A DNA stretch of 64,000 bases from Eublepharis macularius. Its lineage: Eukaryota; Chordata; Lepidosauria; Squamata; Eublepharidae. The notes below the pieces were generated by a model, which had not been told where the DNA came from, did no database searches, and saw only the letters and a program-made list of their open reading frames with translations. The stretch covers positions 92,721,001 through 92,785,000 of the forward strand of contig NC_072800.1 in the NCBI RefSeq assembly GCF_028583425.1, read 5' to 3'. Made by a program: the position numbers and the translations under genes. Positions 1-64,000 of the stretch are shown here, piece after piece (positions within the stretch are counted from its first letter, which is position 1; every line of letters begins with the position of its first letter).

Positions 1-1327
1 TGCAGGCATGACATGCATTCCATTCTTAACCCTGATAATATCCAATCCATTCTCAGGATTTCCCTTGCGCTCATGAGAACTAGAATTACTAATTTCTAAA
101 AAAAAAATGCTTTCCATTTTCAATACAATAAACTTTTAATATATTTGTTTTTCATGTACAAAAACTGAGATTTTAGAGGGGGGGAAGTGTCTTTCAAAAC
201 GAAATTATGATGAGTCTGTAAAAGTTGCAGGATTTTTAGTTGCTCTCTAGACTTTCTAGCTATACAGCTTGCGACATGCAGCCTTTTCCGCACAAGGCCT
301 TTTCGTTGTTTTTGGCCCAGGCATATTCTATGTACCTTGTGGCCAAAACACCCCGATTCACAATGAAATTCTAAGCAATGGGCTTAGACTGGAGTAATTC
401 TAATTAGAATTTCACCATCAGTCTCCAAACTCCTTAGCAGAGTTTTTTGCATTCTGCACCCGCTCCAGAAATGGCCTTTCCCTGGGTTTTCCACAACTTT
501 TCTCTCTGTGAACATACCCCAACGTCGTCGTTGTTGTTTAAAGACAGCTCTTTTTTTGAAGTGCAGAATGTTTTCTTCGGCGTAAGCCTTGGCCCTGCCT
601 TTCTGCCTCTCCTGTATCCTAATTGATTGAATACCCATATGAAAGCCCTTTCTTCTCCTTTCTTTATGCACCACTCTCCGCTGTTGTCGTTTGTTATATG
701 TTGTGTGTGCATGGCAACCTCAGCAGTTAACCTTGGCAGCAAATTGTCTTCTCACAACACAAGAAGCTATTGAGCAGAAAAAGCCACCTCAGGGAAAAAA
801 ACCTTTGCTTTGAGGGGGGGCGGTAGTTTATTTTTTAAAAACAATAACATCATAGCAGCCTTTTTTAACAAAAAAAAGTGTTGCAGGGAATGCTGTGATG
901 GCTAACATAAAAACTCTCCAGAGAGACCTGGATTCCACTTAATATTCCACAAAAATTTCCCTCTTTTCAATCATGCAACTCCCTCTAATGGCCAAACCTT
1001 ACAACGTAACAACACATATGCAAAAAACAAAAGAAAACACACACTGACAAAACCCTAGAAAGCCTGTAGCAGAAACGGGGCATTTTTTGTAGGGCAGAAA
1101 TGAAAACAGACAGCACTTTGGTTTGACTCTCTCCAAGTACAGAATTAAAGAATTGAAGCAGTCTATTGTGTACTGAGCCTGGAACTGAGAATGATTGCAG
1201 CCCAGAGTGATTTCAGCCAAAACAAGGATCTTTATTGCAAGCCAGGACAGGCAGACGACAGCAGACACTACTTACTAGATGATACGACACACAATAGCAA
1301 CACAGAAGCAGAACAGAGATCCAGAGA
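1..1327. other. No gene seen
   Basis: AT-rich unique-looking sequence. Short frames only, no splice-consistent exon or recognised repeat. Confidence 0.5.
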
Positions 1328-1443
1328 AGTTAGCCGTGTTAGTCTGTAGTAGCAAAATCGAAAAGAGTCCAGTAGCACCTTTAAGACTAACCAACTTTAC
1401 TGTAGCATAAGCTTTCGAGAACCACAGCTCTCTTCGTCAGAAG
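1328..1443 (-). repeat. Dispersed repeat with hammerhead-like core (copy 1)
   Basis: On the minus strand 1440-1402: CTGACGA, A, GAGAGC/GTTCTC stem II, GAAA, then AGC/GCT stem III. It is followed by the tail that reads, in + orientation, gtccagtagcacctttaaga. No convincing stem I. Confidence 0.45.
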
Positions 1444-1964
1444 CAGAACAGAAGCCCTCAATAAATACTCATAAACCCCGCCCCAAGAATAGCTGGTAAC
1501 CAATAGGAACACGTACTTTAGAATGCCATCATTTGCATGAACTATATACAATGTATTATACAGGCAGGCCACTGATTTTATTGGAGAGGATCGATTGGCT
1601 GCTGCCCCCGGAAAGTGCCCAATGAATGTGCAGACAAATATAACCAATGATAGTGAAGTGCGGGCTATGGGAATGAAGTGCGTTAGGAACCCTGACATGT
1701 CATGAAGCTCAACACAGTGCATAACATTAATTCCAACAGAGGCCTTGTCCAGCCTAACTCAGCACAACACACAACACAGTCTGAGGCCAGAATCAACAAA
1801 TAAAGCCGATCTTACCTTTATGGGCCAAATACCCAGAAAACCCAACATGAAGTTCAGCATGGGAAGAGGCCATAGTCTTCTTACATTTTTGCTGTCACTT
1901 CTCCAAGGAGCTCTCCCCTTCTTTGATTTTATCATTACAACAGCCATGTGAGGTAGATGAGACA

Positions 1965-2336
1965 CAGAGCCGAGCTACAAGAGACAAATTACACGAGGAG
2001 GGGCATGTGAAGGGAGTTGCAATGTTAGCTGGGAAGCTGAGTTTGAAAAGAAATCGGCTCTGTCAAGTTCCCCTCTCGACAGAGCCAGGGAGATCCCTGC
2101 TCAGAGGGTTTGTTTATTTCCTCTTTGCCTCTTAGAAGGGGCAGTGAAACTCACAGAGCCTGTGGGAGGCAAAGAGGAAATTAACTAACTCTCTGAGCAG
2201 CGATTTCCCTGACTCTGTAGAGAGGGGAAATTCACAAAACCTTCCCATCTCTTTTAAAACTCAGTTTCCGGGCTAACATTGCGACTTCCTTCACGTGCTC
2301 CTCCTCGTGTAATTCGTCTCTTGTAGCTTGGCTCAT
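1965..2336. mobile_element. Palindromic MITE, CAGAGCC-AGCTACAAGAGAC family
   Basis: About 85-bp inverted arms (aattacacgaggagg against cctcctcgtgtaatt) around a second inner inverted repeat (ccctctcgacagagcc against ctctgtagagagggg). Inserted in a SINE-like sequence. Confidence 0.65.
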
Positions 2337-3285
2337 AGAGTGTGACTGGCCCACAGTCATCCAGTGAGCTTCATAGCCAAGTGAAGATTTGAACCTGGGT
2401 CTCCCATGTCCTACCGTTATACCCTAACCACTACACAACACTGCCTCTCCTTACCTACATGCATAAGAACCTAACATTGCCTTGTTGAGAGGCCCATCAA
2501 TTCCAGTATCCTGTTTTGAACAGTGACCAGACCAAAGCCTTTTGGAAACTCCATTTTGCAATCTGGACACACAACGCCACCATAAATTTGCCTAGTTCTC
2601 TCAAAATGCCATCCAAGTACAATTTATGCCTTTGAATTCCATATTTCGTTATGCATTCTAGAAAGTGGTTTCTCTTGGCAGTCCTGGCAGATGCATAATT
2701 GGGCAGTCCCAAATTCTAGTATGATAAGAGGAAGAGAGAAATTCCACTCAGTACACCAAGCCAGCCTCTGGATTAACTAGTCCTTGGTGTAATAATTCTG
2801 TTTTTGAAAACACACTCAGTTTAACACATAATCCAGAAGGGCTAATGAACTTTTATTTTCAAGCACTCCTAACATTTTGCCCTGGTGTTTGTCTGGCAAA
2901 TTAGTGATTTCTAGCTCTTTATATTATAGCAGTAAAAGCCCCAGCTGTTAATCAACAAAGCCAAGCCTTATTTACTTTTCCCTGCTGGATTCCAAGGACT
3001 TGGTCCAGGAACGGATTTTAGTGCAATGTGTAGCAAAGCTTTACTGGGGTTGGGGGGAGACCATCTATTTGCAATGAATAAGCTCACTTTCATTGATCGC
3101 TGACAAACCTGGCGAGCTTGAATGTTTCAGACCTTGAAATGGAACGAAGCAGGGAGGGGGAGAGATCATAAGCAACTTCTTCTAGCTCAAATGTACTTCT
3201 GCAAACTTAAGTTTTTATTTCAGGGCTACAATAGCTCTGCCATTTGCTGATGTTCCTAGTGTCATACAGCTAATTGATCCAAACT

Positions 3286-3548
3286 AAATAATAATAATAA
3301 CATTTGATTTCTATACAGCCCTTCAGGATGACTTAACACCCTCTCAGAGTGGTTTCCAAAGTACGTCATTATTATCCCCACAACAACAAACACCCTGTGA
3401 GGTGAGTGGGGCTGAGAGAGCTCTGAGAGAGCTGTGACTGAGCCAAGGTCACCCAGCTGGCTTCAAGCAGAGGAGTGGGGAATCAAACCCGGTTCTCCAG
3501 ATTAGAGTCCTCCCATGCTCTTAACCACTACACCAAACTGGCTCTCCA
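3286..3548 (-). repeat. tRNA-derived SINE, (AAT)n-tailed family
   Basis: Complete copy: tRNA-like head (ggtgtagtggttaagagc in sense), body with ccccacctcacagggtgttt, then an (AAT)n tail. Confidence 0.7.
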
Positions 3549-3639
3549 GATTGTAGAGTTACACTTCCCAATTCCCACAGCATAAGTGACTAGAGGGATA
3601 GATCAAGATGGGTAGTCATGTTCGTCTGTCTATAGGTCC

Positions 3640-3775
3640 AGTAGAAGTGAAGAAGTGAGCTGTATCTGGTATATGAAGAAGTGAGCTGTGACTTACAAAG
3701 GTTCATACCCTACCACAGATTTTGTTAGTCTTATAGGTGCTACTGGATTCTTGCTCTTTTCTACTGATCTGAGAA
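3640..3775 (+). repeat. Dispersed repeat copy, degraded core
   Basis: Contains gaagaagtgagctgtgactt and the gtgctactggattcttgctc tail. Core bases are mutated. Confidence 0.5.
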
Positions 3776-3806
3776 GACATGACATTACATCATGGTATGA
3801 GAGCCA

Positions 3807-3908
3807 TAGTTGTTGTGGGTTTTCCGGGCTGTATAGCCGTGGTCTTGGCATACAGCCCGGAAAATCCACAACAACCATCGTTCTCTGGCCATGAAAGCCT
3901 TCGACAAT
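3807..3908 (+). mobile_element. Short Penelope-like end fragment with 12-bp TSD
   Basis: Inverted copies of the gttgtgggttttccgggctg terminus, then the cgacaat end. The flanking repeat gtatgagagcca is at 3795-3806 and 3909-3920. It inserted at the 5' edge of the SINE that follows. Confidence 0.5.
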
Positions 3909-3920
3909 GTATGAGAGCCA

Positions 3921-4163
3921 GTTTGGTATAGTGGTTAAGAGCGTTGGGACTAATCTGGAGAACCGGGTTTGATTCCTCTCTCCTCCACTTGAAGCCAGCT
4001 GGGTGATCTTGGAGCAATCACAGCTCTTTCAGAGCTCTCTCAGCCCCACCCACCTCACAGGGTGTTTGTTGTTGTGGGGATAATAACATACTTTGTAAAC
4101 CGCTCTGAGTGGACGTTAAGTTGTCTTGAAGGGCCGTATATAAATTGAATGTTATTATTAAGT
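3921..4163 (+). repeat. tRNA-derived SINE, same (AAT)n family
   Basis: Head gtttggtatagtggttaaga, promoter-like box gggtttgattcctc, body and attattatta tail. Confidence 0.7.
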
Positions 4164-4341
4164 CATTGATTATGGCACTTTTCCCCAAGCCTCTGCCTTT
4201 GCCATCCATGTGTGCCAGAAAGCACATAGTTAAAAGAAAGACATTCCATTTGAATTGAGACTTATTATTTAAGTATCTCTGTATGATTATGATGCCTGGT
4301 AGCTATGTTGCAGGCTGATGCCTGCTGAAGCATGTAAAAGG

Positions 4342-4635
4342 AAAAGGTAGTCCCCTGTGCAAGAACTGAGTCATTACTGACCCATGGGGGGGATGTCGCA
4401 TCTCAACGTCTTCTTGGCAGACTTTTTGTTATGGGGTGGTTTGCCATTGCCTTCCCCAGTCATCTGCAATTTACCCCCAGGAAACTGGGTCCTCATTTCA
4501 TTGACATCAGAAGGATGAAAGTCTGGGTCAACCTTGAGCCGGCTACCTGAACCCGGCTTCCGCCAGGACCGAACTCAGATCGTGAGCAGAGCTTGGGCTG
4601 CAGTACTGCCGCTTACCACTCTGCGCCACGGGGCT
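4342..4635 (-). repeat. Sauria SINE
   Basis: Reverse of the classic squamate SINE: ggtagtcccctgtgcaag tail to the ccacggggct head. Confidence 0.75.
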
Positions 4636-4649
4636 CATCAGCTGAAGCA

Positions 4650-6160
4650 TACCTCCATAATTGTCTTTTTGGCTGAAGCAAATACGCACTATTTCCCGCT
4701 GCCACCAGGTATTATTGCCTATCAGTGGAAATAATGTCATGATGTAACAGCTCCCATTTCAAGCATTTTTTGAAAATGGTAACTGCTGCAAACAGCTCCG
4801 TTGTTAGCAAAGAGAACTGCAGGGACTGAAGTTCCTAAACCACCTGATTGTGCAGGCTCAAAGCTGTTTGATGTGAGATTTGAAAAGAACCATCAAGATT
4901 ATAAGGTCATCAGAAATGTTGTATGTGAACAGTAGTGACTAGAAGTGGTGTGTGTGTGTTATGTTTGGCTGGTGTTATTACTAGGACTGTATTGTCCTTG
5001 CAGGGCTGTAATTCCGAAGAAAAGGAACGAAACCTGGATTCCAGTGGCTTCATAATTGGAAGGATTATGGCAAAGGACTCTATCACTTGATGCGATCTGA
5101 CAAGTTGAACTTCTATGCCTTGTGTGGTTTTCAAAGACATTGTTGACTGAAAGTTTCTGTATGGTGGCACTTATAAGTTGGGTTAAAGAAAAGAAAAAAT
5201 AGATTTATTGTTCTAATTGTTAAAAGGTTTGGGAAAGAAGAAAAATTTCTTAACTTAAAATTGTGCTAAAGTTTCCTTCTTAAATTAGCCCCATAGAACC
5301 CATGCAATAGAGGTTACATGAGGTTGCCACTTTCTTTCTTTTGGTCTTTTGGATTAACTGATTATTTCTGACCTGCTTTTTCATCAGTGGAAGAAGAGTG
5401 GCGCCCTTTTGGCGCAAAAGCCATATGGAATGGACAATTTGGTGAGGAGGTTTGTCAGGTGAGACTAAGCAGAGAAACTGGTAGGGTACAACCGGGGCAT
5501 GTTGCCTCGTTTTGATTTTTTAAATATATATTTGCAAAATATTTTCAAATGGTTGTTGTGAACCACCTCAGGATAAGTTTTTCCTCCATCCCAAAAAATC
5601 CCTCAAAGTAGCAAAGTAGCAAGTCAGGAAGAAGGACTTAGCCTCCTTCTGCCAGTTTTCTGTGTGTGAGGAATTCATTTCATATGAAGGAACTGCATCA
5701 GGGGTACCTCTAACAGTCTGAACTGGTACTTCCAAGACCCAAGGTGACAATAACTTGGCCTTTGATCCAATCCTTGTTGACTTTTGGTTTTTCATGAACC
5801 ACAAGATGTTCCTCCCAGCCTAGAAACTTTCTCTCCCATGGGAGACACGTCATACCTAACACAATAGGTAGGATATGTCTCAACAGGGGAAACTGCAGTG
5901 CGGCAAAAGATTCCTGTAACAGCTGGGGCTATAAAAACCGCAGCGAAATACAACTCTTGCTACTTGATGGATTACCTGCCGAAACCTGGTAAGATTGGAC
6001 TGATTAAGATTCCTGTGCATGTTAATTAAGTAATTATACAAGACAATTCAAAGAAATGTCACATTCACTGTTCCTCGAGGCCAATCTCTTGCTACCTTCT
6101 TAAAAGAGACAGCACATGGAATCAAGACCCTTTCTTCTTCTATCAGCCTTTAGAAGAAAG
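4650..6160. other. No gene seen
   Basis: Only short frames. A TATA-like tataaaaacc occurs at about 5931, without a supporting gene. Confidence 0.45.
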
Positions 6161-6228
6161 AAACACACGCCTAACGTGGTTGTTGTGGGTTTTCGGGGCT
6201 GTATTGCCGTGGTCTTGGCATTGTAGTT

Positions 6229-6269
6229 CCTGACATTTCGCCAGCAGCTGTAACTGGCATCTTCAGAGG
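6229..6269 (-). ncRNA. Hammerhead-ribozyme core (Penelope type), left arm
   Basis: On the minus strand: CCT (stem I), CTGAAGA core, one extra T, GCCAG/CTGGC stem II, GAAA, a minimal stem III (ATGT, G-U pair), then GTC and AGG closing stem I. This is the layout of small hammerheads tied to Penelope-like elements, which act as dimers. The extra base before stem II is non-canonical. Confidence 0.5.
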
Positions 6270-6357
6270 TGTAGCACCAAAAGACAGAGATCTCTCAGTG
6301 TCACAGGGCTCTCAGTGTCACTGCGACACTGAGAGATCTCTGTCTTTCGGTGCTACA

Positions 6358-6398
6358 CCTCTGAAGATGCCAGCCACAGCTGTTGGTGAAACGTCAGG
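6358..6398 (+). ncRNA. Hammerhead-ribozyme core (Penelope type), right arm
   Basis: CCT, CTGAAGA, T, weakened stem II (GCCA/TGGT), GAAA, ACGT mini stem III, GTC cleavage triplet and AGG. It is the inverted partner of the core at 6229-6269. Confidence 0.5.
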
Positions 6399-7295
6399 AA
6401 CTACAATGCCAAGACCACGGCAATACAGCCCGGAAAATCCACAACAACCATCGTTCTCCGGCCATGAAAGCCTTCGACAATACACGCCTAACAGGCAACA
6501 CAGGCAACAGAACGAGACGTTGCACAAAAGAAAGCATCACTTTTAACAAGCCACGGACTTACTATCTTCTGAATTAAGAATCAAGCCCCCTTCTTCTTGT
6601 ACCAGCCTTTGCTGTCTTCCCTGCGACAGGAAAACTCTCTTTCACACACCCTGAGGTTGATAAATGTGACAGAATTAGGTGTGATGTACTTACAGAGATC
6701 ACAGTCTGTCAACACCCAAATTATTTTAAAAATCTATTAAACAAAAGTACATGCATAGTCTTTATGCATGGCTGGACTGAGCAAGTATTTAAAGAAAAGG
6801 TGCTGACGAGCAATGCCAGTCCTCTAACCCTTATCTAAACTTACCCTTAAAAGATTTATTTATTTTTCTCTATTTTTAAATATTTCTATGCTGCCTTTCC
6901 ACCCAAATAGGGTCCCTGAGGCAGCAAATCTATATTCAAGATGTTAACTTAGGATGCATTTTAAGCTGCTCCATGTTTTCTGGACTGGCTATTTTTGAAG
7001 ACTGGGTTTTCAATCACTTTTATGATGTTTTATGTTTTTATTGCGATTTAATATGTAAGCCACTTCAGGCAGGTTCCCTGTAAGGGTGACTTTGAAACTT
7101 TCCAAATAAAAAAATAAAATGTAATAAATTGAGCTGAGCAGAACTGCTCACTTTTCATGTACATTTTTCAGCAGATTCAAAAACCCTTTGGTGGCACTTT
7201 GGGAGCTGCCTTCACTTTACAGAGGCGCAGTCATTATCCATTTTCAGTGGTGCAGCTGCAGGCAGGCAAAAGAATGCGCTGAGCTAGAATCCACC

Positions 7296-7595
7296 CTATA
7301 ATTGCCAATCTCCAAGTAGGGCCTGGAGACATCCCGGAATTACAACTGATCTCCAGACTACAGAGATCAGTTCCCCAGGAGGAAACGGTGCTTTGAAGGA
7401 CGGACTGTATGGCATCATACCCCACTGAGGGCCCTCCTATCCTCACACCATGCCCTCCCCAACTCTCCAGGAATTTCCTATCCCAGAGTTGGCAACTCTG
7501 CATCACATCCTGCCTAATTTTCCTCCCCAAGCTCTGCCCTCTCCCAGCTCCACCCCCAAATCTCCAGGAATTTCCCAAACCAGAGCTGGTAATCC
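7296..7595. repeat. TAGGGTTGCCA-family MITE, rearranged
   Basis: One and a half copies in reverse orientation (ctccaggaatttcc twice). Further copies or pieces lie at 8453-8530, 12885-12925, 14598-14775, 33326-33540 and 39506-39715. Confidence 0.6.
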
Positions 7596-7929
7596 TAAGA
7601 CTCCCAGATCTTAACCCAATACTCTAACCACTACACCACACCAGCTCCCGACAAAAACGGAAACTCAATGGAGGCAGGGTCAGATATTTAAATTTAGTAA
7701 CTATTTCTGGTATAAATAAGGATAGCTGGCAGCCTCACACCTGTAGTGTCTCCTCCCAGCCTCTCACATGAGCAAGGTGCCGTTTGCATAGGGGTTTGCA
7801 TAGGGGCTTATGTGCACAGATCGGAGTGTGGCATTTGTGCTTTTGAAGTGTTTAGAACATGCATACCCTACGGAACTTGCATGCATTGGGATATCCATGC
7901 AAAGGCCACAATGAACACACGGAGCTGCC

Positions 7930-8368
7930 TTCTACCGAGAGTCTCTCTGCATGAGACACCTCAGCACGTGTTCATCAAGTGTAGGGAGATGAAAAGTTAG
8001 CTTGGAAGCATAGTTTAATAGGACAGAGGAGGTGGAGATCACTCCTCAGAAAGTTTGTTAATTTCATCTTCGCCTCCCTGAAGGCTCTGTCAATTTTACC
8101 TCTCCAGTCTAAAACTGTGTGAGATGGCAACCAGAGGGCAGCGAGGAATGGAGATGGGATGGAGCTGCCTTCCAGAGCCAGGCTTGGACCTGGAGAGGTT
8201 ATAATGGGCTGAAGTTTCCCTTCTGGCATTTCACAGCCCCCTCACACACCTCCAGTGTATAGCAAAGCCTTTGCCCTACAGCCGGCTCTATCTTTATAAA
8301 CTATCCTTCCCGGCTAACATTGCATCTCACGACACGTCTTCTTCACATGTCACATGTCTCGTGTAGAG
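7930..8368. mobile_element. Palindromic MITE, related ends
   Basis: gagtctctctgcatgagaca at the left pairs with tgtctcgtgtagagagactt at the right. Inner gttagc/gctaac boxes as in 1965-2336. Confidence 0.55.
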
Positions 8369-8948
8369 AGACTTTGAGTCTGATCACTGGTTTAGCAAGG
8401 CCAGTATTTTCTGCTGTAACTGACACCAGCTCTCCAGGGTCTTTCACATCTAGGGTTGCCAAGTTCAGGTTGAGAAATTCCTGGAGATTAGGGGTGGAGT
8501 CTGGGCAGGGCAGACTTTGGGGAGAGAGCCCAGCACAGATGTGATGTCACAGAGGCCACCCTACAAAGCCACCAATCAGAAGCTACGGAACTGAATCAGA
8601 AGGGGAAAGGGGGCATCCCCCCTGTGGTATACGATAAACGACAATTTCAATCTCAAATATGAATAAAAATTATTTCAACAAGTGCTAAAAGTGCTAATGT
8701 GCTAAAGTGCTGCAAGGGCGATTAATCAGCTTCATAAATATCAGATACAAAAGGCAATAAATAGATAATCAATAAATAACATGAGTTATGATGGCCAAAA
8801 TACAATATATCAAAACAGATACACAAAATATAATAACATATAATAATTAAAATAATTAAAAGCATCTTTTTAGATCTAAGGTAAGTTGTAAGTCTTAGAG
8901 TGTTGTAACCTGAACAGTTATTATTTCTTGTTTTTCAGTTCTCCCAGG

Positions 8949-9415
8949 CAGGGCCGGATCTAGGGTTGCCAGCGCTCAGGGCAACCCAAGTCGGGCATTT
9001 CCACCACACACGTCCAGCACGCATGCGCTCCCAGCACATCACCATGCAGGGGCCCGGAGGCATGCCGCCGACGCAGCAAGCCGACCACCCCAGCACATGG
9101 TGCGCTGTGGAGCTGGCGGCGGCAGCACAGGCAGCTGAATGGAGGGCTGGGAGGCTGCCCGCGCTGTTCACCTCCCCTGCTGATGGGGCGGCTGGCTTGC
9201 TGTGCACTCCCTGTCCTGCACACGCGGCAAGCCAACCACCCCGTCAGCGGGGCAGGAAAATGGTGTGGACAGCCTCCCAGCCCTCTGCTCAGCCGCCCGC
9301 GCTGCCGCCACCAGCTCTGGTGTGCTCCCAGTGGCTGGCAGCTGAGCCCAGCACCCCCTTTTTGGCAGTGCCAGGGGAAGACTGCCCCCCTGCCCCCCCC
9401 ATCAATCCGGCCCTG
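8949..9415. mobile_element. GC-rich non-autonomous hAT, exact 8-bp TSD
   Basis: Ends CAGGGCCGGAT and ATCCGGCCCTG. TSD ctcccagg at 8941-8948 and 9416-9423. The long overlapping open frames here are a by-product of GC content. Confidence 0.8.
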
Positions 9416-9423
9416 CTCCCAGG

Positions 9424-10464
9424 TTCTGGAGAAGCTGCCATCAATCACCCTGGCCCCAACAGGCTGCTAGCGGAAAGCCCATTTCACTGAGCTTCCTCAG
9501 GGGTTCCTCAGGCTGCAGTATATAGTCATAGTATATTCTCATGGACGTCATTCCCCAATAAGGCAGACAGACCACTGGACAGAATCCACTCTCCCAAACT
9601 GCCCTTTCCTCTAGTGGAACAGATCTCTGTAGTCCAAAGATCTGTTGCAACTCCAAGACAACTTCAGCCCCTATCAGGAGCTTGGCAACAATATTCATGT
9701 CCCCTAATCCCAGATCCTTTTTAACTGGAGATACTGCCAAGAACGGAACCCGGGACCTTTTATTTGCATTGCAGAAGCTCTGCCACAAAGCCACAGCTTG
9801 TCCCTTCAAATACATATCGAGGTAAGGGCTGGCATTAGCAGACACAATTCTTATATCCCCGATTGCTGTCCTGAGATCATATGACTCCACAAGCCTGCAA
9901 AACCTGGCCCTCTAAAAAGCACATTTGCCCATTTGAACAGCAAGAGATTTTTTTTCCTCCTTATAACTGACCAGTTACCTGCCTCATTTTGTAGCTTGTT
10001 TTCAGCAGGAAGAACTTAACCTTGTAAAGCTGCAGTTCTGAAGGGCTGGTCTATTACCTCCTGCAATAAAGGTTAAGTGCACCTACCGTGTTTTAACGAC
10101 TACAAAGCACATTTCATTGCACATAAGTTTTGACACGCATTTCCTTTAAAACAATAGCATTCTTGCTTTGCCAGATGGAGAATCTGAATTAATTAAGCCT
10201 GTAAAACGACGACAAGATAAGCAGCCTGAGAAGGTGCAGTCTAGGTTTCAATTTGCGAAGCTGGGTGCTGCAAGCTCCGTATTTATCATCTGAAACCTCA
10301 CCTTTTAGTTCTAAAGAGAAATACATGGTTCTAGCCCTCATGGAGGAACAGTTAAAAGCCAAAAATGGGAGGGGTATCTGGAGAAAGCCAAGAAAGCAGG
10401 AGCAAAGTCAACAGCGATCAGACAGAGAATATCCAGTGCTCTGAATTGCCTTCTGTCTCCCAAA
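9424..10464. other. No gene seen
   Basis: A minus frame at 9441-9890 has no family features or splice context. The rest is non-coding. Confidence 0.4.
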
Positions 10465-10688
10465 ATAGTAGAGTCTCGTAGCACCTTTAACCAACTTTAT
10501 TGTAGCATAAGCTTTCCAGAACCACAGCTCTCTTTGTCAGATGCATCTGTAGCATAAGCTTTCCAGAACCACAGCTCTCTTTGTCAGATGCATCTGTAGC
10601 ATAAGCTTTCCAGAACCACAGCTCTCTTTGTCAGATGCATCTGTAGCATAAGCTTTCCAGAACCACAGCTCTCTTTGTCAGATGCATT
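10465..10688 (-). repeat. Dispersed hammerhead-like repeat expanded into 4 x 47-bp tandem array
   Basis: Four nearly identical 47-bp units begin at 10501, 10548, 10595 and 10642. Each contains the core region of the dispersed repeat, here with CTGACAA in place of CTGACGA. The usual tail lies at 10465-10500. Confidence 0.75.
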
Positions 10689-10689
10689 G

Positions 10690-13055
10690 TCAGCTTTCAA
10701 GAAACACATGGTGATCCCAAATTCCTGGTCCAGTTTCTTACAGTTTCTCCCAATCAGTTCACCCAGAGTTTCAGCTATCCATCTACCAACAGATTTGCAG
10801 GGGCCATTATGAGAGGCAGATCTGGATGTTAAGACAACCCAGAAACAAGATGAGATAAGCGGCGGCCGCAGTGCTGGAAGCCGCCCAGGAACCACTGGGT
10901 GGTTCCACTGGGCAACGGGCAAGCCAGGTCTGAGCCGAATGGCACCTGCAGAGCGTTGGCATTACTGGGTCTCTGATCACTTTTGGCAACCAGCAGCACT
11001 CCGGGGCATTGCGTTGCCAGGCCCCCCTGTACTCCCAGCAGCAGGTGGGGGCCCCAGCACCTGTCTTCTTGGTGGGTTGGTTGTGCACGTGCGCACAAGC
11101 ACGCACACCCCAAGCCTGCACAATGACATCACTTCTGGGAAATGATGTCATCATGCAGGCCACGGACAAGCCAGGAGCATTCCCGCGTTTGGCGAGGGGC
11201 CCAATTCAGCCCAAATCGGCCTGGAAAGGGCTGCTGCTGCATGGGGAAACACTCCCCTGCCCAACAGCAGCCCGATCCTGGCTGTTTCAGGCCTGAATTG
11301 GGCTGAAACGGGCCTGAAATGACCAGGACCGGCCCTGAGCCAGGATTGGGCCTGGATCGTCCAGGATCGGGCCCAAATTGGCCCGGATCAGGCCACTGCC
11401 ATGGGAGGGAGCAGTGCCCCATGCTGCAGCAGCCTAATCCAGGCTGATTCAGGCCCAATCCTGGCCCAAAAGAGGCTGCTGGGATATCTCTCTCAGGAAT
11501 CGGGATCTGACATCAGGTTATCAGACCAACCAAGGGTCCCATCCCAAAGAAGGAATCTTACTTAGCAGACAGGACCCAACCTAATGTTCAAATTCCCAGT
11601 GCTGTTGAGGTCACAGATGGATCAGTCTGGGCAAAGAGGCTGCCCAGCAAGCCAGTGATGAGCTTCTGAGCATCCCACCGCTCCCTGAACTCATGTTCCA
11701 ACCAAGGGAAGCATTCTTTCCAAAGAGCAATAAGGGAAATGGGGAAGGCCAGCCTCGAGAAGTCGTGACCGAGGCGAGAGGACGTGCTCTATAATTCCGT
11801 TAGCTGCCAAGACAGAAAGTCGATAGAGAGTGAAATAAGATATAAAGAGAAGAGAGCCAGAGCAGCTCAGTAACCTTCAGTTTTATTATAGTATGCCAGA
11901 CCAGAGGTTCGTAAACGAGATGATTTTCAACAACGAGGGCACCAGGAAGGCAACGCACCCTCAGAGACCAGCAACAAATGGCCTGCTTGTCAATCAACAC
12001 AGCGCAAAGAGGTGACAGGCCAAGGAGCTTCTTTCTCACTCCCGAAGTTGCCTAGAGACCAGTTAAATCCTCGGACCATCTGGCCTCATCTTGTGTGAAC
12101 GGACAGCTGCTCTCCAGGGTTCCCCCCTTACTCCTGCGATCCATTGAACCCGCAATGTGATGTGGATAAGGCATCTGCTCTGTACTCTTTGGATGATCGT
12201 TCACCTGGTCAGAACTGGAGCATTTTCCGTACAAGAGCGAAGAGAGGGGATTCATGACCGGCCGTTTGATAGGTGGCCTTTTCTCACCAGGGGCGGTGCC
12301 AGGGTTTCTGGCACCCGCGGCCACCCCCACATGTGTGTGCATGTAGTGCGCGCGTGTGCCCTAGGACTGTGTGATGACGTCACTGCATGATGACATCATC
12401 GTGCAGCAAGCCGGGCCCATTGGCCGGCGGGTGGCTGGGGCGGCGCGCGGAGGCTGCCCACACTCCGCACAGCACCCCGGACGCCTGCCATGCTTGACCG
12501 CCCGCGGCGCCCGCCTCACCGCCTCAATGGTTTCTCACATCAGGGAGTCATACTGGGTGGCTTCTTCTGCTCTGGAAGGTGTCCTACTTTCCACTCAAAG
12601 AGTAGCACTCAAAGGAGGCAAGAAGCAGGCCTGGAGACCCGCAAAGATTACAGGCCTCAGGCAAGAAGTCCAATGCTGGTGCCCCCCATTGGCATGGGGT
12701 AGCCACCTCAGCTACTTGGAGGGATACGGGATGAAAAGTGGTTTGGGTCTCTCAGGTGTTTTTTATCCTGATCAGTCCTGAACTGACACTTGAGCGTGAA
12801 GGACCTGAAGGACCATAGAAACCAGCCCAGGATCTGAGACTGTTCGAGGGAGGACCTTATCGTCGTCTGGAGATCGGTTGTAATTTTGGGAGCTCTCCAG
12901 GACCCGCCTGGAGGTTGGCAATTCTACTAGTAGATGAACAGGTCAACTCCTAACCCAAGATCTGGACATTCCCAATATTGTGCTGTGGGGTTTAGAATAC
13001 TGATTGAACAGCAGGATTTTGTGTCCAGTGGCATCTTAGAGACCAACAAGATTTC
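10690..13055. other. GC-rich, repeat-like, no gene seen
   Basis: Around 11195-11465 there are imperfect tandem repeats of cgggcc-tgaattgggc type. Around 12290-12530 the sequence is GC-rich and may be a DNA-transposon remnant. The overlapping frames on both strands look random. Confidence 0.4.
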
Positions 13056-13059
13056 CAGA

Positions 13060-13305
13060 GTGTAAGCTTTTGAGCATCAGAGCTCCCTTCTTCAAGTAGC
13101 CATGTTGGTCTGTCTGTAGCAGTAGAAAAGAGCAAGAGTCCAGCAGCACTTATAAGACTAACAAAATTAGTGGTAGGGTAGGAGCTTTCGAGAGTCACAG
13201 ATCACATACCTGAAGAAGTGAGCTGTGACTCACAAAAGCTCATACCCTACCACAAACTTTGTTAATCTTATAGGTGCTACTGGACTCTTGCTCTTTTCTA
13301 CTCCC
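13060..13305. repeat. Two inverted copies of the dispersed hammerhead-like repeat
   Basis: A minus copy (about 13085-13205) abuts a plus copy (about 13206-13305). In the plus copy stem II is GTGAG/CTCAC, a pair change relative to GAGAG/CTCTC in other copies; G12 of the core is lost. Confidence 0.5.
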
Positions 13306-13309
13306 TTCT

Positions 13310-14590
13310 TTAGACACCTTCAGGTGTCTGAAGGTACCACTGAACACAAATCCTGCTGTTCTACTGCAGACCAACATGGCTACCCACTTAAAAGAATACT
13401 GATTGACTCGTCTGTGTATAACTATACGATGTTTCTAAGGGAAGGGGATTCTTAGCAGCTGAATAGATCTGGGCTGAGCAATTATTTCCCTACCGGTTTG
13501 CAGGTATTTAAGCCTGGGTGTGGCCAGAGGGATAGAAACTTTTAGCAAGATCCAAAGAGCTCTTTGTCTCTTGCTAATGCATGAGCCAGTCCCGTGCTCA
13601 GTCCTGGAAGTAGCTGATGGCTCTTTTTGTTTTTCTGTTTGTGTCTTTAAGTTGTATTTGTGTAAGCCACCTTGGGTCCCTAATGGGAAGGAAATTTATT
13701 TGTTTTGTTTTGATTTCTATTCTGCCCTCCCCACACAGGCAGGCTCAGGGCAGATTACACTCCATAAAAACATTACAGTGAAACGTACGTATAACATTTT
13801 AAAATAACAATATCAACAATAAATATTTTAAAAGCACAAAAATACAAAAAAGCAGCACAGAAGTAACCAATCAGACTGCCACCCAACCGTCACTTAAAAA
13901 GTTACTTTAAAAAGTTTAGATGGTGGATGCTTCTAGTAGGGAGGGACTTGTTCTCGTGTATTTGACCAGTGGGGGCCCAGCTCAGCATCACCCGTACACC
14001 TGGTGGAAAGAGGGGTAAAAATATCATAATTATTGACTTTGAAATATCTACAAAATTTAAAATATGTAAAAAGGGTGGCCTTTATTTTATATGTAACATT
14101 CCACAAGTAACAATCCGCAACTAACTTTTAAAATAAATCCATAAATACGCAAGATTTTGCCCACAGCAAAGAGGCCCCCGTCCTTATCTGCTAGATTAAT
14201 GAGTCTGGCGCTTTACTTTTGCGACAATCTCACCCAATCACTCAGAATTCCAGCTGCATCACCTTACAATGAGTAACTGCATGTTTTTGCTAACCTGATC
14301 TAACACAAATCCTCCCATAACTAACAGACCAATACTTTGAGCCATTTCTTTGGCAGCTCACTAAGCTGGTAGCATCAGAGGCGACAACTTCAAGGCCAGC
14401 GAAATGTCAGGATTCAGGAACACTGGCAAGGTAACAGCCTCGTAAGTCGACAGAGGAATGAATGAACGAGGCAGCCGCATCGGCAGCAGCGGTTGTAACA
14501 AGAGCAGAGAACTGCCCTTTGAGCCATAACGGGGAGAGGAGGGGACAGAAGGCCCAACGGGGGAAGGCCCATTGATAAAAAAAGTTAGAG
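13310..14590. other. No gene; LINE 3' tail remnant
   Basis: 13690-13830 matches the reversed LINE-tail motif (ctgccctccccacacaggca ggctcagggc) also seen at 21285-21345 and 29650-29710. The remainder is unassigned. Confidence 0.4.
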
Positions 14591-14987
14591 TACTAGGTGG
14601 GGTTGCCAGCTCCGGCCTGGGAAATTCCTGGAGATTTGGGGACGTAGCCTGGGGAGCATGGAGTTTGGGGTATGCGTCAATAGAGTCCTGCCCTCAAAAG
14701 TTGCTGTTTCCTCCAGGGAAAACTGATCTCTGTAGTTTGGGGATCTGTTGTTATTCCAGGAGAACTCTAGGCAGCATTTGAAAGATGGCATGCCTGGATG
14801 GCATGCCCAGCATTTGGAAGATGGCATGCCTGGATGGCATGCCCAGTACCAGGCCCATGACAGAGGACTGCAGGACCCCACTTGACCCCCCCCCTCCGCC
14901 CCCATTCATGTAGTACTGCTGGACAGCATTCTTTGAGGACCATTCTCCAGGCATCTGTGATTCCACCTAACGGTACTCTCGCCTAGC

Positions 14988-15205
14988 CTACATTTTTTAT
15001 TTATGTTTTATTTATGATATTTATATTCCGCCTTTCTCACTGAGACTCGAGGCGGGTTACATAGCATGAGCTTAGTACAATCAGTGGCAAGGACAAGGGC
15101 AGGCATTTGCATACAGTGTCGAGAACATTTCCCTAAACAATGTCATGGGGTAAAAGGATATAAGTTTACAAAGTTAATCTGCTCAAGTCCCGGAGCATTT
15201 ATAAA
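14988..15205 (-). mobile_element. L2 3' end
   Basis: Reverse complement of the 3' UTR at 37760-37930 (ttctcactgagactcgaggc against gcctngagtctcagtgagaa). Confidence 0.65.
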
Positions 15206-15554
15206 AATTCATCTATAAAATAGATGAATTGAAGTGTCCGAATCATTTATTCCTCCTGCCTCTCCAGCAGTGATTCATCATAGGCCCCCAGCGTTCCCCT
15301 TCAAATAGCAAACTTGATGATATGATGGCTTAGCAAGGCAGTGAAGAAGGCCACCCACACGCAGACTAAAGATTTCTGCATTGCCCAGGGCACCTTACCC
15401 CTGAGACGGAACAGGGGCACAGCCCTCAAGTAGGTAGCAACCCAGCTGCACAGCTGAGGGAAGAACTATTTGGGCTTGCAAGAACAAAGGAGGAGCAGGC
15501 AGAAGAAAGGCCACCCAGTATCCGCTTCCTATAGAACAGATTGGTATAATAAAC

Positions 15555-16385
15555 AGTAATAATAACAACAACAGTTCATTTGTATTCTGATTTTCTGGAC
15601 AAATTAGTGCTCACTTAGAGCAGTGGAAAAGGCAGTGTTATAATAATCCCCACAATACAGGTGGGGACCTGGGCTAAGAGTAGCGGCTCACCCAAGACCA
15701 CCTGCTGAGCTCATGGCAGCAGTGGGAGTCGAACCAGCAGAATGCTGATTCACAACCCAACCACTTCACCACTATGCTACAGCAGCTTTCATAATAACTG
15801 TGCTTATATACCACCCTTCTAGACAAGTTAGTGCCCACTAAGAGCAGTGGACAAAGTCAGTGTTATTAGGAGCCCCACAATTCGTCTGGGGAGCTGGGCT
15901 GAGAGGAGTGGCTTCCCCAAGGCTATCTGCTGAGCTCATGGCAGAAACGGGAGTCGAACCAGCAGAATGCTGATTCACAACCCAACCACTTCACCACTGT
16001 GCTACAGCAGCTTTCATAATAACTGTGCTTATATACCACCCTTCTAGACAAGTTAGTGCCCACTAAGAGCAGTGGACAAAGTCAGTGTTATTAGGAGCCC
16101 CACAATTCGTCTGGGGAGCTGGGCTGAGAGGAGTGGCTTCCCCAAGGCTATCTGCTCAGCTCATGGCAGTAATGGGAGTCGAACCAGCAGAGTGCTGATT
16201 CACAGCCCAACCACTTCACCACCATGCTACAGCAGCTCTCATACTGTATTATTATCCCTCACCTGGGGAGCTGGGGCTGAAAGGAGTGGCTTCCCCAAAG
16301 CCACCTGCTCAGCTCATGGCAGTAGTGGGATTCAAACTAGCAACGTGCTGCATTGCAGCTCAATTATTTAACAACTACACTATCA
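15555..16385 (-). repeat. Tandem array of a third tRNA-SINE (about 224-bp period)
   Basis: The segment tttcataataactgtgctta recurs at about 15787 and 16011 with near-identical following sequence. About 3.5 units in one orientation. The head, in reverse, reads aaccacttcaccactatgct. Confidence 0.7.
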
Positions 16386-16433
16386 GAGTTTATTTCCTAG
16401 TGAAATAAAAAGGTATTGGTGTATTGTCGCAGC

Positions 16434-16577
16434 CGTAGAACGATGGCTGTTGTGGGTTTTCCGGGCTGTATTGCCGTGGTCTTGGCGTTGTAGTTCCTGA
16501 CGTTTCACCAGCAGCTGTGGCTGGCATCTTCAGAGGTGTAGCACCAAAAGACAGAGATCTCTCAGTGTCACAGTGTG
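16434..16577 (-). mobile_element. Penelope-like fragment
   Basis: Same sequence as one arm of 6176-6481, including the hammerhead core. Flanked left by a tandem SINE array. Confidence 0.5.
16496..16536 (-). ncRNA. Hammerhead-ribozyme core (Penelope type)
   Basis: Minus strand: CCT, CTGAAGA, T, GCCAG/CTGGT stem II, GAAA, CGTC and AGG, all core positions kept. It lies in a Penelope-like fragment spanning about 16434-16577. Confidence 0.52.
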
Positions 16578-17347
16578 GAAAAGAAGTTGGCAGGGGTAAT
16601 TTATATCTACTCAGGAAGGTAGGTATTGACTTTGGCATTCCCATAATTCACTAGGGTAGTAACCGAATTAAAAATGTAATAAAATTAATCTGATAGGAAT
16701 GGTTCTTCACAAATCCATAACGGCTTCTACGAATCACTGCATTATTTTCAAGACACCGTTCTAGTTATCTTCTATGAGATCAAAGGCAGACTGACCGATC
16801 TGCCTTTTCAGGGATCCTCCTTTCCCCCCCTTTCTAAAAAACGAGACTGGACAGCATTTGCTCCATCTCCAGAAAAGAAACTGTCATTTTAACGATCCCC
16901 GGTTTTACAGCCCTGCACATTGCTGCCGTATATCCACTTTCCTGTCTCTCTTCGGGGAAGAAACCTTCTCATCACATTTTCCATCTGAGAGGATACCACT
17001 GAATAACATTTCTTGCAGGGAGGTTAATGAAGGAAGCCAAGAGCTTGTTGCAAATAGATGGTAGAATGTGTCCTTCTGGCTGGTGAGCTGTGAAGCTGGG
17101 CAAGGAAGAAAGACGTGCAGGAGAAAGAAGGGAAATTGGGGAGGGGGGGGAACAGTTGCCGAAAGGAGCAGCGGCTGATGAAAGAGTCCACCACCTGGCC
17201 CATAACTGTTATGATGTGAGAGCAGCACAACAAAAATGAGACACTTCTGTGCTGAACTAAGACCTGTTTTATTTACAAAACTACCTGGAAGCTACACAGG
17301 GAGGAAATTAGACCCTACAATGAAATAATCAATGAGCATCTATTTTA

Positions 17348-17422
17348 GGGTTCAGTAGCACCTTTAAGGCTAACCAACTTTATTGTAGCATAAGCTTTCA
17401 AGAGCCACAGCTCTCTTCGTCT
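17348..17422 (-). repeat. Dispersed repeat copy, partial
   Basis: Reads agtagcacctttaaggctaa then gcataagctttcaagagcca, the family tail and part of the core. Confidence 0.5.
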
Positions 17423-17459
17423 TGCTGTATACAGTTCCTCTGTCGAAGCGGCTCCAGGC

Positions 17460-17998
17460 AGCAATAATAATAATAATAATAATAATAATATTCCATTTAT
17501 ATATTGCCCTTCAAGACAATTTATTGCCCACTCAGAGTGGTTTACAAAGTATGTTATTATTATCCCCACAACAAACACCCTGTGAGGTGGGTGGGGCTGA
17601 GAGAGCTCCAGAGAGCTGTGACTAGCCCAAGGCCACCTGACTGGCTTCAAGCAGAGGAGTAGGGAATCAAACCCGGCTCTCCAGATTAGAGTCCTGCCGG
17701 TCTTAAGTGACTGAGCCAAGGTCACCCAGCTGGCTTCAAGTGGAGGAGTGGGGAATCAAACCCGGCTCTCCAGATTAGAGTCCTGCCACTCTTAAGTGTC
17801 TGACCCAAGGTCACCCAGCTGGCTTCAAGTGGAGGAGTGGGGAATCAAACCCAGCTCTCCAGATTAGAGTCCTGCCACACTTAAGTGACTGGCCCAAGGT
17901 CACCCAGCTGGCTTCAAGCAGAGGAGTGGGGAATCAAACCCGGCTCTCCTTATTAGAGTCCCACGCTCTTAACCACTACACCAAACTGGCTTTTCTGG
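17460..17998 (-). repeat. (AAT)n SINE with internal 89-bp tandem duplications
   Basis: The SINE head region (ggtcacccagctggcttcaa ... gagtcctgcc) is repeated about every 89 bp (17702, 17791, 17880), so one SINE has grown internally. It ends with (aat)n at 17463-17491. Confidence 0.7.
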
Positions 17999-18394
17999 AG
18001 ATGGAGCAAATGCTGTCCAATCTCGTTTTTTAAAAAGGGGGGAAAGGAGGATCCCTGAAACGGCAGATCTGTCAGTCTGTGTTTGATCTCATAGAAGATA
18101 ACTAGAACAGATTATAAAGTGTCTTGAAAGTTTGGTGCAGCAAGCTCTTGGCTCTCTTCATTCCTTGGGAATGGCCTGGAAAGAGGTGACTCAGCAGTCA
18201 GAAACAGCAGAAATCCAATTGCTTAGTCCCCCAAGTTAGCCTGAGCCAGAAATGATCCTATAGGGCCACCCTTGTCCCATGACCTGTACAGCTTGATTAT
18301 GAGTAGCAATCCTGGAACTCCTTTGGTTTGCCACCATTGGGGGAATACATTCTCAGTCCCCACATGAGGACACACTTCACAGAGCACAGGTCAT

Positions 18395-18492
18395 GGGGTG
18401 TGAGGGGAGGATAGCTCTTATCTTCCTGCCTTGAGCAGGAGGTTGGACTAGATGGCCCTTGGGGGTCCTTTCCAACTCTGTATTTCTATGTA
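18395..18492 (+). repeat. CR1 3' end fragment
   Basis: ggttggactagatggccctt ... tccaactctgtatttctatg is the CR1 3' terminus. A second copy lies at about 19690-19818 (+) and a reversed one at 19505-19560. Confidence 0.6.
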
Positions 18493-18642
18493 TCTCACAC
18501 CACATTAAATCCATTAGCCTTTCAACAGCAGGAGACTCTTTTCTTCTTTGCTGTAACTATTCATCCCAGTTCCCCCATCAACTGCAGAGACCCAGACGCT
18601 GGATGTGAGAATGGGAAGATTCCTGGCTTAACTAAAAGTCTC

Positions 18643-18815
18643 TCTACACACGACATCTTAGACTGGGACACTCCAGTGAAAGATCTTACACTTGTTGTCC
18701 CGTTGTGGATACACATGCATTGCTAGTGAGACAGAGTAGAATATAAGACCACACAGACAGTAAGTCACTTGAGCGTTCCCGTGTAAGATGTCTTGTGTAG
18801 AGAGATGCTCGATTT
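18643..18815. mobile_element. Short MITE with TCTCTCTACAC ends
   Basis: tctctctacacacgacatct and agatgtcttgtgtagagaga are inverted repeats of each other apart from one base. Confidence 0.6.
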
Positions 18816-19327
18816 GTTCCTGGAGGAGTGGCACCCTCCCAGTCCATGCTTCTAACTGTTTCCAACTTCTTCTTCCATCCTCTGCTTGGAGTTTACACCC
18901 AGCCTTCTAGGAGGCACAGGTGTGCTCTTGAAAGTGCCCGCAGTGCTTCCTTATTCTATTGCTCATGCCGGTAGGGGAGGCAGAACTAGGCGGGTGGTTC
19001 AGGGAGGTCAGCAAAATAGTGTCTGTGCACGGAGACTGAAGGAGAGGTTCATTGCTGACAGGTAGGAAAAGTCCTAGGGAAATAGAAGGTGGGGACTCTC
19101 CTCTCTAGGGCACATCTTTGAAAAATAATGTTGTGTGAGGCTGAAGCAGAAGCCAGCGGGGCATGTGGCTGATTGGCAGACACCCAGAAATCTCTTGATT
19201 TTTAACAAGATGTCACCAAGAATTCTCTTCCTTAGCTTCTAAGATCTGATGAGATCAGGTTCTCCTGGCCTATCCAGGTCAGGGGCTGTAAGCTGGGCTG
19301 TTTTTTAATGCTGGATTTTAATTAATA

Positions 19328-19329
19328 TC

Positions 19330-19357
<28 letters not shown>
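19328..19357 (+). repeat. (TTG)n microsatellite
   Basis: ttg repeated about 10 times. Confidence 0.9.
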
Positions 19358-19362
<5 letters not shown>

Positions 19363-19819
19363 TCTTTTGTAAGCTGCCTCAGGCAGGTTCCTGAAGAGAC
19401 AGTGTAAAGATTTTCTGAATTTTTTTTAAAAAGTCAATAAATAGGTGAATCTGAGAGAACATTACAGTGGATTTCATGGCTTAGGAAGGATTCGAACCCA
19501 GGTTTCATAGAATCATAGAGCTGGAAATGACTTCAAGGGTCATCTAGATTCCACATTGGACCAAGGCCATCTGTCCTCCCCTGGCACCAGACTTGCTTCA
19601 GCCGATTCTCACATGACATAGCAGGGAACTGGTTTTGCCACCAAGTGGAGAACGACGGCCAGTCTTGTACCTGTATGACACAGTGCTTGACCTGTCCCCC
19701 TGTTACATTCTATGATGGGTCATTGTGTGCGGGGGAAGTATTTGGAAATTTCCTGGATTTTGCAGGGGGTTGGTCTAGATGACCTTAGGGGAACCTTCCC
19801 ACTCTGATTCTATGATTCT

Positions 19820-19948
19820 ATAGATCCAGAGGAGTTAGCCGTGTTAGTCTGTAGTAGCAAAATAAAGAAGAGTCCAGTAGCACCTTTAAGACTAACCAAT
19901 TTTATTGTAGCATAAGCTTTCGAGAATCACGTTCTCTTCGTCAGATGC
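19820..19948 (-). repeat. Dispersed hammerhead-like repeat, intact core
   Basis: Core 19944-19907 on the minus strand: CTGACGA, A, GAGAA/TTCTC stem II, GAAA, AGC/GCT. It follows a CR1 3' end. Confidence 0.45.
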
Positions 19949-19949
19949 A

Positions 19950-21190
19950 TGTATAATATAATTCTATTACATTTGTCCCACCCTTCTTCCAAGGTTAAAT
20001 CAACATGCATGATTCCTGCACTTTAACTTCACAACAACCCTGCAAGGTAGATGTAATGTGAGTGATAGGCCCAAGGTGCCGTAGTCGGTTTAATAACCAG
20101 TAAGGACTTACGTCTGAGTCTCTCTTGCCCTAGTTGAATGCTCTGCTCCGCAACTGGTGCATACTTGGTCTTACTGCCCGAGCCTCTCTTCTAGGAGGGA
20201 CAAAATTCTTCACAAAATTCTTAGCATCATCCAGCAGACCCTTTCGGGGCCACCCACCCAGGACAGGTGCTGTGAAGGCATAATTCACGCACACGCTTGC
20301 CCCCAGTAGTGCTAGAGGGCGTTTTTAATTATAGGAGCCGACGGTCCACTGCCCGGGTCAGAGCTGTTCCCAGAGGAGAGTGAAATTGAGCCATCTGTGA
20401 TAAATGTTTTGTTGGCCTTTCCACCTGTAAATGTTGGTTGGCATTTTCCTGATTAGGCGCCTGGCACATTTCATTTTGATGTGCAGATCTGAACTGTGTT
20501 CTGGCAACCAGCTTACAAGCCGTCGTTTACGGGAGGGGTTGCCAGGTGTGGAGTCATTGACAGAATATAATAAGGGCTCCCCCTGTGGTAACCGGGATAA
20601 CAAAAATAAACCCACAGCGAACTGGTCTACAATACCACAATTCCTTAAACAGCACCGTGTAACAATTACATCAAAAAGTAAATAATCCTTAATGAAATTT
20701 ATCAATTGTTCTTTTTATAATATAAAGTGCCAGGTGCTTTGTAATTGACAAACAAGTGCGCACTGCGTCAGGGACCTCCACAGGACAAGAATAAGAGAGG
20801 TGCTCTTCATTTGGAAATTGTCAAGACTTGGTTCTGAGAACTTATCTTTTCGTGATTTTGAGTTATGTACTCTTGTTAACAGTGGTCCCTGTTGTCTTCT
20901 TGGACTGGTGACACTCCTCCAAGGCCTCTGGCAGAGAATGGGTCGTTCCCTGTTTCCTGCGCTGCCCGGGATCGAAGCTGGGACCTTCCGCATGCAAAGC
21001 GGGTTCTCCGCCACTAAGCTACTCAACCGTCATTTCATGAGAAACGGGGATAAAACTTATAAGATGTTTTAGTCTTGTAAATCTGAGAATGACTGCATAG
21101 TGACACATTTTATAATTTGATTATAAGATAATTAGTTATATAAAGATATTTGGTAGAATAGACTGTATAATATTGAAATATTGGTGAAAA

Positions 21191-21227
<37 letters not shown>

Positions 21228-21232
21228 CTGAC

Positions 21233-21281
<49 letters not shown>

Positions 21282-22790
21282 AGATTTTTAGCCCTCCCTC
21301 CCCGCAAGCAGGCTCAGGGCGGGTTACAATCATAAATAAATTACAATAGATAAAACCAATAAAATATATCTCAGTGCAAACATAGATTTCGGCATTCCCG
21401 ATGGGGCACCCTTCCTCTTTCCCTGCCCACCATACACAAGGGAAGAAAAGGGTGGAGGTGCGGGTTGGTGAAACTCTAACCCCTCAAGCATGGGGGGGGG
21501 CAGATGGACCATATGCTCCCCGCCCCCACTGGCGGACACTGGCAGGGGGGCTAATTAAATGGATCCAGTGCTGACCTCAACCATATGCCTGGCGGAACAT
21601 CTCTGTCTTACAGGACCGCTGAAAAGATACAATAGTTAAGATCGTTATTGTTAAGCTATGTAAAAGGTAATGATAAACAGAGGGGAAATAAGGATATTTT
21701 TTCATCCTTTAAGATGAGTAGAAACAGGTTAGAATCTTTAATAGTTTTTTATATCAATATTATTAAAGGCTGTGACAATTAGTTATATTAAGTAATAAGC
21801 ATTGTTATTGTTAATGACTGTCATTATTTTTTAAAAAATGGAAAGGAGAAGTTGAAGTAATAATGAAGAAATGAGTTTTTTATTATCAAAATAATGAGCA
21901 GAAATAAGTTTGAACTTTGTATGTACATTGTATGTGGAAAAAATACTAATAAGGTTTAATTGTTATTTTTATAATTATCTTGATATCAACGAAAGTTATA
22001 ATTTTTATACTTTGTATTTTAATAATTCTTGTAGCACATAGCTTTATATTTGTCCTGTTTGTCCCCTTCCCTTTCTTTTTTTTTCTGTACGCCCCTTTTA
22101 ATTTTTTTTTTAAAAAGCTACTCACCGGGGTTTGCACTTACGAAACTCCAGGGGAAATTATTCCCTCTACAGAACATTCTACTCCTCTGGGCAAGTTGTT
22201 AAGAGGAGGATTTGGCAAATCTGTCTTTAAGGAAGGGTCAATCTTATTAAATTTAATCACAAACGGTCTCCACCCTAGTCACTGAATGCCCACAGAAGGA
22301 GCTCAGGGGGCAATTCTGAGAGAAGTTGCTATTTAACACACTTGGATTCTGCTGGAATTCACTCCATAGCCTGTAGCTTCATTCTAATATTTTCTCAGTT
22401 TTAGCCAGAGTGATAACAGTGTATCAAGTGCCATTTTGATTAAGCATACATTTTTAGTCATCAGTCTGTGAGCTAGCATATCTCATAAATTGCCAATATC
22501 TTTCCTGGCCCTGCTCCTTGTGCCTTTAAAAACAGAAATTAAAATCCCCGCAACCAGACTCTTGACTTTATTTTCATGCTAGAAAAGGTCTTGATGGGGA
22601 GCAAATCAGGCTGCCTATTAATTGGCATGGGAGCAGTGGCAATTTCAAAATGGCAACTCAAGTTGTCAGCTTTTAAACTGGTTCCTCTACCTGTTCCTTT
22701 AATACCAGTTTGCTGTGCAGCAGTTAGCAGGTGATGTTATTTAAGTTCATGCCATGAACTATAGATCTCGGGATACGGGTGGAGGGGAAG
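19950..22790. other. No gene seen; AT-rich with LINE tail and microsatellite
   Basis: Contains the (GATT)n run and a LINE tail at 21285-21345. 21600-22130 is strongly AT-rich. Confidence 0.4.
21190..21281 (+). repeat. (GATT)n microsatellite
   Basis: About 23 units, with two GACT variants in the middle. Confidence 0.95.
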
Positions 22791-23052
22791 CTAAATATGA
22801 GCACTCAGTGTGATGCAACAGCAAAAAAGGCGACTGCAATCTTGGAGGTGTATCAACAAAGGCATAACATCCAAATCACAGGATGTCATTATCCCAGTAT
22901 GTACCACCTTGGTCTGGCCCCACCTGGAGTACTGTGTGCAGTTCTGGAGACCTCACTTCAAAAAGGATGCGGGCAAATTGGAATGGATGCAGAGGAGAGC
23001 AACCAGGGTGATCAGAGGTCAGGAGACCATGCCCTACGAGGAACGACTGCGA

Positions 23053-23287
23053 GCCAAATTACAAGTGACACCTGACACAGGTTGGACACTTGTCAGCTTC
23101 CCTTAAGTTTTGATGGGAAATGTAGGCAGTTTGGCGGAATGTGGGACAAGTGACAGTTGAAAAGTCCATTGGACAGCAGTCGGAGAACCAAGCTGCAAGA
23201 CCAGGACGCCTACATTTCCCATCAAAACTTGAGGGAAGCTGACAAGTGTCCAACCTGTCTCAGGTGTCACTTGTAGCTTGGCTCTGA
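23053..23287. mobile_element. Palindromic MITE within the CR1
   Basis: About 75-bp arms: tacaagtgacacctgacaca at the left, reverse of tgtctcaggtgtcacttgta at the right. Terminal gagccaa/ttggctc as in 1965-2336. Confidence 0.65.
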
Positions 23288-23435
23288 GAGACCTGGGAAT
23301 GTTCGGTTTGGAGAAGAGGGAGGAAACATGACTGCTCTCTTTAAGTATTTAAAAGGCTGTCCATTCACAACAGAAGGGAGCTGTTCCTGTTGGCAGTAGA
23401 GGATAGAACTTGAAACAATGGGTTTAAACTACGTG

Positions 23436-23930
23436 ATCCCTGACCCCACAGATGCTCGCTTGGCCTCGACCAGGACCAGGGACTTTTCAGTCCTGGCACC
23501 TACTTGGTGGAACTCTCTGTCTGCAGAGACCAGGGCCCGGAAGTATTTACTATCTTTCCACCAGGTTTGCAAGACAGAGATGTTCCGCCAGGCATATGGC
23601 TGAGGCCAGGGATTGGGTGAGATCCCTTTTTGTTGGTCTCCTGCTCGGCAGGGAATGCAGCCCTCTTGACCGTCTGCCAACCCACCTAATATGTATGCCA
23701 TCGCTCATGCCATGGGATGCACTAGGTTGGGTTTGGTTTATGGGCTGTTGTGAAGAATTGCTGCCTCTCGTACTGATTTTTAGGCACTGAATTTTCGTGT
23801 TTTAATGTATTTAAATGTGCTTATGTACTTAACATATTTTACTGTGATTTTACTGAATGATGTTACCCGCTCTGAGCCTGCTTGCAGGGAGAGCGGGTTA
23901 TAAGTTTAATAAAATAAAAATAAATAAGGT
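23436..23930 (+). mobile_element. LINE 3' fragment inside the CR1
   Basis: Encodes a degraded RT C-terminal block (DARLASTRTRDFSVLAPTWW NSL) and ends in an A-rich aataaaataaaaataaataa tail. Confidence 0.6.
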
Positions 23931-24093
23931 ATCAGCTGGACATTAGAAAAAACTTCTTCATGTTAATCGTAATCCAGCAGTGGAATTGGCTGCCCAGGGA
24001 TTTAGTGGGTCCCCCCTCATTGGCAGTCTTCAAGGAGCAGCTGGACGAATCCTTGTTGGGGATGCTTTAGGATGTTCCTCCATTGGGCAAGGG

Positions 24094-24405
24094 CACGGCT
24101 TTTTTTCAGCTGGAACACGGTGGAATGGAGTTCCAGCACCTCTTGAAAATGGTCACATGGCTGGTGGCCCCGCCCCCTGATCTCCAGACAGAGGGGAGTT
24201 TAGATCAGCGCGGAGGGCAATCTAAACTCCCCTCTGTCTGGAGATCAGGGGGTGGGACCACTGGCCATGTGACCGTTTTCACCGAGGGCAATTTAAACTT
24301 TAAAGAACTCCCCCCTTGTTCCAGCTGACCCAAAGTGATGTCATTGTGCAGTCCTGAGTTCCACCACTGAGTTCCACCACTTCTTTTCCCAGAAAAAAAG
24401 CCCTG
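24094..24405. mobile_element. hAT MITE, CAGGGCTTTTTTTC family
   Basis: Right end gaaaaaaagccctg, left end one or two changes. TSD ggcaaggg/ggcagggg. A long internal palindrome contains cccctctgtctggagatcag. Confidence 0.75.
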
Positions 24406-24944
24406 GGCAGGGGGTTAGACTAGATGATTAGCAAGGCCCTTTCCGACTCTATGATTCTATGATCTAAGCTTCACCTACCCATTTCCGCTCACTAAACCTT
24501 TATGAAATTTTCTCCTGTCCAATTGGCAACCTGAATGGCAACCCAGATGTTTATCTGCTGACTTCTATCTTGGTCCCCGTCCGAGGAAAGCATTGAGCAA
24601 AATAAACTTCAGCTGAAAGAGCCTAGAGTGGGAATGCCTCTCGCTCCGTTGGCAGTTGATTGCCCGCCCGCCCCTAACCCTCCCAGCTTCAAGGGCTTCG
24701 CTGTGAACAGCTGCAGCTCTGGTATCATGGCTGACTTCCATGCAGCACATCCCATCCTGGACTTTGTCATTTCTTGGGGAACAGGTGTGAGAAAAGACAA
24801 TTCTGTCTGGGCTAGGTGAACTGGCTGTCTGGCTCACTATAAAACAGTTTCGGCTGTAGGCAAGGGGGGCATAGGTCAGTGGCAGAGAACATGGCTTTTT
24901 ACAACTTTTAAGTTAAGATTAACCAAAACAACGTCCATCTATGT

Positions 24945-25376
24945 ATCCATACTATGTATGGATGTGAAAGTTGGAGAGTAAAGAAAGCTGCCAGGAAGAA
25001 AATTGATTCATTTGAAATGTGGTGCTGGAGGAGAGTTTTGTGGATACCATGGACGGCCAAAAAGACAAATAAGTGGATTCTAGATCAAATCAAGCCTGAA
25101 TTCTCCCTAGAAGCTAAAATGACAAAACTGAGGCTATCGGACTTTGGTCACATCATGTGAAGACAAGATTCTCTGGAAATGTCAATAATACTGGGAAAAG
25201 TGGAAGGCAGAAGGAGAAGAGGAAGCCCTAAAACGAGATGGCTGGACTCACTAAAAGAAGCCACATCCTCCAGTTTGCAGGATCCGAGCAAGTTTGTTAA
25301 CAATAGGACACTTTGGGAGTCTTTCATTCATAGGGTCACCACTGGTTGGAGGTGACTTGACAGCACATAAAACACA
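24945..25376 (+). mobile_element. BovB/RTE LINE 3' fragment
   Basis: MYGCESWRVKKAARKKIDSF, EMWCWRRVLWIPWTAKKTN and later FIHRVTTGWR, the hallmark C-terminal RT block of BovB. Interrupted by stops. Confidence 0.8.
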
Positions 25377-25844
25377 CAGAACCAAAATAACACAGGGCAG
25401 GATGTGAGCTTTAGATTTCTCCAGAACTTTTCAGCAGGCTGGGCATAATGACAAACTCAGCAGGCAGCCTGAAATTTTGCACCCTCATTTGTGTCGTGTT
25501 GGTTGGTCCTAATAAAAAGTATTAAAAGAGTTCTGTTTGTGTCAGCAGCATCTGTTTGTATTATGGTTTCTTAGTGACACCTAGTGGCCAGTCTTAAAAG
25601 TCATAGAGTGCAAGATTCGGGCCCAATAAATAGCACCTTGAAGAACAACTAGATCTCCAAGGTACGAACTTTCAAGAATCAAAACTCCCTTTGACACATC
25701 TGAAGTATCTTGAAAGCTCATATCCTGGAAATCTACTTGGTCTTTAAGGTGCTACTGGACCTGCTACAGACCAACGTGGCTACCCACCTGAAGCTAACTC
25801 TTAAAGTGATGCTTTATAATCTTCCCTCAAATAAAAATAATAAC

Positions 25845-26295
25845 AACAACAACATTCAATTGATATACCACCCTTCAGGACAACTTAATGCCCACTCAGG
25901 GTGGTTTACAAAGTATGTCATTATTATCTGCACAACAAAACACCCTGTGAGGTGGGTGGGGCTGAGAGAGCTCTGAGAGAGCTGTGACTAACTCAAGGTC
26001 ACCCAGCTGGCTTCAGGTGGAGGAGTGGGGAATCAAACACAGTTCTCCAGATTAGAGTCCTGCCACTCTTAACCACTACACCAAACTGGGTCTCAAAGTG
26101 TGTTATTATTATCCTCACGACAATCACCCTGTGAGGTGGGTGGGACTGAGAGAGCTCTGAAAGAACTGTGACTGACCCAAAATGTGACTGACCCAAACTG
26201 ACTGACCCAAGCGGGCTTCAAGTGGAGGAGTGGGGAATCAAACCCGGCTCTCCAGATTAAAGTCCCGCGCTCTTAACCACTACACTAAACTGGCT
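25845..26295 (-). repeat. (AAT)n SINE, partially duplicated
   Basis: Two overlapping copies of the SINE body in the same orientation. Lies just downstream of pepD exon 2. Confidence 0.65.
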
Positions 26296-26525
26296 CTGTC
26301 CTGTTCTGCAACACACACACAAAATGGACACAAAACCAGGCACGCTCACGACGGGGCTTGTATTCTATCAGACGGGTAACACTTTTCCCCTTGGAAGATC
26401 TATTGGGCTGGTCTTCTCGTCCCCTGCATCGGTTGTTTCTCAGCCACGCCTTCTCCACTTGGAGAATCAGGCACATCTGGTGCCATGGGGGGGTCTTGAG
26501 GGGCCATATGCTGACCCGTTCCTCC

Positions 26526-26633
26526 TCAGCCTTTGAGGCCATTGGGCACACTGGAGCCGAGGATGACGGAGCCCGTGTTCCACATCATCTTTTTCTTCTT
26601 TTTCCCTTTCCCAGACCGCTGCATTCTCAGGCC
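26526..26633 (-). CDS. pepD exon 2 (poly-Lys cationic peptide)
   Basis: The acceptor ttccacctcag precedes a phase-0 frame of 35 codons ending TGA (26526-26528). It holds the R-x-x-R-S processing motif and a G-K-G-K5 run. Confidence 0.55.
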   Translation of the reverse strand, partial: GLRMQRSGKGKKKKKMMWNTGSVILGSSVPNGLKG

Positions 26634-29600
26634 CTGAGGTGGAAATAAATGGAAGAGATGTCATAATTGAGGATATTTCTTAATGCAAATGAAAATGGAA
26701 AACGAAGTGGTAAAAGAATGTATGATTAAATGGTCACAAAACTTAGGTTATAACATTGACTTAGCAGAATGGAGTAAATTGTGGAGAGTGGATATTAAAA
26801 TAACTAAATCAGTCACTTTTAAAGAGAACCCGTACAAGATATTTTATAGATGGTATTTAACACCAGATAGACTAGCCAAAACGTATAAGAACGTGTCTGA
26901 TAGTTGTTGGAAATGTGAAAAGCATACAGGGACATTTTACCACATGTGGTGGACCTGTCAAACTATACACAATTTTGGATAATGGTACATACGTTGGTCC
27001 AGACAGTCTTACAGGTGTCAATACCTTTTAAACCTGAGTTGTTTCTGCTTAATTCTATTCCGGATGAACTTAGCAAAGATCAGAAATATTTTATAATACA
27101 TGTAGTTACGGCAGCTAGAATTCAACTAGCTTATTTTTAGAAGCATCAAACAATTCCTACCCAAGAAGAACTAGTGGGGAAGATTATGGAGAATAAAGAA
27201 ATGGACAAATTGACCTCAATACTGGTCGAATCCACATTACTCATTCTAAGTCGCATGTTCCCCGCATTCCCCACGCAATCCCGAGTGCCGGTCACATTAC
27301 CTCATTAAACAGACGCATTTCATTCGCATTTCTCCCGAATATGTGGTCACAGGTTTTCAACGGGAGTTTCACGGTGGCTGTGAACGGGCCAATGTGCAAT
27401 TTATGCGGTTTTTTTAAAAACCACCCCCCTTCCTGTCTCTCCGGCCGTTCCGAGAATTCCTATTGGCTGATTCAACTTGCAAGTGCTCCGTAGTCTGCAA
27501 AAGACTGTTTTTGACTTCGTAGCATTGGATTTATTGATTATGCTGTTTCTGAATCAAATCTGGTAGTTTGAAAAATCATTTTGGGGTGAAGCCATCCTCA
27601 GAACGGACTTGCAAAACTTCCTTTTTAACTGTTTTTTATTTTTTTTATTTTATAGTACTGTAATATCGAAATTATGAAATATTGAAATAATGACACTCCA
27701 AGGAAGTGAAACGTCAGTAAAATTCAGGCACTGAACTGTCCTGCATAGGAAATGCCCACGAAAGCTTCCCACATGCTTCCAAATTTCCAAAAAAGAAACG
27801 GGAGAGAGCCATCAGTGCTGTCAGTGGGGGAAAGAGAGGCATCATTATCTTCAATGGTGTTTCTTTATAAGGCAAGATCGAAATAACGGAAAAGTGCGCT
27901 CAAAAAAATAAAAAATAAATGGTCGGGAAAAAAAGGTCCCGCCCAAAAAAGCGGTTTTCGAGCGGCCGTGTGACTGGAGGGACATGCGAGAAAGACGGAT
28001 TGGAAGCAGGAATGTGAACGAAGAGGAAAAAATCACGGATTGGAGGCAAACGGAAGATATCCGATAAACATGCGGGTAATGGGTGGATGTGGATTCGACC
28101 ACTGAAAGGGCAAATGGAAGAGGATTTAGCTGGGCCTTGGACTTTATGACTGGCTAAGAAATAAGCATAAAGACATGAATATGTTAATGATATAAAAGCT
28201 TTGTTATAATCTTTTTAAATCATCACAGATTACCGATACGTAATATCAAATGATATGAGGAGTAAGGTTGCAAGCAGATTAAGTAGCGTTTCTGCTGAAC
28301 TCCCTCTTTACCCCCCTTCTTTCCTACCCGTCCCTGTTAGGATCCTCTTTAAACCTAATAAAATATATATGAAAAAAAATTAGAATATTTCTTATTCAAG
28401 CACTCCGCTCAGAGAAAGTTCACCTTACTTGAGTTAGTGCATGTTTTTTCTGTTTTGCACCAAGATTGTGTGTAGTCAGCAGTGTAATGACAGTGCCAAG
28501 CAATCACTCATGTGGACCATGTCTGTAAAATTTAGCATCCTCTAAATCTTGGATGTTCATGAAAAGCCAAGTTTCTAGTCCTTCATGCTATGAAAAGGGG
28601 CCGCATTCTTTTAAGTATTGATAACACCCTCATGAGGCATGTCAGTAATCTCATCGCCACATTGTGGGAGTCAGGATTGAGAGGGCGCAGCTCGCTTAAG
28701 ACAGCCAAGCAAGTTCATAGCCAAACTGAGATTCGAACTCAGGTCTTCCCAGATTGCAGCGGTCTTTTAGCCGTGATGCTACACCTCTGTCCTAATTCTG
28801 CATGGCCACAACTGAATCCTTTCCTGCTGTGATAATACTAATAGAAATGAAATGTTGTTATTGTATGTTGCATAAGTAAGAGCCCCGTGGCGCAGAGTGG
28901 TAGGCTGCAGTACTGCAGTCCAAGAGTTCGATCCTGGCAGACGCTGGGTTCAGGTAGCTGGGTCAAGGTTGACTCAGCCTTCCATCCTTCCGAGGTCGGT
29001 AAAATGAGTACCCAGTTTCCTGGGGGTAAAGTGTAGATGACTGGGGAAGGCAATGGCAAACCACCCCATAACAAAAGTCTGCCAAGAAAACGTGATGCGA
29101 CGTCCCCCTATGGGTCACGACTCGGTGCTTGCACAGGGGACTACCTTTACCTTTTATGTTGCATAAGCAAAAAAGAGCTCCTCACCCCTTGGAATTTACA
29201 GTTAAGAAATCTAAACATTGGCAGGGAGAAAGAGGGAGAAGCAAGGACAACAGAATATGTCCATGGTGGTTAGAGTATCAGGCTAGGATCTGAGAGGCCT
29301 GAGTTTGAATCCCCACTCTAGCTTGCTGGAAACCTGCCTTACAGGTTTGTTGTGGGGATAAAACAGAGGCAGAGAAAATCACGTATGGTGTTCTGAGCTT
29401 CTTGAAGGAAGGCTAGAATAAAGAATGGGCATACAGGTGTGCAAAAGCAGTGGCAGGTAGACTGAAATATTTAGAGGGGTGAAGACTAAGAGAGCACAAT
29501 GGCTAAGGAAATATTCCAGATGCAGGTTTGGATCCTAGTCCAAGGTTCCTGGTTCAAATCTCACCTCTGCCACAAGCTTACTTGGTGACCTTTAGCAAGC

Positions 29601-30421
29601 TGTTCTCAGCCTCATCCCCCATCTACCATATTTATTTATTTATTTATTTATTTTGACTTATGCCCCACCCTCCCCATGAACAGGCACAGGGTGGCTTATA
29701 ACAGAAAATGGACAATTAAAACATCATAAAAACATAAACTCAGTTTGACAGCTAAAATTCAGATGATGGCATTGATCTACCTTGCAGGGGTGTTGTAAGC
29801 ATGAAATACCTGCACACGCTATAAGGCAAACATTTAAACCAAACATTTTGTCAGTTTTTAGTCTGGATTTGGAGAAAGAGAGGGGAAGGTCCAGGGACAG
29901 GACTCCAGGTGTATGTTTGAGACTTATTTATTTTTTATGCTGCATTTCCAGAATCCTGGATGGTACCATTACAGAAGTCGTGTGCGGAAAGTGATAGATT
30001 GAGAAATGAGGGCAGGAAGACTGGGTGGCACGCTGAAAGATCAAAGTCCGGGGCAGGTGGTCAATTCAGCATTGCACCCACTGTCTTTGGCAGGCTGGCA
30101 GCTCACCGTTCCATGCATCTGCACGGGAGCCTACGTGCCCATACCCTCCTGCCAAAAATGGAGGGTATGGGTCTCAAGTAAGGAACAACCGTGCAAGAAT
30201 TTAAGTCAGACTTTGTGGTCCACTGTGGGAGGCAGGAGAAAGAACGAAGCACCTTGACTTACCCCAGAGTGTGGCTGGCCAGTATCCCCTGGCACCATCT
30301 CTCCATCCTGTCCTCTCGCCACCTCTGGGTCTCCTTTTGCCAGCCACGCCGGCACGCTGGGCTTTGCAACTACGGCCACAGCCAGGACCCCCATACACAG
30401 GAGACAAAGCAAGTGCCGCAT
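26526..30421 (-). CDS. pepD: secreted cationic prepropeptide, two exons
   Basis: Exon 1 (30421-30263, 53 codons) starts with MRHLLCLLCMGVLAVAVVA, a good signal peptide with a likely cut after AVVA. A net-acidic propiece rich in Gly/Asp/Glu/Pro follows, up to a strong donor (GGG/gtaagt). The intron is 3.63 kb. Exon 2 (26633-26526, 35 codons plus stop) follows a cctcag acceptor in the same phase 0. It begins GLRMQRSGKGKKKKKMMW, with no acidic residue and about +9 charge. R-M-Q-R/S is a minimal furin-type site that would release a peptide of about 29 residues without cysteine. The architecture and the G-x-R-x-x-R-S start match pepA and pepC. The intron hosts an L1 fragment, an 877-bp TIR element and a Sauria SINE. 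I know no named family; an antimicrobial-type role is inferred. No poly(A) signal is visible just downstream. Confidence 0.6.
26680..28385 (+). mobile_element. L1 ORF2 3' fragment, split by a DNA element
   Basis: Encodes KENPYKIFYRWYLTPDRLAK and CWKCEKHTGTFYHMWWTC, the C-terminal part of squamate L1 ORF2. Continues after 28101 to an A-rich end. Lies in the pepD intron. Confidence 0.75.
27224..28100. mobile_element. 877-bp TIR DNA transposon inside the L1, 3-bp TSD
   Basis: Terminal inverted repeat GGTCGAATCCACAT with a TSD ACT at 27221-27223 and 28101-28103. No transposase frame, so it is non-autonomous. A 3-bp TSD suggests PIF/Harbinger, but the ends are not diagnostic. Confidence 0.6.
28877..29154 (+). 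repeat. Sauria SINE with exact 13-bp TSD
   Basis: Head agagccccgtggcgcagagt, body gtgtagatgactggggaagg, BovB-like tail tacctttacctttt. The duplication tatgttgcataag lies at 28864-28876 and 29155-29167. Confidence 0.85.
29259..29420 (+). repeat. tRNA-SINE remnant
   Basis: ggtggttagagtatcaggct and gagtttgaatccccactct are tRNA-like A and B boxes. Lies in the pepD intron. Confidence 0.5.
30263..30421 (-). CDS. pepD exon 1 (signal peptide and propiece)
   Basis: ATG at 30421-30419. Hydrophobic core LLCLLCMGVLAVAVVA, then a Gly/Pro/Asp/Glu propiece. The donor is gtaagt, phase 0. Confidence 0.62.
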
Positions 30422-31755
30422 CCTGCTCCCACTTGGCGGCGATTGCCAAATGGCTTTCAGGGCAGGGAGGCAGCAGCATCCCCGTCCCTGCGAACACAGA
30501 GGGAACTGGAGCAGCCGATCGGATTGCAGGAGTTTCTTGGAAGGCTTCACAAGGGAGGTTTTGTCCTGCCTCCCCTCTTACTCAACTCCTACGACAAGGG
30601 CCATTGTGGAAGATGGAGAGGCCTCTTGGAGGGGGCACCTTGGCAGCAATTTGGCAAGAGGATCAGGTCACCTCAAACAATGTGGAAAGCGGGGCAGGGG
30701 GGCAGGGGGAGCCATTGGTGGGCTCGCAAGAACTGGTCTGCACACTGGGGGAATGGGGAGGGGGGCAGTTGCCAAGAAATACAAAACAGGAAGATGAGAT
30801 CAGCTTCCACGGTCCGAAAAGAAGGTGCAGACTCTTGAATTGAGGAATTCAGGGAAAGTAGAGCTGATGGAAACATCGAGTTGCCTCCCACCACAGCATT
30901 CAGCTAGCCGCAGTGCCTTTCTCCGTCCTGTGCAACGCCTTTCTCTCTCCACCCTGCGCCTGCTGGAAATGTGGAGAGGGCGGAATATAAATCGAAAATA
31001 AATACATAAATAAATAAAAAGAGCCTTCCTTCTTCCTACCACCAGACCTGTTGTGTCATATATAATACATAACAATGGACCACGGTGTGGTATTACCAAC
31101 AACACAACAGAGCCACTGTGTGGTAATAATATGTAATTACACAAGCGACACCAATGTCCTTTTAAATTAAACGTTATGATGTGGTGTCAACCACAGTTCA
31201 ACAAACTAAATTACAGTATATTCACAATAGTCAAATACAAACAACGTCACAAACAGATGACAAATACAACGGGATTCCGGTATTTATCCCCTTTTCAGGA
31301 ATCCAGTTCCTTTATGTTCTATGGCCATATACAATAAATTCCGTCTTCTCTCTCTCTACTTCTTCAGCCTCAGCCATCTTCTGCTCCACAGGTTGTGGAA
31401 GGGTTGTTAATTTATATGTTAAGTTATATGCAGTTATAGATTAAAGATTCAAATGTAGTAATTATATGAAGGCAATATTGTAGTTTCTTACTAGCAATCG
31501 CAGTTAAGTGATGAGCAGTGTGGAAAATGCGGATAAGCAGAGTGCTGTTTCAAGCAGAATGTACGATACTTTTGTCTCTTGTTTTCCCCCTTTCCCCTAC
31601 CCCTAATGGGAAAACCAATACAAAATATTTTTTTTAAAAAAATAGATATTAAGTATGTATCATGTATTGCACTCTACACATGCTCTATATAATAGTCCTT
31701 ATTTTTAAAAAACGTTTTTATAATAGTTGTTATAATGTGTTTTATTATGTATTTT
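30422..31755. other. pepD 5' flank
   Basis: GC-rich near the gene, AT-rich beyond 30960. Open frames of up to 215 codons overlap each other on both strands and look like composition effects. No promoter element is clear. Confidence 0.35.
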
Positions 31756-31758
31756 AAT

Positions 31759-32215
31759 AGATCCAGAGGAGTTAGCCGTATTAGTTTGTAGTAGCAAAAT
31801 AGTAAAGAGTCCAGTAGCACCTTTAAGATTGACCAAATTTATTGTAGCATAAAGAGAGCCCCGTGGCGCAGTGTGGTAAGCGGCAGTACTGCAGCCCAAG
31901 CTCTGCTCATGACCCAAGTTGGATCCTGGTAGAAGCTGGGTTCAAATAGCCAGCTCAAGGTTGACTCAGCCTTCCATCCTTCTGAGGTCCGTAAAATGAG
32001 TCCCCAGTTTCCTGGGGGTAAAGTGTAGATGACTGGGGAAGGCAATGGCAAACCGCCCCGTAACGAAAAGTCTGCCAAGAAAACGTTGTGATGCAATGTC
32101 CCCCCATGGGTCAACAATGACTCGGTGCTTGCACAGGGGACTACCTTGACCTTTTTTTAAATTGTAGCATAAGCTTTCAAGAGCCACAGCTCTCTTCATC
32201 AAATGCATCATGCAT
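31759..32215 (-). repeat. Dispersed hammerhead-like repeat split by a Sauria SINE
   Basis: The tail part is at 31759-31852 and the core part at 32161-32215. The 12-bp attgtagcataa is duplicated at the breakpoints (31841-31852, 32161-32172). Confidence 0.6.
31853..32160 (+). repeat. Sauria SINE inserted in the dispersed hammerhead-like repeat
   Basis: Full-length copy flanked by a 12-bp duplication of the host repeat. Confidence 0.8.
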
Positions 32216-32664
32216 CTGACGAAGAGAGCTGAGGCTCTTGAAAGCTTATGTATTTTACTGTAATGATATCTGTATGCATGTTTTGTTATGAAAGGTTTGT
32301 GTTGTGAAGGTCTATGGCCATATACAATAATTTCTCTCTCTACCCCTTCAGCCTCAGCCGTCTTCTGCTAAGTCAAGACATGGTGTATCTGGCTGAGCAC
32401 CTCATAGGAGGTATCTCCAGGGGTGCTCTCTGGTGCCATTGCAGGGTGGTGTGGGAATTCCTTTTCTTGCAACGTCTGGGAGCACTTCCAGAAGACAGAG
32501 GACCCCTGCTATGCACGGAGCCACTACTGTAGGGCACAGGTCAGTTAATCATCTCTCCACGACCAGCCTGAGGAACCCCATGAAGAAGCTTAATCATAAA
32601 CCCACAGGTTATGGAATGGTTGTTAATTTATATGTTAAGTCTTATGTAGTTATAGGTCTCTAGA

Positions 32665-32960
32665 GCACCGTGGCACAGAGTGGTAAGCTGCAGTACTGCG
32701 GTCCAAGCTCTGCTCACGACCTGAGTTCGATCCCGGCAGAAGCCGGGTTCAGGTAGCCGGCTCAAGGTTGACTCAGCCTTCCATCCTTCCGAGGCCGGTA
32801 AAATGAGTAGCCAGTTTCCTGGGGGTAAAGTGTAGATGACTGAGGAGGGCAATGGCAAACCACCCCGTAACAAAAAGTCTGCCAAGAAAACATTGTGGTG
32901 TGACGTGCCCCCATGGGTCGGTAATGACTCGGCGCTTGCACAGGGGACTACCTTTACCTT
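32665..32960 (+). repeat. Sauria SINE with 12-bp TSD
   Basis: Duplication taggtctctaga at 32653-32664 and 32961-32972. The tail ends ctacctttacctt. Confidence 0.85.
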
Positions 32961-33825
32961 TAGGTCTCTAGATATTAAATTTGCATTATGTATTGCACTC
33001 TACACATGCTCTTTTTTAAAATGTTTTTTATAATGGTTGTTATAATGTGTTTTCTTATTTTTGGAGTGCTTGATTAATTGCCTTTCTCACGTTGTTTTAC
33101 TGACAGATCCTCCTGAAGAATCTGAGGCAAAATGTGTTGATGTTATTCAATAAAAGAATTCTCTCTTTGCACCATTTGCTGTTTTGTCTTTGTTTTGATT
33201 TGGGGCGCCGTATCCCTTCATTTCCATTGATGTCTGGTAAATACACCAGAGAAGGCTGGACGGCGGTGAACTCTGCCTGTATCCCATGCTGGCTTCCCCA
33301 TGTTTGTAACGTTGGTTTTTCTAGGTTTTCCGGTCTCCAGATGGGGCCTGAAGATCACCCAGAATTGCAGCTGATCCCTAGATTACAGAGATCAGCTCCC
33401 TGGCAGGAAATCGCTGCTGTGCAGGGTGGACTCTAAGGCATCCCATCTCTGTTGGAAGTCCCGCCCCTCCCCAAACTCCACTTTCCCTAGCTCCACCCCC
33501 AAATCTCCAGCAATTTCTCAACCCAGAGTTGGCAACCCCGTTCTCCCAGTCCTAAGCGTAGTTCCCTGGACTGCCCCCATGTAACCATTGTGGACTAGCA
33601 CCCCACACGACACAGCTAGACCGCCAAGTTTGGCAAAAGCTTTACTAAGACAAACAGCAAAATGTGTATGAAAAGGGGGAGAGACGTCCCTGATAGAAAG
33701 GCCCCTCTTTCACTCCCTTCGACCCAAACCGGAGGCACCGGCTTCGCTGCATTTTCATGCTGAGCTGGGCCCAACACCCAAACACCAAAGCGTGCCTCCA
33801 AATCCAATCCGTGCATCCGAAACAT

Positions 33826-33975
33826 CTAGGCGCGCTTGATAGAGACGGTTCTCTTTACAGGCTTGGCGAGGTGAGTTAGGCAGCCAGGCCGGTGTACCAC
33901 TTTCTTTTTTCTATTTTCCCATCTAATCCAGAAACAGACCGGTCTTCTCTTGGCAGAACGCGGCACCCTGACTCC
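33826..33975 (-). CDS. pepA exon 2 (cationic peptide, 2 Cys)
   Basis: The acceptor ctctcttgcag is followed by a phase-0 frame of 49 codons ending TAG (33826-33828). It shares C14, W19, N21, K23-K24 and R29-P-G-C32 with pepB exon 2. Confidence 0.62.
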   Translation of the reverse strand, partial: GVRVPRSAKRRPVCFWIRWENRKKKVVHRPGCLTHLAKPVKRTVSIKRA

Positions 33976-34011
33976 CTGCAAGAGAGAAGAACACAGGAGA
34001 CCGTGAGGAGG

Positions 34012-34229
34012 TAGGGTTGCCAGCTCCAGGTTGCAAGATTCCTGGAGATTTGGGGGTGGAGACTGGGTAGGGCGGGGTTTAGGGAGGGGAGGGACCTCAG
34101 CAGAGCATAATGCCATAGAGTCCACCCTCCAAAGCAGCCATTTTCTCCAGGGGAACTGATCTCTGTCACCTGGAGATGAATTGTAATTCCGGGAGATCTC
34201 CAGCTACTACCTGGAGGCTGGCAATCCTA
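34012..34229. mobile_element. hAT-like MITE (TAGGGTTGCCA) in pepA intron
   Basis: TIR tagggttgccag against ctggcaatccta. TSD tgaggagg/tgaggaag. It starts 37 bp from the pepA exon 2 acceptor. Confidence 0.7.
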
Positions 34230-34405
34230 TGAGGAAGGTCTCTAAGGTAAGTAGGGCCTGGGCATTCGTACTGTGAACATGCACAACCCCACACTAGTTA
34301 CACAAAACACACAAAGGCACAGTATTTCCATTTACAGGAATGCTGACCATCCCGGGGCATTATTTCAGATGGATCAATGTGGTCTGCAGAGGCGGCAGCT
34401 GCAAG

Positions 34406-35013
34406 TAGAGATGGGCATGATCCGCATTACGATCGAAAAAAACCCATGATAATGGCGATCGCGTGATCGGGACCCGGCGGATCATGCTCGGCCATGGGCA
34501 GCGATCCAGCGATCACGGGGGGGGGGGGCCTGGATCGGGGCTGAATCGGGGCGATCATGCAACGGAGCCAGGGGAATACCTGAGCTGTGTTTGCCCTCCT
34601 TCTGTCGCCCTGGAAACCCGAATGGAAGCCCAGCTTGCCTTGATCAGCAGGGCTTCCTTCCAACCACGGAGCAGCAAAGCAGCCACCAGCTGGGAGAAGA
34701 CAGCCAGGGGAGGGAGGGGGAAGGGGGTGTTCTGTAGCCATGGACACTCCAATCTCATCCCTGCAAACCCTGACAGGCAGCTCTGACGGCCAAACACAGA
34801 CGGCCAAACACAAACACAGATGCCGTCGGCATCACCCACCGTTCCTGTATCGCTGGGAACAGCGGGGCGCCCCTCCGCTTTTGCCTCCACGATCCATGAT
34901 CCACGGATCGGGAACGGGAGATGATCGGTGTGGATCGTTTATTGGGGGTCGTTGTCGGCACCGATCCACGATCAGCTGGATCGTTAATTTATTTTGGATC
35001 GTGCCCATCTCTA
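34406..35013. mobile_element. 608-bp non-autonomous hAT with exact 8-bp TSD, in pepA intron
   Basis: Ends tagagatgggca and tgcccatctcta. TSD gctgcaag at 34398-34405 and 35014-35021. Rich in gatcg repeats near both ends. Confidence 0.85.
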
Positions 35014-35479
35014 GCTGCAAGCATTCCGCCTGAAAGTACGCTGTCCTCCCGCCACCCACCATCGGTCCTTGTTGCCTTCCCTCATCCAGATCCACAAGTC
35101 TTTTTCTCCGCACTGGCTCCAGGTGTCTTTGAGCAAGGCATGCTGAACAGGCCCCCTCCCTGAGCCATTCCCCCACCTTGCCTGCCAGGGCAGAGGTCTG
35201 GGCACGTGCCCTGTGATGCCGGCTGCTGATGCCGGGACTTACGCATCCACATGACACTGCCTGATACTGAATTAGAATATCGGTCCATCAAGGTCAGCAT
35301 CATCTACGAAGACTGGCGACTGCTCCCCATGCTGTTTTATAAAGGCTTCCTCGGAACCTTTCCAAAAAGCACAATGGAAGCAGGAATTTACAGGCGGAGA
35401 GGCCAGAAAGGAGGGAGAAACCCAGGCCGATGGAAACAGCAGGGGGACCCTACCGGGGCTGCCCAGGAACATCCGCACG

Positions 35480-36012
35480 CAGGGCCGTATTATTCATAAG
35501 GCTGACTAGGCCAAAGCCTAGGGGCCCCGCAAGGACGAGGGGCCCATCAATTTTTTTTGCTGTGTCACACCCCCACATAAATTACAATTCATTGATTCTT
35601 TTCTATAATCTCTATTAATAAAATAACTAACCGCTTCCTTATTGAAGTGAAACAAATTGTCTCTTATATTAAAGCAACTATCCATAAATTATATTAAAAC
35701 GATTATCCATAAATTATATATATTTTTAATAATTAATTAAAAATGTATTCACTTCAAAATATTACAGTATTGAACAATTATACCCCCAAATGTGCTTCCT
35801 TGAAGAGTTCTACTCACGCAATACAAATATTTTAAAAATTGTGACTGGAATTCTTCAGGCGACCCTCAAAATGGATATAGGGCTACGTATTGTGGTCTAG
35901 TACCTACCGTACCGGGGTTAGGCTGTCAGCTGTTGTGGGGTGATTGAAGTGCCGGAGGGGGCCCGAAACACCTGAAAGCCTAGGGGCCCAGCCAGGGGTT
36001 AATATGGCCCTG
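35480..36012. mobile_element. hAT-like element at the pepA exon 1 donor
   Basis: Ends CAGGGCCGTATTA and TAATATGGCCCTG, AT-rich inside. It stops 16 bp from the pepA exon 1 donor. The TSD is unclear. Confidence 0.6.
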
Positions 36013-36028
36013 TCTGCTCCGCACTCAC

Positions 36029-36171
36029 CCGCTCCTCCCCGTTGGCTCCATCCTGTGGTCTTCCTCCTCCTTCCACCATGACAGAACCTCCCGGACTGGG
36101 TGGCTCCTCCAGGGCACGAGCCCCTCTCAGCACAAACCCAGCAGCAGCAGCCAAAGCCAGGAGCTCTGCAT
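36029..36171 (-). pseudogene. pepA exon 1, frameshifted
   Basis: 143 bp against 144 bp in pepB. A one-codon gain and a one-codon loss cancel, which leaves a net single-base deletion inside the Leu-rich signal peptide. The donor is intact. Confidence 0.6.
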
Positions 36172-36479
36172 GGTCTCCCGTTGTTGTAGGGCCCTCTGGC
36201 TCTGGATAGGGGAGGTTTCAGCCACCCACTGGTGAGAATGAGCAGTCAGGGAGAGGTGGTGGGCGGTAAATGAGTTTCTCCTCAAAAAGGACGTTCCCAG
36301 AAGGAGAAGGAATAGGGAACAGGAAACCACTCGTCTGCCGTTGACACCTCGGTGTTTCCACATGGCATAAAAATATTTGGTTCACTGTTGGTAAGTTGAT
36401 GGGGACAGAGAGGAAAGAGCAGCCGTGTGGGCTGCACAGAGTTGCATATCTCCAGTCCAACAAACAGCCCCAAACTGAA
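36172..36479 (-). promoter_or_regulatory. pepA upstream block homologous to pepB upstream block
   Basis: Aligns by eye with 41240-41530 at roughly 80 percent, including tttccacatggca and gaggaaagagcagc-gtgtgggctgcacag. Conserved over more than 250 bp, so promoter and 5' UTR were duplicated with the gene. Confidence 0.5.
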
Positions 36480-37960
36480 AAGATACACCGATGAATTCAA
36501 TTCTAAACATCCTGTTGAGGTGTTTAGAAACAGAAGTGGGCATCAAAGGATGTGCCTTGGACTGGCTGAAATTGTTTCTCATGGAACGGACTCAAAAGGG
36601 TTGCCGCCGGAGATCAGCAATCTCCAGAATGGGAATCATCTTGTGGGGTCCCGCAGGGCGCAATCTTATCTCCCATGTTATTCAACCCCTATGTAAAGCC
36701 TTTAGGAGAACTCATTTGCAGCTATGGAGTTGGATGTCACCAATATGCAGATGATACCCAACTCTATATCTCGCTATCCAGGTCCCTACAGGATGCAGTA
36801 GAAATCTTAGATCGCTGCCTGACAGCCATAGTGAAATGGCTGAAAAATAACAAATTGAAATTGAACCCAGACAAGACTGAAGTGATGCTTGTTGGGAAGT
36901 CAGAGATCTTGAAAGACGTTGTACTCCCCACCTTTGATGGAGTTCGTCTGACCCTCACAAACTCGATGAAGAGCCTAGGGGTTATACTGGATCCAGCATT
37001 ACTACTAGAAAAACAAGTTAAGGCAGCTGCAAAAACCACTTACTATAATCTCACTCTAGCCTGGAAAATGGCTTCTTATCTCGACACGGCCGGCCTGGCC
37101 ACCTGGACTATTGTAATGCTCTATACATTGGTCTCCCATCTAAGTTAACTAGGAGGCTCTGATTGGTGCAAAATGCTGCAGCTCGACTGTTAGCAGGAGC
37201 GAGCAAGAGCTTGAACATCACCCCCATCCTACAGTCGCTCCATTGGCTACCTATCAGTTACCATGCTCAGTTCAAGGTATTGGTTATTACATACAAAGCC
37301 CTTCACAGCCTTGGTCAAGCATACCTACGGGACCGCCTCTCTCCCTATGTCCCTCCACGGCAGCTTTGCTCATCTGAACAGGGTCTCTTGCAGGTGCCAG
37401 CCTGTACATGGGCAAAATCAACAGCAGCCCGTACTCGGGTTTCTCTGTGGTGGCCCCTACTCTGTGGAACAGCCTGCCTGAGGAGGTCAGGAGAACCCCC
37501 ACCCTCCGGGCTTTCCGCAAACAATGAAAAACTGAATTATTCAAAAAGGCTTTTTCTCAGCTAAGATGGTGGTATTGTAGGAAAGAGATCCCAGATGTTT
37601 CACTAATGAGTTAGAAACCATAGATTTCACCATTATGTTGCCTTAGATATTATCTGTTGCTTTAAATATCCTACCTGTGCTTTATGTTGTTCAATGTAAG
37701 TCCTAGAATTATGTTCCGTTTCAGCAATTCCTCAACCCCATACTGGATCCTTGCTAATACTATATCTTTGTAAACTTATATTCTTTTACCCCAAGACATT
37801 GTTTATGGAAATGTTCTTGACACTGTATGGAAATGCCTGCCCTTGTCCTTGCCACTAATTGTCCTAATCTCACACTATGTAATCCGCCTTGAGTCTCAGT
37901 GAGAAAGACGGAATGTAAATAACATAAATAAATACATAAATAATAAATAAACATGGATTT
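36480..37960 (+). mobile_element. L2-type LINE, 5'-truncated, with RT remnants
   Basis: RT motif QYADDTQLYISL (YADD) with ALQDAVEILDR-like helices and KLKLNPDKTEVMLVG, then the C-terminal HWLPISYHAQFKVLVITYKAL block. Frames are broken by indels near 37148 and 37480, so it is inactive. The 3' UTR ends ctcagtgagaaagacggaat and an A-rich tail. Lies between pepA and pepB. Confidence 0.8.
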
Positions 37961-38199
37961 GCTCATTGTATTCACTGTAGTGGTCCCGGCCATTGTATTG
38001 TTTGCTCATTCTGTAATCCACCTGAAATCTCAACAAAAAAGCTGGACAATGAATGAAGCAAATGGATGAATTAACCACTACACTGTACTGCCTTTAAATA
38101 CTAGCATGTGTGAATCATAGACCTAAAAACCTTGAGAGAGTCCTTATTCCTTTAACATCACCTAAAACCATCTTTTGAAGCACAGGAAGTCTACTAAGA

Positions 38200-38400
38200 G
38201 CCACTTTGGTACAGGGGTTAGAGTGTCAGACTACTGAAGGACTCAGGTTCAAATCCTGATTCTGCCAGGAAAGCTTGCTGAGTGATCTTCAGCCAGTCAC
38301 TCTCGCTCAACCTGGCCAGCTCGCAGGGTTGTGGTGAAGATAAAATGGAGAAGAGCAATGTAAGCTGCTTTGGCAAGAAAAGTGGGATAGGAAGGAAGGA
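38200..38400 (+). repeat. tRNA-SINE with GGAA tail
   Basis: gtacaggggttagagtgtca head and aggttcaaatcctg box. The tail runs into (ggaa)n and (acag)n microsatellites. Confidence 0.6.
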
Positions 38401-38415
38401 AGGAAGGAAGGAGAT

Positions 38416-38474
<59 letters not shown>
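38391..38474 (+). repeat. (GGAA)n then (ACAG)n microsatellites
   Basis: Five GGAA units, a short spacer, then about 14 ACAG units, attached to a SINE tail. Confidence 0.95.
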
Positions 38475-38878
38475 TTATCAAGTGACGAAAATCACTGACA
38501 CATGATTAAGGCCACAGGGAGTCTCGGTCCAGGATTGCACCAAATGGCCAGGCAATCTGCAACTGCCATATCGTAACTTCTGAATGGAAGGCATGTACAC
38601 ACTACACTTTGTCAAGTTTTTTTTTAATAAAGATGCCCAAGGGGCAGGGCTACTATAGCAGGGAATTTGGGTGGATTAGCAATACTCCAGATCACCCTGA
38701 GAGATCCGTGAAACTGGCAAAGCACGTGGTTGGCTTTTTTATGAGCCCTGTACAGTAAATGTCCATCCATCCTGAATAAGTGTTCACTTTACAAATGAAA
38801 CCGGAATCCGTACCAGAATAACTGTGGGGTTGGAATCACACACTGAGCTGTACATGCATTCAACATAACATGAAAATT

Positions 38879-39132
38879 ATGAGAGCCAGTTTGGTGTAGT
38901 GGTTAAGAGCAGCAGGACTCTAATCTGGAGAACCAAGTTCGATTCTGCACTCCTCCACTTGAAGCCAGCTGGGTGACCTTGGGTCAGTCACAGCTCTCTC
39001 AGAGCTCTCTCAGCCCCACCCACCTCACAGGGTGTTTGTTGTTGTGGGGATAATAACAACATACTTTGTAAACCGCTCTGAGTGAGTGTTAAATTGTCCT
39101 GAAGGTCGGTATATAAACTGAATATTATTGCT
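38879..39132 (+). repeat. tRNA-derived SINE, (AAT)n family
   Basis: Full head, body and tail, very similar to 3921-4163. Confidence 0.7.
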
Positions 39133-39751
39133 GTTTTGTTGCTGTTGTTATTACTCAGCAGATGTAAAAAGAAATATCAGGTGGACACTTGTTTGGATTC
39201 TATGGGTGTCCACTGTAACGTGTGAATAGGGCTTTAAAGTTTAAATTGGATCTAGAGTGCGGAGCTCTCAGCAGCACTGGGGGCAAGGAGCAAGAGCATA
39301 TGCCGCAGACACCATGACAACATGACACACACACAAGCTTGTTCTACACACATCCAAATAGTACTTCAGGGACAAGGGATTAGGAAAAGCGGTTGCAGCC
39401 TTCAGCTCAAGAAAGAGCAGCCATAGGGACCTTCCTTTCAACGCACCCCCCCCCATCATAAAAAACTATCCACTTGGACATTGTCTGAGGACTGCAGACA
39501 TGATTGCCAACTTCCAAGTACCGCCTGGAGTCCACCCAGCATCACAACTGATCTCCAGACCGAAGAGATCAGTTCCTCTGGAGCAAACAGCAGCTTCCAA
39601 AGGTGGGCTTTATGGCATTATACCCTGCTGAGGCCCCTTCCCTCCCAGAACACGCCCTCCCCCGATTCCACCCACAAGTCTCCAGGGATTTCCCAGCCTG
39701 GGAACATAACAGACACCTAGGTGTAACTAAAGGTCCAAAGTTTGCAAAAGC

Positions 39752-39757
39752 TTTATT
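39752..39757 (-). terminator. pepB poly(A) signal AATAAA
   Basis: A minus-strand AATAAA within a segment (about 39727-39782) that is clearly similar to the pepA 3' flank (about 33622-33660), where the hexamer is AGTAAA. Confidence 0.55.
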
Positions 39758-39961
39758 GAGACAAATAGCTAAATGCATGGGTGCAGCGGGCACAATGATG
39801 TCTCTGTTACAGACAACCTTACGCCGCCCTTGCGCCAGAGCAGAAAGGTGAGGGCCCCGAGGGCACGGCTAGCCTTTAGAACCGGGCTGTTCCATTCTCA
39901 TGAACGCAACAGCAGGGATCTCCAACTGAAGCCACACTTCACAGAACGCCAGGGGCTCTTA

Positions 39962-40111
39962 TCATTCCTGCCACTTCTTGACACCAAAAGTTGATGCAGG
40001 TTTCAGGAATGTCTTGCAGCCTGGTCGAGGCTGTATAATCTTTTTACCATTAACCCATTTCACCACCGCGCAGACATATCTTGCAGGCTTGCCACTCCCT
40101 GCTCTCATGGC
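39962..40111 (-). CDS. pepB exon 2 (cationic peptide, 2 Cys)
   Basis: The acceptor acttctcttacag is followed by 49 codons and TGA at 39962-39964. Cys at exon positions 14 and 32 have the same spacing as in pepA. Confidence 0.63.
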   Translation of the reverse strand, partial: AMRAGSGKPARYVCAVVKWVNGKKIIQPRPGCKTFLKPASTFGVKKWQE

Positions 40112-41239
40112 CTGTAAGAGAAGTGCAGGGAGACCGTGAGAAAGAAGGGGGGCAGATGTTGCAGCTGGAAAACTCTGAACTAACTACACACCAGTCCTGC
40201 ATTCCACCCCCACCCCCCATCGTGACTCATAGGAGTTCAGGGAACAAAATCCGAGTCCAGCAGCACCTTAAAGACCAACAACATTTTCCAGGGTATTCAT
40301 CTAAGCTTACTTCATCAGATGCAAATGAGAATGAAGATCCACCATGCCTTATACTCGGGTCAGAAGGGACGGGGTTGCCAAGAACAGCCAGTTGGAGTCA
40401 GGATGCAGACGTGCAATGCCAAAACATAACCAGGTTGATTACAGCAAGGAGATGTGCATAGAAGTGGGAACTCCCCAAATTTTGCACTTGAGTTCAGAGA
40501 GTGAACAAGGATCCTTCTCCCACCTTTTCCTCTAGAGAAGGCTTGGGAGCGATTAACCTAAAGTTACTCGGTGAGCATAACGGCTGGGGGTGAGTGGGAT
40601 TCGAACCTGGGTCTCCCCTCTCTTAGTCAGACCCACGCTAACCAGTACGTCACACACTCTCTCTCCAGGGATGCAATATGACTTACACCATTTGCTCTAC
40701 TCATTCCTGCTCACCCCTGGACACACATTCACGGAGCCAAATGAGAAGTGGGCAACTAGTCTGTGTCTGAAATGAAGATTCTCCTTTCCCTTCCCAGCCT
40801 ACGCCCATCACCTTAGGCAGAATCCTAGGTCGCTAGAAACATCAGATAGGGTTGCCAGCTCCAAGTTGAGAAATTCCTGGAGATCTGGGGCAGCGGGGGG
40901 GGGGGGGTGAAACCTGGAGAAAGTGGGGTTTGGGGGGGGAGGACCTTGACATGGCATAATTCCATACAGCCCACCCCACGAAGTAGCCATTTTCCCCAGG
41001 TGAACTGATCTCTGTGGCCTGGAGACCAGCTGTAATTCCGGGAGGTCTCCAGCCACGACCTGGAGGATGGCGACCCACATCTGCTCCACACTCACCCGCT
41101 CCTCCAGATTGACTCCGTCCTGCGGTCTACCTCCTCCTTCTGCCCCAGAACTTCCTGGGCTGGATGGCTGCTCTACAGCCGAAGCCTCGCTTAGCACCAA
41201 ACCCAGCAGCCACAGCAGCCAAAGCCACCAGCTCCGCAT
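39962..41239 (-). CDS. pepB: secreted cationic prepropeptide, 97 residues
   Basis: Exon 1 (41239-41096, 48 codons) has a Trp/Leu-rich signal peptide starting MRSWWLWLLWLLGLVLSEAS, with a likely cut after ASA. A propiece with E/D over K/R (net about -3) ends LEER at a gtgagtg donor. The intron is 984 bp. Exon 2 (40111-39962, 49 codons plus TGA) follows a cttacag acceptor in phase 0. It begins AMRAGSGKPARYVCAVVKW and has about +10 charge. Cysteines at exon positions 14 and 32 could form one disulfide. Unlike its paralogues it lacks the P1 arginine of the R-x-x-R site (R-A-G-S). AATAAA lies at 39752-39757, about 210 bp after the stop. Nearest relative in the window is pepA (exons, promoter block and 3' flank). 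It looked faintly like a chemokine last exon, but there is no CC or CXC exon. Family unknown. Confidence 0.65.
40847..41077. mobile_element. hAT-like MITE (TAGGGTTGCCA) in pepB intron
   Basis: Same family as 34012-34229; right end ggatggcgaccca. It ends 18 bp from the pepB exon 1 donor. Confidence 0.65.
41096..41239 (-). CDS. pepB exon 1 (signal peptide and propiece)
   Basis: ATG at 41239-41237. The frame is open to a CGG/gtgagtg donor, phase 0. An hAT-like MITE starts 18 bp inside the intron. Confidence 0.65.
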
Positions 41240-41355
41240 GTCTTCGCTTGTCGTAGGGCTCTCTGGCTCTGGAAGGGCAAGGCCCCAGCCCCGCACTGGT
41301 GAGAAGGAACAGTCAGGGAGTGGGTGGTGGGTGGCGAATCCGTTCCTCCTCAAGG

Positions 41356-41366
41356 GGGAAGTTCCC
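41356..41366 (-). promoter_or_regulatory. kappaB-like site upstream of pepB
   Basis: GGGAAGTTCCC fits the NF-kappaB consensus GGGRNNYYCC on both strands. It lies about 120 bp upstream of the pepB ATG, inside a block conserved with pepA. The pepA counterpart (about 36289-36298) is degraded. The promoter position and function are inference. Confidence 0.3.
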
Positions 41367-42330
41367 TGAACCATCACCCGCCCCAGGAGGAGCAGAAATG
41401 GAGAACGTGAAACCACCTCTCTGCCATTGGCACCTTGGCATTTCCACATGGCAGGAAAAGGTTCGGTTCACCGTTGATGGGGGCAGAGAGGAAAGAGCAG
41501 CTGTGTGGGCTGCACAGGTTTGCATAACTCCGTAGAAAAGTAGGTTTCTCCCTGCTACGATCAAAATATTAAAACCTGTAAACACAGCAGTTATAAACAA
41601 CTTTTACTATGAAGTGCTGATGACAGTGAACCAAGTGCAAAGTGCACCCGATAAATACATTCAGTTCAGTAAATACATTGATACAAGCAGTCAGTCTATA
41701 AATACTCCAACTTTTGAAAAAGCAACGCAACGAGTCCAGCTAAATGAAGGAGAAAACAGACGGTCTGGGGCAGCTTCATCAGACCTCTCCCCCTGACGGC
41801 TGGGACCCCGCAACAGCACACTCCGTTGCTACCTTCCAGTCAGTCTTGGGAGGCACAGAGCAGATGACTTGTAGGGAGCGGATAAACTGAAATTGGTCTA
41901 TGCCCCATGCTGTCTGGGTCATGAGGATTCGAACCTGGTTCTTGCAGTGCAACTCCTCAGTTACTACCCTAGGGGCTTTTTTTTTGCTGTCAATGTTGAA
42001 AAGGTTTTCTATGTTTGGGGTTCTTCTCTTCACAGCGGTTTCAGCGTTGACCTCCACTTGCTACCATACTAGGAATAGGAGGAAAGGCAGTTTGGAAGGT
42101 CTCTCAAAGCCCTCTAGGAATGTCTGCTCTCTTCACTCTCCCAGGCTGGTGTGGTGAAGAACATCCACTCGCCAGGGCCTCCAAAGACTTCATGAGCCTT
42201 CATGTGCCTTTTAGTGCCAACAAGGTTTATAATAGCATATGAGAAATTCACTGTAGGCCAGGGAACAGCACGCAAGGAGATCCAGTAAGGCAAATAATTT
42301 GTCAGTGGGAGTTTCAAAAACGATGACCCA

Positions 42331-42488
42331 GAACTTGTAGTGCTGAAGGGAAATGCCACTAGAGTCACACTGGAGAACCAGTGTAGTGTAGTGTAGTGGT
42401 TCGAGTGATGGACTAAGACCTGGGAGGTTCGAATCTCTGTTGTTAGCAGTCAGATCCTTCCTCACTCTAAGAGGAAAGTTTATAGATG
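42331..42488 (+). repeat. Left 158-bp direct repeat flanking the YR element
   Basis: Runs from gaacttgtag to tttatagatg. It contains a tRNA-like B-box (gttcgaatctc) and matches 48325-48482 except for gtggttcg against gtgtttcg. Confidence 0.8.
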
Positions 42489-42677
42489 CCGCCGCTTGGA
42501 GAGAACGTGAGCTTCGTTGCTCTGTGCTTTGTGCTTTTTCTGACTTCTGATTGATCTTTGGCTTTTTGACTTTGGACTTCGGACCTCGACTATTCTTCGG
42601 CTTACTGATTTGGACTTTGGCTGGACTCGGTAAATACGACCCGGATTGTTTGACCTCTCTCTAGCGTGCCCCTGAAG

Positions 42678-44801
42678 ATGGCCTCAAAGGCTCTCTTTAA
42701 GCATTGCCTCCAATGCCACACGAAAATGGCCAAGACCGATGGCCATGAACTGTGCCTCTTTTGTTTGGGGGAGACCCACAATGTGTCGGCCTGTAGGATT
42801 TGTCAGGGCTTCACCAACAAGGCCCGGCAGGAGCGCAAGGCCCGACTGAACTCCTCCCTGTGGCAGAAGGTCATGTCCGGAGGCACTCCGTTACCTTCCC
42901 CCAAGGCCGGCCCTAGCCCCTCTGCCGAACGGCAATCAAGAGCTGGCTCAGTGGCCTCCGCGAGGTCGGGGTCGAAACCGCATCCCCCGAGTGCCTCGGC
43001 GTCGAGAGCGGCCTCTCCAGCGCAGGGACCGGTGCGGCCGCCCCGTAGCGCGTCATCCACCAGGTCGGATCCGAGACCGACATCGGAACCGAGGATCCTG
43101 GTACCGAGTCCCCGATCGGAACCGACGACCGGGTCGATTCCGATAAAGTCTAAGAGGTCGAAGCCGAGGTCCCCTTCGAAGGCGAGGAGCGCGTCGGTTC
43201 CGAGGTCTTCTTCGGAACCGGCGAAGAAGAAGAAGAAGACTAAACATCATCGGTCGCCGCATCCCGCTCCTCAGGAGGAGGTCATCGTGCTTCCTCACAC
43301 GCCTTCCCCTCATCTGGGTTCCCCCGAACCGGAGGACATCTCCGTGCCGGTGCCGGATCCGATGGCATTCGAGACGGTGCCCGCAGAGTTCTCGTCGGGG
43401 CCGGATCCGAGCCCGCACCGTCGGAGCCGACCATCACCTGCCCTTCGGTCGCCGAGGCTGGAACCGAGCCCGTCTCCTCGTCGGAGCAGTCCATCTCCTG
43501 TCCGTCCGTCTCCACCTCGATCTGCCCGATCCACTGCATCCCGGCATCGTCAAGCCTCCTACCTCCCCTCGCCATACCGTTGCCAGTGGGAAGGGGCACC
43601 TGCCGGCTTCTCCATGTCGGAACCGAGGCCTTCGACATCAAGGCCAGCGTGGGCTCCCCCTCCAGTCCAGGTTGAGGAATCCCAGCTCGGTTCCAATGAG
43701 GGGGAAGTGGAGAGCCTTGGCGACTACCAATCGGAGTCCTGGTCCGAACCGTCGCCGGCTGAGGAGCTAGTGCCGTCTGCGGGCTCACCGTTCGAAGACC
43801 TCCGCATCTACGCCGACCAGATGGCAAGGATGGCTCAGGCTCTCGAGATGGATATCTCTTCTGCAGTCCCCCAGACCAAGGACAAGCTCCTCAAGCGGCT
43901 CTATGGGGATAATCCGGCGTCCGTTGGCTTCCCCATGCTCGAGGGTATTGAGGAGATCGTGGAGAAGGTGTGGAAGGTGCCCTGTGATCAGCCTCCAACA
44001 TCCAAGCACATCGAGCAGCTTTATAAAATCAAGCAGGGCACCTGGCCGGCGTTGGTGAAGCACCCTCCACCTTCCTCCTTGGTCACAGAGGAATTCAACC
44101 CCCGGCGATCGGGTCACTCCTCGGTGCCTGCCGATAAAGAGGGCAAGAAGCTTGATGCCATGGGCAGGCGCCAGTACATTGTAGCTTCGCTGGGTCTGAG
44201 GACTGCCAACTACCAGACCATCATGGCAGGGTACCAACTGTACCTCTGGGAGAAGTTGGCGTCCTATACCAGAGACCTCCCACCTGAGCAGAAGGCTGTG
44301 GTGTCCCTGCTGCAAACAGAGGCTGTCCGGCTGTCTAAACAGCAAATGAATGCTGGGAGCCACGCTGCTGACACTGCTGCTAGAGGAATGGCTTCGGTGG
44401 TGGTCCTCAGGCGCCACTCCTGGTTGCGGTCTACGGCCCTGTCCCAAGAGGTGCGTTCCAGGGTGGAGAGCATGCCCTTTGAAGGGGACTCGCTGTTCTC
44501 CAAGTCCACCGACGAGACCCTGAAGAAAAAGAAGGAGGACCGGCAGATGGCGCGGTCCTTGGGTCTGGCTCCTGCGGACAAGCCCTCCTCCAGGCCACGG
44601 TACGCTCCCCGGTCCGGCCCTTACCACTATCAGGGCAGATACCAACAGCAGCGGCCAGGCTATCAACAGTATCCTGCCTACCAGCAGCGGCCTTACCCTC
44701 CCGCACAACAGCAAAGGAGGCGTCGGCCCTTCAAGCCTCGTCCGGCACAACAACAACCGGCCCAGCAGAGAGATCAGCAGGGCGCCGGGAGGCAGTACTG
44801 A
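42678..44801 (+). CDS. YR retrotransposon ORF1, gag-like protein
   Basis: About 707 residues from the ATG at 42678 to TGA at 44799-44801; the frame is open slightly upstream without an earlier ATG. The N terminus has three C-x2-C pairs (residues 10/13, 26/29, 39/42), a likely zinc-binding module. A long Ser/Pro/Arg-rich disordered stretch with a Lys run and basic patches follows. A helical, capsid-like region (about 370-620) comes next, then an Arg/Gln/Pro/Tyr-rich tail with QQRPGYQQYP-like repeats suited to RNA binding. Its role is presumably packaging element RNA. The stop is the only stop between this frame and the RT frame. Confidence 0.8.
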   Translation: MASKALFKHCLQCHTKMAKTDGHELCLFCLGETHNVSACRICQGFTNKARQERKARLNSSLWQKVMSGGTPLPSPKAGPSPSAERQSRAGSVASARSGSKPHPPSASASRAASPAQGPVRPPRSASSTRSDPRPTSEPRILVPSPRSEPTTGSIPIKSKRSKPRSPSKARSASVPRSSSEPAKKKKKTKHHRSPHPAPQEEVIVLPHTPSPHLGSPEPEDISVPVPDPMAFETVPAEFSSGPDPSPHRRSRPSPALRSPRLEPSPSPRRSSPSPVRPSPPRSARSTASRHRQASYLPSPYRCQWEGAPAGFSMSEPRPSTSRPAWAPPPVQVEESQLGSNEGEVESLGDYQSESWSEPSPAEELVPSAGSPFEDLRIYADQMARMAQALEMDISSAVPQTKDKLLKRLYGDNPASVGFPMLEGIEEIVEKVWKVPCDQPPTSKHIEQLYKIKQGTWPALVKHPPPSSLVTEEFNPRRSGHSSVPADKEGKKLDAMGRRQYIVASLGLRTANYQTIMAGYQLYLWEKLASYTRDLPPEQKAVVSLLQTEAVRLSKQQMNAGSHAADTAARGMASVVVLRRHSWLRSTALSQEVRSRVESMPFEGDSLFSKSTDETLKKKKEDRQMARSLGLAPADKPSSRPRYAPRSGPYHYQGRYQQQRPGYQQYPAYQQRPYPPAQQQRRRRPFKPRPAQQQPAQQRDQQGAGRQY

Positions 44802-44975
44802 CGGGTCACGCCAGCCGTATCCCCGAACTTTTCGGACAGACTGAGTCCACTCCTCTCTGAGTGGGAGTCAATAACATCTGACTCATGGGTCTTAACTATT
44901 GTTGAACTGGGATACGGGCTGGAGTTCGTTGAGCTGCCTAGATGCAGTTCACCCCTGACAGCTGTCAATAACACT

Positions 44976-46694
44976 ATGGCCGAGCTGGATGCGGAGATCG
45001 TGTCGCTCTTGGCCAAGGGTGCTGTGGAAGAATTGCCCTATGAGGACTCTGTAAAGGGATTCTTCTCTAGATTCTTCTTGGTCCCCAAGAAGGATGGGGG
45101 CTTACGCCCCATTTTAGATCTGAGGGGCCTTAATGCCTTCCTCAAGGTGACCAAATTCAAAATGGTTACATTGGCGGCTGTGATCGCCTTGCTGAAACAA
45201 GGGGATTGGTTTGCGGTTCTTGACTTAAAGGACGCATACTTTCACGTGGGAATACGGGAGCAGCACAGGAAATACCTGAGCTTCGTTTACCAGCAAAGGG
45301 TTTTCCGGTATAAGGTGCTCCCCTTTGGCCTGTCCACTGCCCCACGAGTGTTCACGAAATGTGTGGCCCCTGTGGTTTCCTTCCTACGGGAAGAAGGCTG
45401 TACCATCTTTCCGTACCTCGATGACTGGCTCATCGTGGCTGAATCGGAGTCTAGGCTGGTGCAGGACATTGACTTGGTACTTAGCACTTGCCAACGCCTG
45501 GGGCTCCTGGTAAACTTTGAGAAATCCAAACTGGTGCCCAACTGCAAGGTGTCCTACATTGGTGCACTTTTAGACTCTGTGGAGGGTAGGGCTCTGCTCC
45601 CTTTGGAGAGGGCTCGGTCCCTAAGGGGTCTAGTGTCCATGTTTAAAAGGAACCGATTCCAGTCTGTGCGCACTATCCAGTGCTTACTAGGGCATATGGC
45701 AGCGGCCACCTCTGTGGTGCCTTTTGCTAGACTGCGTATGCGCCCGCTCCAGAACTGGTTTGTGCGGAGGTACGATGCTCTACTGCACCCTCCGTCCCTC
45801 AAATTCTCTGTCCCTAGGGTAATCCTCTCCTCTTTGGACTGGTGGCTGTCTGATGACAACTTGTTTAGAGGGACCCCCTTTGGGTATCAGCACCATGACG
45901 TCACGGTTACCACTGATGCCTCTCTGTTGGGATGGGGGGCTTACTGTGGTGATGTGTCTGTGCAGGATGTCTGGTCTGAGAGGGAAAAGACCCTCCATAT
46001 CAATGTGCTTGAACTAAGGGCCATTCGTTTCGCACTTGTGTCTCTTACAGCACTGCTGAGAAATCGTCAGGTCTTGGTGCAGACGGACAACACGACTGCC
46101 ATGTACTACGTGAATCAGCAGGGGGGCACAGTGTCCATGGCCCTGTGCCGGGAAGCCACGCTCACTTGGCAGTGGGCTATCAGGAACGGCGTGTCGCTCC
46201 GTGCTATTCACGTGGCTGGGTCAGACAATGCCCGGGCAGATGCCCTCAGCAGGGTCCCTTTGCTGGACCACGAGTGGGAACTGAACGTAGAGTGCGTTCG
46301 GCCGATCTTCCAGATGTGGGGTCATCCAGTGATAGACGTGTTCGCCACTGCGGCGACCACCAAGGCCCACACGTTCTGTTCCAGGGCAGGGAGCGACCCC
46401 CTCTCTATTGGGGATGCCTTCCAGTTTACGTGGACGCAGGGCTTGCACTACATGTTTCCTCCATTCCCCTTGATTCCCAGGGTCCTGTGCAAGATAGAGG
46501 AGGACGGGACGGACTGCATCCTGGTGGCCCCCTTCTGGCCCCGGCAAGTTTGGTTCCCGAAGCTCCTGCGGATGTCCCAACGGACATATGTGAGTCTTCC
46601 CCCTCGGCAAGACCTTCTCCTAAACGGGAGCCTAGTCCACCACGATCCCAGGAAGCTGCACCTAACGGCTTGGCGGATCGTTCCTCCCCTGTAG
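44976..46694 (+). CDS. YR retrotransposon ORF2, reverse transcriptase-RNase H with MT-like tail
   Basis: From the first ATG there are 572 residues, but the frame is open and protein-like from 44802, straight after the ORF1 stop. RT motifs: VPKKDGGLRPILDLRGLN, LDLKDAYFHV (catalytic Asp about residue 83), LPFGLSTAPRVF and YLDD (147-150). RNase H: TTDASLLGWGAY (Asp314), Glu346 in NVLELRAI, Asp371 in VQTDN, and Asp422 in ARADALSR. The C-terminal part (VIDVFAT, FPPFPLIPRVL, LVAPFWPRQVWFP) resembles the methyltransferase-like domain of DIRS elements. TAG at 46692-46694. All catalytic acids are present, so the enzyme may be active. Confidence 0.88.
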   Translation: MAELDAEIVSLLAKGAVEELPYEDSVKGFFSRFFLVPKKDGGLRPILDLRGLNAFLKVTKFKMVTLAAVIALLKQGDWFAVLDLKDAYFHVGIREQHRKYLSFVYQQRVFRYKVLPFGLSTAPRVFTKCVAPVVSFLREEGCTIFPYLDDWLIVAESESRLVQDIDLVLSTCQRLGLLVNFEKSKLVPNCKVSYIGALLDSVEGRALLPLERARSLRGLVSMFKRNRFQSVRTIQCLLGHMAAATSVVPFARLRMRPLQNWFVRRYDALLHPPSLKFSVPRVILSSLDWWLSDDNLFRGTPFGYQHHDVTVTTDASLLGWGAYCGDVSVQDVWSEREKTLHINVLELRAIRFALVSLTALLRNRQVLVQTDNTTAMYYVNQQGGTVSMALCREATLTWQWAIRNGVSLRAIHVAGSDNARADALSRVPLLDHEWELNVECVRPIFQMWGHPVIDVFATAATTKAHTFCSRAGSDPLSIGDAFQFTWTQGLHYMFPPFPLIPRVLCKIEEDGTDCILVAPFWPRQVWFPKLLRMSQRTYVSLPPRQDLLLNGSLVHHDPRKLHLTAWRIVPPL

Positions 46695-47710
46695 GCTTTA
46701 CTGACGAGGTACAGAGGGTCCTCCTGAATGCCCGTCAGCCTTCCACTAGGCGCGCTTATGCGGCCAAGTGGCGCAGGTTTGAGCTTTGGGCACTTGCTAA
46801 AGGAGTGGTGCCTGACAGCAGTCCCTTGGGGGTTGTGTTCGAGTATTTGTGCCACTTGCGTGGCCTGGGCTTGAAGGTTTCCTCCCTCAAGGTCCACCTG
46901 GCAGCGATATCAGCTGCTCACGCCCGAGTTGAGGGTGCTACGGTGTTTTCTCACCCACAATCCCGCCAGTTCCTTAAGGGCATGTACAATCTTTACCCAC
47001 CTGTGTCGGCGCCAGTGCCTCAGTGGTCGCTGTCCTTGGTGCTCTCACGTCTCATGTTGCCTCCATTTGAACCTATGGCTACATGCCCCTTGGATATGCT
47101 ATCCTACAAGGTAGCATTCTTGGTGGCCGTCACATCGGCCAGAAGGGTCAGTGAGCTGTCTGCACTGCGGTCTGACCCTCCCTTTCTTGTGTTTCATCCC
47201 AACAAGGTGGTCCTGCGTCCCTGCCTCAGGTTCCTGCCCAAGGTGGTGTCCGCCTTCCACCTCTCGCAGGATATCTCACTGCCTGCATTCTTTCCTCAAC
47301 CTTCCTCTAAGGGCGAAAAGGCCCTTCATTCCCTAGACTTGAAGAGGGCCCTAGCCTATTACCTGGATAGGACGAAGGAATTCCGCTCCAGTCCTCACCT
47401 GTTTGTATGTTTTGGGGCCAAGGACAAGGGTAACAGGGCTTCCTCACAGACCCTGTCTAGGTGGATTGTGACGGCCGTTAGCAAGGCCTATTCCCTGGCA
47501 GGGGTGGCTTGCCCGCTTCATGTCAGAGCCCACTCCACGCGGTCCCAAGCATCCTCTTCGGCACTCCTCAGGGGGGTGCCCCTGGTCAACATTTGTAAAG
47601 CAGCCACATGGTCCTCTGCAGACACCTTTGTCAGGCATTACGCCATTGATGTCAATGCGGAGCAGGATGTATCTGTGGCTAGGGCTGTCCTACACTCCCT
47701 TTTTTCCTGA
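46145..47710 (+). CDS. YR retrotransposon ORF3, tyrosine recombinase
   Basis: Open for 521 codons in the -1 frame relative to ORF2. The first codon listed is GTG and there is no early ATG, so it is probably made by frameshifting, splicing or reinitiation. Recombinase homology starts about 46695, just after ORF2 ends. Core-binding part: ARQPSTRRAYAAKWRRFELW. Catalytic residues seen: Arg at 47144-47146 (RVSEL), His 47531-47533 and Arg 47540-47542 (HSTR), Trp 47609-47611, and the nucleophile Tyr 47639-47641 (HYAID). It would integrate circular DNA without a DDE integrase. TGA at 47708-47710. Confidence 0.86.
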   Translation: MPGSHAHLAVGYQERRVAPCYSRGWVRQCPGRCPQQGPFAGPRVGTERRVRSADLPDVGSSSDRRVRHCGDHQGPHVLFQGRERPPLYWGCLPVYVDAGLALHVSSIPLDSQGPVQDRGGRDGLHPGGPLLAPASLVPEAPADVPTDICESSPSARPSPKREPSPPRSQEAAPNGLADRSSPVGFTDEVQRVLLNARQPSTRRAYAAKWRRFELWALAKGVVPDSSPLGVVFEYLCHLRGLGLKVSSLKVHLAAISAAHARVEGATVFSHPQSRQFLKGMYNLYPPVSAPVPQWSLSLVLSRLMLPPFEPMATCPLDMLSYKVAFLVAVTSARRVSELSALRSDPPFLVFHPNKVVLRPCLRFLPKVVSAFHLSQDISLPAFFPQPSSKGEKALHSLDLKRALAYYLDRTKEFRSSPHLFVCFGAKDKGNRASSQTLSRWIVTAVSKAYSLAGVACPLHVRAHSTRSQASSSALLRGVPLVNICKAATWSSADTFVRHYAIDVNAEQDVSVARAVLHSLFS

Positions 47711-47882
47711 GGGAGTTTTGGGATGACTTTCTTGGCGTGCCTGCTAGGTACCCTTGAGTGGAAGAGTGTATGTATGTACCTTGGGGTGTATATATGTAAA
47801 TATTGAGTATTTATGTGTCCTTACACAGTTTTTTACATGGATGTGTATATGCATATCTATTTGTTGTTGTTCTTGTTTGTTC

Positions 47883-47888
47883 AATAAA
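47883..47888 (+). terminator. Retrotransposon poly(A) signal
   Basis: A plus-strand AATAAA followed by a T/G-rich stretch, 173 bp after the recombinase stop. Confidence 0.45.
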
Positions 47889-47940
47889 ATTGTGTTGGAC
47901 TTCACCCCCGCCTTCCTTATTGTGTGAAGCTTGGTACACT

Positions 47941-48327
47941 CCCATGTGTGGAGGCACAGAAGAACGAAGATGAAAACAGGGTTAACATACCTGTAACTTA
48001 TGTTCATCGAGTTCTTCTGTGCTGACACACAACCCTCCCTCCTACCCCGCTGTGAACTCCAATGCACAATGATGTGATGACTGTAACGGAAATTGGTGTT
48101 TTTGAGGTGTTATAGCTGAAGTGTGTTGGTCAAGCGGCGGCAAGGGAGAACTGAGGGAAGGGGCCGTTGGTCGCTGGAGGATCACGTGACCGTTTGGGCG
48201 GGAAAACGGTCGCTGAGGCGCGCGACAAACGGCCCCTTCGGAGCCATGGAAGCTCTAGAAAATTCTCCGGCGGCTGGCCTGCGCCTGCGCAGTCCCATGT
48301 GTGGAGGCACAGAAGAATGAAGATGAA
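47941..48327 (+). repeat. Retrotransposon right-end module: hairpin plus 34-bp direct repeat
   Basis: A 34-bp sequence starting cccatgtgtggaggcacaga occurs at 47941-47974 and again at the element's right edge (48294-48327, one change). The first copy also pairs with its inverted form at 48003-48030, giving a stem of about 20 pairs around a small ACAGG/CCTGT hairpin. At 48131-48140 a 10-bp segment is the exact reverse complement of the element's first 10 bases (42489-42498). The layout resembles the internal complementary region of DIRS elements. Confidence 0.55.
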
Positions 48328-48482
48328 CTTGTAGTGCTGAAGGGAAATGCCACTAGAGTCACACTGGAGAACCAGTGTAGTGTAGTGTAGTGTTTCGAGT
48401 GATGGACTAAGACCTGGGAGGTTCGAATCTCTGTTGTTAGCAGTCAGATCCTTCCTCACTCTAAGAGGAAAGTTTATAGATG
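48325..48482 (+). repeat. Right 158-bp direct repeat flanking the YR element
   Basis: Second copy of the 158-bp repeat. It abuts the 34-bp right-end repeat directly and is followed by unrelated sequence. Confidence 0.8.
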
Positions 48483-49386
48483 GAAAACCATAAACACCCC
48501 TTCCTCAAATATAAGCGCAAGGTACTACTTGGCCTGAAATGAAACAAAATGGATGCCAGCCAGGTAAGAGCCTGTTAATTGCAATAATGTTTTATTGTAT
48601 TTTAACAATATAACCTGTTGGAAGCTGCCCTGCACCCGCTCACGGGAAGGGCAGGGTATAAGTCGAATAAAATAAAATAAATAATTTTTAGACAGTGAGT
48701 CAGAGCGGCTGACTAACTGATGGCCCCCTTCATGCCCTGTAGAGATGCATAATTTAAAACAATGGCTCTCCCCAGAAAACTTCTGGCTTTACTTCCCTTC
48801 ACCCAGCTATCCTAATTAAGCAATGCTTAACTCTATTCACCAAACCTGGTAGCTTTTCCCATCCGGTACTCACAGGGTCATCAAGCACCCTTTACACTTA
48901 TAGTCCACCACCAGGCAGACCCATTAAGCCTCCCCCAGCCTCACTGTCCACCTCCGAAAAACCTATCAAGTTATTGTTTTGGGGGTGAAGACGTCAGCTT
49001 GCCCCAGGGGAGCATTTTGCCCTATATCTGGAGTCCCACCAGTGTGTGTGCGTGCGTACATAGATCTGTACATATACCTCCAAATCCATTTGGGCCTTCT
49101 CTTCTTCTCTCCATGAAATGCTTTGCTGCTGCTTCAGCAGATCACCATCTTTGAGATTGGTAACTATAGCCTTCCCTGAATTTTTTTCTCCCCTTTCCTC
49201 ACTCATTTCCTATTAGTTAGCCTCATACGTGTGAGCTGTGTGTGCTTATATGTTTGCCCTTTTATGTCTCTTTTAATAAAAAAACTTTCCAGTTGAACAG
49301 CTGGCTGTTTTATTTTGAGAGTTCTCTTTAGGGAACAATCCCCGTAAACGTTGGTGGAGAATCCTAGTTACCCCCTCTCACAATGA
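48483..49386. other. No gene seen
   Basis: A LINE-like tail (gaagctgccctgcacccgct ... gtataagtcgaataaaataa) at 48610-48690. The rest is unassigned. Confidence 0.4.
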
Positions 49387-49534
49387 GTGATTCCGCACAC
49401 GTTGGATAATGCACTTCCAATCCTCTTTATAGATCATTTGGAATGGATTTTTTTGTGTGCGGAACAAAAAAATCCACCTCAAATGATTGATAAAGTGCAT
49501 TGAAAGAGCATTATCCAACGTGTGCGGAATCAGC
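49387..49534. mobile_element. 148-bp palindromic MITE
   Basis: tgattccgcacacgttggat and atccaacgtgtgcggaatca are exact inverses. The interior is also partly palindromic. Confidence 0.7.
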
Positions 49535-49957
49535 CTCTGTCTCCTTTAAGCTAATTTCCACCTACTAATTAGCAGACTGCCCATTAGAATAACACTGCCA
49601 TGGAAACTCACTGGGCGACCTAACTTACCCCACAGGGTTGTTGTGAGGATAAATTGGGGGAGAGGACAATGATGTAAGTGGCTTTGGTTCCTCACTGGGC
49701 AGAAAGGCAGGGTATAAATGAAGTAAATCAATACATTAAACAGAAGTGCAAAATCTCAACCACTATTTTTTCCTGACAACCAAAAATCATACTGTTAAAG
49801 GCGATTAATTTGTCCATTTTTATTGCTGCTCATTAAAGAGATGAGGCAACACTACACCATTACAAAGCCCACTCTCCAAAACTGGAGTGAGAAAAAGTAC
49901 CAGAAACATGTTCCAGATAAATCTGGTATACAAGCAGCAAGCAGTAATGAATGTTCG

Positions 49958-50214
49958 CAGGGCTTTTTTTCAGCTGGAACGCGGGGGAACGGAGTTCCGG
50001 CACCTCTTGAAAATGGTCACATGGCTGGTGGCCCCGCCCCCTGATCTCCAGACAGAGGGGAGTTGAGATTGCCCTCCGCGCTTGGTGGCGCGGAGGGCAA
50101 TCTCAACTCCCCTCTGTCTGGAGATCAGGGGGCGGGGCCACCAGCCATGTGACCATTTTCTCCGCGGGCAGCCCACTGAGTTCCACCACCTCTTTTCCCA
50201 GAAAAAAAGCCCTG
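49958..50214. mobile_element. hAT MITE, CAGGGCTTTTTTTC family, exact 8-bp TSD
   Basis: Perfect 14-bp TIR and TSD aatgttcg at 49950-49957 and 50215-50222. Same family as 24094-24405. Confidence 0.85.
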
Positions 50215-50430
50215 AATGTTCGAATGCCTGGACAAATGTCACAGGTGGAACTTAATGCCACCTCTGATCCAAGGCTACGCAGTCAGCTCACACATTCAAT
50301 TTCTGGACATTGAATGATCCAGTGACATTTGTGAACCAGTAAATAAGGATTGTGGGCCGAAATTTGATTTAGCTAAATAGAGTGCCAAACTGAATCCACA
50401 AAAGAATACACACAATCAGAAGCAAACTTT

Positions 50431-50436
50431 TTTATT
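50431..50436 (-). terminator. pepC poly(A) signal AATAAA
   Basis: A minus-strand AATAAA about 230 bp past the pepC stop, a normal distance compared with pepB. Confidence 0.45.
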
Positions 50437-50662
50437 GTTATGAAAATGACAGAATCTATACCTCATTGGAAAAGATACGCATTGCCAATTTCAGAGAAAA
50501 TGCTACATGTGCCTTCAGAGCTGGCTGTAATCAGACGGGGGGGGGGGGGACAATTCACACATGCATGCCGACACACACCATAATCTAGTTTAGCCTCTAA
50601 AAATGTTGCTCTGTGGCTCTTCGTCAAATTGCTTAGCAAGAGTGGTGAAGGAGGATGCCTGT

Positions 50663-50794
50663 TCATGCTTGCGTCACAACAACTCGGTTTGCTCTTCGCG
50701 TATTGCTTATGGTGGTGTACACTCCGGGTCTCCGGACTTTATTTTCCTTTATGAACTTCTTCCACCAGGCATACGATCTTTTTTCCCTCGTTCC
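50663..50794 (-). CDS. pepC exon 2 (cationic peptide with furin-type site)
   Basis: The acceptor tgtgcatttcag is followed by 43 codons and TGA at 50663-50665. It carries REKR/S at exon residues 3-7. Confidence 0.66.
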   Translation of the reverse strand, partial: GTREKRSYAWWKKFIKENKVRRPGVYTTISNTRRANRVVVTQA

Positions 50795-53613
50795 CTGAAA
50801 TGCACACACAAGAGATAAGGGATCAGAGAGGAAAACAATAGTATGGACCCTAAGTAGGCTTCATTCAGATTCTCCCAGAAAACACACAGCTAGAATCCAG
50901 AGGATCTGCTTAGCTTTCTGCTAATTCTTCCTTCAAAGTGGAAATGAGTTACTGGAAGCAAAGGAGGAGGAAGAAAGGCCAACAGAGAAATCTTTCCTCC
51001 AGAGGGCATGTGGCAAAAAGAGAGCTGTTGAATCCAACCTGTTATTTCTAGAACTGATCAAACTGCAAGATTCAGCCCACCAGATCCAAGCCAATATTTC
51101 TAACACTAGACTTAAAGCAGACATCCAGTCATATTTATTTATTTTTTGCTTTAGCCCTGTCAACTGTTCATGGGAAGAATGATGTGTCTTCTGGTTGAGA
51201 CTAGAAGCCAATCTGATAGCCTGGTTCTTCTTGTGGAATTTTTACAAGCTGTATAACTTTTGAGGTGCCTTTCGCCAGCTGCCCTACCCAGGCAGGAAAG
51301 TACATCCCTGTAGTACATGCCGTGGTAACATCTAGATTACTGCAATGCGCTCTACATGGGGCTGCCCATGAAGACTGTCCAGAAGCTACAGTTGGTTCAG
51401 ACTGCTGCAGTCAGAATGCTGTCTGGAGTGGGTCTCAGGAACCGTATCACTTCAGTCTTGTCCCATCTCCACTGGCTTTCAATTTGCTTCCAAACTCTGG
51501 TATTCAAGATGCCGATATTGACTTTTAAAGCCCTATATAACTTGGGCCATACCTGAAGGACCACCATCTCCCATATGGACATTCCTATCCACTCCAGTCG
51601 TCTTTGGAGGTCCTCCCTTTATATGCCTCTGCCATTTGAGACTAAAAGGGTGCCAACCTGAGGAAGGTCCTTCTTGTGGTGCCAAAACTTGGTAATTTTC
51701 TCCCCAAGGAGGTCCATCTGTTCCCCTCTATTGCAGTCTTCCAACAATGGGTGAAGAGTTTATGGTTTCATTTGCACCAGCCAGCCCTAGCTGCTACGCA
51801 AGGCTTAACTTCAGTTCAGAAGCATTCAGCCATGTCACTTTGCCACAGGACATGAGAAAGAGCTGAACTAGGAGCACCTCGTGGCCAGCAACCAGAGACC
51901 ATCTGACCCAGGTGGATTTCCCTCACCCAAGACCTAGTGTCAACAGCGGCTTCCAGCCAGCTGTCTAAGCTCACTGATCAGACAGCGCAGAGAAACCTGC
52001 TGTCCCTGTTTGTATCCAAAATCTATACTGCCTGCGAAGGTTTCACTAAGTTAAGGGAGGTTTCATTAAGTTCTTGTGGCTGTTGGTGATCTCTGTGAAT
52101 CTCACTTTTCTTCAAGGTCATCTAAGCTCGTGGCCATCATGTGGCCGAGAGTTCCGTAGGAGAGTTATGCAAAGTAATACTTCTCTAGCTGCTTATGATT
52201 CTCATTCCAGTATCACACAAGGTCTATTTGAACTCACAACCTACTACTTGTAGCCAGTATCACCCCTCCTCAACAGGACATTCCCAGACTGCACACCTAA
52301 ATGAGAAGTATTCCTCAAAGCAAGACTTCTTTGGGCTTTCAGCATTTCCTCGTAAGACAATCAGACACAGAGATCATACAAAATAGTAAAGAGTCCAATA
52401 GCACCTTCGAGCCTAACCAACTATATTGTAGCATAAGCTTTCAAGAACCACAGCTCTCTTCATCAGATGCATGTGACAAAGAGAGCTGTGGTTCTCGGCT
52501 ATATTAAATGGGATGGTGAACTAGGTAAACCACTGGTCAGTTGGGAAGCAAGATACCACCTGAGACAGCAATGTGGCTACAGCACTGAAATCAACGGTAG
52601 AAAGACCTGGGTTCAAATCCCTCCTACTCAGCTATGAAGGTCAATGGGTAGTCTTTGGCCCATCACTAATCTTGCAGCTGAACCCAGGCTTACCTTACAG
52701 GGATGCAAGGATAAAATTGGGAAATATTTTTTTGCTGTCTAGAACTGCTTGGAGGAAGAGCAAAATTCAAATATGAAAAATGAACTGGGGTGGGTGTGAG
52801 GCTCAGCATATGGTCACGTATTGACTTTTTTCTGGAATATTTCAGGCTGGGGAGGGGGGGCAATGCATATTTAAATGTTTAAAAGATCCCCTTCCCGATA
52901 CAGAGCCCCCACAGCAGGGGAAAAGCTAGCAGGAATCCTCCCATACTTGAAGGCCAAGTTGTGCAGCCAGTTTCAATGTACCACATTCCAGGTACAGCCA
53001 AGCCTAGTACAGACCAGAAACAGCTATCCAGTGGAGAGGTTGCTCAGCATATCAAGTTGGCCCATGAGTCAGCTGCCAGGAAAATGCACTCTGCACATGC
53101 TCAGTGGAACTTGCCTTTTCCTCCTCCTTTGCCAAGGACTAAACCCCTGGAGTGAAACCGAATGTTCAGTGCTCTCCACAACCAAATGCTAGCCCTTCAA
53201 ACCCATCTCAGTTTACTGACTTCACTCATACCACCTCTCTTTCTTCCCAGCAGGGACTCAAAGTGACTTTCATCATTCGTCTCACCTCCATTTAATCCTC
53301 ACAACAACCCTGCGAGGTAGGTTGGGATGAGATGGTGTGACTGGCCCAAAGCTTCCATGGCAGAGCAGGGATTCGAACCTGGTCCTCCCACATCCTACTC
53401 TGACATTCTAAACCACCATGCCACACAATGCTCTCATTCTGTTGGAAAACACTTTGTACTCACTGCAGAATGCTCATCGTGGCTCTGCTCGGTTTGGGGT
53501 GCCCCCCCTAAAGCTTGGGCCACTTCTGGGGCCAACGTCGACTGGCCAACAGCCCCTGCCAGAGCAGCCACCACGAGCATGAAGCCCAACAGCAGCAGCT
53601 GCACTCGAGGCAT
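50663..53613 (-). CDS. pepC: secreted cationic prepropeptide, 93 residues, Cys-free mature part
   Basis: Exon 1 (53613-53464, 50 codons) starts MPRVQLLLLGFMLVVAALAG, a classic signal peptide with a likely cut near AVG/Q. A net-acidic propiece (E and D without K/R) ends DEHSA at a gtgagta donor, phase 0. The intron is 2.67 kb. Exon 2 (50794-50663, 43 codons plus TGA) follows a gtgcatttcag acceptor. It begins GTREKRSYAWWKKFIKENK and has about +10 charge. R-E-K-R/S is a consensus furin site, releasing a 37-residue, Trp/Lys/Arg-rich, cysteine-free peptide. RRPG aligns with the RPGC of pepA and pepB but has Val in place of Cys. AATAAA lies at 50431-50436. It is the best-preserved member by processing logic. 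An antimicrobial-like role is inferred; no named family recognised. Confidence 0.68.
51230..51830 (+). mobile_element. L2-like LINE RT tail remnant
   Basis: QKLQLVQTAAVRMLSGVGLR and HLHWLSICFQTLVFKM correspond to the C-terminal RT block of L2-type LINEs. Frames are broken. Lies in the pepC intron. Confidence 0.65.
52383..52475 (-). repeat. Dispersed repeat copy, partial
   Basis: Reads gagtccaatagcacct through gcataagctttcaagaacca to catcagatgcat. Confidence 0.5.
53464..53613 (-). CDS. pepC exon 1 (signal peptide and propiece)
   Basis: ATG at 53613-53611. The frame is open and ends GCA/gtgagtac in phase 0. The hydrophobic core LLLLGFMLVVAALAGA is unambiguous. Confidence 0.68.
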
Positions 53614-54580
53614 TGTGCCGGATCTCGTGTCTTTGCAGCCCAGTCCTCTTTTGACGCAAGAGGGACCTTCAGAACCGATTTTTATGTGTTCGGTGGGAGG
53701 GGTTTCCTCGAGAACATATTCCTCCTGTCTTGAGATATACAGGAAAGGCCTTTTGCACACACTATGTTGAAATCTGCATCTCGGGGCATTTCCCCACCTT
53801 GGACTTACCTCACCAGCTACAAGTCTCGCTGTAAAACCACAGCCCGTTTACACCCCCATTAACCAATTCATTTATACTTACAAATCCACAAGTGTGTGCT
53901 AAAGTATCCAGGCACATGGATAAACCACACACTAGATCTTCATGCGCAGAATGTAATTTTCATTGTGGTCGTCTTACGGGAACAGTGTAATGTTCAATAG
54001 GAGCATGTCTCTTTACAGAGTTTTTTCCCCCTAGGAAACAGCTGCATCTAATTCAGACTCTTTCCAGTTTGGGGTGATATTGGAATTATTCCAAAAGGTT
54101 AAGTGTTGAATATTGTGTAGCTCTTTTAAATCATAAGGAGTTCAGGAGGATACGTAGTTCTGCACTTTGTACGTTTGTTGCTTGTGCACAATTAGGAGTT
54201 GGAAGCTAAGAATTTATGGCACAACTGGGAAGGTCCTTTTTTCTTCCTCAAGGTTTATGAGGCAATCTCCCGCCCCTGCTTTTGGTATAAATCTTAAAAG
54301 ACAAGAAGAGCCATTGCAGATATTAAACTTGATTATTTTAGGATTTAAAGAAGGCTTTCAGATTTTCTGTACTGGTTTCATGATCAGCTTTTTCCACTTG
54401 TTCTCAAAGGCCCATCTTGTTGATTCACCAAGCCAGGAAGTCTGAAGGAGGATTTGGAAGTTTTGAACCCACAAAACTCATAACTGATGAGCATTTGATA
54501 TGGCATTTGTATATTAATATGCATTTGTTACTTATTATTTGTATATTATTTCTGTTATTTTTGCATTTATGTACAACAAC
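53614..54580. other. pepC upstream flank, no gene seen
   Basis: No exon or known repeat recognised. The pepC promoter should lie in the first few hundred bases. Confidence 0.35.
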
Positions 54581-54872
54581 AAGAGCCCTGTGGCGCAGAG
54601 TGGTAAGCTGCAGTACTGCAGTCCAAGCTCTGCTCACGACCTGAGTTCGATCCTGGCAGAAGTCAGGTTCAATTAGCCGGCTCAAGGTTGACTCAGCCTT
54701 CCATCCTTCCGGGGTCGGTAAAATGAGTACCCAGTTTCCTGGTGGTAAAGTGTAGATGACTGGGGAAGGCAATGGCAAACCACCCTGTAAAAAGGCAGCC
54801 CAGAAAACATCATGATGCGATGTCCCCCCATGGGTCAGCAATGACTCGGCGCTTGCACCTTTAATCTTTACC
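54581..54872 (+). repeat. Sauria SINE
   Basis: Head agagccctgtggcgcagagt, tail atctttacc. A short tacaaca repeat lies at each side. Confidence 0.75.
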
Positions 54873-54876
54873 TACA

Positions 54877-56090
54877 ACAGAAGATTGTTAGAATACAATT
54901 TTTTCATGTTCATTGTATAGGATAGTTTTTTTAATTTTTGTATTCAGGCACCCCCAAAAAGATGTCATCGGGGGGGGGGGGGAATTATACACAGACATGT
55001 ATGGATTATATGTCTTTCCACCTCCCACTTCCCTCATGTTTTGAAAAGGCTAGCAAAGCTTTAAAGACTTTGAAAGCCAAGCAAAAGAAATACAAGGCAC
55101 GATGGGATCAACTTCAGAATATTTTATTATTAAAAAAAAGAGAACTCAGTGCAACCCCACACAGTTTGATTCTACCACAGAGATGGCAGACAACATTTTG
55201 CAACAGATGCATGAGGAGCCAGAAGAGCTAGTTGTTAACCTCTCAGGCTACAACACAAGAGAGGAGAGCTTAAGCCGCACACAGAGACACCCCCACCCCA
55301 CCCCCAGGAAACACTCTTGGCTTTCCCCGGGGCCTTGCCTGTTCAGAACTGGTCCACAGACACCTTGTCAAAGGGATCCCACCCTTCGCCCAGGTTCTTT
55401 TTTGAGTCAGCACAGACAGAGCAACAGCAGGAACGAGACATTCAGGCCATATGTGCCACTCCCAGTGCTGTGGCTTGCCGCCACTGGGGAAGCCCATTCT
55501 AGATACTTGGTGCCTGGTCCACTGAGAACATGCCCCCCCTGCCCCCTTGCCCAAGAGCTGACTCACCCAGCCCTTGGGCAAGAGAAACAGGACGAGTCCA
55601 CGTGACTGACTGGATTCTCAGCACTCTGGCTGCTTCGTGCCCACACGCGCTCGCGAGATGGAAAGGGGCAGGCACAAACAGGAGACTGACACTTTCCCTA
55701 CCACATCTCCAAAGACTTAAAATAGATCGGAATGGATGGGGAAGAGCAGTGGCAAAGTTTAGCTACTGCTCTTAGCACCCACCGTTGTGAGTACCCCACC
55801 CACCCAGTACTTAAGTCTGCCAGCAGTAGGCTGGAGACTACAGGACTGGGGGATTCAGCGCATACGAGGAGTCTGTGTGCCTAAGGGAGGCTCGGATGGG
55901 AGCTTCTCACAGCTGTCGAGCAGCAGCCAGAGAGAGATCTGTGGGCAGAATCCGGGGTCCAGCTCACAAGAGCCAGGGAGCTGCACAAAGCATCTCACCT
56001 TCTTTTCCTATCGGTTAAGCCCTCCTGAGCCCAGTGACTTCAATGGAGTGGGAAGGGTCTAACTCTTTGGAGGATGACACTGCCAATTAA
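54877..56090. other. Intergenic between pepC and CCDC12, no gene seen
   Basis: Includes poly-G (54970-54981) and a plus frame at 55102-55605 without coding features. Confidence 0.4.
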
Positions 56091-56091
56091 C

Positions 56092-56784
56092 TTTATTAGT
56101 TGATGGAAGCTGCTTATATGCTATTCCTTACAGGTGCAACGCCAACAGAATGATTTCAGTAGTTATGGGGCAGATCCACAGAGTCTATTCCACAAAAAAG
56201 GGAGCCCTCCTCTCGGGCAAGGAGCCTTGGTTTGGTGGAAACAGCGTGTCCCAGCAATGGAAGGCTCTGAGAAAAGGGGGAAAGCTCCGGATCTTCTGGA
56301 TTCAGCCCGCTGGTTCTCTTTCTGTCCCTTTTTTGCACAACAGTCACCCGTGGGTTCTCTTTGGCTGTTCCGCTGCCATTCTTTTGGAGTACTGGGATTA
56401 GCTCAGAGGGTGTCTGCAACACTCACAGCTTTGAAAACAAATGGCCTTTCCCCCTTAATTTCTTTTCCTATCCCCCTGATCTTCTCTGTTGTTTCTTGCC
56501 ACAGAACAAACCTCCAAGATGATGCTCTGCCTCCCCCCCATGAACTGGCTTTTAACACCAGCCGGTGCCTGCCTGGAAAGAGAGCTGAAGCCTGAAACAC
56601 CCCCCCCCCCAAACCCCCTTGGATTCACACCAGGCATGTCAGGGTTGCTTGTTGGGAGGGGGGGGCAGAGTAGGGGGGGTAGCATCCAGGGGAGAACTAA
56701 AAAAGCTTCTTCACGAGTCATCTGGGTTGAGGCCTGCCTCACACCACGGGAATTAGTCTCCCAGAGACTACTCGATCGGCTGCC
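56092..56784 (-). other. CCDC12: CCDC12 3' UTR with candidate poly(A) signal
   Basis: No coding signal lies between the CCDC12 stop and a minus-strand AATAAA at 56092-56097, the first clear polyadenylation signal downstream. A 3' UTR of about 0.69 kb is therefore inferred. It contains homopolymer C/G runs but no recognisable mobile element. Confidence 0.55.
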
Positions 56785-56864
56785 TCAGTCCGAGTCGCTT
56801 CCATCCTGCTTTGCTGCATCGACCGCCGATGCCAAGTTCTCCTCTTGGCCTCTGAGCCTCTCCC
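56785..56864 (-). CDS. CCDC12: CCDC12 terminal coding exon
   Basis: Encodes the C terminus from ERLRGQEENLASAVDAAKQ to DGSDSD and a TGA stop. The acceptor is ccctcctag. The acidic Ser/Asp ending matches the end of the human protein. Confidence 0.95.
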
Positions 56865-59800
56865 CTAGGAGGGAAAAAGATGCTGCTTAGAAACTGCCGC
56901 AGCTTAGGCAGCATACAGAGGACATCTGCCAAGCCTCCCTTCCATCAGATTTTGGTACTTGGCTGACAGATGGCATGGATGGCCAGGGCACTGCCCAAAC
57001 ACTCTCACCTGGTAGTCCTTCACAATGAAGGCAGGTGGGAAGCCCTGCTGGCAGTTACTTAACATTTCCCAAGTGGTTCCTTCCCCAGCACAAAGTAGGA
57101 AGCGAGGACTGGTGAGTACGGCTTGAGAATATGAGCCAAAGCAAGCAGCCGTGATGCCAAGAATTCTGGGAACGACGCTCCAAATCTCCTCCCCTTTTAA
57201 ATATCTGAGCTTCCAGACACCTAAGTTCCCATGAGAATCACTAGTGTGTGTGTGTGTGGGGGGGGAGTTGTTAAATAAATAGTCCTTCCCACCCACACAC
57301 ACCGCTCGGGTACCAGAAGTGGGTCCCTTCAAGACAGCAATGGCACCAGGCAAGATGATCCAGATTGAAAGAAGACATCAAGAGGAACCTGGTTCCTCTT
57401 TGGTGAGGGGGAGCACCATGCAGGAAAGCGCAATGAGGCAGAGGCATGGAAAGTGGGCGGTTGAATAAACACTAAAATCGGATGGGAGACCCGGTAGGTG
57501 GCCGGCATTTCCTGCAGTGGACACCCTCCCCGCCGGCCAAAATCTGAGTTTCGCTTGGAGCCTAGCTGGTCCTCCGCCCGGAGGCCTTCACTCACTGATT
57601 AGCTCGGCAATGGCCCTTTGCGTTCGCTTCTCAAGCTTCTCCAGTTTCTTGGCAACGTCTCGCTTCAGATCCCTAGAGAGCAAGAGGACAATGACACAAA
57701 ACAAGCCCCACCCAAGCACAGCCTGGTGAGGCCGCTGGAGCAAAGAGGCAGAGGGATGCAGGGATCGAGCCTCGGAACGGTACTCCTGCTGCCCAGTGCA
57801 TTGCTGGCACCGGGGAAATTCAGGGGAGGACTACGGGCCCTTAAACAAGCCAAGGATGGAGAAGCCCTTGATACAGGAGCAAACTGAAAGTATAAGGAAC
57901 CAAATGAGTTGCAAGTCCCTCAAGGAAACACTGGTATATTAGATCCATGGCCCATTCTCTTTCCAGAAGGTCTCAGAGCAGACGACTAGCATTACAAGTT
58001 TTCAGTTGTTAAAAACCACTCTTAACAAACAGTTTTAAAAAGGACAAGCTTCCCCAAACTAAGAGAGAACTAGGCCAAACGTTGCATAACCTTTGCCCCA
58101 ACCTCCAGTACAACCCCCCCCCCCAAAGTTTCCACTTCCTTCCCAACGTGCCACATCTGGCACCTGTACAAGTTCCTCACAATTTTAGCTAAGTACAGTC
58201 CACAGAAACTGCAGTCAGTGGCAACCAGAAATTCAGTTCTGGTGACCAGCTTGCCGTTGCATGGGAACAACTGAAGTTTTCGAAAGCTAAGGATCAGCAA
58301 GAGAAGACCTTCTTCATAAGGGCACCCAAGGCTTGAGCTGAGGGTGAAGAGCAGGAGGGAGGGGCTGCTCCAAACTCCCTCTCACTCCCCTAACCCACTG
58401 CTCCTCCCTTGGAAAGCAACCTGGCCAGCAAGCAGGTTCAAAGGGGACAATGGCATTTCATCCGTGAAAGCAGGAAGCAAGGAAGACTTGCTGGCTGCCT
58501 TATCTACATATGTAACGTAATGTAATTTAAATGATGTCTAGTGAGGAGAAGCGGATGGAGAGTTTTCTCCCTTTCCCATAATATGAGAACTTAGGGAAAG
58601 CCAGGGCGTTGAGGAGCAGGTAGCAGGACCCAGACACACAAAAGAGAGTCATTCTTCACAAGGTGCACAATTAATTGGCGGAATGCACTGCCAGAGGAAT
58701 TAGAGATTGCACTAGCATAGGAGGCTATTAAAAGGGTAGAAATTCAGGGATGAGAGGGCCATCAACGGTGTCCTAAATGGAACCTCCAAGTGCGGAGGCA
58801 GTCTCTCTCGCTAAAAGCCAGCCACTGAGGGGCAACAGGGCCTTGGCATTTGGCTGGCCGCTGTTGAAAACAGGATGCTGCTGGGTTACTATATAGAACC
58901 CCCACGTAACTTAACACATACCACCCCTTTGGTCTGATTCTTCCTCAGTTCCTAGCCCAAGCCCAGGAAATGAATGAGGGGAACCCGACAAAGCAAACTA
59001 ATTCTGGTTTTACTCTGCATGTGCTCAGAGGCACAATACTGCAACAGGATGCATGGCAGATATGCTGAAGGCCTATCTGACACCTGGTGACAACCAACTC
59101 TTCTCCATCTCTCTCCTCTCCAACCCCCTCCTCCTCTCGCCGGGATGGCCTGGGCATTCTTGCCTCTTCTGCAACCCCATATGAAGCGTCACAATTGATC
59201 CTGACCAGCCTTTAGCTGTGGGACGTGCTGCCAGTTGTGCATTTCCCAGCATTACTCCAAAACCCCGTAGTCTGGGGTAGCACTTAACAGCTGCAGAAAA
59301 TACAATTCAAGTATGACCCACTCACCAGTCGGGCTTCCTGGGCGCAAGGTTTGCCAAATCCTAGAAGGGGGAGAAAAAGAACATACCCAGAAACACGAGG
59401 TCATCTCATTAGGAACAGCTGAATTAGCTTCCTGGCACAGCAAACTGGACAGTTGTTTAGGGAGAGGGGGCACGAGCCAGAAACATACCACTTCTTCGAT
59501 GATGGGTTCGGGCTTGGCGGCCTCCAGCTGGTCCTTCACCTTGTCCTCCACTAGAGGGCGAGAAGAGATAGCAAAAACATCAGTGGTGGCCCAAGAGCCG
59601 ACTCTCTCTCTCTCTCTGCACAGGCTAGGCCTGCTGAGGTTCAAAAAGAGAAGATGCTACCAGAGAATTGCCGGAGCAAGTCTGTGCCCCCCACCCCTCA
59701 CCATCAGCACAAAGGTACTTCTACACAGTCCCAGCACAGACCTGAACTGGCCTCCCTAAAGAATTCTGGGAACTGTAGTTTGTTAGGGCATGGAGCCCTC

Positions 59801-61856
59801 CTTCCCAGAACCCCACTTTGCTGTCTGGAATTAAAGTACTCATAATCCCTTTGAATCAATGCCAAACTGTTGTATAGTCGTCACGTGGACACACCCTTAG
59901 TCCCGCTAGCGGCCTCAGTCAACAGGAAGGGCATTCTGCAAAGGCTTTGTTAGAACCTGGGCTGTAGGCCACATTCTCCAGTAGATGTATGAAATGAACG
60001 ACACCTGCTGTGATGTGGTGTGCTAGAGTCAGATCTGGATTCAAATCCCACGCCAGGAAGATTGATGGGTGCCTCTGGGCCTCTCTCGCTCTTTCAGCCT
60101 ATGCTACCGCAGAGGGCTGCTGTGTGAATAAAGCGAGGGAAATAATACAGCCCTGAACTCCTTGGCAGAAGGGTGGGATTTAAAAAAACATACTAGAAAG
60201 ACTGAATTCTGATTCATGCCGCCTATCGCAACTGAGGGGACTCAGAAGCAATGTTTTAGCTGGCAATGGCTTTTCCTGGCAGCATCAGACCTCTCCTCTC
60301 AATGGCCACTAGTCGTGATGGTTAAATGAGCTTCCATTCTCAGAGGGAGTATACCCCCAAACGTTCAATGCTGGAGCACCACCTTCACAATCTGCTTATG
60401 AAGCTTCCCCACCGGCCACGGACAGCCAAGCAAGATGGACGCCTGGCCCAGCACGGCTCCTCGTAATGTCCCTGGGCCAAAACGAACGCTTACCTGAGGC
60501 TGGCTTGGCTTGAGGCACCACCCGCAGCTTGAGCTCTTCATCTTCTGGCGCGTAATTCCGCAACTTGAGCTCACTAGGAAGGGCAAGAGAGAAGAGATGA
60601 GGGCAAGGCTTAGGCACTGCAGCCAACTAGCCCGGTCTCACGTGGGCCCACTTTCCACTATCTTCAGCGGCAGCCCTTCCCAAGAGCCCAGAGACCCTCC
60701 TCCTGAGCATGCTGCAGAGCAACAGGTGCAGCACCGCTCTGGGGTTTCCTTGGAAACTTGACCCAGAGAAACCAAGGTGTAGCGTAGCGGTTTAGTAGCT
60801 GGGCTGCGATGCGGCACTTTGCTGATTTGAATCCTGCCATTAACTCACCAGGTGGCCCTGGGTCAGCCCCTCCTCTCAGCCCAGCTCCCCAGCTGTACTG
60901 TGAGGATAATAAACACTGACTTTGTTCACTGCTCTGAGTGGGGCACTCATCTGTCCAGAAGGGCGGTATCCAGATGAATGACTACGACTACGACTATTAT
61001 TATTACTTGCAGGGTGTCCAGCATTATCATAAAACTGAAGGACTGAGCAGGAAACTGCAGGGTGTTCTTATGCAATAGGCAGGGACGGCACCTGACTTAG
61101 TCGGCGGCGTTTCTCACTTCCAAGCATTGGAACTGTATTTTTCGGAGACAGCATCAAAGGGCGGGTATGTTTTATTTTTTTTAATACGAGGGTAACCAGG
61201 CGCCAGGGAATTTTCCAGCCCACTGGCATCAGGACTGGGTTATGGCAGCCTACATCTGAAAAACATTTTTAATTGGAACGGCCGTTTAGGCAACGGAACG
61301 TATTTTCTCAGGGAAGCTGCAAAATCTCCATCACTGGACACAGCTGGGATGTTTTCAGCCACAGACCACTCAAGATGGCCCACGTGCTTATTTTCAACTC
61401 ATTACTTCTGCGATTCTGTCCTCTGGCGCGGCGGATACTGCACGGGCTTGCCTCTGGGGGTGCCTGTTTTGTGTGATATGCTATACCAGTTAGCCTCAAT
61501 CAGCAGACACCGGGAAAGCAAGATCAATCCATTCATTATTCATCACCCCCGGGATCACATAACATGCCGCCTTGCGTCTCACTTACCTAACCCGTCAAAA
61601 CAGGAAGTGCACGTTTTCTTGATCTAAGCTAGTCTGCCTTTCCCGCTGGAACGGGAGGTGGGCATGACCCAGAAGCTGGATCCTGACATGCAAGCCAGGG
61701 TTCGTGGTGAACTGGCATGCAGCGCAGGGGAGTCCACTGGGCCCTGAAATCACAATCGAGAGAAGATAAACCACTAACGTACTTGTGTTTTGCGGTCTCT
61801 GCCTCTTCAGCATCGCCTCTGAACTGCTTGGCCTCGGGTGGACCATCCTCCTTATT
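56785..61856 (-). CDS. CCDC12: CCDC12, coding exons 2-7 (5' exon outside window)
   Basis: Coiled-coil domain-containing protein 12, a small nuclear, spliceosome-associated protein (cwf18 family). Six minus-strand coding exons join in frame: 61856-61783, 60573-60494, 59550-59489, 59360-59326, 57672-57596 and 56864-56785 (TGA at 56785-56787). All introns are GT-AG, with donors close to gtgagtg, gtatgt, gtaagc and gtacgt. The 135 codons include the family hallmarks in order: LRNYAPEDEELK, VPQAKP, the KDQLEAAKPEPIIEEV block, DLANLAPRKPDWDLKRD, a Lys/Glu-rich coiled coil ending QRAIAELIRERL, and a C terminus ending DGSDSD. The human protein is about 166 residues, so about 30 N-terminal residues (exon 1, usually behind a long first intron) lie to the right of the window. 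Splice phases and the family match make this nearly certain. No breaks are visible. Confidence 0.95.
57596..57672 (-). CDS. CCDC12: CCDC12 exon 6
   Basis: Completes Trp, then encodes DLKRDVAKKLEKLEKRTQRA and IAELI, the coiled-coil part. The acceptor is ctctctag and the donor gtgagtga. It ends with one base of an Arg codon. Confidence 0.95.
59326..59360 (-). CDS. CCDC12: CCDC12 exon 5 (35-bp microexon)
   Basis: Encodes DLANLAPRKPD plus the first two bases of Trp. The acceptor is cttctag and the donor gtgagtggg. A very short exon, supported by family sequence on both sides and by phase. Confidence 0.94.
59489..59550 (-). CDS. CCDC12: CCDC12 exon 4
   Basis: Encodes VEDKVKDQLEAAKPEPIIEE plus V. 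The acceptor is ccctctag and the donor gtatgttt. This stretch is nearly invariant in CCDC12 orthologues. Confidence 0.95.
60494..60573 (-). CDS. CCDC12: CCDC12 exon 3
   Basis: Encodes the conserved ELKLRNYAPEDEELKLRVVP block and QAKPAS. The acceptor is ttcctag and the donor gtaagcg. The last base G joins TG of the next exon to make Val. Confidence 0.95.
60771..60995 (+). repeat. tRNA-SINE in CCDC12 intron 2
   Basis: gtgtagcgtagcggtttagt head, gatttgaatcctgcc box, ctctgagtgggg body and a (tac/tat)n tail. Same family as the array at 15555-16385. Confidence 0.65.
61783..61856 (-). CDS. CCDC12: CCDC12 exon 2
   Basis: Encodes NKEDGPPEAKQFRGDAEEAE and continues to TAKH. The acceptor ends tttcag and the donor reads gtacgttag. 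The segment is acidic and matches the Lys/Glu-rich region before LRNY in the family. It ends after two bases of an Asn codon. Confidence 0.93.
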
Positions 61857-62924
61857 CTGAAAGGGGTGGGGGAGAGAGAAGAAAGAAAATGGGGGTAAAT
61901 GAGGGTTCCCAGCAAACCTCTCATTTTGCTAGCTTGGCACAGCAAGGCGAAAAGAGGCCTGGCGCATGAACTGCATGCAAATGATGTTGCAGGCCACCAC
62001 CGAGCACGCCAGACCCGTCACGGCGCTTGGATTTAATCTTGTTTGACTTCAAACTTTCTTCCTCTGCAATATCCCACTGCGACTTGCGTGCACAAAAGAA
62101 CCAGAGGTGGCGGAAACAGCAAGGGGAAAATGAATTTGTTGCTTGGTCACTGCTGGGATGTGGGCAGTGGTTATATTTTCATTACCACCAGCTGCCTCAA
62201 GCTGATTCAGTGAACCAATTTGAGGGAGGGGTTATGGAGTATGAAACAGCACCCTGTGGGTGGGCTGCTTACTACAGTACTTTTGGTCAGGACAATTCGG
62301 AAAACTATGATCTGCAGGCTACCCCTGGTCCAAAGTTGTGCAGCTGAGGTGGGCTCTGAGAACTGAAAATGGAACCAGAGGTTGAAGTCATTTTCCAGAA
62401 TGGGACAAATGGCAGGAGAAGAAATTGGCTCTTTCTGCACTCCAGTGCAGCTGTACTGAGCACACGGGGAGAGGGAACAGAGAGGGCTGGATCATCATCC
62501 AAACCACTGCTTGGGTCAGCACAATTTGGCAAGATTGAGGACACAGCTCTGGAGCTCATCTTTCTCCTGGCCACCAGTACGGTGGGAGTGGACTTAGTAT
62601 ACACCCATCACCGCCTCCTCCCAGAGCCATATTGCCCATCTGAGTCCAAGCCCCGGCTTGGCTCCACAACAGGCAACATACTCAAACTAAACCGCAAGGG
62701 GGGAGAACCTTGAGGTGCCCTGGGAACTAAACAGGCACTGCTAGGCAGCAAATCAATCGCTGCTCGGTTTGCACCTGCTCTGGCCAGCACAGCAGAGGAG
62801 CTCTGATTTAAGGCTTCTGGCGAATCTATCAAGAGCCATGCCTCTTTCATGAATCCATTATGAAATCTGTACCATCATCTTCTTTTAAACAGGAGTGCAG
62901 AATATACCCAGTCTTAATCAGGTG

Positions 62925-63115
62925 GAGCAAGATTCGGATCCAGTAGCACCTTACAGACCAACCAGATTTCCACGGTATGAGCTTTAGAGAGTCAGAGCTC
63001 AGTATCTGACGAAGAGAGCCTTGACTCTCGAAAGCATATCCCCTGGAAATCTAGTAGGTCTAGATCTGGACCCAAATTTTGCTCTTCTACTACAGAACAA
63101 CACAGCTACACACCT
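62925..63115 (+). repeat. Dispersed hammerhead-like repeat in CCDC12 intron 1
   Basis: Core 63006-63033: CTGACGA, A, GAGAG/CTCTC stem II, GAAA. The tail is diverged. It sits upstream of CCDC12 exon 2, antisense to that gene. Confidence 0.4.
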
Positions 63116-64000
63116 GAAACGAACCAGGTGGGACAAACTTGAGGGGGCCAGCATCACCAGGCTGCTGATTCCTCGGCTCACCGGATTAAACCAACTTCCA
63201 GACCCTCTACAGCTCTCAGGAATTGCAACGCCTTCTACTACAAGCGGCTGCTGGCTGGCTGGGGCAAACAAAGTATGAAACTTCACTTGCACCCCACTCT
63301 ACAGCTAGTTATTTGAAAGGAATGGAAGCAAACAGTTAAAAGCCAGAGTTTAGACAGAGGCCAGTGGTCAGCAGTGTGAGATTTTGGCCGAGAGCCAGAG
63401 GCAGGAAGGGATGCCCCAAGCCAGGAGAGCTGCCCGGGTCCACTATTCCTGGGCTATATGCAAGAGAAGCAAGTACAAGATTGGAGTGAACCACTTCAAA
63501 GCACAGATGGGAATGTCATTTGGGAATGCTCCCCTACATTTAAAAAAAAAAAACCTCCTGGCAAATTACAAAAAGCTAGCATAGTAGGAAAGGCTCAAGT
63601 TCAATCCAATCCCTGCTACAATATTTTCTATCTTCCGAAAGTGGCTCAGGAGTTACAGAGGGAACCATTTAAAACTGTGAACACCCACCTGCGCTCAGAC
63701 ATGGTACCACCCATTCTACTACCTCCAGAGTCTACCTCCACATTCTAGTACATGTGCAGACCAAGCGAGTCGTTCATGCCCCCAATCGGCCATCAGAGCC
63801 ATCCAACACGGGGTGAGAGATCGTGTCCCACCTGTCCCAGAACCCTCTGCGCTTTGCAGCAGACTCCACGGGAACAACCAGACAAGACGTCAAGGGGAGT
63901 GTGAACCAAAGGAGGCAAGAGGGACTCCCAGAAATCCAGTCACCCTAGTTATGAACTGGAAATGTTTTCTTCTTCCCAGTCCCTACACCACAGATGTTGA

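Follow-up and report, generated by a model that had tools for sequence, protein, structure and literature searches.

Alpha-defensin genes have a two-coding-exon layout, with a signal peptide and an acidic propiece encoded by exon 1 and a basic mature peptide by exon 2, and are arranged in tandem arrays. Hepcidin and LEAP-2 are short cationic peptides that are released by a furin-type cut, the minimal furin motif being R-x-x-R. The skin prepropeptides of amphibians, such as dermaseptins, couple a conserved first half to a diverged peptide half, with precursors that are cleaved at K-R and divided differently among exons. Finally, sauropsid cathelicidins (e.g., VK-CATH4.1 and CMAP27) consist of a signal peptide, a propiece, and a basic C-terminal peptide encoded by the last exon, and their genes form tandem clusters. 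PMC6716921 gives, as the criterion for a cathelicidin, a net-positive C-terminal peptide of 25-37 residues, encoded by the last exon and following a short basic linker, and prints exon 4 of Komodo cathelicidin 4.2 with the opening L-D-R-V-T-R ahead of its basic peptide. Anole and bird cathelicidins flank KLHL18 according to PMC6716921 and PMC4571063.

The 64-kb stretch of DNA analyzed here (hereafter, the window), which was taken to be reptilian on the basis of its first-pass annotation and repeat types, contains four exon pairs on the minus strand, at about 26.5-53.6 kb and 3' of CCDC12, that share elements with each of these systems. The layout and tandem arrangement are those of alpha-defensins, the predicted processing recalls hepcidin and LEAP-2, and the contrast between the two halves of the genes that we call pepA and pepB (78% vs. 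51% identity) is reminiscent of the amphibian precursors. Further, the signal peptide, propiece, and basic last-exon peptide in a tandem cluster resemble sauropsid cathelicidins, as does an R-x-x-R just inside the exon (pepA, pepC, pepD, and the one Komodo exon 4 printed in PMC6716921), and pepC is weakly similar to them in sequence. However, exon 2 has only two (pepA and pepB) or no (pepC and pepD) cysteines, as opposed to the six (three disulphides) of alpha- and beta-defensins and the eight- and four-cysteine cores of hepcidin and LEAP-2, which excludes these families; hepcidin and LEAP-2 also have a different exon layout and gave no Pfam match. The cluster differs from cathelicidins in lacking the cathelin domain, propiece cysteines (none vs. 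at least four), and amphipathicity beyond that of shuffled sequences, and in having two coding exons (as modelled) instead of four and a different propiece. We give about an even chance to the interpretation that these exon pairs form an undescribed tandem family of small, furin-processed, secreted, cationic peptide genes, with host defence as the most likely role.

Gene structure and genomic context

The order of the genes along the minus strand is pepC, pepB, pepA, and pepD. The exons and the features next to them are:

56788-61859, minus strand: coding exons of CCDC12 (cwf18 family), by tblastn and Pfam
53464-53613, minus strand: pepC exon 1, putative signal peptide and mildly acidic propiece, 50 codons, donor GTGAGT, phase 0
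50663-50794, minus strand: pepC exon 2, basic peptide, 43 codons plus stop, G-T-R-E-K-R-S opening, net charge +10, no cysteine
41096-41239, minus strand: pepB exon 1, putative signal peptide and propiece, 48 codons, donor GTGAGT, phase 0
39962-40111, minus strand: pepB exon 2, basic peptide, 49 codons plus stop, net charge +10, two cysteines, R-P-G-C end
36172-36471, minus strand: pepA 5' flank, candidate promoter/5' UTR, 77% identical to the pepB 5' flank (41240-41560) over 291 aligned bases
36029-36171, minus strand: pepA exon 1, homologue of pepB exon 1, 143 nt, donor GTGAGT, broken as assembled
33826-33975, minus strand: pepA exon 2, basic peptide, 49 codons plus stop, net charge +15, two cysteines, G-V-R-V-P-R-S opening
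30263-30421, minus strand: pepD exon 1, putative signal peptide and propiece, 53 codons, donor GTAAGT, phase 0
26526-26633, minus strand: pepD exon 2, lysine-rich basic peptide, 35 codons plus stop, net charge +9, no cysteine, G-L-R-M-Q-R-S opening

All four minus-strand pairs proposed by the first-pass annotation of this DNA were found, with consensus (GTRAGT) donors and, in four out of four genes, a CAG acceptor after a pyrimidine-rich stretch, and its ranges for exon 2 (35-49 codons, net charge of +9 to +15) were reproduced. Each first exon begins with an ATG, and a hydrophobic leader, i.e., a putative signal peptide called by a hydrophobic-core rule, is encoded in pepB, pepC, and pepD. In the same three genes the exons would be joined in phase 0 at consensus splice sites, as modelled, across introns of 984 (pepB), 2669 (pepC), and 3629 (pepD) nt, with precursors of about 90-97 residues for the intact genes; the pepA intron is 2053 nt long. 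The net charge of exon 1, leader included, is only mildly negative (-1 in pepD and -3 in both pepB and pepC), and the propieces of these genes have no cysteines, both pepD cysteines being located in the leader. The annotation had attributed a signal peptide, a net-acidic propiece, and a phase-0 intron to all four genes, which is right for pepB, pepC, and pepD and wrong for pepA as assembled: the 143 nt of its exon 1 are not divisible by three, a stop follows codon 14 of the ATG frame, and the 3' part is open in a different frame, with no ATG ahead of the propiece. This length, together with the early stop, indicates either a pseudogene or an assembly error. Past the stop codons, AATAAA is found at 204 nt in pepB and 226 nt in pepC, and AGTAAA at 179 nt in pepA, while none of AATAAA, ATTAAA, and AGTAAA occurs within 700 nt of the pepD stop. 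The second exon of pepD, which contains a lysine run and adjoins sequence (from about 26671) that we take to be LINE-like, is the least certain of the coding exons.

The upstream neighbour is CCDC12, as previously proposed, transcribed from the same (minus) strand as the cluster: exon matches from 61859 to 56788 cover residues 32-166 of the human protein (tblastn), and one of the matching exons carries the Pfam cwf18 domain (E 7.8e-12). As for the other neighbour, PTH1R, the neighbour in human, and MYL3 (human sequences, the former a fragment) had no tblastn match at E 1 in the window, and a six-frame Pfam scan of positions 1-26400 gave no domain at E 0.001. The Pfam scans took in both strands of positions 1-26400, the minus strand of 53700-64000, the pepB, pepC, and pepD introns, and three retroelement ORFs; there was no Rfam match at gathering cut-offs, and no tRNAs were found. 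A young retroelement lies between pepB and pepC, and a dispersed repeat comes close to two exons in the self-comparison, at a distance of about 25 bases on the 3' side of pepB exon 1 and about 34 bases on the 5' side of pepA exon 2. The exons themselves are not repeat parts by the self-comparison of the window (E 1e-5), in which only the first exons of pepA and pepB match anything, namely each other.

The exon pairs exceed chance expectation

Both strands of the 64 kb were scanned with strict rules for first exons (leader hydrophobicity, length, donor, and non-positive propiece) and last exons (acceptor, length, and charge of at least +8); as the exons were already known when these rules were drawn up, the resulting numbers are flattering. 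The minus strand yielded three first and four last exons, all in the cluster, vs. no first and two last exons on the plus strand (both within a retroelement ORF), no first and three last exons in the reversed sequence, and no first and one last exon in the complement. Second-order shuffles (n = 400) contained, on average, 0.115 first exons, 1.17 last exons, and 0.01 pairs; none of them had two pairs or three first exons, and 10 had at least four last exons. An earlier run of 60 first-order shuffles, with one pair at most, agrees with these results. Under a looser acceptor rule, 22 last-exon-like ORFs were obtained, 10 from the minus strand and 12 from the plus, including the 4 of the cluster; such ORFs are common, so last exons alone prove little, and the case for the cluster lies in the first exons and their pairing and alternation with last exons. 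A relaxed scan for further family members revealed no additional first exon. Outside the cluster, six last-exon-like ORFs (two on the minus strand and four on the plus strand) passed it with basic residues at positions 3 and 6, but each lacks a first exon to pair with.

Relatedness and selection within the cluster

The genes pepA and pepB are clear paralogues. Their identity is 77% in the upstream region (224/291 aligned bases), 78% in exon 1 (109/140), 51% in exon 2 (73/144), and 51% in the 3' region (111/217), where the stretch around the poly(A) signal is visibly conserved, and both the upstream and the 3' regions are more alike than all 500 shuffles. At the protein level, their second exons align across 38 columns with 45% identity (E 2e-5 in a search of the window; z 10.9, 0 out of 1000 shuffles), and the spaced common residues noted in the first-pass annotation are indeed there, that is, two cysteines separated by 17 residues, a W-x-N-x-K-K stretch, and R-P-G-C. 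The claim that all four genes are paralogues is firm for this pair only. The link of pepD to pepA and pepB seems weak, with modest support from DNA likeness in exon 1 (p 0.008 with pepB and 0.02 with pepA) and exon 2 (p 0.004 with pepA), these being uncorrected values among 24 comparisons of 500 shuffles each. Membership of pepC would rest mainly on its layout and the shared exon 2 opening. Its exon 1 DNA is not significantly similar to that of pepA or pepB (p 0.056 in both cases), nor is its exon 2 DNA to that of pepA, pepB, or pepD (p 0.40, 0.22, and 0.63, respectively; 500 shuffles each), and the only DNA comparison involving pepC to reach p 0.03 is that of the 200 bases upstream of pepC and pepD. 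In terms of exon 2 protein, pepA is significantly like pepC and pepD only when the opening motif is counted, and pepC is not significantly like pepB or pepD, nor like pepA outside the opening (p 0.051). Whole first-exon proteins of pepB, pepC, and pepD are alike (p 0.010-0.028), a likeness that does not extend to their propieces (p 0.10-0.44 relative to shuffles); therefore, a shared type of hydrophobic leader can explain the likeness of the first exons.

Between pepA and pepB, dN and dS were 0.184 and 0.521 in exon 1 and 0.685 and 1.611 in exon 2, where synonymous sites are near saturation, based on 43 of the 48 codons of pepB exon 1 and 46 of the 49 of exon 2, gapped and frameshifted codons having been dropped. 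In both exons pS exceeds pN (one-sided Fisher p 0.019 and 0.022, on rounded counts), which favors a coding role and speaks against positive selection of a simple kind; accordingly, positive selection on exon 2 was rejected for this pair, whose exons look constrained. The fast, immune-type divergence proposed previously finds no support in the comparison of dN/dS between the two exons that had been recommended for it, given that dN is lower than dS in both, although exon 2 has diverged much further (51% identity vs. 78% in exon 1 and 77% upstream). Exon 2 exceeds exon 1 in synonymous divergence as well (p 0.026), a pattern that would fit an older exon 2 with a homogenized 5' half or, alternatively, a raised rate of change over the whole peptide exon.

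Exon 2 opening and predicted processing

Exon 2 opens with G-x-R-x-x-R-S in three of the four genes (pepA, pepC, and pepD), while pepB, for which the start motif had also been claimed, opens with A-M-R-A-G-S-G and has no R-x-x-R there. The first eight columns of the four exons score 15 identical pairs vs. a shuffled mean of 3.6, and 0 out of 20,000 shuffles reach 15. The placement of the motif at the exon edge, common to three genes, speaks in favor of these exons being related. The motif looks like a furin-type processing site, in register, and from R-x-x-R followed by S we infer a cut by a furin-type proprotein convertase in these three genes. A signal peptide (by the hydrophobic-core rule), a propiece, and R-x-x-R are found together in pepC and pepD; pepA has the site and a broken exon 1.

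The model that we favor, a family of processed secreted peptides, may work as follows. The signal peptide encoded by exon 1 would be removed during secretion, the mildly acidic propiece would mask the charge of the strongly basic exon 2 peptide until cleavage, and the convertase would cut after R-x-x-R to release peptides of 43 (pepA, +13), 37 (pepC, +8), and 29 (pepD, +7) residues; the pepB product would have to be cleaved elsewhere or be active uncut. In pepA and pepB, the two cysteines are probably bonded to each other, closing a single disulphide loop around 17 residues. The peptides may bind and damage microbes or modulate immune cells; other possible modes include binding to anionic surfaces, action on intracellular targets, and immune-cell signalling. 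Membrane lysis by a classical amphipathic helix is not indicated, since the mature peptides are not more amphipathic than their own shuffles (fractions of 0.21-0.46, vs. 0.018 and 0.026 for two reference cathelicidin peptides).

Comparison with known families

The picture of a secreted, basic, two-coding-exon tandem set looks real, and no Pfam or NCBIfam family reaches its cut-off for the cluster peptides; the matches of pepC to Pfam DUF5437 (E 0.0073) and HTH_15 (E 0.06) are far under cut-off and were judged to be chance hits from the hydrophobic leader. A protein search with pepB, pepC, and pepD gave no homologue, a result that carries little weight where reptile proteins are concerned, and solved structures gave two chance-level matches to the mature part of pepC (E 0.77 and 1.4). 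Such a peptide family is not described, by titles and abstract openings, among the literature matches listed.

The absence of a match to defensins or cathelicidins reported by the first-pass annotation was borne out, for defensins by the cysteine counts and for cathelicidins by domain and precursor searches: no cathelin domain was found in the introns of pepB, pepC, and pepD (Pfam, three frames, E 0.01), and three Komodo cathelicidin precursors gave nothing convincing against the window by tblastn (best E 0.17, at 4092-3979), the matches to pepC exon 1 having E values no better than 5.6 and 8.1. Nor do the pepB, pepC, and pepD propieces match those of Komodo (p 0.30-0.93). With respect to the 25-37-residue criterion, pepC (37, +8) and pepD (29, +7) are within the range, pepA (43, +13) is longer, and pepB has no linker. 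With respect to the FASTK/TBRG4-KLHL18 locus of cathelicidins, CCDC12 is found here on one side, and positions 1-26400 are domain-free (Pfam, E 0.001).

The mature part of pepC does show a likeness to cathelicidin peptides. Among 16 pairs of mature and cathelicidin peptides compared, pepC and VK-CATH4.1 score 39, which is reached by 7 of 20,000 full shuffles, 0.3% of class-keeping shuffles, and 0.45% of block shuffles (reversed control, 16), and pepC vs. VK-CATH4.2 and CMAP27 gave p < 0.025 in all three kinds of shuffle; the C. coturnix peptide did not stand out against pepC (p 0.11-0.12). For pepB and pepD only pepB-CMAP27 stands out (p 0.013 in the class shuffle; 0.053 and 0.063 in the others), and pepA-VK-CATH4.2 reached p 0.023 in the full shuffle only. 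When all 1705 window ORFs of at least 25 residues were searched with cathelicidin queries and profiles, the pepC exon 2 ORF ranked 2nd for VK41 (E 1.2), 4th for VK42 (E 3.6), and 2nd for CMAP27 (E 5.1), was outside the best four for four other queries, and came 19th (E 16) with a squamate profile and outside the best 12 with an all-cathelicidin profile. Overall, pepC appears to weakly resemble cathelicidins, a resemblance in possible working rather than membership.

Alternative explanations

The idea that these are unrelated ORFs that happen to adjoin splice-like signals draws on the post hoc fitting of the rules, the 22 last-exon-like ORFs under looser ones, the 10 of 400 shuffles with at least four last exons, and the lack of homologues in database searches. 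We consider it very improbable, because two pairs, or three first exons, did not occur in any shuffle, the plus strand, the reversed sequence, and the complement are all free of first exons, the exon 2 openings are in register, and pepA and pepB are paralogues under coding constraint. Somewhat short of even, in our judgement, is the chance that the cluster is decaying, with pepA (and perhaps pepD) as pseudogenes and only pepB and pepC live, a reading that is compatible with the others and whose likelihood is not exclusive of theirs. It is suggested by the frameshift of pepA exon 1, the lack of a nearby poly(A) signal in pepD, whose exon 2 adjoins presumably LINE-like sequence, and the young retroelement between pepB and pepC; against it, pepA exon 2 is open across 49 codons and has a good acceptor, pN is lower than pS between pepA and pepB, and a one-base difference can be an assembly error. 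It is quite unlikely that the genes derive from a cathelicidin gene that lost its cathelin (cystatin-like) exons, with exon 2 stemming from cathelicidin exon 4, i.e., that this is a cathelin-free reptile family that kept the signal and the furin-cut peptide and radiated in tandem beside CCDC12. Human CCDC12 and KLHL18 lie in one chromosome band. This proximity together with the flanking of KLHL18 by anole and bird cathelicidins, the R-x-x-R of Komodo cathelicidin 4.2 exon 4 at the same positions as in pepA, pepC, and pepD, and the shuffle-exceeding likeness of pepC to VK-CATH4.1, VK-CATH4.2, and CMAP27 point in this direction, but the result for the C. coturnix peptide, the placing of the pepC ORF among the 1705, the likeness of pepA and pepB in only some shuffles, and the unlike propieces count against it.

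The main rival to host defence accepts the same genes and regards their products as signalling peptides (hormone, neuropeptide, or pheromone-like) that are released by a furin-type cut and act on a receptor. A signal peptide, propiece, and R-x-x-R are a standard hormone layout too, pepA and pepB are constrained rather than positively selected, with conserved spaced residues and a two-cysteine loop, and amphipathicity beyond shuffles is lacking. However, charges up to +15 and big differences between paralogues are unusual for the ligands of one receptor, tandem copies, one of them broken, better fit defence or secretion, and there is no Pfam likeness to a known hormone family; we regard this reading as unlikely. 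For tandem genes whose peptides are small, basic, secreted, and divergent, a role in host defence requires the fewest assumptions, and it is charge, size, predicted secretion, and clustering only that suggest it. Against defence, dN lower than dS between pepA and pepB is not the signature of an arms race, and the commonest membrane-active design was not seen.

Two tiny exons and a strongly differing peptide sequence are features by which gene finders can miss genes like those described here. If expressed, the cluster would be a further peptide family in the innate immunity of vertebrates (or in endocrinology), and a link of its last exon to cathelicidins would bear on the dispensability of the cathelin domain.

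Repeats and mobile elements around the pep genes

A dispersed repeat family ~200 bp in length has copies on both strands of the window, two of which closely adjoin exons of the pep genes (candidates for secreted basic peptides), and foldback palindromes and tandem arrays are also present:

33322-33538, 34009-34229, 39500-39701, 40844-41071: ~200 bp dispersed repeat
7301-7595, 8451-8569, 14595-14790: further copies
50009-50160: MITE-like foldback palindrome, pepC 3' flank, 96% self-complementary
49388-49532: MITE-like foldback palindrome, pepC 3' flank, 85% self-complementary
32168-32250: smaller foldback palindrome
52444-52495: smaller foldback palindrome
15593-16243: tandem array, 225-base unit
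17618-17961: tandem array, 89-base unit
10501-10687: tandem array, 47-base unit

Plus-strand reading frames that we take to be LINE-like (26671-27300) start next to the pepD exon 2 acceptor. The interval between pepB and pepC holds a plus-strand retroelement of the tyrosine-recombinase type (42331-48482), presumably DIRS/Ngaro-like, with three long ORFs, a reverse transcriptase match (E 3e-25) and, for an integrase-type domain, only a match under the cut-off. Its 158-bp direct repeats are 99.4% identical, and the element is apparently young.
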